A stretch of DNA of 64,000 nt, taken from positions 41,581 through 105,580 of the forward strand of contig JAEUUP010000093.1 in assembly GCA_016787525.1 (NCBI GenBank), in the 5' to 3' direction. Position 1 is the stretch's first letter. Each line of letters starts with the position of its first letter. The position numbers were made by a program, and so were the translations under genes. Origin of the DNA: Saprospiraceae bacterium. Lineage in GTDB: Bacteria > Bacteroidota > Bacteroidia > Chitinophagales > Saprospiraceae. The notes beneath the pieces were generated by a model that had not been told where the DNA came from, did no database searches, and saw only the letters and a list, made by a program, of their open reading frames with translations. Shown piece after piece: positions 1 to 64,000 of the stretch.

Positions 1-38
1 ATCAAAAAGGCGGTAATTATGTTGCTTATCGGTCTCAT
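1..38 (-). CDS. Possible 5' end of a leftward gene (partial)
   Basis: A minus-strand ATG at 38 opens a frame to the window edge that reads MRPISNIITAFL, a hydrophobic start that could be a signal peptide or membrane anchor. Only 12 codons are visible, so the product cannot be named. The gene would be divergent from ruvC. Confidence 0.2.
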   Translation of the reverse strand, partial: MRPISNIITAFL

Positions 39-327
39 TTTATAGGTATTTTTAAGATGAAAATAAATAGTTTCTCATTGGACTTCGGCTTTCATTTGAA
101 TTATGTAGCGAAAATACGCACACCTATTAACGCATGCAAATGGTTTAAAATTGCCTTAACAGAGTTTAACCTTTTCTTAATGAAAGTCGAGAATTAAAGC
201 TTTCATTTTGTCCATTTCAAGTGATTTTTGAAGGAAAAATGTGCCGAATTTCTTGTTTTTTAGACCCCCTCAGTATCTTGCACGGTCAAATAGAAAAATA
301 AATTTTGATTTAAAATAACACATAATT
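39..327. other. AT-rich intergenic stretch upstream of ruvC
   Basis: No convincing gene is seen. A plus-strand frame is open from 3 to about 197 but has no family resemblance and is probably chance. One copy of the dispersed TACTGAGGGG motif (reverse orientation) lies at 266-275, about 50 nt before the ruvC start. Confidence 0.5.
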
Positions 328-885
328 TTGAAAGAAAAACACCGCATACTCGGCATTGACCCCGGCACCAATTTTTTGGGCTACGCCGTTTTGGAAGTTG
401 ATGGCAAAAAACTCAGCCTTGTGACGATGAGCATCCTCACGCTTTCGCACGTTGACGAGCCGACCGAGAAGCTCAAACGGATTTTTGAAAAAGTTGAATG
501 GGTCATCAAAACATTCAATCCCAACGAGTTAGCCATCGAAGAACCTTTTTATGCCAAAAACATCCAATCTATGCTCAAGCTGGGTCGAGCGCAAGGTGTG
601 GCAATGGCAGCTGCAATGATTCATGGGCTGCCTGTGATGCAATATTTGCCAAAAACTGTGAAAAAAAGTGTCGCTGGCAATGGTAATGCCTCCAAAGAAC
701 AAGTGGCTGCTATGCTCGGACACATCATGAATCGTCCGATTGAGCCTTCATTTTTTGATGCGTCTGATGCTTTAGCTGTTGCCGTTTGTCATCACTATTT
801 GTCCAAAAGTGCCTTAGGTGGTGGTCAAAAACACAACGATTGGAAAAGTTTTGTGAAAGCCAATGCAGATAAGATAGTAAAGTAA
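328..885 (+). CDS. ruvC: Crossover junction endodeoxyribonuclease RuvC
   Basis: This is the Holliday-junction resolvase that acts with RuvAB in homologous recombination and fork repair in the cytoplasm. The N-terminal GIDPGTNFLGYAV carries the first catalytic Asp. IEEPFYAKN supplies the catalytic Glu region, KLGRAQGVAM is the family helix, and DASDALAVAVCHH carries the last acidic residues. The 185-residue length is normal. The start is TTG at 328: an in-frame stop lies at 316-318 and the only sense codons between are not starts, while the core motif begins eight residues in. A dispersed-motif copy starts immediately after the stop codon. ruvA is in the same window at 8769 but in a separate transcription unit. 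Confidence 0.95.
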   Translation: MKEKHRILGIDPGTNFLGYAVLEVDGKKLSLVTMSILTLSHVDEPTEKLKRIFEKVEWVIKTFNPNELAIEEPFYAKNIQSMLKLGRAQGVAMAAAMIHGLPVMQYLPKTVKKSVAGNGNASKEQVAAMLGHIMNRPIEPSFFDASDALAVAVCHHYLSKSALGGGQKHNDWKSFVKANADKIVK

Positions 886-956
886 CCCCCTCAGTATGCC
901 AATTTAAAACGCCCAAAATGCAATATTTTTCTGTGCATACGGTTTTATTAAAAACC

Positions 957-964
957 TAAATTTG
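957..964 (+). promoter_or_regulatory. Putative -7 element of the porZ promoter
   Basis: TAAATTTG matches the Bacteroidota -7 consensus TAnnTTTG and lies 43 nt before the porZ ATG. I see no good -33 TTG at the usual spacing, so only the -7 box is claimed. Confidence 0.45.
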
Positions 965-1007
965 TACTACTTTTTATAAAAAATGAGACATTAATACCTT
1001 ACAAGAT

Positions 1008-3338
1008 ATGACAAAAATATTTCTACGTACAATTCTTCTTGCATTTTTCCCATACCTTCTTTTTTCTCAAAATGATTTGAAAATAGGCGATTGGCGCACT
1101 TATTTGCCCTATCGCACAGGCTTGAGTGTGACTCAATCAGACAATAATGTGTATTGGGCAACGGGTTTGTCGGTTTTGGAAATGAACAAAACGGACTTGA
1201 ATATTGAAAAAATCGACAAACTCAATACGCTAACCGATGTCGGTGTCAGACTGGTGCGTTATAATAAAGATGCCAAGACCTTGTTTGTCGTTTATGAAAA
1301 TAACAATATTGACCTCATTCGTACTGAGGGGTCTGCCAAAAATCTGAATTTGCCCGACATCAAAAACAATAGTTCGATTTTGGGTGATAAGACAATTTAT
1401 GACGTGCATTTTGTGAACGATACGGCTTATTTGGCTTGTGGTTTTGGCATCTCGAAGCTTGATGTCCGCAAAGGAGAGTTTATTTACACCACTTTTACAA
1501 AACTGAAAACGTACAGTATTGTGGTTTTTGAAGGTAAAATTTGGGCAGCTACTGAAGGGGGCATTTACACTGTGCCAAATGACAACCGATTGAACTTGGC
1601 AGACTTCAAAGTGTGGACAAAATTGGATGCAACGGTTGGTTTTCCAAACTCTTACACAACAAAAGTTTTGGCTGTGTATGACAATAAGCTCTATTTCGAC
1701 TTAAACGATTCGCTTGCTGTTTTACAAAACAATACCCCCCTCAGTATTCGGCACGAATCAGGTTTTTCGATTCAATTTATGACAGCCGAAGGGCAAAATC
1801 TGGTCATTGGTTTTTGGAATAAAGATGCAGCAGGCAACGGTAAAACATTGATTTTCAATAAAAATAACACATTCAAAACAGCAGGCGGCAGTTGTGTCAG
1901 TCGTCCTTTGGGAGCTGTGGAAGATGCCACAGGTCGGCTCTATTTTGCTGATTTGTTCAATGGTTTTAGGTTTTTGACAAAAGCGACGGATACGAATTGT
2001 AGTGTCGTCGAATACGATTCGCCTTATGCTAAAGAAGTGAGTGATATTGCTGTGACCGATACTTCGGCGTGGGTTGCTTTCGGCGGTTTGAGTGGTATCA
2101 ATCCGCGCAACAATGGCGAGGGTTTTGCTTCCTTTACAGGTGGCAAATGGCAAAATTTCAACGGCTTTGGTCCTCAAATTTTGAATGATAGCATCATCAA
2201 TCGTGATTTTCACAACGTTGAAATCAATAAAAAAACAGGCAAAATCTATGCAGGTTCAGTCCAAAATGGCTTGGTCGAATTAGTTGGCAATAAAGTGAAT
2301 AAAATTTATAATGCCTCCAACTCGGCTATTCAAGCCGCTTCAGCAGACCCTTTTCGTCGTCGGGTAACAGGGTTGGCATTTGATCAAAGTGGTAATCTGT
2401 GGGTGTCGAATAATCTTTCTGACAATCCTGTCGTGGTCTTAAAAGCAGATGGCAAGTGGGCAAAATTAGGCAATGTGCCAGCCACCAATATTTTTCAAGT
2501 GATTGTGGATGGTTCGGGAACGAAGTGGTTTATCATCAGTGGCTCGCAAACAGGGCTTTTACTCTACAATGAAAATAAAGCGATTGATGATGTTTCGGAC
2601 GATAAAATTACTGTTTTAGATAATTCAAACCTGCCGAAAGAACTGCAAAGTGCGCGTATCAACTACATCACAACGGATTTGAATGGAGAAGTATGGGTTG
2701 GTACATCGGGTGGTGTTTGTGTGTTCCGTTGTGGGAGCGACCCGTTTAAATCAACTTGCAATGCCTCGTTGATTGTCAACTCGTTAGGCAATATCAATGA
2801 ATATTTGTTGCGCGAAAAAAACGTGAATACCATCGCCATAGACGGGGCAAATCGCAAATGGTTTGGTACATCAAGTGGTCTGTTTGTGACCTCAGCCGAT
2901 GGTAAAGAAGAAGTTTTTAAATTCAATACAGAAAACAGTCCATTATTGAGCAATAATATCACAGCTTTGGCAATTCGTCCCAATGGTGAAGTGTTTATTG
3001 GTACCGACAAAGGCTTGATGAGTTTCAAAAGCGAAGCGACTGAGGGGGGGGACTACAATGACCAAACAAAGGTTTTGGCGTATCCAAACCCTGTCAGACC
3101 TGACTACGAAGGTCCAATTGCCATCAAAGGCTTTGCACGAGATGCTAATGTGAAAATTGCGGATGTGAATGGCAATGTGGTGTTTGAAACAAAGGCTCTG
3201 GGTGGTCAAGCGATTTGGAATGGACGGGATTTTAATGGCAATCGCGTGTCAACGGGTGTCTATTTGGTTTTGGCAACGAATACGAAAAATTTAGATGCAC
3301 CCGATGCTGTTGTGACGAAGATTTTATTTATGAATTAG
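1008..3338 (+). CDS. porZ: PorZ-like type IX secretion beta-propeller protein
   Basis: PorZ is a surface component of the T9SS attachment complex that helps process cargo and attach A-LPS at the outer membrane. Residues 1-20 form a signal peptide ending in LLFSQ. The mature start, NDLKIGDWRTYLPYRTG, and the following YWATGLSVLEM and LTDVGVRLV are typical of the PorZ first propeller. The middle holds repeated propeller blades (for example NLWVSNN, EVWVGTSGGVCVF, RKWFGTSSGLFV). The end has a T9SS-type sorting domain starting AYPNPVRPDYEGP and ending STGVYLVLATN. The length, 776 residues, fits the family. Dispersed-motif copies are embedded at 1322, 1737 and 3038 (encoding TEG, PLS and TEG). It may be transcribed alone: a terminator-like hairpin follows. 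Confidence 0.85.
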   Translation: MTKIFLRTILLAFFPYLLFSQNDLKIGDWRTYLPYRTGLSVTQSDNNVYWATGLSVLEMNKTDLNIEKIDKLNTLTDVGVRLVRYNKDAKTLFVVYENNNIDLIRTEGSAKNLNLPDIKNNSSILGDKTIYDVHFVNDTAYLACGFGISKLDVRKGEFIYTTFTKLKTYSIVVFEGKIWAATEGGIYTVPNDNRLNLADFKVWTKLDATVGFPNSYTTKVLAVYDNKLYFDLNDSLAVLQNNTPLSIRHESGFSIQFMTAEGQNLVIGFWNKDAAGNGKTLIFNKNNTFKTAGGSCVSRPLGAVEDATGRLYFADLFNGFRFLTKATDTNCSVVEYDSPYAKEVSDIAVTDTSAWVAFGGLSGINPRNNGEGFASFTGGKWQNFNGFGPQILNDSIINRDFHNVEINKKTGKIYAGSVQNGLVELVGNKVNKIYNASNSAIQAASADPFRRRVTGLAFDQSGNLWVSNNLSDNPVVVLKADGKWAKLGNVPATNIFQVIVDGSGTKWFIISGSQTGLLLYNENKAIDDVSDDKITVLDNSNLPKELQSARINYITTDLNGEVWVGTSGGVCVFRCGSDPFKSTCNASLIVNSLGNINEYLLREKNVNTIAIDGANRKWFGTSSGLFVTSADGKEEVFKFNTENSPLLSNNITALAIRPNGEVFIGTDKGLMSFKSEATEGGDYNDQTKVLAYPNPVRPDYEGPIAIKGFARDANVKIADVNGNVVFETKALGGQAIWNGRDFNGNRVSTGVYLVLATNTKNLDAPDAVVTKILFMN

Positions 3339-3368
3339 GTATTGTATTGAAAATCAATTTTTTACCAT

Positions 3369-3409
3369 CAAAAAAGTCAGTGAATGTAGCAACTCACTGA
3401 CTTTTTTGA
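3369..3409. terminator. Bidirectional terminator between porZ and bamA
   Basis: An AAAAAAGTCAGTGA stem pairs with TCACTGACTTTTTT, giving a stem-loop with an A-run on one side and a T-run on the other. It suits both convergent genes. A dispersed-motif copy starts at 3416, between the hairpin and the bamA stop. Confidence 0.8.
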
Positions 3410-3432
3410 TTAATATACTGAGGGGGGTATTT

Positions 3433-5922
3433 TTAGTCTGGTTCAAAACCTAAGACGATATTGAATGTACCAAAATCAGTAAACTTGCCAGAAGTAACGT
3501 TTGGTTTGTCGAAGCCGATACCATAGTCGAAACCAAGCGTACCAAACATAGGCAAGAAAACACGCAAACCTAAACCCGCTGCACGACGTACATCAAATGG
3601 TTTGAAATCCTTCAAGCTGCCCCAAGTATTGCCACCTTCAACAAAAGCTGTGGCAAAAATGGTTGACGATGGATTGAGTGAAATTGGGTAACGTAATTCA
3701 GCCGTATATTTTGCAAAGGTTGTACCACCACCGTTTTGTGAATTGGGGAATTCATCAACTTTGTAACCGCGCATGGCTAAAATCTCTTGACCTACTTGCG
3801 CAATCTGACGATTTGCCAAACCGTCACCACCTAAAACGAAACGGTTGAATGGTGTATAGCCGACGTATTTGTTGTAATAGCCCAATGAACCGACTTTAGC
3901 CGCTGTTCTCAAAACCATTTTGCCTGCTACAGGTGTGTACCACTCTGCATTGAAACGCCATTTGTAGAACTCAACCCATTTGAACTTCTCTTGGTAACTT
4001 AAATCAGAATAACGTTTGCCATTGAAAAGAGAATAAGGAGGCGTAGCCGTCAAAATCAATGTCAAACGAGAGCCGCTTTTAGGGAATAACGGGTCGCTGA
4101 TACTGTTGCGACTGAACGTTTGTGACAAGTTAAAGCTATTGAATGTACCATTAGAGATATTCGGGAAAAAACCAGGATATTCTTTCAATGAGAATTGCTG
4201 GAACTCCAATGAGGTATTGCTCACAAAGTTATCATCTGGCCATTTCATACGACGACCTAAGCCCACAGAGGCTTGCAAAATACCTACACTATTGTTGGTG
4301 TAGTAGCCAGAAAATTTAGAATAAGAACTACCAACCGTCAAAGAGTTCGGACGTTTGCCACCTAACCAAGGTTCTGTGAAAGAAATATTGTAAGATTGGT
4401 AGTATTTACCATTCGACTGCGCACGAATTGACAGGCGTTGTCCATCACCTTGCGGCAACGGTGACCATGCTGATTTGTTAAAAATATTGCGAATTGAGAA
4501 ATTGTTAAACGACACACCCAATGTGCCCACAACACCAAAACCACCCCAACCTGCTGATAACTCTAACTGGTCGCTTGGTTTTTCTTCCACTTTGTATTCG
4601 ATGTCTACTGTTCCACGTTGCGGATTAACGGGTGTATTGATGCCCAATGCTTCTTGGTTGAAATAGCCCAAGTTGATAATCTCGCGTTGTGAACGAATAA
4701 TATCTGAACGGCTGAACTTCTCTCCAGGCAGTGTGCGTAACTCACGACGAATAACGTGTTCATGTGTGCGGTCATTACCTTTGATAGTCACTTTGTCAAT
4801 GGTCGCTTGAGGACCTTCGTACAAGCGCATTTCGAGGTCAATAGAGTCGCCATCAATAGCCACTTCTGTTGGTTCAACATTGAAGAACAAATAACCGTTG
4901 TCCATATAAAGTGACGACACATCACGTCCATCTTGACTAAATCGAAGACGTTGGTCGAGCAACTCAGCATTATAAATATCTCCTTTTTGAATACCTAACA
5001 CTTGGCTCAACACTTGTGATTCATAAATCGAATTACCTTTCCAAACAATGTTGCGGAAATAATAACGACGACCTTCATTAATCTTCATATGAATTTTCAA
5101 ATCGCCATCTTTTTCTCGCCAAATAGAGTCACTCACAACTTGAGCATCACGGAAGCCAATATTACCGTAGTATTTCAAAATTTTCTTTTTGTCTTCCTCA
5201 TATTCATCACGAATGAGTTTTGAAGACGAGAAAATTTTAAGTTTTCGGTGCGTCTTATCCATTTTTTTACGCAATTTCCGAGCCGATGCATTGGCATTGC
5301 CTTCAAAAGTGATGTCCTGAATTTTGATTCTATTGGCTTTCAAAATACTGACAATCAACTTAACACCATTGACGCGTTTCGGGTCTTTTTCTTCCGTAAC
5401 TTTTACACTAGCATCCAAAAAACCTTTTTCACGATAGTATTTTGTAACACCATTTATGACATTGGCTTTGTTGCTTTCGGTCACAATGGTGCCTTTCGGA
5501 ATGAAGCGTGTCACAATACCATTGAGGTCGTCATGTTGACTTTTTTTCGCACCGACATAGCTGAATGTGGTCATTGATGGACGTTCTTTGATTAAAATTT
5601 CAAAGAAAATCACATCACCAATTGTCTTTTCTTTCACAATTTGTACATCATCGAACAAGCGTAATTTCCACAATGCCTTCATCGCTTTTTGAACATCAGG
5701 ACCTGGGAATTTTATTTTTTTACCCACTTGTAAACCCGAAACGCCAATGATGGCATTGGCATCCGTGTATTGAACACCTACTACTTTCACACCGCCCACT
5801 TCATAATCTTTGGGTGCACCATATGTAATGGTGGGTAAAGAATCCTGTGTTTGAGCCGTTGCGTCGTTGGAAATACCGAGTATGTTTACAGCTAGTAGTA
5901 GAAGGAGAAAAACCTTTTTCAT
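3433..5922 (-). CDS. bamA: Outer membrane protein assembly factor BamA
   Basis: BamA is the central barrel of the BAM machine, inserting beta-barrel proteins into the outer membrane. A signal peptide (MKKVFLLLLLAVNILGI) is followed by several POTRA domains (about 45-430), for example IQDITFEGNANASARKLRKK and IDKVTIKGNDRTHEHVIRR. The C-terminal Omp85 barrel includes NRFVLGGDGLANRQ and ends in GFDYGIGFDKP...NIVLGFEPD. The length, 829 residues, is normal for Bacteroidota. It lies downstream of uppS on the same strand, the usual uppS-bamA order, with about 220 nt between. It contains no copy of the dispersed motif despite its size. Confidence 0.95.
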   Translation of the reverse strand: MKKVFLLLLLAVNILGISNDATAQTQDSLPTITYGAPKDYEVGGVKVVGVQYTDANAIIGVSGLQVGKKIKFPGPDVQKAMKALWKLRLFDDVQIVKEKTIGDVIFFEILIKERPSMTTFSYVGAKKSQHDDLNGIVTRFIPKGTIVTESNKANVINGVTKYYREKGFLDASVKVTEEKDPKRVNGVKLIVSILKANRIKIQDITFEGNANASARKLRKKMDKTHRKLKIFSSSKLIRDEYEEDKKKILKYYGNIGFRDAQVVSDSIWREKDGDLKIHMKINEGRRYYFRNIVWKGNSIYESQVLSQVLGIQKGDIYNAELLDQRLRFSQDGRDVSSLYMDNGYLFFNVEPTEVAIDGDSIDLEMRLYEGPQATIDKVTIKGNDRTHEHVIRRELRTLPGEKFSRSDIIRSQREIINLGYFNQEALGINTPVNPQRGTVDIEYKVEEKPSDQLELSAGWGGFGVVGTLGVSFNNFSIRNIFNKSAWSPLPQGDGQRLSIRAQSNGKYYQSYNISFTEPWLGGKRPNSLTVGSSYSKFSGYYTNNSVGILQASVGLGRRMKWPDDNFVSNTSLEFQQFSLKEYPGFFPNISNGTFNSFNLSQTFSRNSISDPLFPKSGSRLTLILTATPPYSLFNGKRYSDLSYQEKFKWVEFYKWRFNAEWYTPVAGKMVLRTAAKVGSLGYYNKYVGYTPFNRFVLGGDGLANRQIAQVGQEILAMRGYKVDEFPNSQNGGGTTFAKYTAELRYPISLNPSSTIFATAFVEGGNTWGSLKDFKPFDVRRAAGLGLRVFLPMFGTLGFDYGIGFDKPNVTSGKFTDFGTFNIVLGFEPD

Positions 5923-6141
5923 ATTTTAAACGATAATGCCAAACATGGTTTGGCGGCATTTTTTCTAAATTCTAAACAATAAATACTGAGGGGTGCTTAT
6001 TTTGCAAAACAGGATTGAAACGTATTGAAAGTCTAATTCGTGTCGTGCAGCTTTTATTTTTTTATTTCGAGATTGGCTATTCATTATTGATGGATGAGTT
6101 ATTCGTTGATTGGGAGTCATCAATAACGAATAACTAATCAA

Positions 6142-6885
6142 CTATTGACTAATTTGCTCGCCTGTCATACCAAACCTTCTTTCGCGGTCCTGATAGCTTA
6201 AAATAGCTTTATAAAAATCGTCTTTTCTAAAATCGGGCCAATAGGTTTTTGTAAAGTAAAACTCTGCATAAGCTAATTGCCACAATAAGAAATTAGAAAC
6301 ACGAGTTTCACCACTTGTCCGAATCATCAACTCTGGGTCGGGCATACCCGATGTTGAGAGTTCGAGTTCAAACATTTTTTCGTCTATCTCTGACGGTTTT
6401 ATCAGTCCTTTGGTTGCTTTTTCGGCAAGTCGTTGCACCCCCCTCAGTATTTCCCATTTGGCGGAGTAGTTGAGTGCTAAAACGAGCGTCATTTTATCAT
6501 TGTTTTGGGTTTGTTCGATGCCTTCCAACAAGGCTTTGTAGGTAGAAGAAGGCAGTTTTTCGATGTCACCAATAGCTTTCAAACGAATATTATTGCGTTG
6601 CAAAGTAGCAATTTCGGAGCGTACAGTGTCAATCAACAAAGTCATCAAAGCATTGACTTCAAAAGCAGGACGATTCCAGTTTTCAGTCGAAAAAGTATAA
6701 AGTGTCATGTATTTGACACCTAATTCAGCTGCTGCTTCGGTGATTTCACGTACGGTTTTGACACCTTCGCGATGTCCCCACACACGATTCTTACCTTGCG
6801 ATTTTGCCCAACGCCCATTGCCATCCATAATAATAGCAACGTGTTGAGGCAGTTTATCAATATTTATCTGACTTTTTAAATCCAT
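6142..6885 (-). CDS. uppS: Isoprenyl transferase (undecaprenyl diphosphate synthase)
   Basis: UppS condenses isopentenyl diphosphate onto farnesyl diphosphate to make the C55 lipid carrier for peptidoglycan and O-antigen. The signature VAIIMDGNGRWAK holds the catalytic Asp, with HREGVKTVREI, LYTFSTENWNRP, MIRTSGETRVSNFLLWQ and WPDF following in order. The ATG at 6885 (MDLKSQINIDK) is preferred over one further upstream, because a promoter-like TACTTTTG lies in the extension; this gives 247 residues, normal for the family. The dispersed motif at 6440 encodes ILRGVQ within a family-aligned helix, with no insertion relative to the E. coli protein as I recall it. Probably co-transcribed with bamA. 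Confidence 0.95.
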   Translation of the reverse strand: MDLKSQINIDKLPQHVAIIMDGNGRWAKSQGKNRVWGHREGVKTVREITEAAAELGVKYMTLYTFSTENWNRPAFEVNALMTLLIDTVRSEIATLQRNNIRLKAIGDIEKLPSSTYKALLEGIEQTQNNDKMTLVLALNYSAKWEILRGVQRLAEKATKGLIKPSEIDEKMFELELSTSGMPDPELMIRTSGETRVSNFLLWQLAYAEFYFTKTYWPDFRKDDFYKAILSYQDRERRFGMTGEQISQ

Positions 6886-6928
6886 TTGTTTTAGTCGTTG
6901 CACAGGTACGATAAACGAAAATTGGGCG

Positions 6929-6936
6929 CAAAAGTA
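6929..6936 (-). promoter_or_regulatory. Putative -7 element of the uppS-bamA promoter
   Basis: On the minus strand this reads TACTTTTG, matching TAnnTTTG, 44 nt before the ATG at 6885. Its position inside a longer possible reading frame decides for the shorter uppS start. No clear -33 box is seen. Confidence 0.45.
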
Positions 6937-7017
6937 ATGAAACTTGTTCGCATATTGATGATAATTAAAAAAAACGCAGAAAAAAGACGAAGTATTCACA
7001 CAGATATGCAGCGAACC

Positions 7018-7626
7018 TCAGTTCACATCATTTTCAGTGAAGGGTTTTTCGGGCGGAATTTTATTTATTTTTTTCTTTAAAGGTTTTGCTTTTTTGCCGT
7101 TTTTGGGTTTAGCGGTTTTAGGTTTGGTCTTATTTTTTTTTGTTATTTTGGGACTTTTTAAATCCGTTTCTACTAATATTTCTTTCTTTTTAAATTTTGG
7201 AAATTCAGAATAAGAATATCCTTTTGCCAATCTAGTCAAAGTGTATTTCAGAACGGCTGTCAATCGTTCTGGAGCTTCGTCATACGGAAGCCAAATGGCT
7301 TCACGAAACTTTTCGGGTTCTTTCACGACCATTTCTCCTGTCCAACCAGAAGCTTTAAAGAGAAAAATGATTTCGATAACACTCTTTAGTTTGCGATGGG
7401 TAATATGCACCAATTCAAGGTTTTTCTTTTTTACAATCACACCTACCTCCTCAAATGTCTCTCGCACAAGTGCATCTTTGGCAAACTCCGCACCTTCTAT
7501 TTTGCCACCTGGTAGGGTGTAGCCACCTCCATTGGCTTTGGTTTGAGCCAAAAAAAGCAAGTGGTCTCTGTATTCGAGTAATAAACGAGCTGTGAGTACC
7601 GTGCGAAAACGTTGTTGTATGGGCAT
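7018..7626 (-). CDS. Nudix hydrolase with lysine-rich tail
   Basis: Nudix enzymes hydrolyse nucleoside diphosphates linked to another group; the substrate here is unknown. The Nudix box is complete: GKIEGAE, seven residues, then RETFEEVGV, at about residues 41-63. The fold continues through IIFLFKASGWTG to about residue 140. The last 55 residues are a basic, low-complexity tail (KKNKTKPKTAKPKNGKKAKP), unusual for the family; it could bind nucleic acid, but that is inference. The gene lies upstream of uppS on the same strand, with 132 nt between. Confidence 0.85.
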   Translation of the reverse strand: MPIQQRFRTVLTARLLLEYRDHLLFLAQTKANGGGYTLPGGKIEGAEFAKDALVRETFEEVGVIVKKKNLELVHITHRKLKSVIEIIFLFKASGWTGEMVVKEPEKFREAIWLPYDEAPERLTAVLKYTLTRLAKGYSYSEFPKFKKKEILVETDLKSPKITKKNKTKPKTAKPKNGKKAKPLKKKINKIPPEKPFTENDVN

Positions 7627-7720
7627 TAAGAGATGTTACGGATTTTCGATTTTACATTTTTGAAATAGAGTGCGAAAAATAGCAGTTTTTAGCAGAAACT
7701 TATAGCATTAGCCTTAGATT

Positions 7721-8500
7721 TTACAATCTGCGATGCAAAGCGAACAAAGCATTGAGGCACAGCCATGCCAGCATGGCTGTAAAAGATAACTCATAGGCGA
7801 CTGAAAAAAGGAGTTTGGTTTGCAAGTTGAGGTCGAAAAGGCGGTAACTAAAATAGTCTGTTAAAATAAAAGAAGCGTGTATACCAAACAGAATGAATAG
7901 GGTTTTGACCATGCGCTTGAGCCAACCAACGACCAATACGTGTCGCCTACCACTGAGCTGCGTTTTCTTTTTTTGCATCAGTGCATAGCGTTCATGCAAA
8001 ATAAAACGATAAGAGAAATAGAGATAGAGAAAAAACTGCAAGATGAAAACGCCTTTTTCAAAATTGCCATAAAATGGGCTAAAAAACTCGGTACGAAAAG
8101 CTGCTTTGGTCTCAGCACTACGAAAAGTCATCATGCCTAAAAGGGCGATTTGCACTGTTGGCAATATAAAATGCTTAAAATCACTGCGTTTAATATCGAA
8201 ATGACGATACAAACGACTTTTGATATAGTAAAAAAGTAAAGGGCCGAAAGCAAAAGATAGATAAATCGGTAGCACCAATACTGAGGGGTGTCTTTTTGTA
8301 AGCAGCGTAAAGTTTAAAAACTTGTCTAATAATGTCAGTGAAAAAGCAATCAATAAGGCAGCAAACAACCAGTTTGACCATTTATTAGGCTGTGTTTTGC
8401 GGATTAAAAACAAACCAGCTAGACCCAAACCAGACACGACTCCAGCAGCCATTGCTAAAACGGTTAGCCAATGAATGAGGTCGAATAGAATAGGTAGCAT
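7721..8500 (-). CDS. Multi-pass membrane protein, unknown function
   Basis: The 259-residue product has about seven hydrophobic segments, including LIHWLTVLAMAAGVVSGLGL, the WLFAALLIAFSLTLLDKF region, LVLPIYLSFAFGPLLFYYI and FILPTVQIALLGMMTF. The layout resembles the membrane half of Bacteroidota AraC-type membrane regulators, but no DNA-binding helix-turn-helix follows. It could be a stand-alone sensor or a remnant; I cannot assign a function. A dispersed-motif copy at 8279 encodes HPSVL in the loop before the third segment. Confidence 0.6.
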   Translation of the reverse strand: MLPILFDLIHWLTVLAMAAGVVSGLGLAGLFLIRKTQPNKWSNWLFAALLIAFSLTLLDKFLNFTLLTKRHPSVLVLPIYLSFAFGPLLFYYIKSRLYRHFDIKRSDFKHFILPTVQIALLGMMTFRSAETKAAFRTEFFSPFYGNFEKGVFILQFFLYLYFSYRFILHERYALMQKKKTQLSGRRHVLVVGWLKRMVKTLFILFGIHASFILTDYFSYRLFDLNLQTKLLFSVAYELSFTAMLAWLCLNALFALHRRL

Positions 8501-8590
8501 AGTTTTTCCGATTTTTAATGTATTGTTTTAGATTTCTTAGGTCGAAATATTACTGCTTGTATAAGGTTTCTTAGCGTATGATTCTAGTGT

Positions 8591-8624
8591 TTTGGTGCAA
8601 AGTTTGTAAAAAATAGTAGTTTTG
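8591..8624 (+). promoter_or_regulatory. Putative ruvA promoter
   Basis: TTTG at 8591-8594 and TAGTTTTG at 8617-8624 are separated by 22 nt, matching the Bacteroidota -33 TTTG / -7 TAnnTTTG arrangement. The ruvA ATG is 145 nt downstream, after an inverted stretch of TTATTGGTTA/CGAATAACCA repeats (about 8645-8762). Confidence 0.55.
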
Positions 8625-8644
8625 CGCCCAAAATTTGTAAAAAA

Positions 8645-8765
8645 ATAGTTGACTAGTTATTGGTTACTCGTGAATTCGTTATTCGTTTGGTAAAGTTGTT
8701 TTACGCTTTGACAGACGAATAAGAATCTACGAATAACCAATAACCCATCCACGAATAACCAATTC
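8645..8765. repeat. Inverted array of ATAACCAATAACC-like short repeats
   Basis: GTTATTGGTTACTCGTG and GTTATTCGT on the left are complementary to CACGAATAACC and ACGAATAACCAATAAC on the right, forming a long imperfect hairpin in the ruvA leader. Related degenerate TTATTCGT/TCATTGGTCATT words recur near 6080-6150, 28288-28330, 36420-36490 and 56568-56612. Confidence 0.6.
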
Positions 8766-8768
8766 AAC

Positions 8769-9362
8769 ATGATAGATTTCGTCAAAGGTGCAATAATTAT
8801 TAAAAACCCTGCTTTTGTGGTTTTAGAAACCACTGGAGGCGTGGGCTATCGCATCAATATCAGTTTAAATACGTATGCTAAGATTGAGTCAATGGAACAC
8901 ACAAAGTTATTGACTTACTTGCAAGTACGAGAAGATGCTCATGTACTATTTGGTTTTGCCGAAGAGTCGGAGCGGTCGTTATTCCAAATGTTGATTTCTG
9001 TTTCGGGCGTTGGGCCGTCAACGGCACAGGTTTTGCTTTCGGGTATGTCAGCAGACGAAGCACGGGCAGCTATTTTGAGTGAAAATGAAGCTGCATTTTC
9101 AAAAGTGAAAGGCATTGGCCCTAAAACAGCCAAACGTATTATTCTGGACTTGAAGGATAAAGTAAAAAAAGATGGTGGTGAAGTAACACTGAATTTGGCT
9201 ACTACAGGCAACTCTACGATACGCGATGAAGCGATTTCGGCTTTGTTGGCTTTGGGCTTTCAACGGATTCCGATTCAAAAAGTGTTGAATAAGATTTTGC
9301 AAGAGCAAAAAATTGCGAATGTAGAAGACTTAATTAAAATCGCTTTGAAACAGTTGATGTAG
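8769..9362 (+). CDS. ruvA: Holliday junction DNA helicase subunit RuvA
   Basis: RuvA binds four-way junctions and loads the RuvB motor for branch migration. The N-terminal OB domain (MIDFVKGAIIIKNPAFVVLE, GVGYRINIS) is followed by helix-hairpin-helix motifs (LLISVSGVGPSTAQVLL-type at about 76-90 and KVKGIGPKTAKRIILDLKDK at about 115-134), and by a C-terminal RuvB-binding domain (IRDEAISALLALGF). The length, 197 residues, is normal. It directly precedes sprA on the same strand, an order I know from other Bacteroidota. Confidence 0.95.
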   Translation: MIDFVKGAIIIKNPAFVVLETTGGVGYRINISLNTYAKIESMEHTKLLTYLQVREDAHVLFGFAEESERSLFQMLISVSGVGPSTAQVLLSGMSADEARAAILSENEAAFSKVKGIGPKTAKRIILDLKDKVKKDGGEVTLNLATTGNSTIRDEAISALLALGFQRIPIQKVLNKILQEQKIANVEDLIKIALKQLM

Positions 9363-9554
9363 TTTTAAAAGAAAAATAAGCTTTGTTAAAATTTTGTTAA
9401 CAAATAACACGTTTTACTTCGTTCTCGTTTGAGAACTGATTTTAATGATTTTGATTTGACAGCACGGATTTTTCCGAGATATATAAATCCGATTAAAATA
9501 CTCAAAAATACTGAGGGGGTGTTTCACAACCCCAATTTGATTCAATATTGCGAC

Positions 9555-12500
9555 ATGAACAAAAAAGGACTTTTACACAACGGTGCTTTTGTTAAGCTGA
9601 TTCTACTGGGTTTTTCCCTTTTAAATGCGACAACATCTGAAGCCAAAACGACATTGACAGATACCATCCCTTTGCGCGACCGCGCAGGTGACTACCTACG
9701 CGACTCGGTGGTGCATCCGTTCAATTTGAGCGACCCAACGGTCATCAACAAGACAATTGAGTTTGACCCCCTCAGTAATCAGTACAACGTGACTGAAAAA
9801 GTGGGTGATGATTTCTATTATCGTGCGCCAACGGTTATGACATATGACGAATACTTGAACTGGAAGGCGAAACAGCAAGAACGAGAATATTTCGAACGCT
9901 TGGCTGGTTTGAGCAAACGTAAAGGTGGGGACAAAATTGACCCTATGTCAAGGGTTGATTTTTCGGCAACGCAAAACAGTAAGCTCAAAATGTTGCTCAA
10001 ATCGGTGGGTGTCAATGGTAAATTACCCGAAGTACCAAAGTTGGATATCAAAAAGATGGGGGACAACTTGATAGGTATGATTTTCGGCGACCCGCCAACA
10101 GTGGATATTCGTCCACAAGGTCAGATTGACTTGACTTTGGGTGGTGACTATCGCTACTATGGCAACCCGATTTTGCCAACTTATGCCCGTCGTACAGGCG
10201 GTTTGTTGTTCAATATGGACATCCAGATGAATGTTACAGGTAAGATTGGTGAAAAATTAAATTTGAATACAGCCTTTAACAATAAAGCGACATTTGATTT
10301 CGATAACTTGATGAAAATCAATTACAATTCAAATGTTTTCAGCGAGGACGACATCATCAAGTCCATTGAAGGGGGTAATGTGAACTTACCACTGAGGGGT
10401 ACTTTGATTCAAGGTAGCCAGAATTTGTTTGGTGTTAAAACGGAGTTGCAGTTTGGTTATTTGCGTTTGACAGCGATTGCTGCACAGCAACGCAATCGCC
10501 GTCAGAATTTGGCAGTGCAAGGTGGTAGTCAAGTACAGAATTTCAATGTACCTATTGACCAATATGATGAAAATCGCCACTTCTTCTTAACGCATTTCAA
10601 CCGCAATACGTTTGAAAAAGCCTTGAAAGAGTTGCCTTTGGTCAATAGTTTGTTTTCGATTGACAAAATCGAGGTGTGGGTATCGAATGAACGTAATGAA
10701 GACCGTGAGGTGCGTCAAATTGTGGCTTTGGCAGACTTGGGCGAACCGACAAACTTCAATAATCCTCAAGCTGTTCGACGCAAATCAACGGCAAAGTTCT
10801 CAAACTTAGACAATCAATATTTGCCCGACAACAATGCCAACGACTTATACGAGCGTTTGCAAAACGATGCGGCTCAAACGCGGCGCATCAACACTGTTAT
10901 TCGACACATCGAGAACAACTATGGTTTGGTACAAGGGCAGGACTTTATCAAACGTTCAGCTAAGCGTTTGCAACCTTCTGAATATCAATTCAATCCCAAA
11001 TTGGGTACTTTGAGTATCAATAATGTTGACCGCCAGCAGGTTTTAGGTGTTTCATTCACCTATTTCTACAATGGTCAAGGTCCTTTCCAAGTTGGTGAAT
11101 TTGGTCAAGATGTGGCGGCAACTTCGGGTTCTGCTTTGCCAGGTGGCGACTCGATTTCACAGGTTTTGTTTGTGAAATTGTTGAAAAACACGATTCAAAA
11201 CCCAGTTATTCCGTTGTATGATTTGATGATGAAAAACGTCTATTCGGTTGGTGCTTATGTGACAAATCCGCAAGATTTACGCTTAGACATTGTATATCAA
11301 GATGTGAGTGCAGAAAAAGCGGACAAACGCTCGTTGCCAGAGTTGAGTAAAATTCCGTTATTGACCGTTTTGAATCTCGACCGCCTTAACCAAGTAGGTG
11401 ACCCACAACCCGATGGACAGTTTGACTTCATCCCCGATGTCACCATCAACACACGCAATGGTCGTATCATGTTCCCGAAATTAGAGCCATTCGGTTCTTC
11501 GATGACGAGCCGTTTGACGGAACTAGGCATGGACCCCTCAGTAATTCAGAAGTATATTTATCAAGAACTCTACGACTCGACGCTTTTCCGTGCGCAAGAA
11601 CGCCAAGAGAAAAACCGCTTCATCATAAGAGGTCAAGTGAAATCAACGGCGAGTAACCGCATTCAGCTCAATGCATTTGGCTTGCGCCCTGGTGCGGTGA
11701 CGGTGACAGCTGGCTCTTTCCAATTGTTGGAAGGTGTGGACTATGCGATTGACTACGGTACTTCGACTCTGACGATTTTGAATCCTGCTTATGTTGCACC
11801 GAATATTCCGTTGAATGTGAGCTATGAAGATAACGCTTTGTTTGGTTTCCAAACTCGAACCATGTTGGGTGTGCGTGCCGATTATAAAGTGAACAAAAAC
11901 TTCAACGTAGGTGCGACGTTTATGAATCTCTTTGAGATTCCTTATACTCGAAAAGTGAATTTTGGTGATGATCCAATTAATAATAAAGTGTATGGCGCGG
12001 ACATCAATTTTACAGAGGATGCACCTTGGCTGACCAAATTAGTGGACAAATTGCCATTTATAGAAACAAAAGAACCTTCAAAAATCACAGTCAGCGCGGA
12101 AGCGGCTGTATTACAACCAGGTCACTCCAAAGCGATTGAAGGACCTAAAGGCGATTGTACAGAAAATGGTGGTATCGTTTATCTCGACGACTTTGAGGGT
12201 AGTAGTTCGCCATTTTCGCTCATGGCACAACCCAATGCTTGGCAAATTGCGAGTGTGCCACAAAAAAACCGTTTGTTTCCAGAGTCTAGCGCAGATAGTG
12301 TCTTGTCTGGTGTCAATAGAGCTTTGTTGAACTGGTATCGCATTGACCAATTTGTGCGCGAACGCGGTTCGGCTGCCGATAAAGCGAATACAGACCCTTG
12401 CACTGCTGCAATTGGTCAAACAGAAGTTTTCCCGAATCGTGATCCACTTTTGAACGGTGGATTCAGCAACTTCTTACCAACTTTCGACTTGAGTTACTAT

Positions 12501-15500
12501 CCAAGTGAGCGTGGTCCATACAATTTCGATGCACCTCCTGGTGCGTCGCGTTACCCATATTCGGCAGGTATTCGTGGTGATGGCAATTTGAATGCTCCTG
12601 CGACTCGGTGGGCTGGTGTCATGCGTGGTTTGACGACAACAGATTTTGAGCAAGCCAACGTGGAATATGTGGATTTTTGGTTGCTCGACCCATTCTTGAA
12701 AGATCAAAATCCAAACGAAAACCCAGGTACGATGTACATCCACTTGGGCGATATTTCGGAAGATATTTTGAGAGATGGTCGCAAAGCCTATGAAAATGGT
12801 TTACCATCTTCCGACAATCCTAATTTCAAAATAGATAGAACACCTTGGGGGATTGTGCCGCGTACTGAAATCCCATTGCCTAACTCATTCTCGGCTTCGG
12901 AAGAGGCTCGTAAAGCACAGGATTTGGGTCTCGATGGCATGACAGATGCTGACGAAACATCACACTATCAAAACTGGTTGTCGAAGTTCAGTCCTATACC
13001 TGCAAAGGTGGCGAGTGACCCTGCCAATGACAACTTTACGTATTATAATGACGAAGCGGCTTACGCCAATGGTACAGATGTATTGACACGCTACAAACGT
13101 TTCAACGGTTTGCAAGGCAATGCTGCTTCAAATTCAGGTTTCCAAGTACAATCGGCTACGAACTTGCCCGATGCAGAAGACATCAATCGCGACAACTCTT
13201 TTGAAGAAAATGAGGCTTATTTCTCTTATAAAATTCCTATTTCGAGAGACTATTTCAGCCCTACGACTAATAAGTACTATATCGAAAATACACCAGACCC
13301 GAATGGCAGCGGTCGTATTTGGCATCATTTCCGTGTGCCAATTGATGCTTTCGACTCAAAACATGGTGCGATCAACGACTTCCGTTCTATTCGCTTCATG
13401 CGTTTGATTGTCAAAGATTTTGAGAAGCCTGTATGTCTGCGTTTTGCCAAATTGGACTTGATTCGTAACCAATGGAGACGGTACAAGAGACCCCTCAGTA
13501 AAGACGGTGTTGATGTATTGAATCGAGCAGATTTGAGTGCCATGGAGTTAGTTTCAGTCAATTTGGAGGAAAATTCCAAGAAGTTTCCATTCAACTACGT
13601 CATTCCGCCTTGTATCCAACGCGAGGTCATTCCGAACGCCTTTGCAGCCAATGCACGTCAGAATGAGCAGTCTTTGGGTGTGCGTATGCAAAATATTTTG
13701 CCTAATGTGCCAAAAGCGGCTTTCAAATTGTTCAGCTCAGATATGCGTATCTATGAGCGTTTGAAAATGTTTATCCATGCGGAGCAACCCGATGGTGGCG
13801 TAACTTTGAATGACAAAATGAGTGTTTTCATGCGTATTGGTTCCGACTTTGAGCGCAACTACTACGAATATGAAATCCCTCTGAAAATGTCAGACATCAC
13901 CAAACTTCCTGCTTCCAATACATCAGAAGAGTATAAAAATGAGGTTTGGTTGAAAGACAACAGTTTCGACTTCCCCCTCAGTATTTTGACAAAAATTAAG
14001 GTAGAACGGAATGCTCAGAATGCTGATTTGACAAAAGTATATGCCGTAACAAGTTCTGAAAACCCGAACCACAAGGTCAAAATCATCGGTAATCCAGACA
14101 TCGGAACGGTAAAAGGTATCATGGTGGGTGTCTATAACAACGACCGTGTGCCACACGACCTCGAAATGTGGATCAACGAGTTGCGTATGACGGGTCTGAA
14201 TGAAAATGCAGGCGGTGCAGCCATTGCGCGCGTGGACATGAAAATGGCAGATTTTGGTAATCTAAGCGTTTCAGGCAACTATTTGGGCATTGGTTATGGT
14301 GCAATTGACCAACGTGTAACGCAACGTAGCCGCGAACAAGTGACCGAATACGCACTTAATGGCAATTTTGAGTTGGGTAAATTTTTCAATCAAAAAATCG
14401 GTCTTCATGTGCCGTTCAACGTCCAGTATTCAAACAATACACGTACACCAGAGTTTGACCCTTATGATTTGGACATCAAACTGAAAGAAAAATTGCAGTC
14501 AGAAACAAATGGCGAAAAACGCCAAGAAATCAAAGACGCTGCTCAAACAGTGCAAATCATCAAAGGCTATTCTTTCAACAATGTCCGCAAAGACCGTACA
14601 GGCGCAAGCGAGCGCAAACCTGCACCGTGGGACATCGAAAACTTTGCCGTTTCATATGCCAATACAACCGTTGACCGCCACGACCCATTGGTAGAAAGTG
14701 ACGCAAAACTGAGTAAAAAAGGAAGTTTGGACTACAACTATTCGCGTGAACCACTTTATGTCACGCCATTCAAAAAGTTGGTAAAAAATCCAAAAGTTGA
14801 GAAATATACCAAACTGATAACAGAAATGAATTTTAACCCCATCCCGAACAATGTGGGCTTCAATACAATTCTAGACCGTCAGTTGAATATCACTAAGTAC
14901 CGTTTTTCGGGTGACGATGATGCGTTCAACACGTTCTACATTCGTCGTTTCAGTTGGGACAGAAACTACAATTTGCAATGGGATTTGACACGTTCTTTGA
15001 AATTGAATTATGATGCCAAAAACTTCTCAATCGTGGATGAGTTGCCTGATTACGACCAATTGGGCGCACCTGTTGATCCCGATGCACAACGCAAGTTCTT
15101 AAACAACAATTTGAAAAACTTTGGTCGTGCCAAGCGTTATGACCACAATATCAATGTAAATTACACTGTTCCAATGCGCAATATCCCGTATTTAGACTGG
15201 ATTCAATTGCGTGGCACTTACACAGCGTCGTATGGTTGGGAGGCAGCAGCTTTGGGTTTTGAAAGCATTGGCAACAATATCAACAACAAACAAAGCCGTC
15301 AAGTCAATGCGGATATGAACTTTACACAGTTCTACAATCAGTTCAAATATTTACGGAAAATCCAAGAGCCACTATTCAAGCCAACTGTGGATAAAAAGAA
15401 CAAACGGGCCACAAAACCAGGCGTGACTTTAGACCCCTCAGTAAAAAAGCTGCCCGACTTGGCTGCGGCTTCTGATACAACGAAAGGCAAAAAGAAGAAA

Positions 15501-16985
15501 AAAGAACAGAAAGAATACGAGCCTTCAGGTGCAGAAAAAATCTTGATTCGTCCACTATTGCTGCTCCGTAATGCGCGATTGAATTATACGGAACAATACT
15601 ATTCATTCGTGCCTGGCTTTACACCTCAAGCCCGCATGTTTGGTATGTCAGATCTCTCGAAACCAGGCTGGGATTACGTTTTGGGATATCATCAAGCGGA
15701 TGAAAATTGGCTCGATGATGCAGGTGCGAGAAGCTGGATTTCGAGAGATATTCGCCAAGTACGCCCAACTTTGAACAACTATTCACAACAAATTGATGCG
15801 CGTGTGACAGTTGAACCATTCACAGATTTCCGTGTGGACATTGATTTGACGAAAAACTATGTCAAAAATCAATCGCAAGAGTATCGTGTAACAGACTCAA
15901 CAGGAGGGCCATTGTACCATAACAACCGTTTTGACGAAGGTTCGTACAATATCTCTTATTTTACTTTGAACACCTTGTTCAGTAACATTAATGATGTATT
16001 CAATACATTCAGCAACAATAGAGAGGTTTTATCTCAAATTTTAGGTGCAGGTCAACCCATTCACCCAGAATTCCCGACTTATCGCCAAGGATTTGGCCCA
16101 ACCAACCAAGATGTTGTTGTACCAGCGTTTATTGCTGCTTATACGGGTCGAAACGTTACGACCAGCAATCGCAATTTGTTCAATGAACGCCCCTCAGTAA
16201 ACTGGCGTTTGTCGTACAATGGTTTAGCAAAATTACCGGGTTTGAAAAACACATTCAATAATATCAGTATCACGCACGGTTATAAATCGTCGTTGACAGT
16301 CAATTCATACAGAACATCACAGTTCTATGATGTGAATCAGCCGACCAAACCGCGTATTGGTTCGCCTTATGAGTATTACTCGCAGTACGATATTCCTGTG
16401 ATAGCGATTACAGAGCAGTTTTCACCACTTTTGGGTATTGATATGAGTTTTAAAACAGGGGCTAATTTTGGGATGCAGTACCGCAAAAGCCGTAATTTGG
16501 GCTTAAGTTTGTCAGATACACGTTTGCAAGAGACAAAAACATCTGAAATCCAAGTCAAATTCGGTCATCGCATCAAGAATGTGTACATCAAAGCCTTAGA
16601 CATCAATCTCGACGGCGCAGCGAAGAAAAAGCCTGTCAAAAAGAAAGATGAAGACCTAACTACACCGTCAGGCGACCCAACGGCTGACCCGAAAGCGAAG
16701 AAGAAAAAAGAACCCAAAGCGAAAAAAGGCAATGATTTGGTATTGAACTTTGACCTATCGTTCCGTGATGACATCACCGAAAACCATCTTCTAGGTCAAG
16801 GAACAGATGTGCCTTCACGGGGTTCAAAAACCATTCGCGTATCGCCTTCGGCAACTTATACCATCAACAAACGCCTCGATTTGCGTTTCTATGTGGACTA
16901 CAACCACATCACACCTTACACAACAGCGGCTTTCCCTTCGACGACAGCTACTGGTGGTTTTGTGGTGACGTTTAAATTAAATTAA
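9555..16985 (+). CDS. sprA: Type IX secretion outer-membrane translocon SprA (Sov)
   Basis: SprA forms the giant outer-membrane barrel through which T9SS cargo leaves the periplasm. The ATG at 9555 is chosen because it begins a signal peptide (MNKKGLLHNGAFVKLILLGF) ending near SEAKT; the frame is open for 42 codons upstream, but that part contains a dispersed-motif copy and no signal. The protein is about 2476 residues, a usual SprA length. Family features include DIRPQGQIDLTLGGDYRYYG, GGIVYLDDFEGSSSPF, VYNNDRVPHDLEMWINELR and the C-terminal barrel end GGFVVTFKLN. Lys-rich inserts (KGKKKKKEQKEYE; KAKKKKEPKAKK) sit in predicted loops. Seven dispersed-motif copies lie inside (9770, 10390, 11534, 13491, 13974, 15434, 16190). 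Confidence 0.95.
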   Translation: MNKKGLLHNGAFVKLILLGFSLLNATTSEAKTTLTDTIPLRDRAGDYLRDSVVHPFNLSDPTVINKTIEFDPLSNQYNVTEKVGDDFYYRAPTVMTYDEYLNWKAKQQEREYFERLAGLSKRKGGDKIDPMSRVDFSATQNSKLKMLLKSVGVNGKLPEVPKLDIKKMGDNLIGMIFGDPPTVDIRPQGQIDLTLGGDYRYYGNPILPTYARRTGGLLFNMDIQMNVTGKIGEKLNLNTAFNNKATFDFDNLMKINYNSNVFSEDDIIKSIEGGNVNLPLRGTLIQGSQNLFGVKTELQFGYLRLTAIAAQQRNRRQNLAVQGGSQVQNFNVPIDQYDENRHFFLTHFNRNTFEKALKELPLVNSLFSIDKIEVWVSNERNEDREVRQIVALADLGEPTNFNNPQAVRRKSTAKFSNLDNQYLPDNNANDLYERLQNDAAQTRRINTVIRHIENNYGLVQGQDFIKRSAKRLQPSEYQFNPKLGTLSINNVDRQQVLGVSFTYFYNGQGPFQVGEFGQDVAATSGSALPGGDSISQVLFVKLLKNTIQNPVIPLYDLMMKNVYSVGAYVTNPQDLRLDIVYQDVSAEKADKRSLPELSKIPLLTVLNLDRLNQVGDPQPDGQFDFIPDVTINTRNGRIMFPKLEPFGSSMTSRLTELGMDPSVIQKYIYQELYDSTLFRAQERQEKNRFIIRGQVKSTASNRIQLNAFGLRPGAVTVTAGSFQLLEGVDYAIDYGTSTLTILNPAYVAPNIPLNVSYEDNALFGFQTRTMLGVRADYKVNKNFNVGATFMNLFEIPYTRKVNFGDDPINNKVYGADINFTEDAPWLTKLVDKLPFIETKEPSKITVSAEAAVLQPGHSKAIEGPKGDCTENGGIVYLDDFEGSSSPFSLMAQPNAWQIASVPQKNRLFPESSADSVLSGVNRALLNWYRIDQFVRERGSAADKANTDPCTAAIGQTEVFPNRDPLLNGGFSNFLPTFDLSYYPSERGPYNFDAPPGASRYPYSAGIRGDGNLNAPATRWAGVMRGLTTTDFEQANVEYVDFWLLDPFLKDQNPNENPGTMYIHLGDISEDILRDGRKAYENGLPSSDNPNFKIDRTPWGIVPRTEIPLPNSFSASEEARKAQDLGLDGMTDADETSHYQNWLSKFSPIPAKVASDPANDNFTYYNDEAAYANGTDVLTRYKRFNGLQGNAASNSGFQVQSATNLPDAEDINRDNSFEENEAYFSYKIPISRDYFSPTTNKYYIENTPDPNGSGRIWHHFRVPIDAFDSKHGAINDFRSIRFMRLIVKDFEKPVCLRFAKLDLIRNQWRRYKRPLSKDGVDVLNRADLSAMELVSVNLEENSKKFPFNYVIPPCIQREVIPNAFAANARQNEQSLGVRMQNILPNVPKAAFKLFSSDMRIYERLKMFIHAEQPDGGVTLNDKMSVFMRIGSDFERNYYEYEIPLKMSDITKLPASNTSEEYKNEVWLKDNSFDFPLSILTKIKVERNAQNADLTKVYAVTSSENPNHKVKIIGNPDIGTVKGIMVGVYNNDRVPHDLEMWINELRMTGLNENAGGAAIARVDMKMADFGNLSVSGNYLGIGYGAIDQRVTQRSREQVTEYALNGNFELGKFFNQKIGLHVPFNVQYSNNTRTPEFDPYDLDIKLKEKLQSETNGEKRQEIKDAAQTVQIIKGYSFNNVRKDRTGASERKPAPWDIENFAVSYANTTVDRHDPLVESDAKLSKKGSLDYNYSREPLYVTPFKKLVKNPKVEKYTKLITEMNFNPIPNNVGFNTILDRQLNITKYRFSGDDDAFNTFYIRRFSWDRNYNLQWDLTRSLKLNYDAKNFSIVDELPDYDQLGAPVDPDAQRKFLNNNLKNFGRAKRYDHNINVNYTVPMRNIPYLDWIQLRGTYTASYGWEAAALGFESIGNNINNKQSRQVNADMNFTQFYNQFKYLRKIQEPLFKPTVDKKNKRATKPGVTLDPSVKKLPDLAAASDTTKGKKKKKEQKEYEPSGAEKILIRPLLLLRNARLNYTEQYYSFVPGFTPQARMFGMSDLSKPGWDYVLGYHQADENWLDDAGARSWISRDIRQVRPTLNNYSQQIDARVTVEPFTDFRVDIDLTKNYVKNQSQEYRVTDSTGGPLYHNNRFDEGSYNISYFTLNTLFSNINDVFNTFSNNREVLSQILGAGQPIHPEFPTYRQGFGPTNQDVVVPAFIAAYTGRNVTTSNRNLFNERPSVNWRLSYNGLAKLPGLKNTFNNISITHGYKSSLTVNSYRTSQFYDVNQPTKPRIGSPYEYYSQYDIPVIAITEQFSPLLGIDMSFKTGANFGMQYRKSRNLGLSLSDTRLQETKTSEIQVKFGHRIKNVYIKALDINLDGAAKKKPVKKKDEDLTTPSGDPTADPKAKKKKEPKAKKGNDLVLNFDLSFRDDITENHLLGQGTDVPSRGSKTIRVSPSATYTINKRLDLRFYVDYNHITPYTTAAFPSTTATGGFVVTFKLN

Positions 16986-17010
16986 GATACTGAGGGGGTA
17001 AACTTTCTGA

Positions 17011-17049
17011 GGTCGGCGAGGTTATGAACTTCGCCGACCTTCTTTTTTA
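17011..17049 (+). terminator. sprA terminator
   Basis: GGTCGGCGAGGTT pairs with AACTTCGCCGACC around an ATG loop, followed by TTCTTTTTT. A dispersed-motif copy sits between the stop codon and this hairpin (16988). Confidence 0.85.
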
Positions 17050-17331
17050 GGGTTTTAACAAAACTTTAAGCACCAAGTTTTTGATTTTTTGTTATAGAAA
17101 ACAGAGTGCGCATCTAAAAAGTAAGTGTTAAGATGTCAAAAAGGTGTCAAAAAGAGAATTTTAACACTTTTAACACAATAACTTTAATATTTAAAAGAGT
17201 CTTAACTACATGGTTTTTAGAAATGCTGTAAATTTGGAGGTATGATTCGGAAAGCGAATTGATTTCATTACCATTAAACTAAACTACTTATTTACAGTCT
17301 TCTTTATACACAATTAAAAACTGAGTGTCAG
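17050..17331. other. AT-rich leader of the next gene
   Basis: No gene is seen. A possible -7 element TAAATTTG lies at 17229-17236, about 95 nt before the next ATG. The stretch 17120-17200 has short repeats of AAAAAGGTGTC and TTTTAACAC. Confidence 0.4.
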
Positions 17332-18750
17332 ATGAAAAAAGGGATAATTTTCGCAGCTTTGTTGATGCTTATAACTGTTTCAGTGAAAGCACAATTCGAC
17401 GATGTCTATTACGACCCTGCTCGTGATAGCCGTCCAACCGCCACTACTTCTCGTAACCAAAATGCACCACAAAGAGATGATAATGGCTCGCAATCAAGTT
17501 ATGATGATGACTATTACGACAACGGCAGCTCCAATGGTGGTGACTACTACGAATATGACGACGAATACGATGATTATGCTTACTCTACACGCATTCGTCG
17601 CTTCCACCGTCCTTACCGTGGATTCGATTATTACAATGTGGCTTATGTAGATTATGGCTACTATGACCCATTCTACTACGACCGCTTTTTCATGCGTCCA
17701 GGTGTAACCATCGTTTTAGGTGGCAACAATTATTGGAATCGCTGGAATCGTTACAATCGTTGGTACAGCGGCTCATGGTTCAATCGCTATTGGGACGATT
17801 GGTGCTATACAAGTTATGGTTTCAACAATCCGTATTATTACAATAATTTTTACTCTCCTTGGGGCTATTCAAACTACTATTCGCCTGGGGGCTTTAATGG
17901 TGGTTGGAACTCATGGAATGACCCTTATTGCTACAATGGTGGCTGGGGTTGGAATCGCTACAACCGTTGGAACAATCCTTATCAGACAGGACACACATGG
18001 GTCAATACACCCGTGGCAAATGCAGGTAACAAATACTACGGCCCTCGCAAAAGTGGTGGTGCGATTCGTGAAGTAACAGGGCCAAGTGGTCAAACAACTG
18101 GCAGACGCAATGATATTGGCACAAACAATCCGACGCGCAACAATACGCCTGCTAAGGTTGATATGAGAAAAGAACAAATGAACGACGGTACAGCAACACC
18201 AAGGAATGGTGGCAGTGTAAAACGCTACGACCCAGTGCCATCGGATGGACGTACTGAGGGGGTGACTGACCGCCCAACACGCACAACAGAACGTCCTGCA
18301 CCGAACTATGATCGTCCAACGCGTACGACAGAAACAACACCGAATAATGACCGTCCAACACGCACCTACGAGCGTCCAGCACCAAACTACGACCGCCCAC
18401 AACGCACGACGGAAACAACAACACCGAGTAATGACCGTCCGACTCGCACCTACGAGCGTCCTGCGCCGAACTATGACAGACCGCAACGTAGCACAGAATC
18501 TGACCGCCCATCACGTACATACGAACGTCCTGCACCAAACTACGACCGTCCACAACGTTCGGAAACACCACGACAAGAGTCGCCTCGCTATGAAGCACCA
18601 CGTCGTGAAGCACCGCGTCAAGAGTCGCCTCGTTATGAAGCACCGCGTCAAGAGTCTCGTAGCTATTCGCCACCATCTAGCTCACCTTCACGCAGCGAAA
18701 GCCATAGTAGCCCTGCGCCAAGTAGAAATGGTGGTAATCGCAGAGAGTAA
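17332..18750 (+). CDS. Secreted low-complexity Tyr/Asn/Gly- and Arg/Pro-rich protein
   Basis: I do not recognise a family. A signal peptide (MKKGIIFAALLMLITVSVKA) leads into an acidic Asp/Tyr-rich stretch, then a Tyr/Asn/Trp/Gly-rich region at about 90-230 (for example NRWNRYNRWYSGSWFNRYW). From about residue 300 a degenerate repeat of 14-20 residues, around TYERPAPNYDRPQRTTE, occurs at least six times. The end is rich in ESPRYEAPRQ. The composition suggests an unfolded extracellular or outer-membrane-associated protein, but that is inference. No T9SS sorting domain is visible. A dispersed-motif copy at 18252 encodes TEG at the start of the repeat region. Confidence 0.6.
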   Translation: MKKGIIFAALLMLITVSVKAQFDDVYYDPARDSRPTATTSRNQNAPQRDDNGSQSSYDDDYYDNGSSNGGDYYEYDDEYDDYAYSTRIRRFHRPYRGFDYYNVAYVDYGYYDPFYYDRFFMRPGVTIVLGGNNYWNRWNRYNRWYSGSWFNRYWDDWCYTSYGFNNPYYYNNFYSPWGYSNYYSPGGFNGGWNSWNDPYCYNGGWGWNRYNRWNNPYQTGHTWVNTPVANAGNKYYGPRKSGGAIREVTGPSGQTTGRRNDIGTNNPTRNNTPAKVDMRKEQMNDGTATPRNGGSVKRYDPVPSDGRTEGVTDRPTRTTERPAPNYDRPTRTTETTPNNDRPTRTYERPAPNYDRPQRTTETTTPSNDRPTRTYERPAPNYDRPQRSTESDRPSRTYERPAPNYDRPQRSETPRQESPRYEAPRREAPRQESPRYEAPRQESRSYSPPSSSPSRSESHSSPAPSRNGGNRRE

Positions 18751-18792
18751 GTTGTAAACCATGTAAAATAGTATCGTTTCTATATAATATTC

Positions 18793-18835
18793 AAAAAGCG
18801 GGTGTAGTGCTAACCACTCTGCGCCCGCTTTTTTC
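18793..18835 (+). terminator. Terminator after the Tyr/Asn-rich protein gene
   Basis: AAAAAGCGGGTG(TAGTG) pairs with (CACT)CTGCGCCCGCTTTTTT, a GC-rich stem with a T-run. A dispersed-motif copy follows at 18847. Confidence 0.8.
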
Positions 18836-18956
18836 ATGCAACGATACCCCCTCAGTAATTGAGTAATTTGAGATTCATTGTCTTGTTATAAACAATTGAC
18901 AGTCAATCCAATAAATGATATTCAACCATCAATAAACAATAAAAATAGAATTTGTT

Positions 18957-20423
18957 ATGAAAAAAGCTATCTCAATATTTGCGACATTTTTATCTCTCTA
19001 TACCCTCAAAGCACAAGTAGCTTCTGATGCCTTGCGCTACTCATATATCCCTCAGTATGGAGGTACAGCACGAGCTATTGGAGTCGGTGGCTCGATGGGT
19101 GCTATTGGAGGAGATTTTTCAACCATTTCGACCAACCCTGCGGGTTTAGCAACTTACCGCACAGGTGAATTGGTCTTTTCGCCTTCTTTTCATGGTGCAA
19201 AAACAACGTCGCTACTCGACAAAGGCGGCACAGAAGAAACCCTTCAGCGATTCACCAAATTTTCGTTGGACAATTTAGGTTTGGTTTTCAGCAATGGCAA
19301 TACAACTGACAAATGGCGCACACGAAATTTTGCGATAGGATTCAACCGTCTGCAAAACTTTAACAGCAATATTTTCTATGAAGGCACAACAACAGGCTCA
19401 ATAACTGCACGCTTTCGCGACCAAGCCAATATCGAAGGTTTGGATGAGTTTGAAAGCAAACTGGCAGACTCCACAGGAGCAATTTATACCAAATTGGTCA
19501 ATGGGCAGCGCAAATACACCACCGACTTTGATTTAAATCCTGCCGCTGGTGTCTATAAAAGTCAAGTAATAGAGACAAGAGGCAGTGTTAGCGAAATGGT
19601 CATCGCTTATGCTGGTAATTATGATGAAAAACTGCAAATTGGTGGCACAATTGGTATTCCATTCATCCGATTCACAGAGAATAAAATTTATAAAGAAGAA
19701 GATAAACTCAATCAAGTACCTTTTTTTGAAAAACTGCAATTTGATCAAAATTTAACGACTTCAGGCATTGGTATTAATGCTAAATTAGGCGCAATTGTAC
19801 GCCCAACTAAATCCATTCGCTTAGGTTTAGCCATTCACACACCGACTAAGTATCAATTGTCAGATTCTTACAGCAACACTTTGTACTATGTTTATACCGA
19901 TAGTTTGCGCTATACCACAGAAGCAGCATCGCCAGAGGGTGACTTTAAATATAAATTGGCGACACCATGGCGTTTTATCGGTAGTGCAGGGTTTATTCTC
20001 GGCAAGTCAGGCTTTTTGAGTGCGGATGTTGAGTGGGCAGATTACAGTCAAGCCAATTTTGCATTGGATAAAGAATATGCCACAACGCAAAATGATGTGA
20101 ACAAACAAATCACAGACCGTTACAAAAGTGCTTTGAACGTCCGTGTGGGTGGCGAATATGTCTATGACATCTTCCGTTTCAGAGCAGGTTTGGGCTTAAA
20201 TGGTTCGCCACGTCAAGACAAAGATTTTTGGAATACAACCTACAATGCAGGTGTTGGTGTGCGTGGTCGTCATTTCTACATGGATTTCGCTTGGCAGCAA
20301 CGGACGCAAAAAGAAAACTATACCCCCTATAAAGTACTGCTCACACAAGCCAACACAGAGCAAAATGTGACGAATGCTTATACTTTTAATGATTATGTAT
20401 TAACTTTTGGGATAAAATTTTGA
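18957..20423 (+). CDS. OmpP1/FadL-family outer membrane protein
   Basis: This is a beta-barrel of the OmpP1/FadL (Toluene_X) family, which lets hydrophobic compounds cross the outer membrane; the substrate here is unknown. A signal peptide (MKKAISIFATFLSLYTLKAQ) is followed by the typical start ALRYSYIPQYGGTARAIGVGG and by GGDFSTISTNPAGLATYRTGE, which matches the family's N-terminal plug. The end NDYVLTFGIKF has the terminal aromatic residue of an outer-membrane barrel. The length is 488 residues. A decayed motif copy (ATACTGAGGGATA on the minus strand) lies at about 19048. The stop codon TGA directly abuts a full copy at 20424. Confidence 0.8.
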   Translation: MKKAISIFATFLSLYTLKAQVASDALRYSYIPQYGGTARAIGVGGSMGAIGGDFSTISTNPAGLATYRTGELVFSPSFHGAKTTSLLDKGGTEETLQRFTKFSLDNLGLVFSNGNTTDKWRTRNFAIGFNRLQNFNSNIFYEGTTTGSITARFRDQANIEGLDEFESKLADSTGAIYTKLVNGQRKYTTDFDLNPAAGVYKSQVIETRGSVSEMVIAYAGNYDEKLQIGGTIGIPFIRFTENKIYKEEDKLNQVPFFEKLQFDQNLTTSGIGINAKLGAIVRPTKSIRLGLAIHTPTKYQLSDSYSNTLYYVYTDSLRYTTEAASPEGDFKYKLATPWRFIGSAGFILGKSGFLSADVEWADYSQANFALDKEYATTQNDVNKQITDRYKSALNVRVGGEYVYDIFRFRAGLGLNGSPRQDKDFWNTTYNAGVGVRGRHFYMDFAWQQRTQKENYTPYKVLLTQANTEQNVTNAYTFNDYVLTFGIKF

Positions 20424-20472
20424 CCCCTCAGTAAAAACACTATTTTTTTTAATAAAAAAAGATTAAGTTTGT

Positions 20473-20520
20473 CACCCTTTGTCTGAGACGAAACGTTGAA
20501 GACAAAGGGTTTAATTTTTT
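20473..20520 (+). terminator. Terminator after the FadL-like gene
   Basis: ACCCTTTGTCT pairs with AGACAAAGGGT, followed by TTAATTTTTT. Confidence 0.75.
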
Positions 20521-20547
20521 CGTTTCACACAGTTAAAAAAGACGCAT

Positions 20548-21276
20548 ATGGGAATTGAAGTACTAAACGGCTCACCAAACAAACGCCGTAAAGAATGGAC
20601 AAAAATGAAAGGCGAAAACGCTTGGACAATGTTTAAAGTGATGGCAGAATTCGTTGATGGATTTGAAAAACTAAATACTATTGGTCCTTGCATTTCGATA
20701 TTTGGCTCTGCTCGAACAAAACCAGACCATGCTTACTACAAAAAAGCGATTGATATTGCACGACGTTTCACCGAAGAAGGTTATGGTGTTATCACAGGTG
20801 GTGGCCCGGGCATCATGGAAGCGGGTAATAAAGGAGCAAAGTTGTACGGTGGTACATCAGTAGGTCTAAATATAGAATTACCTTTTGAACAGCATCATAA
20901 TCCTTATATTGATGACGATAAAAGCCTAGACCATCGTTACTTTTTTGTACGAAAAGTGATGTTTGTCAAGTATGCACAAGCTTTTGTGGTACTACCAGGC
21001 GGTTTTGGGACCATGGATGAGTTATTTGAAGTTTTGACCTTGATTCAAACAAAAAAAATTACACGTGTACCCATTGTTCTTGTTGGGGCGAGTTTTTGGA
21101 GTGGCTTACGCGATTGGATACATAGTGCCATGTTTGAACAAGAAAATAATATTCATCTAAAAGATTTAGACTTATTTCTCATTACCGATGACATTGAAGA
21201 AGTTGTAAAATATGTCAACGATTTTTACTCAGTTGAAAGTGCGAACAACAAGCTTGCACCTAATTATGAATTGTAA
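20548..21276 (+). CDS. LOG-family (TIGR00730) nucleotide-processing protein
   Basis: The LOG family hydrolyses nucleoside 5'-monophosphates (including cytokinin precursors in plants) at the N-glycosidic bond; the bacterial role is often nucleotide salvage. The Rossmann-type signatures are intact: ISIFGSARTKPDH, GGGPGIMEAGNKGAK and LPGGFGTMDELFEVLTLIQ, the last carrying the conserved PGGxGTxxE. The length is 242 residues, slightly long because of an N-terminal helix (RKEWTKMKGENAW). It stands alone, with a motif copy 37 nt after the stop. Confidence 0.85.
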   Translation: MGIEVLNGSPNKRRKEWTKMKGENAWTMFKVMAEFVDGFEKLNTIGPCISIFGSARTKPDHAYYKKAIDIARRFTEEGYGVITGGGPGIMEAGNKGAKLYGGTSVGLNIELPFEQHHNPYIDDDKSLDHRYFFVRKVMFVKYAQAFVVLPGGFGTMDELFEVLTLIQTKKITRVPIVLVGASFWSGLRDWIHSAMFEQENNIHLKDLDLFLITDDIEEVVKYVNDFYSVESANNKLAPNYEL

Positions 21277-21342
21277 TTCCGAAATAAGATATGAGGTATG
21301 AATCAACTCCTATACTGAGGGGGTCTTTTCATACCTCATATT

Positions 21343-22350
21343 TCATACCTGTCCGACAGCTTGTTCTTGTTGAGGTATTGTAAAATGGAAGCTTGTACCA
21401 CTTTCGGGTAGCTCTGCCCTGTTTTTTGTGTACCAAATATCGCCACCATGTAGCCGTACAACCTTGCGACAAATCGCTAAACCCATACCTGAACCTGGTC
21501 GATCGCGATGATTGATACGTTGGAATGGAAGAAAAGCTTTTTCTTGGTATGCTTCATCTAAACCAACACCATTGTCTTTGACTGAAATTTGCCAAAAACC
21601 ATCACTATCCCGTTTGTAAGCATCAATGCGGATACGTGGAGTTTCATCTGTTCGGAATTTAATAGCATTTTCTATCAAATTTTGAAACAGTTGAATAATG
21701 CTCGACCTATGTACCCACAAAGTAGGTAATTCACCACACTCAATTTCCACATTGTTTTCCAAAATAGTATCTCTAATATTGTGTTTGACCAACTCAATGA
21801 GGCGATTAAAATTAGATTTAGCTAAATCCTTATCACGGTCAACACGGCTATAAACCAATAAATCGCTGATGATATTATTCATCATCTGTGCATTATTGAC
21901 AATGAAATCAATAAACTCGTCTGCATCTGAATCCAACTTGCCATGATACCGTCTTTTGAGCAATTGAGCATAGCTTCCAATATTTCGCAAAGGACTTTTA
22001 AGATCGTGAGAGGCGATATAAGCAAAAAGTTCCAACTCACTATACGACAACTGAAGAGCATGGAGGTTTTTTGCTAATTTTTCAGATTGTTCTTCTAAGA
22101 GTTTTTTTTGCTCCAATAGTTGTTGGTTGACCGAATCAGCGTAGTTTTTCTGTGATTGCAGTTCAATGACAGTTTCTTGAAGAATATTAATCGTGATAGA
22201 TTTGTCTTTAAGGATTCTACGATGTAGAAAATCCATACGAGCATAGTCTTTCTCGACTTTTTTGAGCGAAGCCAGAAGTTGTAGTTTCGCTTCAGGTGAC
22301 AAATCTGAGGCTTCTAATTGTTCATAAAAAATCTTGAAATACTCGTCCAT
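21343..22350 (-). CDS. Cytoplasmic sensor histidine kinase
   Basis: A HisKA domain has the phospho-acceptor His at about residue 115 (IASHDLKSPLRNIGSYAQLL). The HATPase domain shows N (NLIENAIKF), G1 (VKDNGVGLDEAY) and G2 (GSGMGLAICRKVV) boxes. There is no transmembrane segment; residues 40-100 form a coiled coil (ELQSQKNYADSVNQQ, QKKLLEEQSEKLAKN). The start MDEYFKIFYEQLE at 22350 is preferred over an upstream in-frame ATG because the extension is not conserved-looking. It follows a FIST-domain gene on the same strand, 198 nt away, which suggests the FIST protein delivers the signal. No response regulator gene is adjacent. Confidence 0.85.
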   Translation of the reverse strand: MDEYFKIFYEQLEASDLSPEAKLQLLASLKKVEKDYARMDFLHRRILKDKSITINILQETVIELQSQKNYADSVNQQLLEQKKLLEEQSEKLAKNLHALQLSYSELELFAYIASHDLKSPLRNIGSYAQLLKRRYHGKLDSDADEFIDFIVNNAQMMNNIISDLLVYSRVDRDKDLAKSNFNRLIELVKHNIRDTILENNVEIECGELPTLWVHRSSIIQLFQNLIENAIKFRTDETPRIRIDAYKRDSDGFWQISVKDNGVGLDEAYQEKAFLPFQRINHRDRPGSGMGLAICRKVVRLHGGDIWYTKNRAELPESGTSFHFTIPQQEQAVGQV

Positions 22351-22380
22351 ATTTTGTATAGTTGTGTAAAAGCAAATAAA

Positions 22381-22440
22381 GAACATGACTTAGAGTAGTG
22401 ATAGATCATACTTTAAGCCATGCTCTTTTATTTTTTATTA
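22381..22440. terminator. Terminator- or attenuator-like hairpin between FIST and kinase genes
   Basis: GAACATGACTTAGAGTA is complementary, with a few mismatches, to TACTTTAAGCCATGCTC, and a T-rich run follows on the plus strand. It lies in the 198-nt gap of a leftward gene pair, so it may attenuate read-through from the FIST gene into the kinase. Confidence 0.5.
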
Positions 22441-22548
22441 ATTTTGATATAGTGAGTATTTGCTGGGTAGATAAATGTAGGTAGAGTCAATATTAAATAA
22501 TTCGCCTTTAGTTTTGATGTATATGTTTACGTAAATAATCTCACTATG

Positions 22549-23682
22549 TTATTTTTCTTTGATTAAAACCAAACTGCATGTTTCGTTGTGGAATTCACAA
22601 GTACCATTGTGCACACTACCGATTTCACCATAACTCAAAAAGCCTATCATTGGTTTTAACCACGTCTTATAAATTCCTTCAATTTCATCTACAAGAAACG
22701 GACCAAGTGCTGCATGTCGGCCTTTGCATGAAAACAAAAGAAGAGCATCTGCCTCGGGGACTTTTTCTGAGAATTTTACGAACTCGTTGACTGTATCTTC
22801 AATCACCTCAGGACCTGGAGAGATCGAAAAACGAAATTGGTCTCCTTGTTTGATACTACCTACCAATCGCAAAGTTCGTTCAACCTCATCGCCATAAATA
22901 GGCGAACGTAAGACAGAATAACCATCATCTCGTTTAATTTGAAAAGGGTATTGTGCTGAAATGGTGCTGATAGGTTTGCCTTTGACGTTCGCATTCTCAT
23001 GTTCGCCAAAAAAACGAATAAAAAAATCAAGTGCAGGTGTATTATTAATGGTATGAATAACATTACCTTCTGCCTTAGTCACAGTATGGTATGTACCTAA
23101 TGGTCGCCAACCACTTGTTGCTAAGCCTTTGATTTCTATTTTATCCCCATCAAAAACAACAACACCTAGACCATCTGTAATGGTTTCTTCTTGACTGAAA
23201 ACAGTAGTCGTTTTTATGTTCAAATCATCGCCAGCCAAACCGCCAAATATTGGGATTTCTCGATTCGAGTATTGAGTTAACCCTTCTACGATAGCTTCTC
23301 CATCATTGAAAACACCACAGGAACAAATAATAATGGCAGGGTTGTCAAAGGCACTCTCAGCAAACCGTCGAGCAAATCGCGCTGTAGGAATAACCCCCTC
23401 AGTATTGCCGACAATTGCTGTTTTAAAATAAGCTTTATCTATCTCCAACAGCATTGCTACAATCGAAGTCTCGTAAAGCTCGTCATTAACAATCTCACCA
23501 GCTGTTGTGCAACCAAGCAACTGAACACCAAATGCATTGAAAATACGACCAATTTCCGCATGGTTTTGTGCTGGAGAACAAAAGACAAAGCCCAAAGTTG
23601 GGCGAAAACCATCTTTAAAAAAGTCTATCATTTGCCCCTCTAATGCTGAAGGGCTTTGGGAGACAAAAGATTCAACTTTCAT
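22549..23682 (-). CDS. FIST-domain signal transduction protein
   Basis: FIST proteins are cytoplasmic sensors thought to bind small ligands such as amino acids. FIST_N features are LGFVFCSPAQNHAEIGRIFNA-type strands, LLGCTTAGEIVNDEL and VIICSCGVFNDGEAIVEGL-type segments with IFGGLAGDD. FIST_C is indicated by LRSPIYGDEVERTLRLVGSI, EADALLLFSCKGRH and the ending IGFLSYGEIGSVHNGTCEFHNET. The length, 377 residues, is normal for a stand-alone FIST protein. Downstream is a histidine kinase gene lacking its own sensor domain. A motif copy at 23395 encodes NTEGVIP. Confidence 0.85.
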   Translation of the reverse strand: MKVESFVSQSPSALEGQMIDFFKDGFRPTLGFVFCSPAQNHAEIGRIFNAFGVQLLGCTTAGEIVNDELYETSIVAMLLEIDKAYFKTAIVGNTEGVIPTARFARRFAESAFDNPAIIICSCGVFNDGEAIVEGLTQYSNREIPIFGGLAGDDLNIKTTTVFSQEETITDGLGVVVFDGDKIEIKGLATSGWRPLGTYHTVTKAEGNVIHTINNTPALDFFIRFFGEHENANVKGKPISTISAQYPFQIKRDDGYSVLRSPIYGDEVERTLRLVGSIKQGDQFRFSISPGPEVIEDTVNEFVKFSEKVPEADALLLFSCKGRHAALGPFLVDEIEGIYKTWLKPMIGFLSYGEIGSVHNGTCEFHNETCSLVLIKEK

Positions 23683-24060
23683 TTTATTATATTTTAAATG
23701 TAAATACTGCTAAGTAATGCACAATGAAACACTGTTAACTTTAAACTTCTGTGTCAACACTGCCGCAATATGTGACGTATAAAATACAGTGAAATGGCAA
23801 GTTTTTTATAAATGTTTGGATTATAAAACAAAATTAATTTTTTCTTATGTAAGTTTCTAATTTTAGCTCAGAAGATTTCACGAACTAATCAAAAAAGGTT
23901 ACATAAAGAAAGACTATACATCTAAAACACTGACTATCAATGCCTAAAAAACATCAAAAAAATGTCCAAAAAAGATTACCTCAAAGGGTACAACACATTT
24001 TTCATAAAATTTTTTAAGATTCAGTGCAGACTACTGAGAACCTGTGAAACAAAAAATGTG
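23683..24060. other. AT-rich intergenic region
   Basis: No gene or strong hairpin is seen. A possible minus-strand -7 element (TAATTTTG) lies at 23829-23836, about 147 nt before the FIST start. There is no dispersed-motif copy; TACTGAGAACC near 24031 only resembles it. Confidence 0.4.
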
Positions 24061-25896
24061 TCATTGAAAACGACGTTTGACCGAAACAAATAACCAATAA
24101 ACTAATAAACTCAAAGCTGAACCAACTGCCAACCATGCTATCCAATCACCATAACGAACATAAAATGTAATGTCGTCATTCAAAACAATACGTTGCTTGA
24201 TAGCAGCATCTATACCATAAGCTGTAGGCTGCTCAACATCGCCGCGCAGATTGACAAAACAGCTTGTACCCGTATTGGCTGAACGTACCACTTCTCGGCG
24301 CAACTCAATAGCACGCAGCGAAGCAAATTTCTGATGCTGTTGGTAGCCAGGCGTATTGTCCCACCAACCATCATTCGTTAGCACAAATAGAGCTTGTGCG
24401 CCTGCTTGTACATAACCTCTACAAAAATCACCGTATATAGACTCATAGCAAATAGCTGTACCTACCTTCTTAGTACCATCTTGGCTTTTGAAAGCCGTGC
24501 GCTCCGATTGCATTCCTAAGCCGCCTACCGTGCCACCAAACTGACGAAAAAGTGGTTTTGCCCAACCAAATAAAAAACCATAAGGTAAAATTTCAGGACC
24601 TGGAACAAGTTTCGACTTTTTATAAATTTCCAAATGCCCCCCCTCAGTATGTGCATTTATTTGCGTAGCCGCATTATAGTTTTCCCAATAGGTAATTGAG
24701 CCACCTTGATTATAGAATTCTCGCACGGTTTGGGGCAAACCTGATGGTTTTTGGGTTGCGAATTCTGCATATACTCTAAGCGCATCAATACCTAAAATAA
24801 GATTGAGTTTCGGATATTGGTGAACAAAATTTTGTAACTCTTGTACCTCCGAACGTGAAGCGAAATTGTTGACATTGTGAAAGTCAAAACTGGTCTCTGG
24901 GAAAATAAGATAATCAGTCGTAGAATCCACTTTTTGCATCGAAAGGCGTAAAAACTTCTGCATTTGCACAGGTGTAGGCACATCAAATTTCTCATAGTGT
25001 GGCTCGTAATTGGGCTGAACCGCGACTACCTCTGCGTATTTTTCAGCGCGTTTACTGACACATTTTTCAGCCCATTGGTCATAAATCCATTTAGACAAAG
25101 CAATTGGCATAGCTAAAATCAATAAAGCCATCCAAGTTAATCGTGTCGCTCTTTGTTTTTCATAAATGGCTTTTGACGCTATTTTAAATACTAAAACATT
25201 CAGAATCAATATCCACAGAGAGCCACCAAATACGCCCGTGTATTCGTACCACTGTACCCATTCAGGTTTTTGTGCGAAAGCATTGCCAAGCACCAGCCAC
25301 GGCCACGACAATTCCCAGTTCAAATGTAAAAACTCCCAAGCCAACCAATATGCAATGAGGACAAGGGCGTATTGAAAACCTGGTAAAGGTGCTTTTTTAT
25401 CTCCTCTCAGTATCTCAGCAGTTTTGTGAAAAGCCATGAACGTCCAAGCCATAAACAAGGCATTGAGATAATTGGCCATTGAGCCAGCAATCAACCCTGC
25501 ATTCCCGACCCAAAAGGTTGAACCAATATTCCAAATGATAAAGGCGTTGAAGGCATATTTCAAAATACCGTGCTTTTTACCCCCCTCAGTAGTCAAGGCA
25601 TTTTGCGCCGAAATCTCTTTTTCGACCATCAAAAGAGGGACAAAACCTACAAACATCAATGCTGTCAAAGGTGAAATGGGGAAGCCCAAAGTCAAACCGA
25701 CACCACTCAGCGTGGAAAGTAATAACCACCGCTTGTTGTATTTTTTTTCAAAAACAAAAACAATCAATGCCCAAAAAGCGAGCAAAAGGGGCAAAGTCCA
25801 CCACGACCACAAGGGGCGCAGCGACATATTGTAGCCACAAAAAGTAAGAGTTAGCAGAAAAATAACGATACCCCCGAATTTTATATTACGATTCAT
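24061..25896 (-). CDS. lnt: Apolipoprotein N-acyltransferase
   Basis: Lnt adds the third acyl chain to the N-terminal Cys of lipoproteins in the inner membrane. Eight or so hydrophobic segments (for example WWTLPLLLAFWALIVFVF, FGGSLWILILNVLVFKIAS) precede a nitrilase-like periplasmic domain. The catalytic triad is visible as Glu in LIFPETSF (about 335), Lys in YKKSKLVPGPE (about 428) and Cys in VGTAICYESIYGD (about 483), with a last membrane span at the C-terminus. The length, 611 residues, is above the E. coli 512, mostly from a loop around 365-410. Motif copies lie at 24640 and 25582, and a decayed one (TACTGAGAGG) near 25405. Confidence 0.9.
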   Translation of the reverse strand: MNRNIKFGGIVIFLLTLTFCGYNMSLRPLWSWWTLPLLLAFWALIVFVFEKKYNKRWLLLSTLSGVGLTLGFPISPLTALMFVGFVPLLMVEKEISAQNALTTEGGKKHGILKYAFNAFIIWNIGSTFWVGNAGLIAGSMANYLNALFMAWTFMAFHKTAEILRGDKKAPLPGFQYALVLIAYWLAWEFLHLNWELSWPWLVLGNAFAQKPEWVQWYEYTGVFGGSLWILILNVLVFKIASKAIYEKQRATRLTWMALLILAMPIALSKWIYDQWAEKCVSKRAEKYAEVVAVQPNYEPHYEKFDVPTPVQMQKFLRLSMQKVDSTTDYLIFPETSFDFHNVNNFASRSEVQELQNFVHQYPKLNLILGIDALRVYAEFATQKPSGLPQTVREFYNQGGSITYWENYNAATQINAHTEGGHLEIYKKSKLVPGPEILPYGFLFGWAKPLFRQFGGTVGGLGMQSERTAFKSQDGTKKVGTAICYESIYGDFCRGYVQAGAQALFVLTNDGWWDNTPGYQQHQKFASLRAIELRREVVRSANTGTSCFVNLRGDVEQPTAYGIDAAIKQRIVLNDDITFYVRYGDWIAWLAVGSALSLLVYWLFVSVKRRFQ

Positions 25897-26196
25897 TATG
25901 TGTCAATTTAGAATTTTGGCAACAAGCCAATTTATCGCCAAAGGACTAAAATTTAAAGTTGAGCAATGGTGTGTTGAAACAACAAATATAGAGCGTGACT
26001 TTTTTCTAAATGGTTTTTCGCTTAAAATCTTTTGCTTTTACTCATACACTCTGATGTTACTTTTGATACTTGGAAATAAAAATGCCTGAGTTTTCAGAAA
26101 ATTAACAAAATTCAACGATTTTTGCACGCCCTTACTGAGGGGGTACTATTTTTAAGACATTAATTATCAGACATAAATATAATTGAATCAAAAGAA
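25897..26196. other. Divergent intergenic region, lnt / transketolase subunit
   Basis: A minus-strand TATATTTG at 25983-25990 fits the -7 consensus for lnt. One motif copy lies at 26133. A plus-strand open stretch at 25898-26089 has no protein-like character. Confidence 0.4.
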
Positions 26197-27156
26197 ATGA
26201 CAACATTCGACCACATTCAAGTCACAGGCAAGAAAGATACGCGCAGTGGTTTTGGCGATGGTATTTTTGAAGCGGCTAAAGCTAATCCAAATATCATTGC
26301 TTTGACAGCAGACCTTGCAGGTTCGATGAAACTCGATGCACTCATCCGCGAATTGCCCCAACAGTATGTACAAGTGGGCATCGCAGAAGCCAACATGATG
26401 GGCGTAGCAGCAGGCTTGGCGACAGCCGGCAAAATACCATTTACAACGACTTTTGCGAACTTTTCGACAAGCCGTGTGTACGACCAAATACGTCAATCCA
26501 TTGCTTATTCGCACAAAAACGTGAAAATCTGCGCCTCACATGCAGGTGTCACGTTAGGTGAAGATGGTGCAACGCACCAAATTTTAGAAGATATTGGCAT
26601 GATGCGTATGTTGCCAGGTATGACCGTGATTAACCCTTGCGACTATGCACAAACCAAAGCAGCTACTTTAGCTATTGCTGAAAAATTTGGTCCTGTCTAT
26701 TTGCGTTTTGGTCGCCCTGTGTGGCCCATTTTTACTGAGGGGATGCCTTTCGAGATTGGTAAGGCGTTGCCGATGACACAAGGCAGTGATGTGACAATCG
26801 TGGCAACAGGTCACTTAGTATGGAACAGCATTGAAGCCGCAAAAATATTAGCTGCCGAGGGCATTAGCTGCGAGGTTATCAATATACACACCATCAAACC
26901 ATTAGACGAAACAACGATTTTGGATTCAGTATCAAAAACGAGAGCCGTCGTAACAGCCGAAGAGCATCAAAAATTTGGTGGTTTAGGTGGGGCTGTAGCT
27001 GAGGTCTTAGCACAACGGATGCCAACACCACAAGAGTTCGTAGCTGTCAACGACTCATTTGGTGAGTCGGGGAAACCAACAGAATTACTCGATAAATACG
27101 GTATGGGTATCGGAAATGTGGTGGCTGCCGTAAAAGCGGTTTTGAAAAGAAAATAA
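26197..27156 (+). CDS. Transketolase C-terminal subunit (split transketolase family)
   Basis: This is the pyrimidine-binding plus C-terminal half of a transketolase-like enzyme. The N-terminal thiamine-diphosphate half is normally a separate gene, but it is not adjacent here. Signatures are IIALTADLAGS, VGIAEANMMGVAAGLATAG (with the catalytic Glu), TTFANFSTSRVYDQIRQS, SHAGVTLGEDGATHQ and RFGRPVWPIF. The C-terminal domain begins near ALPMTQGSDVTIVATGH and contains AEEHQKFGGLGGAVAEVLA. The length of 319 residues is normal for this subunit. Probably pentose-phosphate or an isoprenoid-like C2 transfer; the reaction cannot be fixed from sequence. A motif copy at 26733 encodes FTEGM. Confidence 0.85.
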   Translation: MTTFDHIQVTGKKDTRSGFGDGIFEAAKANPNIIALTADLAGSMKLDALIRELPQQYVQVGIAEANMMGVAAGLATAGKIPFTTTFANFSTSRVYDQIRQSIAYSHKNVKICASHAGVTLGEDGATHQILEDIGMMRMLPGMTVINPCDYAQTKAATLAIAEKFGPVYLRFGRPVWPIFTEGMPFEIGKALPMTQGSDVTIVATGHLVWNSIEAAKILAAEGISCEVINIHTIKPLDETTILDSVSKTRAVVTAEEHQKFGGLGGAVAEVLAQRMPTPQEFVAVNDSFGESGKPTELLDKYGMGIGNVVAAVKAVLKRK

Positions 27157-27158
27157 TA

Positions 27159-27360
27159 ACTGATGTTACGCACAATACAGTTACAAACTGTTTTTTGCTA
27201 CGCAAAAAAGACGTGCTAAGAAATTATTTTTTTTAGACCGAAGTTCATTTTTCAATCGCAAGCGATTGAAAAATGAACTTCGGTCTGATAGATTCTTTTT
27301 AGTACGCTTTTTTTGTGCAGCAAAAAACAGTGCGTAAACTGTACAGTGCGTAACATCAGT
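27159..27360. repeat. Cruciform repeat element, copy A
   Basis: Outer arms ACTGATGTTACGCAC and GTGCGTAACATCAGT pair. Inside them lie the conserved modules ACTGTTTTTTGCTACGCAAA..ACGTGC on the left and AGTACGCTTTTTTTGTGCAGC..AAACAGT on the right. The core is a 25-bp perfect stem (27235-27287), AGACCGAAGTTCATTTTTC with its complement. Same architecture as copies B-E, but with unrelated stem sequences. Confidence 0.85.
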
Positions 27361-27382
27361 AATAAAATATTTTTCAAGTTTT

Positions 27383-27420
27383 AAAAAATGCCAATTGTAT
27401 ACAATTGGCATTTTTTTTTA
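27383..27420. terminator. Strong bidirectional terminator
   Basis: AAAAAATGCCAATTGTAT pairs with ATACAATTGGCATTTTTT, a near-perfect palindrome with A- and T-runs on either side. It closes the transketolase-subunit unit. Confidence 0.85.
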
Positions 27421-27509
27421 AAACCAACATTTTTCGCACTTCAAAGGCTTGGACAACAAAGGATTTAGATAAAATTTTTGATTTTTATCTCAACGAACAA
27501 TTAAAACTC

Positions 27510-27517
27510 TATATTTG
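27510..27517 (+). promoter_or_regulatory. Putative -7 element for the coiled-coil/zapA operon
   Basis: TATATTTG matches TAnnTTTG, 142 nt upstream of the GTG start of the coiled-coil gene. A motif copy lies in the leader at 27582. Confidence 0.4.
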
Positions 27518-27658
27518 CAGATGCTTTGGACGAGTAATCGAAACAAAATACTTTCGATTACCGTTTTTATATGAATACACACCCCTCAGTATTATTTTGT
27601 TTTATGCTTTTAGTTTTGGGGAAATGACTGGAAAGCATTCATCTAAAAAACTAAAACC

Positions 27659-27967
27659 GTGGCAGCATTGACACATACTCTTGATAGTATTGAAAGAAAT
27701 ATCAGCCAATTGAAAGCTAAATTAGATAAATTGGCTAAAGAAAATGCAGCTTTAAGCGAGCAAAATAGGAGTTTAGTAGAGCAAAATCGAGTTTTACAAA
27801 CCGATTTGCTGATGCGAGAGAGTGAAATCAGCTACCTCAAAACACAATTATCAACGCAAGTGACGAGAGTATCAGAGGCGCAAGAGAAGCAAGAACATTT
27901 GAGAAAGGAAATCGACCAATACGTGACGGATATTGACGACTGTATTGGCTGGTTACAAAAATCATGA
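27659..27967 (+). CDS. Small coiled-coil protein upstream of zapA
   Basis: The 102-residue product is almost entirely heptad-patterned (ISQLKAKLDKLAKENAALSE, QNRSLVEQNRVLQTDLLMRE). It starts at GTG, and its stop overlaps the zapA start by four bases (ATGA), so the two are translationally coupled. Position and form suggest a cell-division partner of ZapA, similar to ZapB-type coiled coils, but I see no sequence proof. Confidence 0.7.
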   Translation: MAALTHTLDSIERNISQLKAKLDKLAKENAALSEQNRSLVEQNRVLQTDLLMRESEISYLKTQLSTQVTRVSEAQEKQEHLRKEIDQYVTDIDDCIGWLQKS

Positions 27968-28287
27968 CAATGTCGGATTCGACGAATAACATAACAGTCA
28001 TCATCGCTGGGCGACCCTTCCCTTTGAGAATCAAAGAAGGGGATGAGCCTATCATCCGACGTATTGTTAAGGAAGTGAACGATAAAATCGCACTTTTCCA
28101 GAATACCTATCCTCGTAAAGACCGTCAAGACTGGCTTTCAATGGCTCTTTTGACGTGTGCTGTGGACTTACACAAAGCACAAGCAACATTGGCGCAACCT
28201 ATGCCCATTGCTGAGCCGACCTTAGACCCACAGATGTCTGACCGCCTTTCTCATATTGATTCCATGCTCGCTTCTTTGGTTAATTAG
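27964..28287 (+). CDS. zapA: Cell division protein ZapA
   Basis: ZapA bundles and stabilises FtsZ filaments at the division site. The N-terminal ITVIIAGRPFPLRIKEGDEP and VNDKIALFQNTYPRKDRQDW match the ZapA core, followed by a helix rich in Ala/Leu (LSMALLTCAVDLHKAQATL). The length, 107 residues, is normal. A second ATG two codons later (27970) is an alternative start. It forms an operon with the upstream coiled-coil gene and probably with rny. Confidence 0.85.
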   Translation: MTMSDSTNNITVIIAGRPFPLRIKEGDEPIIRRIVKEVNDKIALFQNTYPRKDRQDWLSMALLTCAVDLHKAQATLAQPMPIAEPTLDPQMSDRLSHIDSMLASLVN

Positions 28288-28459
28288 TCATTTGCTCATG
28301 GCTTTTGTCATTGGTCATCCAGTCGGTTAATACCCCTCAGTAAAATGACTCAATGACCTTGTCAAATTACTTTTTAAAGAATTAGGAGATCTCAAAGCGA
28401 TGGCTTTGAGTGGTGCATACACAATCATTATTCAAACATAAAATCACCGATTGCAAAAT
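28288..28459 (+). other. zapA-rny spacer with a hairpin; possible small RNA
   Basis: The spacer holds a motif copy (28333) and a perfect 8-bp hairpin CTCAAAGC-GATG-GCTTTGAG at 28391-28410. I recall that zapA and rny often flank a 6S-type RNA gene in Bacteroidota; I cannot confirm a 6S fold here. Confidence 0.25.
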
Positions 28460-30184
28460 ATGGAAACAATAGTAGGTGCAATAGTCGGTCTTTTGGCAGG
28501 TGGCGGTATTGGCTTCTTTATGGTACGGCAATTGAGCGCAAAAAATGCTCAGACCGCCCAACTCTTGATAGATGAAGCCAACAAAAACGCTGACCTGAGC
28601 CTCAAAGATGCTAAATTGACCGCTCAACGTTTAGTGAGCGAAGCAGAATCGAAAGCCTCGAATATCATTGAAAAATCTGAAATCAAAAACGAACAGATTA
28701 AAAATCAGAAAATTCAAGAGGCTCGTGAACGATTCAACCAAATGAAGTCTGATTTTGATTCTAAAAAATCAAAAGAATTGATTGAGTTGAAAGAACGTGA
28801 AATGGAAGTCGTGACAAAAGAAACGACTTTAAAAGCGCAAATAGAAACACAACAACTCACTCATAAAAAAGCATTAGAAGATTTGAAAAAAGAATCTGAT
28901 GCGCTTAGTAAAGAGAAAGCTGAGTTAGAAAATCGTGAGCAAGAGATTGAAAGCATTCGCGAAAACTTGAACAAACAATTGGCAATTGTAACAAAACGCA
29001 AAGAAGATTTAGATGCAGCCAATGAGTTGAGAATTAAAGAGTTGGAACGTGTGGCCGCAATGACTGAACAAGAAGCTAAAGAGCAAATCTTGGAAGCTGT
29101 GAAAGGCAAAGCTGAAAATGAAGCCATGATTTTGACCCGCGAGATTGTATCGCAAGCTCAAACCAATGCAAACAAAGAAGCGAAAAAAATCGTCATTCAA
29201 GCCATTCAGCGTATGAGTGCAGAGTTTGCGATTGAGAACACTGTCTCTGTCTTCAACCTCGAAAGCGATGAGATGAAAGGTCAAATCATTGGTCGTGAAG
29301 GCCGCAATATTCGTTCTTTGGAAGCCGCAACGGGTGCTGAAATCATCGTGGACGACACACCAGAGGCGATTGTCATTTCCTCGTTTGACCCTGTTCGTCG
29401 CGAAGTAGCGCGTTTGGCTTTGAAAAAATTGGTTACTGATGGTCGTATTCATCCTGCTCGTATCGAGGAAGTGGTAGCCAAAACCAAAAAACAACTCGAA
29501 GAGCAAATCGTAGAAATAGGCGAAAGAACAGTCATTGACTTAGATATTCACGGCTTATCTCCTGAGTTGGTGCGTATGGTGGGTCGTATGCGTTACCGTT
29601 CTTCTTACGGTCAAAACCTGTTGAAACACTCCATCGAGACAGCGAATTTGTGTTCATTGATGGCAGCCGAATTGGGCTTGAATCCAAAACAAATCAAGTT
29701 GGCTAAACGAGCAGGCTTGTTGCACGATATTGGCAAAGTGCCAGACGAACAAACAGAATTGTCGCATGCCATCTTAGGTATGCAGTTGTGCGAAAAGTAC
29801 AACGAATCAGCCGCTGTTATCAATGCCGTAGGTGCGCACCACGATGAGATTGAGATGAACAGCATCATTTCGCCTATTGTCCAAGCTTGTGATGCGATTT
29901 CAGGCGCACGTCCGGGCGCACGCCGCGAGATTTTGGAATCGTACCTCAAACGCATCAGCGAATTGGAAGAGTTGGCATTGTCACACGATGGCGTTCAAAA
30001 AGCTTATGCGATGCAAGCAGGTCGTGAATTGCGTGTGATTGTCGAAAGTGATAAGGTTAGCGACCAATTTGCCGACGATTTGTCGTTTATGATTTCGCAA
30101 AAAATCCAAGATACGATGCAGTATCCAGGTCAAATCAAAGTGACGGTGATTCGTGAAAAGCGGGCGGTTTCGTTTGCACGCTAA
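28460..30184 (+). CDS. rny: Ribonuclease Y
   Basis: RNase Y is a membrane-anchored endoribonuclease that starts mRNA decay. The ATG at 28460 ([20 protein letters not shown]) is preferred to a TTG three codons earlier. Order: an N-terminal membrane helix (5-25), a long coiled coil (about 35-210), a KH domain ([20 protein letters not shown], about 265-285), and an HD domain with [13 protein letters not shown] and [11 protein letters not shown] supplying the metal ligands. The ending [13 protein letters not shown] is typical. The length, 574 residues, is slightly above the family's usual 520. It contains no motif copy. Confidence 0.95.
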
Positions 30185-30211
30185 TTTTCAGAAAACAGAG
30201 GATGAAATATA

Positions 30212-30250
30212 AAACGCTGCTGAGTGGATGCTCGGCAGCGTTATTTTTTT
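30212..30250. terminator. rny terminator
   Basis: AACGCTGC-TGAG pairs with CTC-GGCAGCGTT, followed by ATTTTTTTAT. It can serve both rny and the convergent lipoprotein gene. Confidence 0.85.
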
Positions 30251-30272
30251 ATCATCAATGCCTCAATGAGCA

Positions 30273-30761
30273 TCAATTGCATTGCAAAAGAATAGGTTTC
30301 GTCTGAACCACATTACTTTTGTGACCTGCACGGTCTTTGATGTAAATATCATAAACCAAAGTGTCCGTAGGACGATTAGGTGTCGCTTTGCAAGGCTCAA
30401 GGGATAGGCAACAAGTGGTGTACATCAAAAAACGAATTTCGCCGCTGATGCCGTTTTTAGCACCCGCTTCTGGCACAAAAGGAATGCGAAAAGTTTGCTC
30501 AACGGGCTTGTTGTTGCGTTTATCGGTGATGAAAACATTGAGGCTGTCAGTGCCGCTTATGCCACCCAAATCGCCGTCGCCGTCGGTGAATGAGAGCGTT
30601 ACATATACAGAGTCTTCTGAGCCAAAACCTTGGCGCATGGCTGTTTTGGTCATGCTTTTGAAGGTGATTTGTGGTTCAATAGAATAGTCGGGTGGGCGAA
30701 TGCACGTGGCAAAGGCAACAATTAAAAGGCATAAAAGAAAAGCGTGCTTTATTATTTTCAT
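30273..30761 (-). CDS. Lipoprotein, unknown function
   Basis: The N-terminus MKIIKHAFLLCLLIVAFATC ends at a lipobox Cys, so the product should be an acylated envelope protein. The rest (SVYVTLSFTDGDGDLGG, KRNNKPVEQTFRIPFV, DTLVYDIYIKDRAGHKSN) has a beta-sandwich look and an acidic DGDGDLGG that could bind calcium. It is 162 residues. It resembles Bacteroidota hypothetical lipoproteins with this DGDGDLG motif; function is unknown. The start is divergent from the LuxE-like gene, 37 nt away. Confidence 0.7.
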   Translation of the reverse strand: MKIIKHAFLLCLLIVAFATCIRPPDYSIEPQITFKSMTKTAMRQGFGSEDSVYVTLSFTDGDGDLGGISGTDSLNVFITDKRNNKPVEQTFRIPFVPEAGAKNGISGEIRFLMYTTCCLSLEPCKATPNRPTDTLVYDIYIKDRAGHKSNVVQTKPILLQCN

Positions 30762-30798
30762 TGTTTTGAATTTTTAAGTTTAAAAAACTAAAGTTGTT

Positions 30799-31818
30799 TT
30801 GAGAGATATATTAGAGCAAAAAATTTTGTCACTCGGTCGGCTCGCCTCTGATGGCGGAGATACTGAGGGGGTATTCGATGGCATCGCATTGGAGGTGTTT
30901 GCCTATCAGTACAAATATAACGCCTTTTATCGTCAGTATTGTTCAATGATAGGTAAAGAGTTTTCAAAAGTTTCGACCATCGGCGACATACCTTTTTTAC
31001 CGATTCAGTTTTTTAAGAATCAAATCATCAAAACGGGGGATTGGGCGGATGCGGAGACTGTTTTCACCAGCTCTGGCACAACGGGTGCGGCGACGAGTCG
31101 GCATTATGTACGCCATTTGGCTTTTTACAACGATATTTCTATCATGGGTTTCGAGGAGAAGTACGGCTCTGTGGCGGAATACTGTGTTTTAGGTCTGCTG
31201 CCCTCCTATCTCGAACGGTCGGGTTCGTCATTGATTGCGATGGTTGATATGTTTATCAAACGCTCAAAATATCCTCAAAGCGGCTTTTTCCTGAACAATC
31301 ATGCTGAATTAGCCGAAATACTGAGGGGGTGTGCAGCACAACAAATTCCAACGCTTTTGATAGGTGTGAGCTTCGGGTTGCTCGATTTTGTGGAAACTCA
31401 TACGATTGACTTTCCTGAATTGATAGTGATGGAAACGGGCGGCATGAAAGGACGGCGACGCGAAATGATACGTCAAGAGTTGCACCAAGAACTACAAAAA
31501 GGCTTTAATTGCCCTCATATTCACTCGGAATATGGCATGACGGAGTTGTTTTCGCAAGCTTATTCAAAACACAATGGCCTTTTTGAGCCCACTTTGACCA
31601 TGAAAGTGTTCACGAGAGAAATTAATGACCCCCTCAGTATCATGCCTCAAAATGGGCAATTGGGTGTGATTGATGTAGTGGACTTGGGCAATTTGGATAC
31701 ATGTAGTTTCATTGCCACCGATGATTTGGGTCGTGTTTATCCGCAAGGGCATTTTGAGGTTTTGGGTCGGCTCGACAATTCGGATATGCGTGGTTGCAAT
31801 TTATTGGTCGTTGGTTAA
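30799..31818 (+). CDS. LuxE/PaaK-like acyl-protein synthetase or acyltransferase
   Basis: The product resembles LuxE-type acyl-protein synthetases of the adenylate-forming superfamily, which activate carboxylates with ATP. The motif TVFTSSGTTGAATSRHYV is the P-loop-like SSGTTG; MGFEEKYGSVAEYCVLGLLP, VMETGGMKGRRREM, HSEYGMTELFSQAYS and ATDDLGRVYP follow in family order. The 339-residue length is close to LuxE. The start is TTG at 30799; the next in-frame Met is far inside the protein. The true substrate is unknown; no lux genes are present. Three motif copies (30861, 31319, 31630) encode TEG, LRG and PLS. Confidence 0.75.
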   Translation: MRDILEQKILSLGRLASDGGDTEGVFDGIALEVFAYQYKYNAFYRQYCSMIGKEFSKVSTIGDIPFLPIQFFKNQIIKTGDWADAETVFTSSGTTGAATSRHYVRHLAFYNDISIMGFEEKYGSVAEYCVLGLLPSYLERSGSSLIAMVDMFIKRSKYPQSGFFLNNHAELAEILRGCAAQQIPTLLIGVSFGLLDFVETHTIDFPELIVMETGGMKGRRREMIRQELHQELQKGFNCPHIHSEYGMTELFSQAYSKHNGLFEPTLTMKVFTREINDPLSIMPQNGQLGVIDVVDLGNLDTCSFIATDDLGRVYPQGHFEVLGRLDNSDMRGCNLLVVG

Positions 31819-31870
31819 AATTCTGCGAATTAAGGGTTCAAATCTTTCAATTACTGACAAAATGACTATA

Positions 31871-32066
31871 AAAGCCCCATAGGGGCGAGATGTTGGTAGC
31901 CCTGCGTGAAACGCAGGGTTATAGAGAATCAAATTTCCCATTAGCCCCATAGGGGCGGTACATTTTGCACCAATAGTTACGCCCCGCTGGGGCTAAACGT
32001 TGTTTTTTATCATTTTAACCCTGCGTTTCGCGCAGGGCTACCAACATCTCGCCCCTATGGGGCTTT
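31871..32066. repeat. AGCCCCATAGGGGC inverted-repeat element
   Basis: A 50-bp left arm (AAAGCCCCATAGGGGCGAGA, then TGTTGGTAGCCCTGCG...) pairs with a right arm at 32017-32066. Between them sits another AGCCCCATAGGGGCGG and its partner CGCCCCGCTGGGGC. Elements of this type recur in many Bacteroidota genomes. The final GGGGCTTTTTT also makes a terminator for the LuxE-like gene. Confidence 0.85.
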
Positions 32067-32108
32067 TTTGACCCTTAGTTCACATAAATTCTTAAATTCT
32101 AGGATTGT

Positions 32109-32656
32109 CGAAACTACCTTTTGTGTTCGTAGAAACTGCCTTTTGTGTTCGTAGAAACTACCTTTTGTGTTCGTAGAAACTACCTTTTGTGTTCGTAGAA
32201 ACTACCTTTTGTGTCTGTAGAAACTACCTTTTGTGTCTGTAGAAACTACCTTTTGTGTCCGTAGAAACTACCTTTTGTGTCCGTAGAAACTACCTTTTGT
32301 GTTCGTAGAAACTGCCTTTTGTGTTCGTAGAAACTACCTTTGGTGTCCGTAGAAACTGCCTTTGGTGTCCGTAGAAACTGCCTTTGGTGTCCGTAGAAAC
32401 TGCCTTTTGTGTCCGTAGAAACTGCCTTTTGTGTCCGTAGAAACTGCCTTTTGTGTCCGTAGAAACTGCCTTTTGTGTTCGTAGAAACTGCCTTTTGTGT
32501 TCGTAGAAACTGCCTTTTGTGTTCGTAGAAACTGCCTTTTGTGTCCGTAGAAACTACCTTTGGTGTTCGTAGAAACTACCTTTGGTGTTCGTAGAAACTG
32601 CCTTTGGTGTTCGTAGAAACTGCCTTTGGTGTCCGTAGAAGCTACCTTTGGTGTCT
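32109..32656. repeat. 22-bp tandem repeat array, about 25 copies
   Basis: The unit is AGAAACTRCCTTTTGTGTYCGT, exactly 22 bp with no spacers. Variants (TTTTGTG/TTTGGTG, CTACC/CTGCC, TTCG/TCCG/TCTG) occur in runs of neighbouring units, a sign of local duplication. The length is not a multiple of three and no long frame results, so it is non-coding. Confidence 0.95.
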
Positions 32657-32693
32657 CCTAAACGCGTTGCATGATACTGCGATAAGAAAAAAA

Positions 32694-32730
32694 TACCCCC
32701 TCAGTATTGCCGATGAATACTGAGGGGGTT
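32694..32730. terminator. Inverted pair of the dispersed motif, terminator-like
   Basis: ACCCCCTCAGTATT and AATACTGAGGGGGT form a perfect 14-bp stem with a 7-nt loop. On the minus strand a run of seven T follows, on the plus strand TTTG. This defines the extended motif and is the same arrangement as paired uptake sequences at Neisseria terminators. Confidence 0.8.
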
Positions 32731-32747
32731 TGTCTATAATCCGCCTT

Positions 32748-33008
32748 TTAAGGCAAGGCTCAATTATGGCTTCAAGTTGTTGCTATTCTTAAAACCCGTA
32801 GGGTTGGCATTTTGGTAGAAGATAGCAATAAATATGATTATTGAATGCCGTAGGCAGGACATTATAAAGGATTTAATCACTCCTTTTCTTTACAAAATCC
32901 CATGCCTACGGCATTGAAAACAAACAGGGTGTTTTATTGCTACCAAAATGCCAACCCTACGGGTTTTAAGAATAGCAACTTGAAACTATAATTGAGCCTA
33001 AGGCAATT
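32748..33008. repeat. CCCGTAGGGTTGG long inverted-repeat element
   Basis: The left arm (32748-32832) contains CTCAATTATGGCTTCAAGTT and AAAACCCGTAGGGTTGGCAT. The right arm (32930-33008) carries the complement. A nested pair AATGCCGTAGGCA / TGCCTACGGCATT sits inside. The arms are about 75-85 nt with few mismatches. No reading frame. Confidence 0.85.
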
Positions 33009-33019
33009 GCGACTGATTA

Positions 33020-33246
33020 AGAAGCTATTTTAAAACCTATAAACACTATTTTTGACTGTTTTTCTGCAAGCAGAAAAAAGCGTGCTTTGTTATATTTCTT
33101 TCGGAGCGAAGTTATTTTTTGATGTTTTTCGCAAGCGAAAAACATCAAAAAATAACTTCGCTCCATAAAAACTACCTTGTACGCTTTTTTTCGCTTGCGA
33201 AAAAACAGTGCGTGATTGTTCGATTAGGTTTTAAAACAGCTTCTAA
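33020..33246. repeat. Cruciform repeat element, copy B
   Basis: Outer arms GAAGCTATTTTAAAACCT and AGGTTTTAAAACAGCTTC pair. The conserved modules are GACTGTTTTTCTGCAAGCAG..GCGTGC and GTACGCTTTTTTTCGCTTGC..AAACAGT. The core is a 30-bp near-perfect stem (33102-33164), GGAGCGAAGTTATTTTTTGA with its complement. The right outer arm overlaps the last bases of the M4 protease gene. Confidence 0.85.
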
Positions 33247-36200
33247 AACTTCACTATCTTGTTTGTTCTCGATTTATCATCAATGGTTACTTTTAGCAAA
33301 TAGTTACCTGCTTGCAAAGTGTGTGTATCGAGTGAAACCGTGTTCTGACCCGCCGAAATACTGAGGGGTGTCGTGCTAACCAAACGCCCTAACAAATCGA
33401 AGATTTCGACCTTGCCTGTTGCAGCTGTTTCGTAAGTGACGGACACTGTCACATTGTCGCCAAAAGGATTGGGCGCAATAGCCACTGCGGCTTTGTCCAA
33501 ATCGCCCACAGAAGTCAATACACGTGTGCCTGTTGCAATCCACACACCAAAAATTGCGTCGGTTTTGAAAACCGTCGCTGTGCCGTTGGGTTCTATTTTG
33601 CTGCCACTGACAGGAATGATGCCCAAACGAGAAGCCCCAGAATTGTCTTCATTGGAAAACAAAATGCGGTTGTCTGTTTTAGAATAACTTGGATAGCCGA
33701 GCGTATTGTTGGCAAATATGCCTGTTGAAGCGGCCGTCACATCGCCTGTCTGTGTATTAGCCGCCATGATATAGTAGGCAGAATTTGTACCTGAGTCATC
33801 AATAAAGTCGAACGCAACGATATAAGGCGAGTTTTTCGCAAAAGTCGGATTGCCAATGCTGGTGTTTTCGGGTAAATCCGTAAACAGCTTTTCAATTTTA
33901 GGCGTTGTCAACCAGTTATTTGTCGTATTTGACCAGACATCAATACTGCCCACGTCCCAATATTCGATGTTTTGATTTGTCGTTTGGCCCTTAATGCTGT
34001 TGAAAGCATCGTACATGACGGATGTGCCGAAGTGGTCCCATTCCAAACCATCAGAATATTGCACAGCCCCTGCATCTACGCCCGATGAGAAAGTCGGATT
34101 GAATAATTTGTATGCTTTCCACGTACTGCGTGCAAAAGAGTACAACCAAAGAGTATCTGTGCCATCATTCGCTGCGATTTTAGTACCATCTTTCGATACG
34201 GCCACGTTGTTCCAAATCGGGTCGCTTTGAATCACCGCATCGGAAGCCGTTGGTGGTGTGGTTGCCCAGTTCATTGTCACCAAGTACATTTTTTTATCTG
34301 CGCCGATGTAGAAAATGTATTTGCCATTGTCCGAAATGCTTGGTTTATTGAAAACACCACGGCTACTCAAGGTTTGAACACTTGAACCTGTGCTGTTGGT
34401 CAATTGCAACTTGCTTCTGTCGTTGCTGACATAAACTACCCAATCTGTACCTGGGTTGACTGGCAAATCTTGTTGATAGACTGTACCAGAAGTTGAGCCA
34501 CCTGTGCCAATACCCACAGAGGTGAATGCCGTTTGTGCTGCTGACAAAATTGCGGCACTGGTAGGGTATAAGTCTTTACACGATTGCTCAACAGCCGCGC
34601 GACAGTCAATGAATTTGGAAGAAGCGACCAGATAGGTGGACAAAGCCCGATAAAAAACCTGCTCGGCAGTAGCTTTACCCACTGAACTGTTGTTCGCAAA
34701 AAGGTAGAAAGCATAGTTTGTGATACCTGAATTGATATGCACGCCACCATTGTCGGATGTGCCGTTGTATTTTTCATTCATGTGCTTGGGTTGCCAACCA
34801 TTGCTGCTCAGGCCTGTGCCGCCGTTGTTCGGATTAGCTAAGTCTCTCAAAAAGCCTGTTGGGAAAATAGAGCGACCATTGACCACATCTTCGCCAATTT
34901 GCCAATCGTCGCGGTCAATCATGGCACCGAAAATATCGGCGAATGACTCGTTCAATGCACCGGGTTCACTTTGGTATTTCAGATTCGCGGTGTTTTGAAT
35001 CACACCATGCGACATCTCGTGTCCAGCCACATCCAATCCTCTTGCCAAGGGCAAAAAGGCTTGTGAACCATTGCCATAGAACATCGCTTCGCCGTTCCAA
35101 TAGGCGTTGTCCATAGATTGACCACCATCGGTCACGTTGATGAAGCTGGAGATGGTGCCACCACGCCCGTTGATAGAGTTGCGGTTGAATGTCGTTCTGA
35201 AATATTCATAAGCGCGACCGCCGTTGTAGTGGCTCGATACAGCTTTGGGGTTGCTCCAACTATTGTTTGTTGTCGTGATGTAGTAGTAAGGGCCGTCGTC
35301 GGTGTTGTTGTAGTCTAAAGTCTGAATCACACCGATAGGTTTGTTGGGCATCGTTGACGATGCGGCACTGTACATCGGTCTCGACGCATCGAGCATATAA
35401 TAACGTGTACCTACCTGATAGGTGTTGATGGTGCGCGATGTATTCAACAAGTCCAAAGCCGTTGCCGTGAATGCGCCATCCAATACAGTCGTTTGCGCCG
35501 TCTCGTTGTGTACCCCCTCAGTATGTTGAGGTGTTTCTGCCGTTTCATTCACACCATGAATATGTCCTGCAAATGAACAAGAGCTGTGGTAAGAGTCTAA
35601 AATCTCACCTGTTTGAGCATCAACGAAATACTCGTAGCGATGCACCACACTCGGATAGGCTGTGATGTGCCACGTCAAACGCTCGGCATCGTATTTGTCG
35701 TTTTTGTGAAAAATGACTAATTCGCTCCGCAATTGCTCTCCACCAATCTGCTCTTTGGCAGTCTCTGCTAATTTTTTGAAACCTACTTTTTTATCCAAAT
35801 CAGATTGCACGGTTGCTTCTGCTTGTGTGGCTTGCACCGCTGGCGTGGTGCTGTTTACTGAGGGGGTCGGGAAGTAAATGCCATTGAACAAAAAGACTTT
35901 GTCATTCTGCTCATGCACAATGATTTCGCTGCTCCAAACAGGTATTTGTTTGAAAACTTGCGACAAACGCACGTGAGTCTGACCGATATTGTCTGTTTCT
36001 ATGGATTTGATGACGAACTCGTCCGATGGATTTTGTATCTGAATGGCTTTGGCAATTGCTGTCAGATATTGGTTTGTCCTTTCTTCAACTGATTTTTGGG
36101 TTGCATACTGAGGGGTCGGTAATGTACCTTCAATCATCGTTGGCAAACCCATTTCGGAAGTCTTGACTTTCAAACCAGTGGGTAAAAGAGCCGACCGCTT

Positions 36201-36401
36201 AGGCAAGTAAGGAATCCGCTGAATCGCGGGCGCACTCACCAATGGCTGCGTTGCTATTGGCACTCCCAACTCTGGCACATTGATGGGTTGTTGCGGTGCG
36301 TTGTGTGGCACCGCTTGTATATTTTTATTCTTTAACGGTTTTTGAGCTAAACCCAATACTGCAATGGACAGTAATGGAAGCAGAAGAAATAATCGTTTCA
36401 T
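33243..36401 (-). CDS. T9SS-secreted M4-family metalloprotease
   Basis: A thermolysin-like zinc protease secreted to the surface or medium. A signal peptide (MKRLFLLLPLLSIAVLGLAQ) is followed by a long propeptide with FTP-like and PepSY-like parts (about 95-290), then the catalytic domain with zinc motif HEMSH at 461-465, third ligand Glu in NESFADIFG (about 485), and active His in GGVHINSGITNYAFY (about 555). Residues about 650-950 look like a beta-propeller (KPSISDNGKYIFYIG, NVAVSKDGTKIAAND). The end is a T9SS sorting domain starting IAPNPFGDNVTVSV. The 1052-residue length is large for M4 because of the propeller. Motif copies lie at 33359, 35514, 35856 and 36106. Confidence 0.92.
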   Translation of the reverse strand: MKRLFLLLPLLSIAVLGLAQKPLKNKNIQAVPHNAPQQPINVPELGVPIATQPLVSAPAIQRIPYLPKRSALLPTGLKVKTSEMGLPTMIEGTLPTPQYATQKSVEERTNQYLTAIAKAIQIQNPSDEFVIKSIETDNIGQTHVRLSQVFKQIPVWSSEIIVHEQNDKVFLFNGIYFPTPSVNSTTPAVQATQAEATVQSDLDKKVGFKKLAETAKEQIGGEQLRSELVIFHKNDKYDAERLTWHITAYPSVVHRYEYFVDAQTGEILDSYHSSCSFAGHIHGVNETAETPQHTEGVHNETAQTTVLDGAFTATALDLLNTSRTINTYQVGTRYYMLDASRPMYSAASSTMPNKPIGVIQTLDYNNTDDGPYYYITTTNNSWSNPKAVSSHYNGGRAYEYFRTTFNRNSINGRGGTISSFINVTDGGQSMDNAYWNGEAMFYGNGSQAFLPLARGLDVAGHEMSHGVIQNTANLKYQSEPGALNESFADIFGAMIDRDDWQIGEDVVNGRSIFPTGFLRDLANPNNGGTGLSSNGWQPKHMNEKYNGTSDNGGVHINSGITNYAFYLFANNSSVGKATAEQVFYRALSTYLVASSKFIDCRAAVEQSCKDLYPTSAAILSAAQTAFTSVGIGTGGSTSGTVYQQDLPVNPGTDWVVYVSNDRSKLQLTNSTGSSVQTLSSRGVFNKPSISDNGKYIFYIGADKKMYLVTMNWATTPPTASDAVIQSDPIWNNVAVSKDGTKIAANDGTDTLWLYSFARSTWKAYKLFNPTFSSGVDAGAVQYSDGLEWDHFGTSVMYDAFNSIKGQTTNQNIEYWDVGSIDVWSNTTNNWLTTPKIEKLFTDLPENTSIGNPTFAKNSPYIVAFDFIDDSGTNSAYYIMAANTQTGDVTAASTGIFANNTLGYPSYSKTDNRILFSNEDNSGASRLGIIPVSGSKIEPNGTATVFKTDAIFGVWIATGTRVLTSVGDLDKAAVAIAPNPFGDNVTVSVTYETAATGKVEIFDLLGRLVSTTPLSISAGQNTVSLDTHTLQAGNYLLKVTIDDKSRTNKIVKF

Positions 36402-36535
36402 TACTTTAGTTTTAAAATTTATAAAAAGTCATAAGGTCATTATGTCAATAGTCATGACTGTCATTAGACGTTATTGTGATTAAAGGTCATTCAAAAAGAG
36501 AAAAAACGCTCTCCAACGACTCACTGACCGATGAT

Positions 36536-37015
36536 TTATTTCTTCTTTGGTACTTCGGCCATTAGTTTTTTATAAAAACCTTCTGCAAGTTCAGGAATAC
36601 TTTTATCGTTACCGCTGCCATCCCAAACGATTTTATTGTCTTTTTTACCGTCTTGTTTCAAGATGATAAAATGGTAGATATTGCCAGGCACGTTATAAAG
36701 CCATGTGTTCAAACGCATGGAGTCCACTGCGGCGTAGAGACTGGCCGCTTTCTTTTTGCCAATATTCTTGATGACCTTTTGAGTTGCCGAATCGCGTTGA
36801 ATAGCGACCAACCGACCATCTTGAAGCAGTGAATACTCATACGATGCTCCTGTGAAGCCACCACCACCACCAAAAACAATTTGATTTTTGGGCAAAGCCG
36901 AAGTCGCAATCTTGTGTTGGCAAGCACTCAAAGTAAAGAACAAAAAGCAAAGAATGGGAAAAGAAACCGAAACGCTCCCCTGTTGGAAGCGCAAAAGCGA
37001 GTTGTAGAATTTCAT
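36536..37015 (-). CDS. Small lipoprotein, unknown function
   Basis: The start MKFYNSLLRFQQG at 37015 is preferred to an ATG at 37102: a -7-like TACTTTTG lies in the extension, and the shorter form places a signal peptide before the lipobox FTLSAC. The mature part has a glycine run (FGGGGGFTGASYEYSLLQDG) and IYHFIILKQDGKKDNKIVWDG, probably a small beta-sheet domain. It is 159 residues. I do not recognise the family well enough to assign a function. Confidence 0.65.
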   Translation of the reverse strand: MKFYNSLLRFQQGSVSVSFPILCFLFFTLSACQHKIATSALPKNQIVFGGGGGFTGASYEYSLLQDGRLVAIQRDSATQKVIKNIGKKKAASLYAAVDSMRLNTWLYNVPGNIYHFIILKQDGKKDNKIVWDGSGNDKSIPELAEGFYKKLMAEVPKKK

Positions 37016-37058
37016 AAATATTCGATTAAAAATGTGAAAAACTGAGAAATCAGTGACC

Positions 37059-37066
37059 CAAAAGTA
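37059..37066 (-). promoter_or_regulatory. Putative -7 element for the lipoprotein gene
   Basis: TACTTTTG on the minus strand, 43 nt before the ATG at 37015; no clear -33 box. Confidence 0.4.
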
Positions 37067-37211
37067 CGAATTTGAATTTATTTTTGTCTTTTTTATTTTC
37101 ACCTATACAAGCCGAAATTGAATTATGTGTGCAATGGTATGACGGTTGCACCCATTGACACAATCGCATAACGGGTAGTCAATACTGGTATTTAGTGTAC
37201 TTTGATAGCGA

Positions 37212-37330
37212 CATTTAAAAGTGCTAAACACTCACTGTTTTTCGCTTCGCTCTATAAAAATTATTTTTGTAACGAGGGAGCTTGCGACCCATGTTGTGTA
37301 TAGTTTTAGCATTTGTCTATGTCGTTTTCA
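37212..37330. repeat. Degenerate cruciform element remnant
   Basis: Contains CACTGTTTTTCGCTTCGC like the left module of copies A-E, and AGTGCTAAACACT facing TAGTTTTAGCATTTGT. The inner stem and right module are largely missing. It lies in the 485-nt gap between a lipoprotein gene and the desaturase gene; a motif copy is at 37419. Confidence 0.5.
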
Positions 37331-37436
37331 AACTTATCGCAATAACATTAATTTGGAAATCGTAATTAGAAAATAATGAAGTTGTAAAAAAACAGAATTC
37401 TTTTTGGTCAATTCCAACCCCCTCAGTATTTTAGCG

Positions 37437-37444
37437 TACCTTTG
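37437..37444 (+). promoter_or_regulatory. Putative -7 element of the desaturase promoter
   Basis: TACCTTTG matches TAnnTTTG and lies 57 nt before the ATG. It starts 9 nt after a dispersed-motif copy. A TTTTTG upstream is about 30 nt away, too far for a normal -33. Confidence 0.4.
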
Positions 37445-37500
37445 AGTCAGTAAGGGGAATCTGTCAAACCATATTTTTAATTTTTCAAACTAATTTTTTA

Positions 37501-38562
37501 ATGCAAGCTCCGCGTTTTACGGCGACGCCCTCGTTCTACAATGATTTACGTCGTCGCGTCAATCAGTACTTTACTGAAGTTAATTCAACGCCAACAGGCA
37601 ATTGGCAACTCTACTCAAAAGCTATTTTCTTAATCGTTGCCCATGTTGCCATTTATGTTACTTTAGTGTTTTTTACGCCCGTTTGGTGGATTTCTTTGCC
37701 ATTGTGTGCTATTTTAGGTTTGTTAACAGCAGGTATTGGTTTCAACATCATGCATGATGGTGGCCATGGTAGTTTTTCAAAATCGAAAGCCCTCAATCGG
37801 GCCGCAGCTTTTTCACTCAATATCTTAGGCGGTAGTGATTTTATGTGGAACATCAAGCACAATGTCATTCACCATTCTTTCACTAATGTAGATGGTGTGG
37901 ACGATGATATTGATGTCAATCCCTTCTTGCGTATGTGCAGAACCCAAACCTATCGTTGGTTTCATCGCTTTCAGCATGTTTATTTTGTCATACTCTATGC
38001 TGTGATGTACCTGTTTTGGATGTTCTTTTTGGATTATAAAAAATACTTTAGAGGTTATATCGGTGTGGTCGAAATCACGCACATGAAACCTGTGCAACAC
38101 ATCATCTTTTGGGGTAGTAAATTTTTCAGCTATTTCCTTTTCCTCATACTCCCGATTTTAGTTGTTGGGTTTGTACCCACTTTGATTGGGTTTGGTGTCT
38201 TTGTCACGGTCACGGGATTCGTTATCAGCATCATTTTCCAATTGGCACACACGGTCGAACACACTGACTTCCCGATTCCAGCCGAAGATGGCAAAATCGA
38301 GAACGAATGGGCGATTCATCAAGTGCAAACAACGGCTAACTTTGCCACACGCAACAAGCTCGTGACTTGGTTTTGTGGCGGCTTAAACTTTCAGATTGAA
38401 CACCACTTGTTCCCGAAAGTCAGCCACATACACTATCCTGCCATCAGCCGCATCGTTCGCGAAGCGTGTCAAGAGTATGGTATCCAATACATCGAGTTTC
38501 CACGTGTCACATCTGCCGTAGCATCTCACTATCGTCTATTGCGCAACTTGGGAAGGGCTTAG
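37501..38562 (+). CDS. Membrane fatty acid desaturase
   Basis: The enzyme inserts a double bond in acyl chains using a di-iron centre. Three His boxes are present: HDGGHGS (about 86-92), HNVIHHS (about 120-126) and QIEHHLFPKVSHIHYP (about 299). The QxxHH form of the third box is typical of front-end (delta-5/6-type) desaturases. No cytochrome b5 domain is fused. Hydrophobic pairs include AIFLIVAHVAIYVTLVFF and FLFLILPILVVGFVPTLIGF. The length, 353 residues, is normal. Regiospecificity cannot be decided. A motif copy starts one base after the stop codon. Confidence 0.9.
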   Translation: MQAPRFTATPSFYNDLRRRVNQYFTEVNSTPTGNWQLYSKAIFLIVAHVAIYVTLVFFTPVWWISLPLCAILGLLTAGIGFNIMHDGGHGSFSKSKALNRAAAFSLNILGGSDFMWNIKHNVIHHSFTNVDGVDDDIDVNPFLRMCRTQTYRWFHRFQHVYFVILYAVMYLFWMFFLDYKKYFRGYIGVVEITHMKPVQHIIFWGSKFFSYFLFLILPILVVGFVPTLIGFGVFVTVTGFVISIIFQLAHTVEHTDFPIPAEDGKIENEWAIHQVQTTANFATRNKLVTWFCGGLNFQIEHHLFPKVSHIHYPAISRIVREACQEYGIQYIEFPRVTSAVASHYRLLRNLGRA

Positions 38563-38604
38563 ATACTGAGGGGCATTGTGTCCACAAAATTTATTAATCC
38601 ATTT

Positions 38605-38644
38605 CCTTCCCGACAAAAAAATTGGTATTTTTTTGTCGGGAAGG
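38605..38644 (+). terminator. Hairpin downstream of the desaturase gene
   Basis: CCTTCCCGACAAAAAAA pairs perfectly over 17 bp with TTTTTTTGTCGGGAAGG; a weak T-run (AATTTTA) follows. Confidence 0.65.
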
Positions 38645-38673
38645 AGTAATTTTATACTTAGCAACGCGACAGA

Positions 38674-38879
38674 AATAAATTACACCATTACACACTGTTT
38701 CGTGCTACGCACGAAAGGCGTACAAAATAAATTTTTTTTATGGATTGAAGCTAAAAATTGAGGCTTTTGCCTCAATTTTTAGCTTCAATCCGAAAGAAAT
38801 ATTCTCAAAGCACGCTTTTTTGCTTGTCCATGAGACTCCTTCGGAGCAAAAAAACAGTCTGTAATGGTGTAGTTTATTA
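38674..38879. repeat. Cruciform repeat element, copy C
   Basis: Outer arms AATAAATTACACCATTACA and TGTAATGGTGTAGTTTATT pair. The conserved modules are CACTGTTTCGTGCTACGCACGA..GGCGTAC and GCACGCTTTTTTGC..AAAACAGT. The core stem (38742-38791) is GGATTGAAGCTAAAAATTG with its complement. The right module carries an extra insert (GTCCATGAGACTCCTTCGGA), also present in copy E. Confidence 0.85.
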
Positions 38880-39140
38880 AAATCGTATTACTTATATATT
38901 TTGAATTAGAACAAGGTGAGGTTTATGTGTATAGTAGGGCAACAATTTTTTTTCACACTATTTATTCTTTAGATTGCCTGTAAAAGAGTCGCTCACCTTT
39001 ACTTTCCTTTATTTATACTTTACATCTAAACTGTGGTGGCACAAAGTTGAGTCTTTGTGTACCCCCTCAGTATACAAGCCTGTGGGGCTACTAGAATGTT
39101 CATTACCTATTTTTATTTACCTATTCTAAATCATTTTTTT
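38880..39140. other. Leader of the adhesin-like gene
   Basis: No gene is seen. A motif copy lies at 39063-39072, 69 nt before the chosen ATG. Confidence 0.4.
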
Positions 39141-42100
39141 ATGAAAAGATGTCTTACATTTATGTTGTTTGTTGGTACAGCAATGTCCCTTTTCGGACAA
39201 GTGACTACTAACGGCGGTTCGGGCTTAGCCGCTACTTACACGGATTTGGCTGCGGCTATTACTGCCTTGAACACAGTTGGCACAGCGACGTCACCGACAA
39301 CGATTACTTTATTGACAGGTAATCCCCAAACCGCACCCGCTGGTGGTTATACCATCACCGCTACTGGTACTGCTGCCAATCCTATTACGATTATAGGTGC
39401 TGGTGCGGGTAGTACAGTGACTGCTTCTGCTGCACAAGTGAGTGGTAGTTTGCATGATGCTATTTTTGAAATCGTTGGGGGTGATTACATTACAATTGAT
39501 GGGTTCAAGATGCAAGAAAACGCGGCAAACACAACAATTGCCGTTGCCACTAACAACATGACAGAATGGGGTGTTGCCTTATTGTACGCATCTTTGACAA
39601 ATGGCGCACAAAATAACACCATTCAAAACAACACTATTTCGCTGAATAGAACGTACTTAAATACGTTTGGTATTTACAGTAATACACGGCACGCTGCAAC
39701 AACGGTAGCAAACGGCACGACTGTAACAGCCGAAGTGACCTCGGCATCGGGTTCTAACAGTTTCAATAAAGTTTACGGTAACGCTATCAGCAATGTCAAC
39801 TACGGCATTGTGTTTATTGGTGCAGGAACAACAATTGCGGCTATTGACAATGGCAACGATATAGGCGGCACAAGTTCGGCAACGGGTAATGTCATCACTA
39901 ACTGGGGTTTAGGTGCTTCAACAGCCTCTACTTACACGTCACTTACAGGTAACAACTATTGTATTTTTGATAATCAACAAATTAATGAAAATATTTCTTA
40001 CAATACCATTACAAGTGCGGCTGTGACATCGGTTGTTACTGAGGGGGGTATTTTAAAAAATTATAGCGTTGCATCGCCTACATCGGGTACGATAACCATG
40101 ACAATGAATAACAACACCGTAACTGTTACCAATGCACCAACGAGTACTACTGGTCCCGTAATCGGTATAAACAGTCAAGGTTTAACACCTTTGCTGTCCA
40201 CAGCTACTTTTAGTATGAACAACAATACAGTCCAAAACTGTGTATTGAGTGGCAGTACAGTTACGACATCTGGGATTACAGCCATCACAAATTTATCACT
40301 TCCTGGCACTTTAAATATGACAGGCAATACCGTTCTTAATAATGCCATAACAGGGTCTGCTTCAACAAGTGGTACTATTGCAGGCATTACAAATTCAGGC
40401 GCAGCAGGAACGGTCAATATAACAAATAATGTTATCAGAGGTATGGCTTCTACGGCAACATCGGGTCAAATAATCGGCATTTCAAGCACGGGTGCTGTTG
40501 TAACAGCATTGAATATAGATAACAATCAATTGGGTAATGCAACAAGTGGTTTTTTTACAACTTCAACTGCAACAAGTGGTGGTCTTTTTGGCATCAATGT
40601 CACAACAGCTGCGACTACGTGCGCCCTTTCGATTCAAACCAATGATATAAGAGGTATCACTTATTCTACAGCAGCGTCTGCTTCACAAACTTATATTGTA
40701 AATACAGCCGTTACGCTTTCTCAAAACATCAGTTCCAATACCTTTACTAATTTGACTGTCAACACAACGGGCAGTGTAACATTTATAAGTAACAGCGTCA
40801 CCGTTTCTGCAACGGGAACACAAACAATCAGCAGCAACTCAATTGTTACGGCTTTTAGCAAAACGGGTGCTGGTGGTACGATTACTTTAGCAACATCAAC
40901 TCAATCTTCTACCGCAGGTGCAGTCATTAATCACAACAACAATAATTTTTCAAACATTACGGTCACGGGTGCGACAACGATTGCGGGTTGGGTAAGTCAA
41001 GACGGCGGTACTGCGAATAAAACCTATTCAGGCAATACGTTTAGCAACTGGACGGGCGGCACATCGGCTATTACGTGCATGAATATTGATTATGGCGGCG
41101 GCGGCGGTGGCAACGGCAACGTCATTAGTAACAACACCATTTCAAATATAACGGGAAGTGGCAACGTGACTGGTTTAGTTGTTGGTGGTAATGCGACGCT
41201 TCAAACGGTTTTTGGTAACACTATTTCTGGTTTATCATCTACGGGTACAGCAGGTGTCGTAACGGGTCTTAATTTAGTGGCTGGGTCAAGCGGTTTAACT
41301 ATTAATGCTTACAAAAACAAAATCTATAATTTATCAACAAGTAACACCGCTGCGACGGCTGGGGTGGTTTCAGGTATTTTGATTTCAGGTTCTGCAACAA
41401 CTACTACGACAAATACTTACAATAATGTTGTAGGCGATTTACGGGCAACTGCTTCTATCTCGACAGATGCCATTAGAGGCATTTCCGTTACGGCAACGGG
41501 TCTAACAAGCACACATCGGGTTTACAACAACAGCGTGTATCTCAACGCAACGGGCGGTGCAACTTTTGGTACATCAGGCGTTTATCACGCCGCAAGTGCA
41601 ACGGCAACAACGGCAACTTTGGATTTAAGAAACAACCTTATTGTCAATCTATCAACGCCCGCAGGGGCGGGTGTGACAACGGCTTTTAGAAGAAGTGCGG
41701 CAGCAACGCTTGGCAACTACGCTTCTACTTCTGATAGGAACGCTTTTGTGGCAACGTCAATCATGAATGATGGCACAACGAATTACACCGATTTAGCCAC
41801 TTACAAAACGGCAGTCAGCGCACGCGACGTTAATTCCTTCACTACTGAGGGGGGCTTCACATATTCTACGGCGGGGAGTTTCTTTACAAGTCTTACGGGT
41901 TCAAGTACAGATTTCTTAAAACCCGTTGCGGGGATTACAACTTTGGTGGAAAGTGGGTCTTCCGTTATTTCAACGCCATCTATCACGGACGACTATGCAG
42001 GTGTCACACGGAGTGCTACACCTGATATTGGGGCTTTTGAGTTTGCGGGTGTTTCGTTGTACATTACTTATGTTTTCAACGCCACAACTGATAACAATTG

Positions 42101-44153
42101 GAGTACAGCATCAAACTGGTCAAGTAATTTAGTGCCTACTTGCAGCAGTGATGCTTCAATTGCAGCGTCTAAAACGTGCAATATTGATATTACGGGTGCA
42201 GTTGCTAAATCATTGACAAACTTAGGAACGCTTGTTGTCGGGACGGGAACAGATTTGACAATTGCAAATTGTAGCTCGACCCTTAATACAAGCACTTTTT
42301 TGAACAATGGAACATTGACAGTAACGGGTGGCAACTTAAATGTAAATGGCAATATGGTGATTGCCAACGCTTCTAATTTCTCTCAATCGGGTGGTACTAT
42401 CAAAATAGACGGTAACGGTGCAGGTGTTGCGGCTAATTCCGTAGCAAGCGGTACGCATTTGTTTAGCATTGGCACATCAAGTACAAATTACGCAACGGGA
42501 ACGGTTGATCTTACGGGCGGTACGTTGCTTATTGTTGACCCTCACGCAAGTACCAATACTTCAAGTTGGGCGTTTGCGTATTTTGGAGCCACCTCTTCCA
42601 ATAACATCACACCCGGAGCAGGTTTTACGCTTCAATTTGGCGACGGTGTCTCAACCGACGCAGGTGGGAACGCTTCTGGAGGTTTCGTCATCAATCAATG
42701 GGAAATAAATGGAGGTTTCAAACCCAATTTTGTTGTCAACACAGGTAGTGGCACTAACCGTTTTGTGACCTCGAACTATACGCCTTTTGTTGTTCAAAAT
42801 TTAACCGTTCAAAGTGGTGACTTTAGAGCCGCAACATCAACCACAGTTGAAGGTAATTTGACCGTAAACACACCTGGCATATATACTGCCTCAACAACAC
42901 TTACGATGGCAATAGGTACGTTTGTCAATACGAGCGTTGCAACATCGGCATCAACTACTGCTCAAACCATTGGCGGAACGGGAACATTAAGAAACTCCAC
43001 TTCTTCACCAACTGCAAATCTTGTTGGTTTGGTTATCAATAATTCAAATGCAACAGGTATTACGACCAGTATTCCTTTAACGATGAGCGGTATTCTGAAT
43101 CTAACGCTTGGCAAGTTGTCTATTGGTGCAAATGACTTAACACTCATCACAGGTGGCAGCATCACGGGCGGTTCAGCAACGGCTTGCGTTGTCACTAACG
43201 GAACGGGTAAGTTAAAACAAGCCATTACTGCGGGGGGAACTAGAATTTTCCCGATTGGTGGCAGCACTTCTACGTACTCGCCCCTTAGTGCAACTCCAAC
43301 GAGTGCCACAACATTTGGAGCAAGTGTAGCAAACGCTATTAACCCTTCACACACGCTTTCACCCGCCGCACTCGCAGTATCTGGGTCAAGAGAATGGGAT
43401 TTAAGTTCAACCGTGGCTTCTTCTACCACTTTGGCTTTTACACCAAACGACGGTAGAACAGACCCTACTGGTGCCGTTAAAATTGGGCATTGGAACGGGA
43501 CTTCTTGGGACGCAGACATTGCAGCCACTTTTTCTGGTTCAGGTGCAACGGGAACATTTACGGGTATTGGGACTACTTTTTCTCCTTACATTGTGACGGA
43601 AGCATCCGTAGCACTTGCCGTAGAGTTTACTCATATTGCGGCAAAAACAAACGGGGCAACTAACCTTGTCACTTTCACAACCGCTAACGAAAGCAACCTT
43701 AAAAGCTTCAATATTGAAAAAAGTGCGACTGGTACTGAGGGGTGGTCAACTATTGGCACAATGAAACCCAAAGGTGCAAGCAACTATGTTCTCACAGACA
43801 ATCAACCATTGCCTATTAGTTATTACCGTGTTCGGTCTATTGATTTGGATGGCAAAGAAAGTGTTTCTAAAATTGTATCTGTCAGTGCGTCTAAAAGCAA
43901 ATTAGCAATTCTAAGTTTATATCCGAATCCAACTAAGGGAACTACGACTATTGATTTTGAAGCAGCGGCCAATGGTTTGGCAACAATTGCCCTAAAAGAC
44001 CTTACAGGCAAGGTTGTTTTGTCAAAAAACAGTGTAATTACTGAGGGGGTCAACCAAATCAATTTAGATATGTCGGCTTTGTCTAATGGTATTTACATGT
44101 TGATAATTAATGATAAAACAGCAAGTGTTGCTAAACGGATTGTTAAGCAATAA
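39141..44153 (+). CDS. Giant T9SS-secreted beta-helix/adhesin-like protein
   Basis: The ATG at 39141 starts a signal peptide (MKRCLTFMLFVGTAMSLFGQ); an earlier in-frame codon adds an unlikely extension. Residues about 25-980 are Thr/Ala/Gly/Asn-rich with repeated NNTI / SGNTF / NNVI units typical of right-handed parallel beta-helices (NTIQNNTISLN, NNNTVTVTNAP, GNTFSNWTGG). Residues about 1000-1480 form a second beta-rich part with NWSTASNWSSNLVPTC. A fibronectin-like segment (LKSFNIEKSATG...YYRVRSIDLDGKE) precedes the T9SS sorting domain (LYPNPTKGTTTIDF...NGIYMLIIND). About 1670 residues. Role in adhesion is inference. Motif copies: 40037, 41843, 43733 and 44039, all encoding TEG. Confidence 0.8.
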   Translation: MKRCLTFMLFVGTAMSLFGQVTTNGGSGLAATYTDLAAAITALNTVGTATSPTTITLLTGNPQTAPAGGYTITATGTAANPITIIGAGAGSTVTASAAQVSGSLHDAIFEIVGGDYITIDGFKMQENAANTTIAVATNNMTEWGVALLYASLTNGAQNNTIQNNTISLNRTYLNTFGIYSNTRHAATTVANGTTVTAEVTSASGSNSFNKVYGNAISNVNYGIVFIGAGTTIAAIDNGNDIGGTSSATGNVITNWGLGASTASTYTSLTGNNYCIFDNQQINENISYNTITSAAVTSVVTEGGILKNYSVASPTSGTITMTMNNNTVTVTNAPTSTTGPVIGINSQGLTPLLSTATFSMNNNTVQNCVLSGSTVTTSGITAITNLSLPGTLNMTGNTVLNNAITGSASTSGTIAGITNSGAAGTVNITNNVIRGMASTATSGQIIGISSTGAVVTALNIDNNQLGNATSGFFTTSTATSGGLFGINVTTAATTCALSIQTNDIRGITYSTAASASQTYIVNTAVTLSQNISSNTFTNLTVNTTGSVTFISNSVTVSATGTQTISSNSIVTAFSKTGAGGTITLATSTQSSTAGAVINHNNNNFSNITVTGATTIAGWVSQDGGTANKTYSGNTFSNWTGGTSAITCMNIDYGGGGGGNGNVISNNTISNITGSGNVTGLVVGGNATLQTVFGNTISGLSSTGTAGVVTGLNLVAGSSGLTINAYKNKIYNLSTSNTAATAGVVSGILISGSATTTTTNTYNNVVGDLRATASISTDAIRGISVTATGLTSTHRVYNNSVYLNATGGATFGTSGVYHAASATATTATLDLRNNLIVNLSTPAGAGVTTAFRRSAAATLGNYASTSDRNAFVATSIMNDGTTNYTDLATYKTAVSARDVNSFTTEGGFTYSTAGSFFTSLTGSSTDFLKPVAGITTLVESGSSVISTPSITDDYAGVTRSATPDIGAFEFAGVSLYITYVFNATTDNNWSTASNWSSNLVPTCSSDASIAASKTCNIDITGAVAKSLTNLGTLVVGTGTDLTIANCSSTLNTSTFLNNGTLTVTGGNLNVNGNMVIANASNFSQSGGTIKIDGNGAGVAANSVASGTHLFSIGTSSTNYATGTVDLTGGTLLIVDPHASTNTSSWAFAYFGATSSNNITPGAGFTLQFGDGVSTDAGGNASGGFVINQWEINGGFKPNFVVNTGSGTNRFVTSNYTPFVVQNLTVQSGDFRAATSTTVEGNLTVNTPGIYTASTTLTMAIGTFVNTSVATSASTTAQTIGGTGTLRNSTSSPTANLVGLVINNSNATGITTSIPLTMSGILNLTLGKLSIGANDLTLITGGSITGGSATACVVTNGTGKLKQAITAGGTRIFPIGGSTSTYSPLSATPTSATTFGASVANAINPSHTLSPAALAVSGSREWDLSSTVASSTTLAFTPNDGRTDPTGAVKIGHWNGTSWDADIAATFSGSGATGTFTGIGTTFSPYIVTEASVALAVEFTHIAAKTNGATNLVTFTTANESNLKSFNIEKSATGTEGWSTIGTMKPKGASNYVLTDNQPLPISYYRVRSIDLDGKESVSKIVSVSASKSKLAILSLYPNPTKGTTTIDFEAAANGLATIALKDLTGKVVLSKNSVITEGVNQINLDMSALSNGIYMLIINDKTASVAKRIVKQ

Positions 44154-44194
44154 ATAAGTGTATGTATTAACTGAGGGGTGAGCATAAGTATGCG

Positions 44195-44398
44195 GAACAA
44201 ATAAATTGCAATTACTCACTGTTTCTCGCTTCGCGAGAAATACGTGCTTTGTAAGGACTTTTTAGGAGCTTCTGTACTTTTTTTAATGAAAATCATAGAT
44301 TTTCATTAAAAAAAGTACAGAAGCTCCAATAGAATTAATTCTTGTACGCTTTTTTTTGCTTGCAAAAAAACAGTGAGTAATTGCAATTTATTTGTTCT
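44195..44398. repeat. Cruciform repeat element, copy D
   Basis: Outer arms GAACAAATAAATTGCAATTA and TAATTGCAATTTATTTGTTC pair perfectly. The conserved modules are CACTGTTTCTCGCTTCGCGAGA..ACGTGC and GTACGCTTTTTTTTGCTTGC..AAACAGTG. The core stem (44264-44327), GGAGCTTCTGTACTTTTTTT and its complement, is about 30 bp. A one-mismatch motif copy is at 44170. Confidence 0.88.
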
Positions 44399-44484
44399 CC
44401 ATACTTAATCTAAATTCAACTACAACAAGTACAGATTGTTTTGTGCGTTAGATATGGGCATTGATAAGGAATACATTTTGAGCG

Positions 44485-44638
44485 TCAGGTATGGGAAACC
44501 TTGAAGGTTTCCTATACCTGATATACTTAGTACAAAACAGCGAGTTGTTTGTAAAAAGTTGATTTTCAATGCTAATAATTCATGCCCGCCCCTCACCTAT
44601 TAGTACGCGTGGGATATTTTGAAAGTATCCCACGCGTA
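44485..44638. repeat. Two small hairpins in the 674-nt gene-free stretch
   Basis: TCAGGTATGGGAAACCT with AGGTTTCCTATACCTGA (44485-44522), and TACGCGTGGGATA with TATCCCACGCGTA (44604-44638). Neither has a T-run. No gene is seen in 44399-44761. Confidence 0.6.
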
Positions 44639-44761
44639 AACATAAAACACAAGGAAAACACCTCATAAATATAAGCTCGCGCACGTGATAGAGGCATGAG
44701 TTGAGCGTTTTGTCGCGTCAGCGACAGCATATTTGTAACACACACCGCCGCACATTTCTTC

Positions 44762-44791
44762 TTTGATTCGTAGAATCAACACTTATATTTG
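44762..44791 (+). promoter_or_regulatory. Promoter of the 127-residue hypothetical gene
   Basis: TTTG at 44762-44765, 18 nt, then TATATTTG at 44784-44791: a full match to the Bacteroidota promoter. The TTG inside the -7 box is in frame with the gene but is not the start. Confidence 0.65.
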
Positions 44792-44827
44792 CACACAAAC
44801 TTTTTATCTATCATAAAACTACAAATC

Positions 44828-45211
44828 ATGGAACAAAAAACGATACACGAAGCGACGCTTTTTCTCCCACCCAATGCCAAAACGCTGTGGACAGCCTATA
44901 TGCAAGCCGAAACACCTGTGCCAGAGGGCATTTACGAAAGTCAACCGATTGTGATGGCGGTGGCGACGTTTGCCGACGGCACGTGGGTCGCAGGTGGTGT
45001 GATGAAGTCCAAAGAACCCGATGTGTATAATATCAAGTTTTTCAATACTTTCGATGCTAACGGCAACCTCATCACCGAGCCGCGACAACCCATTGACCCG
45101 TCCGACCACGAGGATTTTCACCACGGCGGCTGCATTTTCAATCTGAACGATGATGAATCGGTGGAGTATCATCTGACCATCGTCGAGCGCACAGATGCCG
45201 CTGCACAATAG
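44828..45211 (+). CDS. Hypothetical protein, 127 residues
   Basis: The ATG at 44828 (MEQKTIHEATLFLPPNAKTL) lies 37 nt after a good promoter. The protein is soluble, without signal peptide or membrane segment. It has an acidic C-terminal half (DPSDHEDFHHGGCIFNLNDDESVEYHL) with a His/Asp cluster that could bind metal. I do not recognise a family. The G+C is higher than in neighbouring genes (many GCG/GGC codons), which may point to a separate origin. Confidence 0.65.
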   Translation: MEQKTIHEATLFLPPNAKTLWTAYMQAETPVPEGIYESQPIVMAVATFADGTWVAGGVMKSKEPDVYNIKFFNTFDANGNLITEPRQPIDPSDHEDFHHGGCIFNLNDDESVEYHLTIVERTDAAAQ

Positions 45212-45254
45212 CAAGACGGACACATAGTCTATCAATCGAGACACCACAAATAAC

Positions 45255-45286
45255 AAAGCCGCCCCTGCATACAGGAGGCGGCTTTG
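45255..45286 (-). terminator. tRNA-Leu terminator hairpin
   Basis: AAAGCCGCC-CCTG pairs with CAGG-AGGCGGCTTT just after the 3' end of the leftward tRNA; TTTGTTATTT follows on the minus strand. It also ends the rightward hypothetical gene. Confidence 0.75.
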
Positions 45287-45368
45287 TGCCAAAGGAGGGA
45301 CTCGAACCCTCAAGCCTTTCGGCACACGCTTCTGAGACGTGCACGTTTACCAATTTCGCCACTTCGGC
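45287..45368 (-). tRNA. tRNA-Leu, anticodon CAG
   Basis: Minus strand. Acceptor stem GCCGAAG pairs with CTTTGGC; the anticodon loop CTCAGAA gives CAG; a long class-II variable arm (TGTGCCGAAAGGCT) is as expected for Leu; the T-arm is GGGTTCGAGTCCC. The 3' CCA is not encoded (CAA follows the discriminator A). Confidence 0.95.
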
Positions 45369-45430
45369 AGAACGAATGAGCGGGCAAATGTATAAATTTT
45401 GCTCGATTCATCCTATCATATCTGTTTTTT

Positions 45431-46009
45431 CTATCGAAAATACTGAGGGGGTATGCCATTGGCTTTGGCAATAGTCGCCGTAGGCGGAAATTTGTAGATA
45501 TACGCCAACAGACGATTCAACTCGCTTTGAAAATCCAAATCATTGTCAGGATGGAGTTTTTTGGCTGCTTTCAGAATATTTTCCGTCCGTTTGATAACGT
45601 ATTCCGAAAAAGTATCGGCACGTTTTTGTTTTTCAACCAGCATATCCCAAAAGCGGTCAAATGCGGTATTGAGCAATAAGATGGTCAACTCTACCTCACC
45701 CAATTTGTCTTTCGTGATTTTGACATGCTCGGTTATGCTGGCATTTTCGGAGCGCATAGTCATCATCAATTCGCCTGGTGTTGCCCAATGCATGTAATCG
45801 TTGGAGACATATTTATTGATAGACTGCTTGATTTTCTCAATCCTTTGTTTTAAGTCGCTTTTATCTTCAAAAAACTCAAACGCCAATTTCTCGACCAACG
45901 AAGGGTCTTTACGAAAGAGTTTGAGCAGCAACTTATCTTTTTGTTCTTCTGTCAACATCCGCAACACCTCGAATCGTGGGTCAGGTGCTTTTGCTACTTT
46001 CTTTGCCAT
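45431..46009 (-). CDS. Hypothetical helical protein, 192 residues
   Basis: The protein is charged and probably all-helical (TEEQKDKLLLKLFRKDPSLVEKL, KQRIEKIKQSINKYVS), with no signal peptide or membrane segment. I do not recognise a family. It starts 5 nt after the stop of the MFS transporter gene on the same strand, so the two form an operon. The last residues, GIPPQYFR, are encoded by a dispersed-motif copy (45441), so the motif forms the C-terminus. Confidence 0.65.
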   Translation of the reverse strand: MAKKVAKAPDPRFEVLRMLTEEQKDKLLLKLFRKDPSLVEKLAFEFFEDKSDLKQRIEKIKQSINKYVSNDYMHWATPGELMMTMRSENASITEHVKITKDKLGEVELTILLLNTAFDRFWDMLVEKQKRADTFSEYVIKRTENILKAAKKLHPDNDLDFQSELNRLLAYIYKFPPTATIAKANGIPPQYFR

Positions 46010-46014
46010 AGACC

Positions 46015-47253
46015 TTAACTGTTTTCATAATAATTTAAATCCTTGCCGAATGTCTCTTTGAGTTGCCAAATTGCCACAAAAGCCAAGGCGAAACTCACCA
46101 AACCGACCCAAGTTGCCCCTGCAATCGCACCACCTTGTGTTTCAAAATTCTTGTAAGCCAAAGTCAACAGGATGACCGAGCCACGCACAAAGTTAGGAAC
46201 GGTAGTGGTTACAGTGGCACGAACATTCGTGCCAAATTGTTCGCTCGCAATCGTGACGAATAAGCCCCAATAGCCCGATACACAACCAAGTAAAAAACTC
46301 ATGATGTAAAAAGCAGACACACTTAATCCTTGCACATACAACATTGCTCCGCTTAAAGCCATACAAAGCAATAAAAAACCCGCAACAACATGCCGACGAT
46401 TGCTATAAACTTGGCTCAACCACCCACACACCAAATCACCAAATGACAAACCGATATAAGCATACATCACCGCATCTGCCACACTCACTTTACCTAAAAC
46501 ACCTGTCGCTTCAGCTATTTTGGGCGAAAACTTAATCAAAATGCCCAAAGTGTACCAAATTGGCACACCTAAAAGAATGCACCAAAGATATTTGACGAAT
46601 CGTTCACGGCTTGTAAACAATGATAGAAAGTTGCCTTTCGATACCCCCTCAGTATTTTTCAAATTTTCAAACATACCAGACTCGAATGTGCGGAATCGAA
46701 GAAATAAAAGCATTAAGCCCAAACCGCCACCAATAAAATAAGAGGTTTGCCAACTGAAGTTTTTGCTGATTGTCGCAGATGCCACCGCACCCAATGCCCC
46801 CATAGAAACGATGATGATAGTACCAATGCCGCGATTTTCTTTCGACATCAATTCCGATACCAACGTAATGGCAGCCCCCAATTCGCCTGCTAAACCAAAG
46901 CCCGCCACAAAACGCAAAACAGAATAAGTGGTTGTATCGGTCACAAATCCATTGGCAAAATTAGCGAGCGAATACATCAAAATCGAGCCAAATAGAATGG
47001 ATTTGCGCCCTAAACGGTCGCCCATGATACCCCACAACAAGCCACCAATGAGCATACCACCCATCTGAAAGTTAAAAAGCACAAAATCGTAGTAGTAATT
47101 CACCTGTTCAGGTGCAAGATTCAAGCCTGCAGGGCCGAGACTTTGTTTGCCAATCACATTGAAGAGTTGTAGGTCAAATATATCCACAAAATAGCCCAAA
47201 GCGGCGACAATGACCGTAAACCAGACTTCTTTTTCTTTGTTTTGATTTTCCAT
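46015..47253 (-). CDS. MFS transporter
   Basis: A 412-residue, 12-helix major facilitator protein of the inner membrane. Helix 2-3 loop GLLWGIMGDRLGRKSILFGS is the family motif A, and ENRGIGTIIIVSMGALGAV is near helix 5. It resembles metabolite:H+ symporters; the substrate is unknown. Upstream in its operon is nothing close, downstream the hypothetical helical protein. A motif copy at 46645 encodes NTEGVSKG in the central cytoplasmic loop, where change is tolerated. Confidence 0.85.
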   Translation of the reverse strand: MENQNKEKEVWFTVIVAALGYFVDIFDLQLFNVIGKQSLGPAGLNLAPEQVNYYYDFVLFNFQMGGMLIGGLLWGIMGDRLGRKSILFGSILMYSLANFANGFVTDTTTYSVLRFVAGFGLAGELGAAITLVSELMSKENRGIGTIIIVSMGALGAVASATISKNFSWQTSYFIGGGLGLMLLFLRFRTFESGMFENLKNTEGVSKGNFLSLFTSRERFVKYLWCILLGVPIWYTLGILIKFSPKIAEATGVLGKVSVADAVMYAYIGLSFGDLVCGWLSQVYSNRRHVVAGFLLLCMALSGAMLYVQGLSVSAFYIMSFLLGCVSGYWGLFVTIASEQFGTNVRATVTTTVPNFVRGSVILLTLAYKNFETQGGAIAGATWVGLVSFALAFVAIWQLKETFGKDLNYYENS

Positions 47254-47369
47254 TTTGGTTGTCTTTTTTTAATTCGCTAAAGTATTGAGACTTTCCGATA
47301 ATTTAGAAAAGGAGTGTGCAAAAATTAAGAAAAAAGCCGCACAACCACTTCCAACCTTCCAGAAACAAA

Positions 47370-47407
47370 AAAAGCGAGTAGCCAATCAAAGGCTCTCGCT
47401 TTTTTGT
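47370..47407 (-). terminator. Terminator of the 51-residue protein gene
   Basis: AAAAAAGCGAG-TAGCC pairs with GGCT-CTCGCTTTTTT on either side of AATCAAA; A- and T-runs flank it, so it can work in both directions. Confidence 0.8.
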
Positions 47408-47424
47408 TTTTGAGAAGTAAAAAA

Positions 47425-47580
47425 TTACATCCAACCCAACATTTGAACGAAATAGGTGCAAACGAAAGGTAAACCTACCCAAAACCATTGCGGTGCAAAT
47501 ATGATGAGGGCGATAGTAGCGATAACAGAAACAGCGAATAAAGTCGCGTGCTTGCTGCTGAAATTAGTCATTTTTTCCAT
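47425..47580 (-). CDS. Small two-helix membrane protein, 51 residues
   Basis: Minus strand from ATG at 47580 to TAA at 47425. The product begins MEKMTNFSSKHATLFAVSVI; one hydrophobic helix (ATLFAVSVIATIALIIFAP) and a second (WFWVGLPFVCTYFVQMLG) follow. It has its own promoter and terminator, supporting a real gene. No family is recognised. Confidence 0.7.
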   Translation of the reverse strand: MEKMTNFSSKHATLFAVSVIATIALIIFAPQWFWVGLPFVCTYFVQMLGWM

Positions 47581-47597
47581 AATCGTATTTTTTGTTG

Positions 47598-47627
47598 CAA
47601 AATTAAAAAGTCAAATGGACTAAACAA
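47598..47627 (-). promoter_or_regulatory. Promoter of the 51-residue protein gene
   Basis: On the minus strand TTG (47625-47627), 19 nt, then TAATTTTG (47598-47605), 17 nt before the ATG. A good match to the Bacteroidota promoter. Confidence 0.6.
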
Positions 47628-47848
47628 GGTTTGTGGATATAATTTATACTTTTTCTAATTACGAAGGCGAGGTAATTAACTACCGAGTATTTAGGTTGTG
47701 AGACGCAGAAATGTGTATTTTTATCGCTTCAATAACTCAATCTTTTTTAAAACCTGCGTTTACCATGAAAAAATAACTCTAGAAACATTCTACATTGCGA
47801 TTCATAAAACAATAATCCAATTAGTGCGGTATCCTTAAAAACTCAATA

Positions 47849-50800
47849 ATGTTCAATACGCATTTTCTCATCTCCGTTGACACAGGCGGCACATTCAGCG
47901 ACTGCATCGCCATTGATTCAAATGGTAACACACACACTTGTAAAATACTGAGTAACAGTTCCTTACGAGGGTCAATTATCGAATGGGTTGACGAACGTAC
48001 TTTCTATGTTCAAAATTCATGGCTCGCGCACCGCGATATTTTCAAGGGTTATCGTTTTCGTTTGCTCAACCACCCCCTCAGTAATATGACTGATTTTTAT
48101 ATAAAAAATTATGATAGCAATAAAAAAACAATCATCCTCAATCAACCTTTGCCTGCCGAATGCTACGGCCAAAAACTCGCATTTGACATCACAGCCGACG
48201 AAGAAGCACCGATTTTAGCCGTGCGTTTGATTACTCAAACGGCACTCGACGAGCCTTTTCCTCCGCTCGATTTGCGACTCGGCACAACACGTGGCACAAA
48301 TGCACTTTTGGAAGAAAAAGGTGCCAAAACGGCTTTCCTTACGACTGAAGGTTTTGCAGATATTTTAGAAATCGGTACACAGCAACGCCCCGACCTTTTT
48401 GCTTTGCATATACAAAAGCCCAAGCCACTTTATACTGAGGGGGTCGAAATTGAAGAACGTTTAGACGCTAAGGGCAATATTCTAAAACCATTGAATGTCA
48501 ATAGCTTAGAATATAAAATCACTTTACTGAAAAAGAAAAAAATTGAATCTATTGCCCTCGCTTTGATGCACTCTTATCGTAATCCAGAGCAAGAACAAAT
48601 GGTCAAAAAGATTTTAGAAAAACACTTCGATTACATTTCTCTGTCATCGGAATTATCGCAACAAATAAAATTTGTTCCTCGTGCGCAAACAGCCGTTGTC
48701 AACGCTTATCTCGCCCCTATTCTGAACGATTATTTGAAAAAAATAACACAAAAACTACCATCTGAAGCCTTACGTGTGATGACCAGCGCAGGCAACCTCA
48801 TTGTGTCTAATTTTTTCATGCCCAAAGACAGTTTACTGAGTGGCCCAGCAGGTGGTGTCGTGGGTGCCGCTACAATTGGTCAGCGAAGTGGTTTTGAGCA
48901 GCTTATCACCTTCGATATGGGTGGCACGAGTACCGATGTGGCTCGTTACGATGGCGATTTTGATTATCGGTTCGATGTCAATATTCGCAATGCAACTGTT
49001 TTTTCTCCCGCTTTGCACATCGAAACCGTAGCTGCTGGTGGTGGTTCGGTTTGTTATTTCGATGGTAAAAAACTCTGTGTCGGTCCCGAAAGCGCAGGTT
49101 CATCGCCGGGTCCAGCCTGCTATGGTGCTGGCGGGCCGTTGACCATTACAGATGTCAATTTGCTGTTGGGTCGGCTCGATGCTGCTCAATTTGGCATCCC
49201 CATTTTTATAGAAAAAGCCAAAGAGAAACTCATTGATTTACAAGAAATTATAAAAGAAAGCGGGTATAATATCTCAGAAGAAAAAATATTAAATGGTTTT
49301 TTAGTCATTGCTAACGAACGTATGGCTGATGCTATACGCAAGATATCGGTTGCCAAAGGTTATGCACCCCCTCAGTATGCACTTCTCGTTTTTGGTGGTG
49401 CAGGCGGCTTGCACGCTTGCAGTATGGCACGGCTATTAGACATGAAAACGATTCTTGTGCCAGAACATGCAGGCATTTTGTCGGCTTATGGCATTTTAAA
49501 TGCTGCCATCGAACGATTTGAAGAAAAACAAATATTAAAGCCTGTTTCGGAAGCCCATTACACCACCTTGCAGCAAGATTTTACCAATTTAACGGCATTA
49601 GCGCGCACAAAACTTATAGCCGAAGGGGTTGATAAACAGCATATTCAAGTCAAGAAACAACTCATTTTTTGCCGCTTACAAGGACAAGATGCCACCATCG
49701 AACTGGATTTTGAACCCGATTTTACGGAAAAATTCAGAGAAAAGTATGAAAAAATCTATGGGCATTGGGTCGAAAACCGTGCTATCGAAGTAGAGAGTAT
49801 TCGAGTCATTGCAGGTGAAAGGAAAGAAAATAGAAACCCATTAGAAATAAATAAACAATCCGACAATTCTCAAACGCCCCCTCAGTATCAACCTGAATTT
49901 AGGCATAAAATCCAAGCCTTAGTCGGGCAAAATTGGCAAGAAGTACCTGTCTATTTTAGAGAAGATTTGAGAACAGGCGCAATGGTTCAAGGTTTTGCAC
50001 TTTTGTTGGATAAATATTCGACAACGGTTATTGAAGAAAATTTCATACTAAAGATTGATAAATACAATACAGCCATCATCCAAAAAGCGAATAATGATAA
50101 AACAACAAACTTTAAAGCAAATCAATCAAACAATAACCAAACCATTGATTTAGAGCTATTTACCAATCGTTTTATGAGTTTGGCAAGTAATATGGGTGCT
50201 ATGTTGCAACGTACTGCCTTGAGTGTGAATGTGAAAGAACGACTCGATTTTAGTTGTGCTTTGCTCGATAAAGATGGGTATTTGATTGCTAATGCACCGC
50301 ATATTCCTGTGCATTTGGGTAGTTTGGGCGTATGTGTGCGCGAGGTCTTGAAAGTTCTAAAAATAGAAAAAGGAGATACCGTTGTGACCAATCATCCAGC
50401 GTTTGGCGGCTCACATTTGCCCGATGTGACACTTATTTCAGCCTGTTATACTGAGGGGGGGCAATTGATTGGCTACGTAGCAAATCGTTGTCATCATTCA
50501 GAAATAGGTGGTATCCGCCCTGCCTCAATGCCCCCCAATGCTACCCGACTGATTGAAGAAGGCGTGATTATTGAACCCATGTATTTAGTGAAAAATAATA
50601 TTACAGATTGGGAATCAATTAGTTATAAACTCCAATTCAATACCTACCCGACTCGTTCATTGTCTGAAAATTTGGCTGATTTAAATGCAGCTTTAGCAGC
50701 AAATATTAACGGAGTAATGGCTTTGCAGCAAATGGTGGCCGAACATGGCTTGGAGAAAGTACACTATTATATGTCTGAATTGAAAAATTATTCGGCAGAA

Positions 50801-51703
50801 AGATTGACGCTATCTTTGAATAGATTTAAGAAAATGTCTGATTCTCCTAAATTTTATACTGCTGAAGAGCAGCTTGATGATGGTACTTTGCTGAAAGTAA
50901 AAATTTCGATAGAAGATAAAATCGTATTTGATTTTTCGGGAACATCACCTGTTCACAAGGGGAATCTGAATGCTACGCCAGCAATAGTCAACTCAGTTGT
51001 GATTTATGTATTACGGCTTTTAGTTGCAGAAAACATTCCTTTAAACGAAGGCTTTATGCAAAATGTAGGATTGATTTTGCCTAAAAACTCGATTCTAAAT
51101 CCCGATTTTCGCGAAAATACTGAGGGCTACCCAGCAGTTGTAGGTGGTAATGTAGAAACGAGTCAACGTTTGACTGACACTATTCTGAAAGCCTTAAAGC
51201 TTTTGGCTTGCGGGCAGGGCACGATGAACAATGTTTTGTTTGGCAATCACAATTTTGGCTACTATGAAACGATTTGTGGTGGTAGCGGTGCAGGCGATGG
51301 CTTTGATGGTACAGATGCGGTACATACGCACATGACAAATACGCGTATTACTGACCCTGAAATATTGGAATTTAGGTATCCTGTGCGGCTCGATACGTTC
51401 AAAATACGAAAAAATTCGGGCGGAAAAGGCAAATTTAAAGGTGGAAATGGCATTGTTAGACAATTGACGTTCTTAGACGATGTTGCCTTATCCGTTTTGA
51501 CACAACATCGAAAAGTTGCTCCTTTCGGTCTGAATGGCGGCGAGGCAGGAAAGATAGGAAAACAATATTTGTTGTTAAAAAATGGTAAAAAGAAAAATTT
51601 GAAAGGCATTGACGGAGCAAATTTGACGGCTGGTGATACCTTTGTGATTGAAACGCCTGGTGGCGGAGCAGCTAATATAATTGTTAATGTAATTCCTAAT
51701 TGA
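47849..51703 (+). CDS. Fused HyuA-HyuB 5-oxoprolinase / hydantoinase
   Basis: ATP-dependent hydrolysis of 5-oxoproline to glutamate or of a hydantoin; the substrate cannot be fixed. The N-terminal HyuA half (about 1-680) has VDTGGTFSDCIAID, DLRLGTTRGTNALLEEKG, the ATPase segment TFDMGGTSTDVARYDG and AAGGGSVCYFDG. The HyuB half (about 755-1280) has FTNRFMSLASNMGAMLQRTA, NAPHIPVHLGSLG, GGSHLPDVTLISACY and ETICGGSGAGDGFDG. At 1284 residues it matches the eukaryotic-type single-chain 5-oxoprolinase; bacteria often have two genes. The next gene starts 3 nt after its stop. Five motif copies (48074, 48433, 49368, 49878, 50449) and a decayed one near 51119. Confidence 0.9.
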   Translation: MFNTHFLISVDTGGTFSDCIAIDSNGNTHTCKILSNSSLRGSIIEWVDERTFYVQNSWLAHRDIFKGYRFRLLNHPLSNMTDFYIKNYDSNKKTIILNQPLPAECYGQKLAFDITADEEAPILAVRLITQTALDEPFPPLDLRLGTTRGTNALLEEKGAKTAFLTTEGFADILEIGTQQRPDLFALHIQKPKPLYTEGVEIEERLDAKGNILKPLNVNSLEYKITLLKKKKIESIALALMHSYRNPEQEQMVKKILEKHFDYISLSSELSQQIKFVPRAQTAVVNAYLAPILNDYLKKITQKLPSEALRVMTSAGNLIVSNFFMPKDSLLSGPAGGVVGAATIGQRSGFEQLITFDMGGTSTDVARYDGDFDYRFDVNIRNATVFSPALHIETVAAGGGSVCYFDGKKLCVGPESAGSSPGPACYGAGGPLTITDVNLLLGRLDAAQFGIPIFIEKAKEKLIDLQEIIKESGYNISEEKILNGFLVIANERMADAIRKISVAKGYAPPQYALLVFGGAGGLHACSMARLLDMKTILVPEHAGILSAYGILNAAIERFEEKQILKPVSEAHYTTLQQDFTNLTALARTKLIAEGVDKQHIQVKKQLIFCRLQGQDATIELDFEPDFTEKFREKYEKIYGHWVENRAIEVESIRVIAGERKENRNPLEINKQSDNSQTPPQYQPEFRHKIQALVGQNWQEVPVYFREDLRTGAMVQGFALLLDKYSTTVIEENFILKIDKYNTAIIQKANNDKTTNFKANQSNNNQTIDLELFTNRFMSLASNMGAMLQRTALSVNVKERLDFSCALLDKDGYLIANAPHIPVHLGSLGVCVREVLKVLKIEKGDTVVTNHPAFGGSHLPDVTLISACYTEGGQLIGYVANRCHHSEIGGIRPASMPPNATRLIEEGVIIEPMYLVKNNITDWESISYKLQFNTYPTRSLSENLADLNAALAANINGVMALQQMVAEHGLEKVHYYMSELKNYSAERLTLSLNRFKKMSDSPKFYTAEEQLDDGTLLKVKISIEDKIVFDFSGTSPVHKGNLNATPAIVNSVVIYVLRLLVAENIPLNEGFMQNVGLILPKNSILNPDFRENTEGYPAVVGGNVETSQRLTDTILKALKLLACGQGTMNNVLFGNHNFGYYETICGGSGAGDGFDGTDAVHTHMTNTRITDPEILEFRYPVRLDTFKIRKNSGGKGKFKGGNGIVRQLTFLDDVALSVLTQHRKVAPFGLNGGEAGKIGKQYLLLKNGKKKNLKGIDGANLTAGDTFVIETPGGGAANIIVNVIPN

Positions 51704-51706
51704 CTT

Positions 51707-52516
51707 ATGGTTGAATATGCTTTCTTGAATGGTGAAATAATGCCAATAGAAAACGCCAATTTAAACATCACAGACCTTGCATTACTGAGGGGATACGGTG
51801 TGTTTGATTTTTTCAAAGCAATTGATGGTCGTCCAATTTTTATGGAAGACCATTTAGATAGGTTTGAAAGCTCTACTTGGTTATTGGGATTGAAAATTCC
51901 TTATACACGTGATGAGTTAAAGAAGAATATTTTAGAGTTAGTGAAACTCAATAAACATAAACTATTAGGTATCAAATTAGTATGCACTGGAGGCTACTCC
52001 ATTGATGGATACGCGCCCGCAGAAAAGCCTAATCTATTTATGGTTGCCAAACCATTTATTATGCACCCTTTTGAGAAAGAGTTGAGTCTGATAACTGTTG
52101 AACATCAACGCGAATTGGCAGAAATAAAAAGTATCAATTATATAAAGCCTATTTCTGTATTAGCACAATTGCGTATATCAGAGGCTGATGATGTATTATA
52201 CTATAGTGATGGTTATATAACAGAATCATCGCGGAGCAATATTTTTATTGTAAAAAATGGGCTTTTGGTTACACCTGACACAGGAATACTAAAAGGTATT
52301 ACACGGAAAAAAATTTTGCAGTTCGCTTCTGAAATTTTGCCTATTGAAATTCGCCCAGTAAAGCTAGAAGAGGTTTTAGAGGCTGACGAAGTTTTTATGA
52401 CTGGTAGCACTAAAAGAATTACTCCAATTACAAAAATTGATAATAAATCATTTCAAACTGGTCATTTTACACGTACTTTATACAACAGGTTGCTTGTTGA
52501 AGAAAATCTCAGTTAG
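51707..52516 (+). CDS. Class IV aminotransferase (PLP)
   Basis: Fold-type IV PLP enzyme, as in D-amino-acid and branched-chain aminotransferases and aminodeoxychorismate lyase. Typical segments are MVEYAFLNGEIMP, LLRGYGVFDFF, LDRFESSTWLLGL, a likely PLP Lys at about 147 in INYIKPISVLAQ, ITESSRSNIFIV and VTPDTGILKGITRKKIL, then DEVFMTGSTKRITPI. It is 269 residues. It forms an operon with the oxoprolinase gene, which suggests a joint role in amino-acid or glutamate turnover. The motif at 51783 encodes part of the conserved LLRGYG turn. Confidence 0.85.
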   Translation: MVEYAFLNGEIMPIENANLNITDLALLRGYGVFDFFKAIDGRPIFMEDHLDRFESSTWLLGLKIPYTRDELKKNILELVKLNKHKLLGIKLVCTGGYSIDGYAPAEKPNLFMVAKPFIMHPFEKELSLITVEHQRELAEIKSINYIKPISVLAQLRISEADDVLYYSDGYITESSRSNIFIVKNGLLVTPDTGILKGITRKKILQFASEILPIEIRPVKLEEVLEADEVFMTGSTKRITPITKIDNKSFQTGHFTRTLYNRLLVEENLS

Positions 52517-53048
52517 CTTCAAGTTATTCAAAGCAGATTTTATGAATTAATCAACTCTCTAATAAGAATCCTAAAATTGTGAATCCGAGGTAATTATCGA
52601 ATAAAAGTAAGATAAATACAAAATAATTTTCTAAAAAATTTGGAAAAAGCTAACTAATACATAGATTTGTCATTAAATTGTAAAACATCATTGAACAAAG
52701 ACTCTACCTTTTGTAAGATAAATAATTTTTTCCTTTATACATCACTTTGCTTCATTGATTTTCAATTTTTTGAGTATAAAACTTTTTTAAATCTGAAAAT
52801 TTATTCTTCTTTGCAGTAGATAAAGATGCGTAACGGCATTAATTTTGCAAAACGAGTCTTACAAATAATTGATTTTCAGTTTCTTAAGTTAATTGTTTTT
52901 TTTCATATCTGTGTCTGTTTTTTTAAACTAAAAATGAACCAGAGATGATTAACCAAGACATAAAAACAGTATCAAATAAACAGACGGATATTGAAACGCT
53001 ATAATTAACATTCGGTTAGAAAACTATCCGAACCAAAACTTTTGCGAT
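52517..53048. other. AT-rich leader of ftsA
   Basis: No gene is seen. A -7-like TAATTTTG lies at 52840-52847 with a TTTG 26 nt before it (slightly long spacing). A 19-codon frame starts at 52945 (MINQDIKTVSN), between promoter and ftsA; whether it is translated is unknown. No motif copy in about 3.7 kb from 51.8 to 55.5 kb. Confidence 0.4.
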
Positions 53049-54410
53049 ATGAATGAGCAAAAAATGCCGACAACGACAGACCTTGTCGTTGCTCTCGACA
53101 TTGGTACAACAAAAGTTTGTGCCATCGCCGGTCGTAAAAACGAACACGGCAAACTTGAAATCCTTGGTGTCGGTAAAGTAGATAGCGTCGGTGTGATGCG
53201 CGGCGTTGTTACAAATATCGAGAAAACTGTCAATGCTATCTACGAAGCTATTTCTGCTGCTGAACGTATGGCAAAAGAAAAATTCACACATGTTCATGTA
53301 GGCATTGCGGGGCAACACATCAAGAGTTTACAACATCGTGGTATTCTCACTAGAGACAATGACCACACCGAAATCAGCCAAAAAGACATCCAACGGCTTA
53401 TGAATGATATGCACAAATTGGTGTTGCCACCTGGTGATAAGATTTTGCATGTTATTCCACAAGAATATACCGTTGACAATGAGCAGGGTATTACAGACCC
53501 AATTGGCATGAGTGGTGTGCGTTTAGAAGCTAACTTCCACATCATCACAGGTCAAATTTCAGCTTCTAACAATATTCATCGTTGTGTAGAGCGTACAGGC
53601 TTAAAGGTGGAAAGTATGACACTTGAGCCTATTGCTTCTGCTGTTGCTGTATTGAGTGAAGAGGAGAAAGAAGCAGGTATTGCATTAGTTGATATTGGTG
53701 GTGGTACAACTGATATTACGATTTTCCAAGATGGTATTATTCGTCACACCGCTGTTATTCCTTTTGGTGGCAACGTGATTACGTCTGACATCAAAGAAGG
53801 TTGTACAGTGATGCAACATCAAGCTGAAGCTCTGAAAGTAAAATTTGGTGCTGCTTTAGCAGAAGAAGTGTACGACAACCGCATCATTACCATACCAGGC
53901 ATCAAAGGTCGTGACTATAAAGAAATTAGCGAAAAAAACCTCGCTCGTATTATACAAGCCCGCATGGAAGAGATTTTCGACTATGTTGTTTGGGAAATTC
54001 GTCGTTCAGGCTACGAACGCAAATTGATTGGAGGTATTGTGCTCACTGGTGGTGGCTCTTTGCTACGCGATATTGAAAAATTGTGCGAATTCCATACTGG
54101 CATGAGCACACGTATTGGCGTGCCCATCGAGCATTTAGGTCATGGTTATACAGAACAAGTAGCAAGCCCCATCTTCTCAACTGCTATTGGACTATTGTTG
54201 AATGGTATTGCTTTTGAAGAAGAAAATGTGCGTTTGCGTCCAGTTGTTGAAGAAAAACCTGCTGTTGTCGAACCTATCGTTGAAACTGTTAAATTAGATA
54301 ATCCTGTAGTGGAAGAAAAGTCACAACCACAAGGTGGTAGATGGTTGGAAAGTATCTTCAAAAAAACCAAAGAGTGGTTTGAAGCTGAGCCCGATGTGGA
54401 TTTGAAATAA
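53049..54410 (+). CDS. ftsA: Cell division protein FtsA
   Basis: FtsA is the actin-like protein that tethers FtsZ to the membrane. Actin-family signatures: VVALDIGTTKVCAIAGRKNE (phosphate 1), IALVDIGGGTTDITIFQDG (phosphate 2) and LIGGIVLTGGGSLLRDIE (adenosine). The SHMA insertion includes VGIAGQHIKSLQHRG. The C-terminal amphipathic helix WLESIFKKTKEWFEAEPD is the membrane anchor. 453 residues. It precedes ftsZ by 63 nt. The usual upstream neighbours (murC, ftsQ) are not there. Confidence 0.95.
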   Translation: MNEQKMPTTTDLVVALDIGTTKVCAIAGRKNEHGKLEILGVGKVDSVGVMRGVVTNIEKTVNAIYEAISAAERMAKEKFTHVHVGIAGQHIKSLQHRGILTRDNDHTEISQKDIQRLMNDMHKLVLPPGDKILHVIPQEYTVDNEQGITDPIGMSGVRLEANFHIITGQISASNNIHRCVERTGLKVESMTLEPIASAVAVLSEEEKEAGIALVDIGGGTTDITIFQDGIIRHTAVIPFGGNVITSDIKEGCTVMQHQAEALKVKFGAALAEEVYDNRIITIPGIKGRDYKEISEKNLARIIQARMEEIFDYVVWEIRRSGYERKLIGGIVLTGGGSLLRDIEKLCEFHTGMSTRIGVPIEHLGHGYTEQVASPIFSTAIGLLLNGIAFEEENVRLRPVVEEKPAVVEPIVETVKLDNPVVEEKSQPQGGRWLESIFKKTKEWFEAEPDVDLK

Positions 54411-54473
54411 AATACTAAAGGCAATGCTTTAGACACTATGAAACCATAATTTTTAATTCTAAAACAAAACAAC

Positions 54474-55919
54474 ATGGTTTTTAATTTCAAGCAAGAAGAA
54501 CCATCTATCATAAAAGTAATAGGTGTCGGTGGTGGCGGCTCAAATGCCGTTACACACATGTACAAACAAGGTATTATCGGTGTTGATTTCGCCATTTGCA
54601 ACACAGATTCGCAGGCAATGGAATTGAGTCCTGTGCCTACACGGATTCAACTCGGTCCTTCTGTTTCAGCGGGTTTGGGCGCAGGTTCGCAACCACAACG
54701 GGGCAAACAAGCCTGTCTCGAAAGCATCGAAGACGTGAAACGTTATCTTGAGAATGGTACAAAAATGCTCTTTATCACAGCTGGTATGGGTGGCGGCACA
54801 GGTACAGGTGCAGCACCTATTATTGCCAAAACAGCGCAAGAGATGGGCATTCTGACTGTCGCTATTGTGACTTTACCTTTTACTTTCGAAGGTAAAAAAC
54901 GGGTCACACAGGGTGTTGATGGTTTAGAAGAATTGAAGAAAAACGTGGATACCATCATCGTTATCTCGAACGACAAATTGCGCCAGATTTATGGCAATAT
55001 GTCTGTATCTCATGCTTTTGCACAGGCTGATAATATCTTAACAACTGCTGCCAAAGGCATTGCCGAAATCATCACTGTGCCAGGCTATGTCAATGTAGAC
55101 TTTGAAGATGTGAATACTGTAATGCGTGGTTCAGGTGTGGCTATCATGGGTATCGGTGTGGCCGAAGGTGAAAACCGTGCTTTGAAAGCTGTGGATGCTG
55201 CTTTGTCTTCTCCGCTATTAGAAGACAATAACATTCAAGGTGCTAAACATATCTTGGTCAACATCACAAGTGGTACGAAAGAAGTAACAATGGACGAAAT
55301 ATTCGGTGTCACTGAATTCGTTCAAGAAGAAGCAGGTGAAGGTGCTAACTTGATTTGGGGTAATTGCTACGACGATACTTTGGGTGATAAAGTGGCTGTC
55401 ACAGTCATTGCCACAGGTTTTGAAAGCCGTATGTCACCAAATGCTCAACAAGGTCGCAATGATGGAAAAATTGTTGTTTCGTTGGATGAAGAACCTAAAA
55501 AAGACAAAAAGCCTGATTTTTTCGGGTTTGGCTTTGAAAATACTGAGGGGTCAAACTCTGTGATTGAGTTTGAGTCTGAGCGTTTTTCAAAGCCTAAATC
55601 GCCAGCTTTCAACTTCAACCAAGCACCTGCGCAAATGCCTCAACCCGCAAAAGTGGAAACTAATGAGGAAGACCGTCGCCGTAAATTGGTACAAGAACAA
55701 GCACGTCGCGAACGTTTGCGTTCAAGTGTCAATACCTTGAAACTGAGCAATCCACAAACCATTATCGAAATGGAAAACGAACCCGCTTACTTGCGTCGTG
55801 GTGTTAAATTGGATTCTGTTCAATACTCATCTGAACGTATGACATCCAATTGGTCTATTGACGAAAATGATGAATTGAGAACATCAGGTAATTCGTTTTT
55901 ACACGATAATGTTGATTAA
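54474..55919 (+). CDS. ftsZ: Cell division protein FtsZ
   Basis: FtsZ is the tubulin homologue that forms the Z-ring. VGGGGSNAV near the start, GMGGGTGTGAAP (GTP-binding signature, about 106-117) and VNVDFEDVNTV (T7 loop) are intact. A long linker follows from about 330, rich in Lys/Glu/Pro/Gln. The C-terminal region includes the basic EEDRRRKLVQEQARRERLR segment and ETIIEMENEPAYLRRG-like end common in Bacteroidota. 481 residues. The motif copy at 55541 (NTEG) is in the variable linker, not the folded domain. Confidence 0.95.
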   Translation: MVFNFKQEEPSIIKVIGVGGGGSNAVTHMYKQGIIGVDFAICNTDSQAMELSPVPTRIQLGPSVSAGLGAGSQPQRGKQACLESIEDVKRYLENGTKMLFITAGMGGGTGTGAAPIIAKTAQEMGILTVAIVTLPFTFEGKKRVTQGVDGLEELKKNVDTIIVISNDKLRQIYGNMSVSHAFAQADNILTTAAKGIAEIITVPGYVNVDFEDVNTVMRGSGVAIMGIGVAEGENRALKAVDAALSSPLLEDNNIQGAKHILVNITSGTKEVTMDEIFGVTEFVQEEAGEGANLIWGNCYDDTLGDKVAVTVIATGFESRMSPNAQQGRNDGKIVVSLDEEPKKDKKPDFFGFGFENTEGSNSVIEFESERFSKPKSPAFNFNQAPAQMPQPAKVETNEEDRRRKLVQEQARRERLRSSVNTLKLSNPQTIIEMENEPAYLRRGVKLDSVQYSSERMTSNWSIDENDELRTSGNSFLHDNVD

Positions 55920-55937
55920 TTGTATTTAGTAAATCAT

Positions 55938-56558
55938 TCATATCGCTGCCTCATTCACTTCTGTGAATGGGGCATTTTTTTTCATTGCCACCATACCCCT
56001 CAGTATCGGCTTCATTCTTTCAAAAGTTAGACGCATCGTTGCACAAGTCTTAAAGCCCATTTTCTCATAAAACGCAATAGCTTCGAGGCTTGTATCCATG
56101 GCTTTGAGCCAAACGACTTCTTTTTGTAACTCTTGTCCTATGGTGAAAGTGTAGTCAACGAGCATTCTGCCAATACCTCTGCCCTGCCCTTGTTTTGTCA
56201 AATAGATGCGCTCTAATTCAAGGGCATTTTCAATTTCTTCGCTGTCAAAAGTCTCTAATTGTAAAACGTCGGATTGGCAACGGTTTTTACTGAGGGGGTA
56301 GTTTTGATTGATTTTCAAAAAGCCGAGCGGTTCTTTGTCATCTTCTACTCCAAAAAATAGCGCGTTTTCGTCAGACAATTCTAAGCGGAGTTGTTCCACA
56401 TTAAAACATTTTTCTGCGTACCATTCGCCTGCGTCAAACCACAAATGCCTGTAATGGTCAAAATAAGCCTTTAGAGCGACTTTCGACAACCAGGCTGCAT
56501 CGTCAATGGTCAACGGGAAGATTCGCACACTGTTTTTTATGTATTCTGCTTGTATCAT
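55938..56558 (-). CDS. GNAT-family N-acetyltransferase
   Basis: The acetyl-CoA binding motif is clear: LERIYLTKQGQGRGIGRMLVDY, with QGRGIG as the pyrophosphate loop, then WLKAMDTSLEAIAFYEKMGFK. The substrate is unknown. 206 residues. Two motif copies (55996, 56288) encode ILRG and PLS. The last residues (NAPFTEVNEAAI) are encoded inside the ftsZ terminator hairpin. Confidence 0.85.
   Translation of the reverse strand: MIQAEYIKNSVRIFPLTIDDAAWLSKVALKAYFDHYRHLWFDAGEWYAEKCFNVEQLRLELSDENALFFGVEDDKEPLGFLKINQNYPLSKNRCQSDVLQLETFDSEEIENALELERIYLTKQGQGRGIGRMLVDYTFTIGQELQKEVVWLKAMDTSLEAIAFYEKMGFKTCATMRLTFERMKPILRGMVAMKKNAPFTEVNEAAI
55947..55983 (+). terminator. ftsZ terminator, overlapping the GNAT gene's 3' end
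   Basis: TGCCTCATTCAC-TTCT-GTGAATGGGGCA with a run of eight T. It lies 28 nt after the ftsZ stop and inside the final codons of the convergent GNAT gene. Confidence 0.85.
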
Positions 56559-56652
56559 ATTTAATCAATCGTCATTGGTCATTCCGACATTGGTTGTTCG
56601 GGCGTTGGTTGTTAGCTTTTTACTTTTTGAGGGGACTTATTTTGTGAATCTG

Positions 56653-56693
56653 AAAAAATGAGGTAATGATTGGCTCAATCATCACCTCATTTG
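56653..56693 (-). terminator. Terminator of the coiled-coil protein gene
   Basis: On the minus strand AAATGAGGTGATGATTGAGC pairs with its complement ATCATTACCTCATTT around a short loop, followed by TTTTTTCAGA. It separates the coiled-coil gene from the GNAT gene. Confidence 0.8.
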
Positions 56694-56731
56694 TCTTTTA
56701 CTCTTTTTTTAAAATCTTAATTTCTGCTATT

Positions 56732-58420
56732 CTATGGTTTTACATTTGTTTTATCCAAACACTTGAATAGGTCGCGCAAAATATCCATATCGTATATTTC
56801 ATAATCTTCGTAGCCAATACTCCATGACACACGTACGGCATCTAACTCCGATTGCGTCAACTCAATCGTTTCTGGGATAATGAGTTGTGCGCGGAAGGTG
56901 GTTGTACCTTTGTCAACATCTACTGCGCCTATGTCTGTCTTTTGCGTAGCTAAACTGACCTTTTTACCATTGATGAAACGGAAAATAATGTATGAACCAC
57001 GGTCTAAAAAGCCAAAGGTACGCTGGGCTTCTTTTGATTGAACAGTAAGAACCAGATTGAGATACACAACGCGGCTACCTTCCACCCTCGTAGCGGTTGC
57101 CAAACAGGTGACGTAGTCTTTGTCTTTCATAGCATTGCGCATAAAATCGTCGGTGTGGGTAAACAAGACGATAGGCGTGGTTTCTTGTTTCTTTTTGCCT
57201 GTAAAGTTATCCATGCCATCGAATGCCAAATTGCAATTCATCATTGAGGGTGTGTTCATCAGAACATCATCTTTAGTATCGAGTTTTTTGTAAACAATAC
57301 TGGTTTTACTCGACTCTGAACGGGGTTTTGTGGCTACTTTTTTGGTTTCTTTTTTCTTTTTTTCAGTTTCTTTCGGCTCGTTTGTTTCAGTGGTGGATGC
57401 AGGCGGCGTATCTGTGGCAGCAATGTCTCCAACAGTTTCTGTATTGGTCACTGGCGGCGTGTCTATGAGTTTTGTTGATGGCTTTTTTTCTTTTTTCGAT
57501 TTGGCTTTCTGAGCGGTTGATTTATTGTTTTTTGATTCCTTTACGGCTGTTTCATTTTGGGTAATGGTATCAGCAGCTAAGGTTTGTTGTGCTGTTGTTT
57601 CAGATGGCACAACCGTTTCTTCTGTTTTCGTAGGTTCGTTATTGGGAGCAGGTGTTTGGTTTTTGGGGGTGTTTTTGTTTTTTGAGTTGCTGCTTTTCTT
57701 GGGTCGCGGCATGGTTTCCGCAGAAAGCATGTCGGGTTCGGTTTGTTCGGTTTTGGTTTGTGTTTTTTTGGCGGTTTTAGTTGCCGAAGCGGATTCTTTT
57801 TTCTTGTTTTTGGTTTCGCTTTTGGTGGATTTTGTTGATTGTGCTACCCCCTCAGTATTCGACGGTGTTGATTGGCTCGGTTGACTTTCCAATTGGGTCA
57901 TTGTTGGCGATGCAGGTTTGGTCTTTGTTTTTTCTTTCTTCTTGGATGCGGTTGCAGGTGCTTCGGTTGCTTGTGCAACGGGGAGGGTATTGGCTTCGTT
58001 GCCCAACTTGATTTCGCCGTACCTTTTCTCATATTCACTGATGAATTTCGCTCGTTTGGAAGGGCTTTCGCTTAATATTTCAGTCACATCCACTAATAGG
58101 TTTGTGGCGTAACGTCGCTTTTGGAGCAATTCATCTTCTTTGGTTTTGAAGGTTTTTATTTCCGCTTCTACACGCTTTTTCTCTACTTTTGCAGCCTTTG
58201 ATGGATTGTCTTGGAGGTCTGTCAAGTCTTCCTCAAGGCGTATGCGTTTACTTTTGATGTCTTCCAATTCTTCCGATGCGACTCTATTGCGTTCTTGTGC
58301 CACATTGAGCAACTGATTGGCTTTTTGTAGGTCTTTAACGGGGTCTTGTGCTTTTAAGGGCAACCAAATGACCATTAGTAGAACCATCAGCGACCCAATA
58401 AATTTATGTTTGACAGTCAT
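56732..58420 (-). CDS. Secreted coiled-coil protein with Lys/Thr/Glu-rich linker
   Basis: I recognise no family. A signal peptide (MTVKHKFIGSLMVLLMVIWL, ending PLKAQ) is followed by a coiled coil (about 28-110: LQKANQLLNVAQERNRVASE, EKKRVEAEIKTFKTKEDELL), a low-complexity Lys/Thr/Ser/Glu/Pro linker (about 140-385) and a compact C-terminal domain (about 390-562) with VVYLNLVLTVQSKEAQRTFG and LDRGSYIIFRFINGKKVSLA. It looks like a periplasmic or outer-membrane scaffold with a beta-sheet domain; that is inference. 562 residues. A motif copy at 57848 encodes NTEGVAQ in the linker. Confidence 0.6.
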   Translation of the reverse strand: MTVKHKFIGSLMVLLMVIWLPLKAQDPVKDLQKANQLLNVAQERNRVASEELEDIKSKRIRLEEDLTDLQDNPSKAAKVEKKRVEAEIKTFKTKEDELLQKRRYATNLLVDVTEILSESPSKRAKFISEYEKRYGEIKLGNEANTLPVAQATEAPATASKKKEKTKTKPASPTMTQLESQPSQSTPSNTEGVAQSTKSTKSETKNKKKESASATKTAKKTQTKTEQTEPDMLSAETMPRPKKSSNSKNKNTPKNQTPAPNNEPTKTEETVVPSETTAQQTLAADTITQNETAVKESKNNKSTAQKAKSKKEKKPSTKLIDTPPVTNTETVGDIAATDTPPASTTETNEPKETEKKKKETKKVATKPRSESSKTSIVYKKLDTKDDVLMNTPSMMNCNLAFDGMDNFTGKKKQETTPIVLFTHTDDFMRNAMKDKDYVTCLATATRVEGSRVVYLNLVLTVQSKEAQRTFGFLDRGSYIIFRFINGKKVSLATQKTDIGAVDVDKGTTTFRAQLIIPETIELTQSELDAVRVSWSIGYEDYEIYDMDILRDLFKCLDKTNVKP

Positions 58421-58493
58421 GTTTTTTAAAAGTATTTAAAAAGTTATCACTTATTTTGAACTGTGAACTAAAAGCGTACAATGTTTTTCGGTT

Positions 58494-58733
58494 GAGAAAC
58501 TGTTGTAAAACCTATTACTGATTGTTTCTTGCTGCGCTTGAAATGCGTGCGATGAAAAAAATTCATTCAGAGTGCATCTCAATTTTGCATCGTTAATGAA
58601 GTAAAATTGACATGCGCTCTATAAAAATCCTTTTTTGTACGCTTTTTTCTGTTTGTCTAAAAGGACTCCTTCGGAACAGAAAAGCAGTCAATCAGTGTCC
58701 ATTGCAAGTTTTAAAACAGTTTTTGACACATTA
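58494..58733. repeat. Cruciform repeat element, copy E
   Basis: Outer arms GAGAAACTGTTGTAAAACCT and AGTTTTAAAACAGTTTTTGAC pair imperfectly. Modules are GATTGTTTCTTGCTGCGC..ATGCGTGC and GTACGCTTTTTTCTGTT..AAAAGCAGTCA. The core stem is AGAGTGCATCTCAATTTT with AAAATTGACATGCGCTCT, with mismatches. It is the most decayed of the five full copies. The right module holds the ACTCCTTCGGA insert also seen in copy C. Confidence 0.75.
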
Positions 58734-58868
58734 AGGCGCAGATTATCCATACTCTGCGAATCAATTGGTCAACACTTTTGCAAAATTAATCTATTTTCAA
58801 TAAGGAAAAAGTGAAAATAAGTCTCACTTTTTTTTCATTACAACAATCATCTTAAAACGTATCAATCC

Positions 58869-61007
58869 ATGAAAGCGCGTCATTCTAAAATCTATTTCTT
58901 TTTTCTCTTCATTCATTCATCTTTATTGATGCAAGCTCAGACTATGCAAAAAAACAAAGCCATTTACCCGACCACTCGCCAAGATGCGACCGTCGTTGAT
59001 GACTATCATGGAACGAAAGTTGCCGATCCGTACCGCTGGTTAGAGGACGATAATTCAGCAGAAACCAAAGACTGGGTCAAAAAACAAAATGAGGTCACGT
59101 ATAGCTATCTCGAAAAAATACCTTATCGCCAAGCCATCAAAGGACGCATCGAAAAGCTCTGGAATTATGAAAAATTCGGCTCGCCTTTCAAACGTGGTGG
59201 CAAGTATTATTTCTACAAGAACGACGGTTTACAAAATCAGTCGGTTCTCTATGTCCAAAACGATCTCAATTCCCCCCCCTCAGTAGTCATTGACCCAAAC
59301 ACGCTCTCGAAAGACGGGACAGTGGCTTTGGGTTCGATTTCTTTCAACAAAGCTGGCGACAAAATGGCTTACCAACTCGCCAAAGCGGGTTCGGATTGGC
59401 AAACCATCTATGTCAAAGATTTGACAACGGGCAAGGATTTAAAAGAGGAACTCAACTGGGTCAAATTTTCGGGTATCGCTTGGCAAGGCGATGGTTTCTA
59501 TTACTCCAAATACCCTACGCCAGACGCAGGTAAGGAATTGACTGCTAAGGCTGAGTTCGGCAAATTGTACTTTCACAAACTCGGTACGCCACAAACCGAC
59601 GACGTTTTGGTGATGGAGGATACCGAAAACAAAAATCGCCGTTTCGGTGCTGAAACAACCGAAGACCAGCGTTTTCTTATTGCCTACCCTACTGAAAGTA
59701 CGAAAGGCAATATGCTCAAAATCAAAGACTTAAAAACCAATGGCGATTGGGTAACGGTGGCAAATGATTTCAAAAATGATTGGAATGTGATAGAAAATGA
59801 CGGAGACTGGGTGCTAATCATGACAGACTACAATGCTCCGCGCAGTCGCATCATCGCTATCAACCCAACGATGCCCGAAGAAAAAAATTGGAAAACCATC
59901 ATTCCCGAAAGCCCTACCGATGTCTTGCAAGGCGCAAGCATTGTCGGTGGAAAGTTGGCAACTTATTGGTTACACAATGCCTCAAGTCAAGTCAAGTTCT
60001 ACGACTTGTCGGGAAAGTTTCTGAACGAATTGACATTGCCCAGCATCGGTACTGTAGGCGGCATCAGTGGCAAACGTGACGAAGACCAAGCTTTTTATTC
60101 GTTTTCAAGTTTCACAAGACCGAATACGATTTACAAATTAGACCTCAAAACAATGAAGTCAACCATTTTCAAAGCTCCGAAAGTGGATTTCAACTCTGAC
60201 AATTACGTGACCAAACAAGTGTGGTACACCTCGAAAGATGGAACAAAAGTGCCGATGTTTGTCACAATGAAAAAAGGTACAAAACTAACGGGCAAGAATC
60301 CCACTTTACTCTACGGCTATGGTGGATTTAATATTTCCATGACTCCAGGATTCAGTGTATCTCGTGCGGCATTGTTGGAGATGGGCGGCATTTACGCCGT
60401 GGCTAATCTGCGAGGCGGTGGCGAATTTGGCGAAGAGTGGCACGCTGCTGGCACAAAGGAGCGCAAACAAAATGTATTCGACGACTTTATTGGAGCAGCC
60501 GAATACCTTATCAAAGAAAAATACACCTCTTCCGATTATTTGGCGATACACGGCGGCTCAAACGGCGGGCTTTTAATCGGAGCTTGCATGACTCAGCGAC
60601 CAGAGTTGTTCCGTGTGGCCTTACCTGCGGTCGGTGTTTTGGATATGTTGCGCTACGACAAATTCACGATTGGGCGTGCATGGGCAACCGACTACGGTTT
60701 GAGCGAAGAGAAAGACGGTTTTGATTATCTCTACAAGTTTTCGCCACTACACAATATCAAAAAAGGCGTAAAGTATCCAGCTACAATGGTAACGACTGGC
60801 GACCACGACGATAGGGTTGTGCCTGCGCACTCTTTCAAATTTGCTGCCGCACTACAAGAAGCCCAAGCGGGCGAACACCCAGCCTTAATTCGTATTGAAG
60901 TCGCCGCAGGTCACGGTGCTGGCAAGCCAACAGCTAAAGTCATCCAAGAACAAGCGGACATCTATGCGTTTATGTTTTACAGCATGGGTTTAGTGCCTAA
61001 ATTGTAG
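58869..61007 (+). CDS. Prolyl oligopeptidase (S9A)
   Basis: Serine peptidase cleaving short peptides after proline. A signal peptide (FFLFIHSSLLMQAQT) places it outside the cytoplasm. The N-terminal YPTTRQDATVVDDYHGTKVADPYRW-type start, a seven-blade propeller (about 90-430) and an alpha/beta-hydrolase domain follow. The nucleophile Ser is in HGGSNGGLLIGACM (about 563), Asp in GDHDDRVVPAHSF (about 645) and His in VAAGHGAGKPTA (about 681). 712 residues, the family norm. A motif copy with eight C (59276) encodes SPPSVV in the propeller; another follows the stop. Confidence 0.93.
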   Translation: MKARHSKIYFFFLFIHSSLLMQAQTMQKNKAIYPTTRQDATVVDDYHGTKVADPYRWLEDDNSAETKDWVKKQNEVTYSYLEKIPYRQAIKGRIEKLWNYEKFGSPFKRGGKYYFYKNDGLQNQSVLYVQNDLNSPPSVVIDPNTLSKDGTVALGSISFNKAGDKMAYQLAKAGSDWQTIYVKDLTTGKDLKEELNWVKFSGIAWQGDGFYYSKYPTPDAGKELTAKAEFGKLYFHKLGTPQTDDVLVMEDTENKNRRFGAETTEDQRFLIAYPTESTKGNMLKIKDLKTNGDWVTVANDFKNDWNVIENDGDWVLIMTDYNAPRSRIIAINPTMPEEKNWKTIIPESPTDVLQGASIVGGKLATYWLHNASSQVKFYDLSGKFLNELTLPSIGTVGGISGKRDEDQAFYSFSSFTRPNTIYKLDLKTMKSTIFKAPKVDFNSDNYVTKQVWYTSKDGTKVPMFVTMKKGTKLTGKNPTLLYGYGGFNISMTPGFSVSRAALLEMGGIYAVANLRGGGEFGEEWHAAGTKERKQNVFDDFIGAAEYLIKEKYTSSDYLAIHGGSNGGLLIGACMTQRPELFRVALPAVGVLDMLRYDKFTIGRAWATDYGLSEEKDGFDYLYKFSPLHNIKKGVKYPATMVTTGDHDDRVVPAHSFKFAAALQEAQAGEHPALIRIEVAAGHGAGKPTAKVIQEQADIYAFMFYSMGLVPKL

Positions 61008-61028
61008 TGGTTATACTGAGGGGGGTCG

Positions 61029-61067
61029 AATGTTCGGAAAGTATCTTTTCTTTCCGAACATTTTTTG
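61029..61067 (+). terminator. Terminator of the prolyl oligopeptidase gene
   Basis: AATGTTCGGAAAG pairs with CTTTCCGAACATT, followed by TTTTTG. A motif copy sits between stop codon and hairpin. Confidence 0.85.
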
Positions 61068-61334
61068 TTAATGGTTGGTTTTTTAAGCCAAAACGTGTAT
61101 TTTGTTGCTCTTTTTCATTGTTTCTTAAACAAAAATTAAGTTCAATTTAAGTTATTAGCAGTCGTAAGAACTTGAATGTCTTTGCCATTTTAGAAACATT
61201 GAATGTCGTTTTGAAAAAAACTAAGGTAATAATCCAAAAGTTTATCAATTTTGTACTTTTCAAATCTTCTCAATACCTTATTTACTGAGGGGGTAACATT
61301 TTTATTAATCCAATAGCGTAAAGCACTTTAACAA
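61068..61334. other. Leader of the Septu operon
   Basis: AT-rich, no gene. CAATTTTG at 61246-61253 is one base off the -7 consensus. A motif copy is at 61283-61292, 42 nt before the ptuA ATG. I see no retron-like non-coding RNA or reverse transcriptase gene here. Confidence 0.4.
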
Positions 61335-62651
61335 ATGAGAATAAAAGAGCTTCATCTAACCAATTTTAGAGGATTCGAACAGTTAGACATTGTTTTTCCG
61401 AATCGTTTGGCTGTTTTTATTGGCATCAATGGTGCTGGCAAATCTGCTGTGATAGATGCTATGAGTTTGTATTTAATGCAGTTAGTCATTGGTCTTACTC
61501 GTGGAAGCCTATTGGGTACATTTCAAGATACAATAGATAAAAATATAAAAAACGGGCAATCTGCATCAACCTTAACTTTTGATTTAGAATACAAGGATTT
61601 AACTGACTTAAACCTATTGATGACTATAAAAAAGGATACAGATTTCCCTTCGAGTATAAATTACACTACATCTTTAGAAACATTTTTTGATATTATATAT
61701 GCCAACAAAACTGCAAAATTCATCAACGCTGCATTAAACCTACCTGTTTTCATACATTATGGCAGCAATAGAGCGAATGAGGGTGAGTCACAGATACAAC
61801 TTCAAAGCCGTATTCCGCTTCCTCAATTCAAAATTTATCAAAACGCTTTCTTTCATTCAATAAACAATTTTTCAGATTTCATTAATTGGTTCAAAGAAGA
61901 AGAAGACAGAGAAAAAGACTTAATCATTGCTGAGAAAAATTTTGATGCAAAAAATACGAATTTAGAAACCATCAGACGTACCATTACGACATTTTTACAA
62001 TATCTCAATCAGGATACAACTTTTTCAGATTTAAAAATCAATCGCCATACAAACACCTTCAACGATTTCAAAGCCAATGGCACATATGTATTAACGATTA
62101 AAAAAAGAGGAGAAACCTTTGACCTTTCGCAATTGTCGGATGGCGAAAAGACAATCTTGATGTTGGTTTGCGACATAGCCCGCCGCCTAACAATCGCAAA
62201 CCCTATCCTCGAAAATCCATTGGCAGGCGAAGGTATCGTTCTCATAGACGAAATAGATTTACACTTGCACCCTCAGTGGCAACGTGAAGTAGTGCCAGCT
62301 TTATTAGCAACATTTTCGAATCTGCAATTCATCGTCACGACACATTCGCCACAAGTATTGAGCAAAGTCAAAAGAGAAAGTGTGTTTGTGTTAGAAGATG
62401 GTAAATTGGTGAAAAACATACCTCAAACTTACGGTCGCAATGCGTCTGCTATTTTATTCGAAATATTTGGTGTCACGGATAGACCGACTGATGTACAAGA
62501 CAAAATCAATCGTTGTTCCGATTTATTGGACGAAGAAAGGTATGATGAAGCTAAAGCTTTGCTCAAAGAATTAACTGATTTGTTGGGAGAGCAAGATGAA
62601 GCCGTCATTGGGGCAAGAACACAACTTTTGTTTGACAATCAAACGATATAA
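61335..62651 (+). CDS. ptuA: Septu-type ATPase PtuA (AAA_15/21, RecF/OLD-like)
   Basis: PtuA is the ATPase of the Septu anti-phage system; it forms a complex with the PtuB nuclease. The SMC/RecF-like start MRIKELHLTNFRGFEQLDIV leads to Walker A GINGAGKS (30-37). The ABC signature is LSQLSDGEKTILMLVCDIAR (about 264-285), Walker B GIVLIDEIDLHLHP (about 299-312), and the His switch VTTHSPQVLSKV (about 334). The C-terminal segment DRPTDVQDKINRCSDLLDEE is common to PtuA-like proteins. 438 residues. ptuB starts 4 nt after its stop. No motif copy inside, unlike most genes this long, which fits recent acquisition (inference). Confidence 0.88.
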   Translation: MRIKELHLTNFRGFEQLDIVFPNRLAVFIGINGAGKSAVIDAMSLYLMQLVIGLTRGSLLGTFQDTIDKNIKNGQSASTLTFDLEYKDLTDLNLLMTIKKDTDFPSSINYTTSLETFFDIIYANKTAKFINAALNLPVFIHYGSNRANEGESQIQLQSRIPLPQFKIYQNAFFHSINNFSDFINWFKEEEDREKDLIIAEKNFDAKNTNLETIRRTITTFLQYLNQDTTFSDLKINRHTNTFNDFKANGTYVLTIKKRGETFDLSQLSDGEKTILMLVCDIARRLTIANPILENPLAGEGIVLIDEIDLHLHPQWQREVVPALLATFSNLQFIVTTHSPQVLSKVKRESVFVLEDGKLVKNIPQTYGRNASAILFEIFGVTDRPTDVQDKINRCSDLLDEERYDEAKALLKELTDLLGEQDEAVIGARTQLLFDNQTI

Positions 62652-62654
62652 TGT

Positions 62655-63335
62655 ATGAAGTGGATTAACAAAAACCGAGAAAACCAACCAGCTTCGCTCA
62701 AACGTCATCTGACAACACCGCATCATAATTACGACAACTATAAAGAAAAAGACGAATTGCGTGACGCTTTGCTCAAAGAGCAAGGCTTTATTTGCTGTTA
62801 TTGTATGCAGAGAATACAAGAAGCTAATAAAAATAAGATGGAGATTGAACACTTCAGACCACAAAGTATTTATGATGGCACAAATGGCAAACCCGATTTG
62901 ACGCTTGATTATACCAATCTACTAGCATCTTGTAAAGGCAACGAAGGTTCGCTCAAACATTTGCAACATTGCGACGAGCATAAAGGAAACGATGAAGTCG
63001 AGATAAATCCGATGAACAAAGACCTCATGGGAAAAATACGTTTCAATGCAGCAGGTCGTATTTTTGTATCAGAAACCAATGAGTTAGACAAAAGATTGAA
63101 CCATGATTTGAATCATACACTCAATTTGAATATCCAAACTTTAGTGACGGAAAGGAAGAAAATATGGCAAACACTCGAACAACGTATGCGAAAAGAGTTT
63201 GGCACTAAAAACCCATCCAAAAGTTTTATCAATCAAAAAATTAAAGAATGGTCGGCACAAGACGAAGGTAAGTTCAAAACAATGTGCCAAGTCGCTATCT
63301 ATTATTTGGAAAAAAAATTGAAAAAAGCCGTATGA
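62655..63335 (+). CDS. ptuB: Septu-type HNH endonuclease PtuB (TIGR02646-like)
   Basis: PtuB is the effector nuclease of Septu. Zinc/HNH residues are seen in GFICCYCMQRIQ (about 45-56), KMEIEHFRPQS (about 62-72), YTNLLASCKGNEGS and HCDEHKGNDEVEINPMN. The C-terminal half is helical and charged (WQTLEQRMRKEFGTKNP). 226 residues. It forms an operon with ptuA. The pairing of a RecF-like ATPase with this HNH family is diagnostic for type I Septu; retron Ec78-type systems use the same pair but need a reverse transcriptase, which is absent here. Confidence 0.88.
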   Translation: MKWINKNRENQPASLKRHLTTPHHNYDNYKEKDELRDALLKEQGFICCYCMQRIQEANKNKMEIEHFRPQSIYDGTNGKPDLTLDYTNLLASCKGNEGSLKHLQHCDEHKGNDEVEINPMNKDLMGKIRFNAAGRIFVSETNELDKRLNHDLNHTLNLNIQTLVTERKKIWQTLEQRMRKEFGTKNPSKSFINQKIKEWSAQDEGKFKTMCQVAIYYLEKKLKKAV

Positions 63336-63399
63336 CATTGCACCCCCTCAGTATCAAACTGTTTTTTGAATTATGGGTTGAACATACACTTTCACATCC

Positions 63400-63790
63400 A
63401 ACCATTAATCAACTTTGCTCCACACTTAACTCACTAACCCCAACCATTAACCAACTTTGCTCCACACTTAATTCACTAACCCCAACCATTAACCAACTTT
63501 GCTCCACACAAAGTTGATTAACCCAAACCATTAACAAACTTTGCTCCAAGCTTAATTCACTAACCCCAACCATTAACAAACTTTGCTCAACACTTAACTT
63601 ATTAACGCCAACCATTAACCAACTTTGCTCTAAGCTTAATTCACTAATGCCAACCATTAACCAACTTTGCTCCAAGCTTAATTCACTAACGCCTACCATT
63701 AATCAACTTTGCTCCAAGCTTAATTCACTAACGCCTACCATTAACAAACTTTGCTTCACACAAAGTTGATTAACGCCAACGCTTAATCAA
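63400..63790. repeat. 42-bp tandem repeat array, about 9 copies
   Basis: The unit is about ACCATTAACCAACTTTGCTC CACACTTAATTCACTAACCC CA (42 nt). As 42 is a multiple of three, both strands stay open (TINQLCSTLNSLTP on plus, MVGVSELSLEQSWL on minus). Two units carry ACACAAAGTTGAT, self-complementary to ATCAACTTTG, forming small hairpins. Probably non-coding. Confidence 0.9.
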
Positions 63791-63865
63791 TTTTGTAACG
63801 AGTACGTAATAATGTGGTTAAAGCTATAGGTATCCGATACAGAAGTGTGAATATTAATTTAAAAT

Positions 63866-63928
<63 letters not shown>

Positions 63929-64000
63929 GCTTTTGACGACATTTTCCCATCGACTTTAATTCTCAATATTCCTCACCATCAATTCAATAGAACCATGAGT

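What the first reader, a model, noticed from the sequence alone, without database searches (positions are those of the whole stretch)
265..63353. A 10-mer, TACTGAGGGG, is massively over-represented: a candidate DNA uptake sequence in a Bacteroidota
Seen: 59 exact copies by hand count (29 plus, 30 minus) and three one-mismatch copies in 64 kb, roughly one per 1.1 kb; chance predicts about 0.1. About 21 lie between genes (34% of copies in well under a quarter of the sequence). Known: Neisseria DUS and Haemophilus USS have this density, no strand bias and intergenic enrichment, whereas Chi and KOPS are strongly strand-biased. HIP1 of cyanobacteria is palindromic; this motif is not. Inference: a sequence-specific DNA uptake mark, or another genome-wide recognition site. 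I know of no such motif described in this phylum.
Basis: partly seen in the sequence, partly recalled or inferred. Interest (0 to 1): 0.93.

Follow-up and report, generated by a model that had tools for sequence, protein, structure and literature searches.

The report
A new bacterial DNA-uptake tag
A ten-letter DNA word occurs 6,920 times in one Bacteroidota genome and at similar density in three phage contigs; it likely marks the bacterium's own kind of DNA for uptake, which would be a self-DNA tag outside the two bacterial families known for one, in a genome where searches found no type IV pilus motor or pilin.

Summary
The window has 59 exact TACTGAGGGG (29 plus, 30 minus; shuffles give 0.03). 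The whole genome (7.27 Mb, a Saprospiraceae by its nearest hits) has 6,920; none of 823 other genomes of the phylum, 397 of them of the same family, has more than 14. Copies show no strand or gene-direction bias, are spaced more evenly than chance, and are about 1.5 times denser between genes. New here: the core sits in about 110 bp of A-tracts phased at 10.5 bp, strongest on one side, the one-sided phased layout of the Haemophilus uptake signal (seen again here in three Pasteurellaceae phages), but longer. Three IMG/VR phage contigs carry the word at 0.76-0.94 per kb, as temperate Pasteurellaceae phages carry their hosts' signal. The genome has comF, comEC and a four-HHH ComEA-like gene in a row, and dprA; searches for T4P ATPases and prepilins found nothing convincing. 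Best reading: a DNA-uptake sequence evolved apart from the two known systems and read by something other than a type IV pilus. Uptake itself is untested. It works like DUS/USS, but is not filed as a member of either.

The parts
266..275 (-). TACTGAGGGG copy 1 of 59
887..896 (-). copy 2
1322..1331 (+). copy 3, in porZ
1737..1746 (-). copy 4, in porZ
3416..3425 (+). copy 5
5984..5993 (+). copy 6
6440..6449 (-). copy 7, in the undecaprenyl diphosphate synthase gene
8279..8288 (+). copy 8
9509..9518 (+). copy 9, in sprA
9768..9777 (-). copy 10, in sprA
11534..11543 (-). copy 11, in sprA
13491..13500 (-). copy 12, in sprA
13974..13983 (-). copy 13, in sprA
15434..15443 (-). copy 14, in sprA
16190..16199 (-). 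copy 15, in sprA
16988..16997 (+). copy 16, just after sprA
18252..18261 (+). copy 17
18848..18857 (-). copy 18
20424..20433 (-). copy 19
21313..21322 (+). copy 20
23395..23404 (-). copy 21
24640..24649 (-). copy 22
25582..25591 (-). copy 23
26133..26142 (+). copy 24
26733..26742 (+). copy 25
27582..27591 (-). copy 26
28333..28342 (-). copy 27
30861..30870 (+). copy 28
31319..31328 (+). copy 29
31630..31639 (-). copy 30
32697..32706 (-). copy 31, left arm of the window's one close inverted pair
32718..32727 (+). copy 32, right arm of that pair
33359..33368 (+). copy 33
35514..35523 (-). copy 34
35856..35865 (+). copy 35
36106..36115 (+). copy 36
37419..37428 (-). copy 37
38564..38573 (+). copy 38
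39063..39072 (-). copy 39
40037..40046 (+). copy 40
41843..41852 (+). copy 41
43733..43742 (+). copy 42
44039..44048 (+). copy 43
45441..45450 (+). copy 44
46645..46654 (-). copy 45
48074..48083 (-). copy 46
48433..48442 (+). copy 47
49368..49377 (-). copy 48
49878..49887 (-). copy 49
50449..50458 (+). copy 50
51783..51792 (+). copy 51
55541..55550 (+). copy 52
55996..56005 (-). copy 53
56288..56297 (+). copy 54
57848..57857 (-). copy 55
59276..59285 (-). copy 56
61014..61023 (+). copy 57
61283..61292 (+). copy 58
63344..63353 (-). copy 59

Best explanation
The word, consensus W-TACTGAGGGG-K inside helically phased A-tracts and present 6,920 times, is likely a DNA-uptake sequence: a competent cell's surface machinery would bind such DNA, predicted to be curved, in preference to other DNA, take it in and recombine it. 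Shown here: count, spread over the genome, symmetry, spacing, flank phasing, presence in phage contigs, and the competence genes. Inferred: that cells are competent, that the word raises uptake, and that preferential uptake plus recombination (molecular drive) filled the genome and its resident prophages with it. With no convincing T4P ATPase or prepilin found, the receptor would be something else. An untested candidate is the TonB-dependent barrel encoded downstream of comF-comEC-HHH.
For: 6,920 copies in 7.27 Mb, reversed control 3. Sharp core: 382 exact against 57 one-mismatch copies in 387,775 b. No strand bias (chi2 36.4, 34 segments) and no gene-direction bias (sense 329, antisense 348 of 677). 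Gap CV 0.79 against a simulated mean of 0.996, minimum 0.917 of 500. 10.5-bp A+T phasing upstream: power 299 for 893 copies; five decoy words (148 to 809 copies; power grows with copy number) at most 16.3, the size-matched one (809) 5.5; holds in genes (673) and between them (213). AA/TT oscillates, TA does not follow. The same kind of count on 51 USS from three Pasteurellaceae phages shows AT peaks at +4/+5 and +16. Three phage contigs carry the word: 25 copies in 26,484 b and 28 in 36,799 b, 23 in 29,382 b held of a 42,293-b record; one has a phage integrase. Upstream phasing: t = 5.64 (25 copies), 2.19 (14 copies held of the second) and 5.5 (17); 42 chance copies elsewhere t = -0.83. Temperate Pasteurellaceae phages accumulate USS (PMC6776037, passages). 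comF, comEC and a 4x HHH_3 protein in a row; DprA. Riemerella, also Bacteroidota, transforms with ComEC, DprA, ComF, RecA, an HHH protein and a predicted outer-membrane barrel (PMC8459023, abstract, passages, sections 19 and 20).
Against: No uptake data, and no cultured strain is known to me. Searches for PilB/PilT-type ATPase and N_methyl prepilins found nothing convincing in this genome, while both known uptake-sequence systems use T4P; secretin and other pilus parts were not searched. The word is absent (at most 14 copies) from all 397 other family genomes searched, whereas DUS/USS are shared within their families. Close inverted pairs, frequent for Neisseria DUS, are rare: 8 opposite-strand pairs within 30 nt among 726 copies. 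Most Neisseria DUS are intergenic (PMC2397512, passage); here 216 of 900 are. Competence genes are common in the family without the word (comEC in 372 of 398), so they do not discriminate. Phasing over five turns is longer than in USS. Depletion in conjugative DNA rests on one contig chosen after the fact, and several short contigs that I did not annotate are as poor.
Confidence: 0.7

Rival explanations
1. An architectural site: gyrase or a nucleoid protein wraps about 110 bp of phased A-tract DNA anchored by the core, organising chromosome and phage DNA alike.
For: Phasing reaches about -55 and +59, longer than in USS; phage copies show the phased upstream side too; even spacing.
Against: Gyrase and HU-type proteins are widely shared (recalled), yet none of 823 other genomes has more than 14 copies. 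An architectural protein need not demand an exact 10-mer. I recall no genome that uses thousands of exact copies this way.
Confidence: 0.12
2. A packaging signal: a gene-transfer agent or transducing phage loads DNA that carries the word, so transfer and drive go by transduction rather than transformation.
For: Phage contigs carry the word at high density; terminase-binding sites can be bent (recalled); would give the same drive.
Against: Two of the motif-rich phages have terminases of different families; no GTA was looked for beyond that; at one per kb selection of fragments would be weak.
Confidence: 0.06
3. A Chi-like or 'self' mark: a nuclease (RecBCD/AddAB or a defence enzyme) spares or switches at the word, so host and phages keep it.
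For: Phages would be selected to carry it, and three phage contigs do.
Against: Chi acts on the single strand and is usually oriented with replication (recalled); here no strand bias, and helical phasing over about 110 bp of duplex has no role in such a model. RecBCD/AddAB genes were not searched.
Confidence: 0.06
4. A HIP1-like by-product of methylation-linked repair: a methyltransferase and mismatch repair create and hold the word.
For: HIP1 shows that a lineage can fill its genome with a word (PMC4390886, abstract and passages).
Against: HIP1 is palindromic and tied to methyltransferases of inner palindromes; this word is not palindromic, and phased flanks are unexplained.
Confidence: 0.04
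5. Assembly or sequencing artefact.
For: Only one genome among 824 carries it.
Against: Reading frames stay open through the copies; sense phase 0, which would put TGA in frame, is never used (0 of 677); at 32 of 36 site-relative pairs in sprA the relative is ungapped at the word; the word is dense in IMG/VR records with four different metagenome numbers.
Confidence: 0.01

Closest known systems
Pasteurellaceae uptake signal sequence (Hin-USS AAGTGCGGT)
   Same: Thousands of genome copies (PMC1626085, passages); 17 each in HP1, HP2 and Aaphi23; sharp core; AT segments about one and two helical turns to one side of the core (51 USS measured here); carried by temperate phages.
   Different: Different core; phasing runs five turns and weakly to the other side; no convincing T4P ATPase or prepilin; one lineage rather than a family among genomes searched.
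Neisseriaceae DNA uptake sequence (DUS, GCCGTCTGAA)
   Different: DUS has no flanking motifs (PMC1626085, passage), often forms inverted-pair terminators and lies mostly between genes (PMC2397512, passages), and comes in dialects across the family (PMC3630211, passages).
Riemerella anatipestifer natural transformation
   Same: Bacteroidota; ComEC, ComF, DprA and an HHH protein needed; a predicted outer-membrane barrel with carboxypeptidase-regulatory domain and other proteins unlike known machinery (PMC8459023).
   Different: 'Uptake sequence' and 'specific sequence' do not occur in that paper's main text; here an uptake tag is inferred.
HIP1 of cyanobacteria
   Same: Genome-wide over-represented word whose role is not settled.
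   Different: Palindromic and tied to methyltransferases; this word is not palindromic, methylation untested.
Chi / KOPS
   Same: Short over-represented recognition words (recalled).
   Different: Strand-biased and far less over-represented (recalled); no strand bias here.

Membership tests
DUS/USS uptake sequences | Thousands of exact copies, about one per kb, genome-wide | tested here: met
   6,920 in 7,267,541 b, reversed word 3
DUS/USS uptake sequences | Non-palindromic 9-12 bp core, both strands equal, no gene-direction bias | tested here: met
   472 plus of 900; sense 329, antisense 348 of 677
DUS/USS uptake sequences | More even spacing than chance (recalled for USS) | tested here: met
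   Gap CV 0.79 vs 0.996 simulated; 20 gaps under 100 bp vs 79.8 expected
USS | AT-rich segments spaced by about one helical turn to one side of the core | tested here: met
   the same count recovers it for USS. Extends further here
USS | Carried by temperate phages of the host | tested here: met
   Three motif-rich IMG/VR records; integrase in one, AAA+HTH protein read as MuB-like in another (naming inferred), no sign either way in the part of the remaining one that was scanned. Host not proven
DUS | Frequent close inverted pairs acting as terminators | tested here: not met
   8 opposite-strand pairs within 30 nt among 726 copies
DUS/USS uptake sequences | Depleted in recently acquired elements | tested here: inconclusive
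   One conjugative contig (TrwC relaxase): 10 copies in 20,000 b and 3 in 6,252 b; chosen after seeing the density. Short contigs L089, L187, L188, L198 and L200 have 0.28-0.49 per kb and were not annotated
DUS/USS uptake sequences | Shared across the family, with dialects | tested here: not met
   At most 14 copies in any of 397 other family genomes; no DUS-like word in 80 Bacteroidota loci of 4.6-21.7 kb, mostly Saprospiraceae (the shortest have little power, as a 4-kb piece of G000 also gave none), nor in the further relatives, where HP1 was the positive control. Nearest held relatives are distant (best ComEC 42%)
DUS/USS uptake sequences | ComEC, DprA, ComF, periplasmic HHH protein | tested here: met
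DUS/USS uptake sequences | Type IV pilus with minor-pilin receptor | tested here: not met
   T2SSE: four hits in G000, all under the curated cut-off, best E 7.1e-5 (37 of 39 candidates scored); N_methyl: none of 19 candidates; genome 98% complete; secretin not searched
DUS/USS uptake sequences | Word raises DNA uptake in a competent strain | not testable with these tools
   Needs an experiment
Chi / KOPS | Strand bias along replichores | tested here: not met
   81 plus, 80 minus in the longest segment, 160 kb; chi2 36.4, 34 segments. Full replichores not available
HIP1 | Palindromic, matched by a methyltransferase | tested here: not met
   The word is not palindromic, as the sequence shows; methylation not tested

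The most novel reading that the evidence does not exclude
A DNA self-recognition system evolved a third time, in Bacteroidota: a curved, roughly 110-bp uptake tag read by a pilus-independent outer-membrane receptor, with temperate phages keeping the tag.
Probability: 0.55. Interest if true: 0.93.

Novelty: new variant of a known kind. Interest (0 to 1): 0.88.

Why it matters
Uptake signals are described for Pasteurellaceae and Neisseriaceae; a 2013 paper calls these two groups unique in this (PMC3630211, passage). A separate case in another phylum, without a type IV pilus found, would show that self-DNA tagging can arise with other machinery, would give a bait (the tagged DNA) to find the unknown outer-membrane DNA receptor of Bacteroidota, and would let the old question, selfish drive or selected 'safe sex' (PMC2397512, abstract), be tested on an independent origin. 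It may also let phages be assigned to this host by sequence alone.

Tried and rejected
An apparent all-plus run on contig C6 was an artefact of the truncated listing; the fetched sequence is balanced. Close inverted pairs as terminators: too rare to explain the word. Dialects in relatives: no DUS-like word in the 80 loci, nor in the relatives' comEC loci or related phages. Prophage in this genome: one terminase relative at 38% on a 3,244-b contig with 4 copies, too short to use. TonB barrel as receptor: no match in 8 relatives' 20-kb comEC stretches, which is only suggestive; ComF, DLH, SDR and Trx gave none there either. The downstream phase measure is also positive in chance copies (t = 2.97) and negative in the second phage (t = -0.69), so only the upstream side is used as evidence in phages. 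A pooled phage value of t = 6.0 (n = 42) counts 3 copies twice, since L154 is 99.98% identical to the first phage; I use the separate values. One-mismatch copies at core position 7 (0-based) show no phasing (t = 0.18, n = 26), the larger other classes do. Five viral scans for other pair spacings and orientations (3, 7, 0, 2 and 8 stretches) found the two known motif-rich records again and one further; the other stretches show only the pair or a few copies in a local repeat.
Full report
Observation. The window holds 59 exact TACTGAGGGG, 29 plus and 30 minus; 100 shuffles average 0.03. There are 9 one-mismatch copies, not three. The window lies at G000:C102:41581-105580 in a genome of 7,267,541 b in 169 contigs, 98% complete; that genome has 3,457 + 3,463 = 6,920 copies, and the word read backwards occurs 3 times.

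Whose genome. The window codes for type IX secretion proteins (PorZ; the 2,518-aa ORF at 9429-16985 I take as SprA, a name from recall). The 80 best loci by RNase Y in genome contigs (a capped list) are Bacteroidota records, mostly Saprospiraceae, at most 72% identical, so I call it a Saprospiraceae by inference.

Distribution. In (99 other relatives; 397 other genomes of the family; 394 others of the phylum), together 823 distinct genomes by handle, none exceeds 14 copies. The only same-genus genome, G001, has 3. But the relatives held are distant: SprA 55% in G001, best ComEC 42% in the family. Metagenome proteins with 61-68% ComEC identity exist (22 of the best 120 listed), and their DNA could not be searched, so the word may belong to an unsampled clade rather than one species.

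Fine structure. I took 56 stretches of G000, 960,073 b, with 900 copies. Consensus: A or T before the core (85%), G or T after it (94%). Sense 329 and antisense 348 within genes; the frame that would read TGA is never used. Strand counts per segment fit 1:1 (chi2 36.4, 34 segments). Gaps are more even than chance (CV 0.79 against 0.996), with 20 under 100 bp where 79.8 are expected. Between genes the density is about 1.5 times that within genes; genes were called by a simple script of mine, so the fractions are rough. Of the window genes tested, only SprA found relatives among the loci at hand; there 32 of 36 site-relative pairs are ungapped at the word (G001 is counted twice), so copies mostly replace residues and are not insertions.

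Flanks. A+T content around the core oscillates with a 10.5-bp period: peaks near -11, -22, -33, -43 and -54, and weaker ones at +7, +17 and further, in 893 copies. Power at 10.5 bp is 299 upstream and 53 downstream; five decoy words reach at most 16.3 upstream and 8.8 downstream. Power grows with copy number and the decoys have 148 to 809 copies; the size-matched one (809) has 5.5 and 8.8. The decoy at 16.3, ACTGAG, can include near-miss copies of the word. The pattern is in genic and intergenic copies alike. AA/TT swings from 0.45 to 1.59 of its mean while TA does not follow it, as expected for phased A-tracts; curvature itself is predicted, not measured. Written as CCCCTCAGTA, the strong phased side lies 3' of the core, as in the H. 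influenzae USS, whose AT segments lie about one helical turn apart (PMC1626085, passages). The same kind of count on 51 USS copies of phages HP1, HP2 and Aaphi23 finds AT peaks at +4/+5 and +16. Phasing of this kind speaks for recognition of duplex DNA on one face and against single-strand (Chi) or RNA roles; this step is inference.

Phages. A scan of IMG/VR for close inverted pairs gave 15 stretches. Four of the 15 records were counted whole: two are motif-rich, with 25 copies in 26,484 b and 28 in 36,799 b; two have only the pair. The stretches held of the other 11 show only the pair. The first has terminase, portal, head, sheath and baseplate proteins and an AAA+HTH protein that I read as MuB-like (naming inferred); the second has a terminase of another family, a virion protein and a DNA methyltransferase. 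Six other relatives of the first terminase (47-65%) have no copy in the stretches held; a further record, L154, is 99.98% identical to the first over 4,429 b and has 3 copies, so it is the same phage under another metagenome number. A third motif-rich record, found, has 17 copies in 20,354 b and 6 in another 9,028 b (no overlap), with tape measure, integrase and antirepressor. The first phage shares no protein match with the second, and one 46-residue weak match with the third; the second and third share a faint terminase match (36% over 81 residues) and one other weak match. Upstream phasing is present: t = 5.64 (25 copies, first), 2.19 (14 held copies, second) and 5.5 (17, third); 42 chance copies in other viral contigs show none (t = -0.83). 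In Pasteurellaceae almost all prophages accumulate USS while phages with large, likely lytic genomes do not (PMC6776037, passages); HP1, HP2 and Aaphi23 have 17 each. That the hosts of the three contigs are this lineage is inferred from the word.

Machinery. comF (10064-10789), comEC (7935-10058), a four-HHH_3 ComEA-like gene (6723-7931), an MltA/3D gene (5403-6470) and a TonB-dependent barrel (2773-5319) follow each other on the minus strand of L135; DprA is on C142. The HHH gene lies beside comEC in 5 of 8 relatives' stretches, the barrel gave no match in any of the 8. A T2SSE search gave four hits in G000, all under the curated cut-off, and N_methyl none; G017 of the same family has strong hits to both (a pilus or type II secretion locus) and lacks the word. 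Secretins and other pilus parts were not searched. Riemerella transforms with ComEC, ComF, DprA, RecA and four proteins unlike known transformation machinery, among them an HHH protein and a predicted outer-membrane protein with a carboxypeptidase-regulatory domain (PMC8459023, abstract, passages and sections 19 and 20).

Foreign DNA. One conjugative contig (TrwC relaxase, coupling protein, resolvase) has half the usual density, 13 copies in 26,252 b, and the longest gap, 6.9 kb. It was picked because it was poor, and five short contigs that I did not annotate are as poor, so this is weak.

Reading. Taken together this is what an uptake sequence spread by biased uptake and recombination would leave. 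It works like DUS/USS; I do not file it as a member of either, because T4P and family-wide sharing were tested and not met. The main rival is an architectural site, since the phasing is longer than that of USS; its absence from every other genome searched speaks against it.

Literature. Searches for 'DNA uptake sequence' with Bacteroidota (none) or Bacteroidetes (five papers), for the word itself (18 papers), and searches listed, by titles and abstract starts, no described uptake sequence in this phylum; several of these lists were capped. Most subscription papers are not held, so this is not proof.

Noticed in passing
window 31975-32765: Array of about 22-bp tandem repeats (25 registers of 22 nt), overlapping the inverted pair of the word at its right end.
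   Followed up: no
window 63314-63837: 42-bp tandem repeats, 9 registers, near the window's end.
   Followed up: no
window 27300, 33115, 33177, 44342, 58635: Dispersed, partly palindromic element around TTGTACGCTTTTTTT...GCAAAAAA, 5 copies at 75% or more; REP-like or terminators, not studied.
   Followed up: no
L141 (G000:C136): Conjugative element with TrwC relaxase, TrwB/TraG coupling protein and a serine resolvase; half the usual density of the word and the longest desert, 6.9 kb.
   Followed up: partly
L112, L114, L116 (G017): A family relative with strong T2SSE and N_methyl hits on one contig (type IV pilus or type II secretion locus) but without the word.
   Followed up: no
P0002-P0023: A clade of ComEC proteins 61-68% identical to this one, seen in the protein search; in the family genomes searched the best is 42%.
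   Followed up: no
L164:10225-11631: Motif-rich phage encodes a protein matching both ParB-like and DNA methyltransferase families.
   Followed up: no
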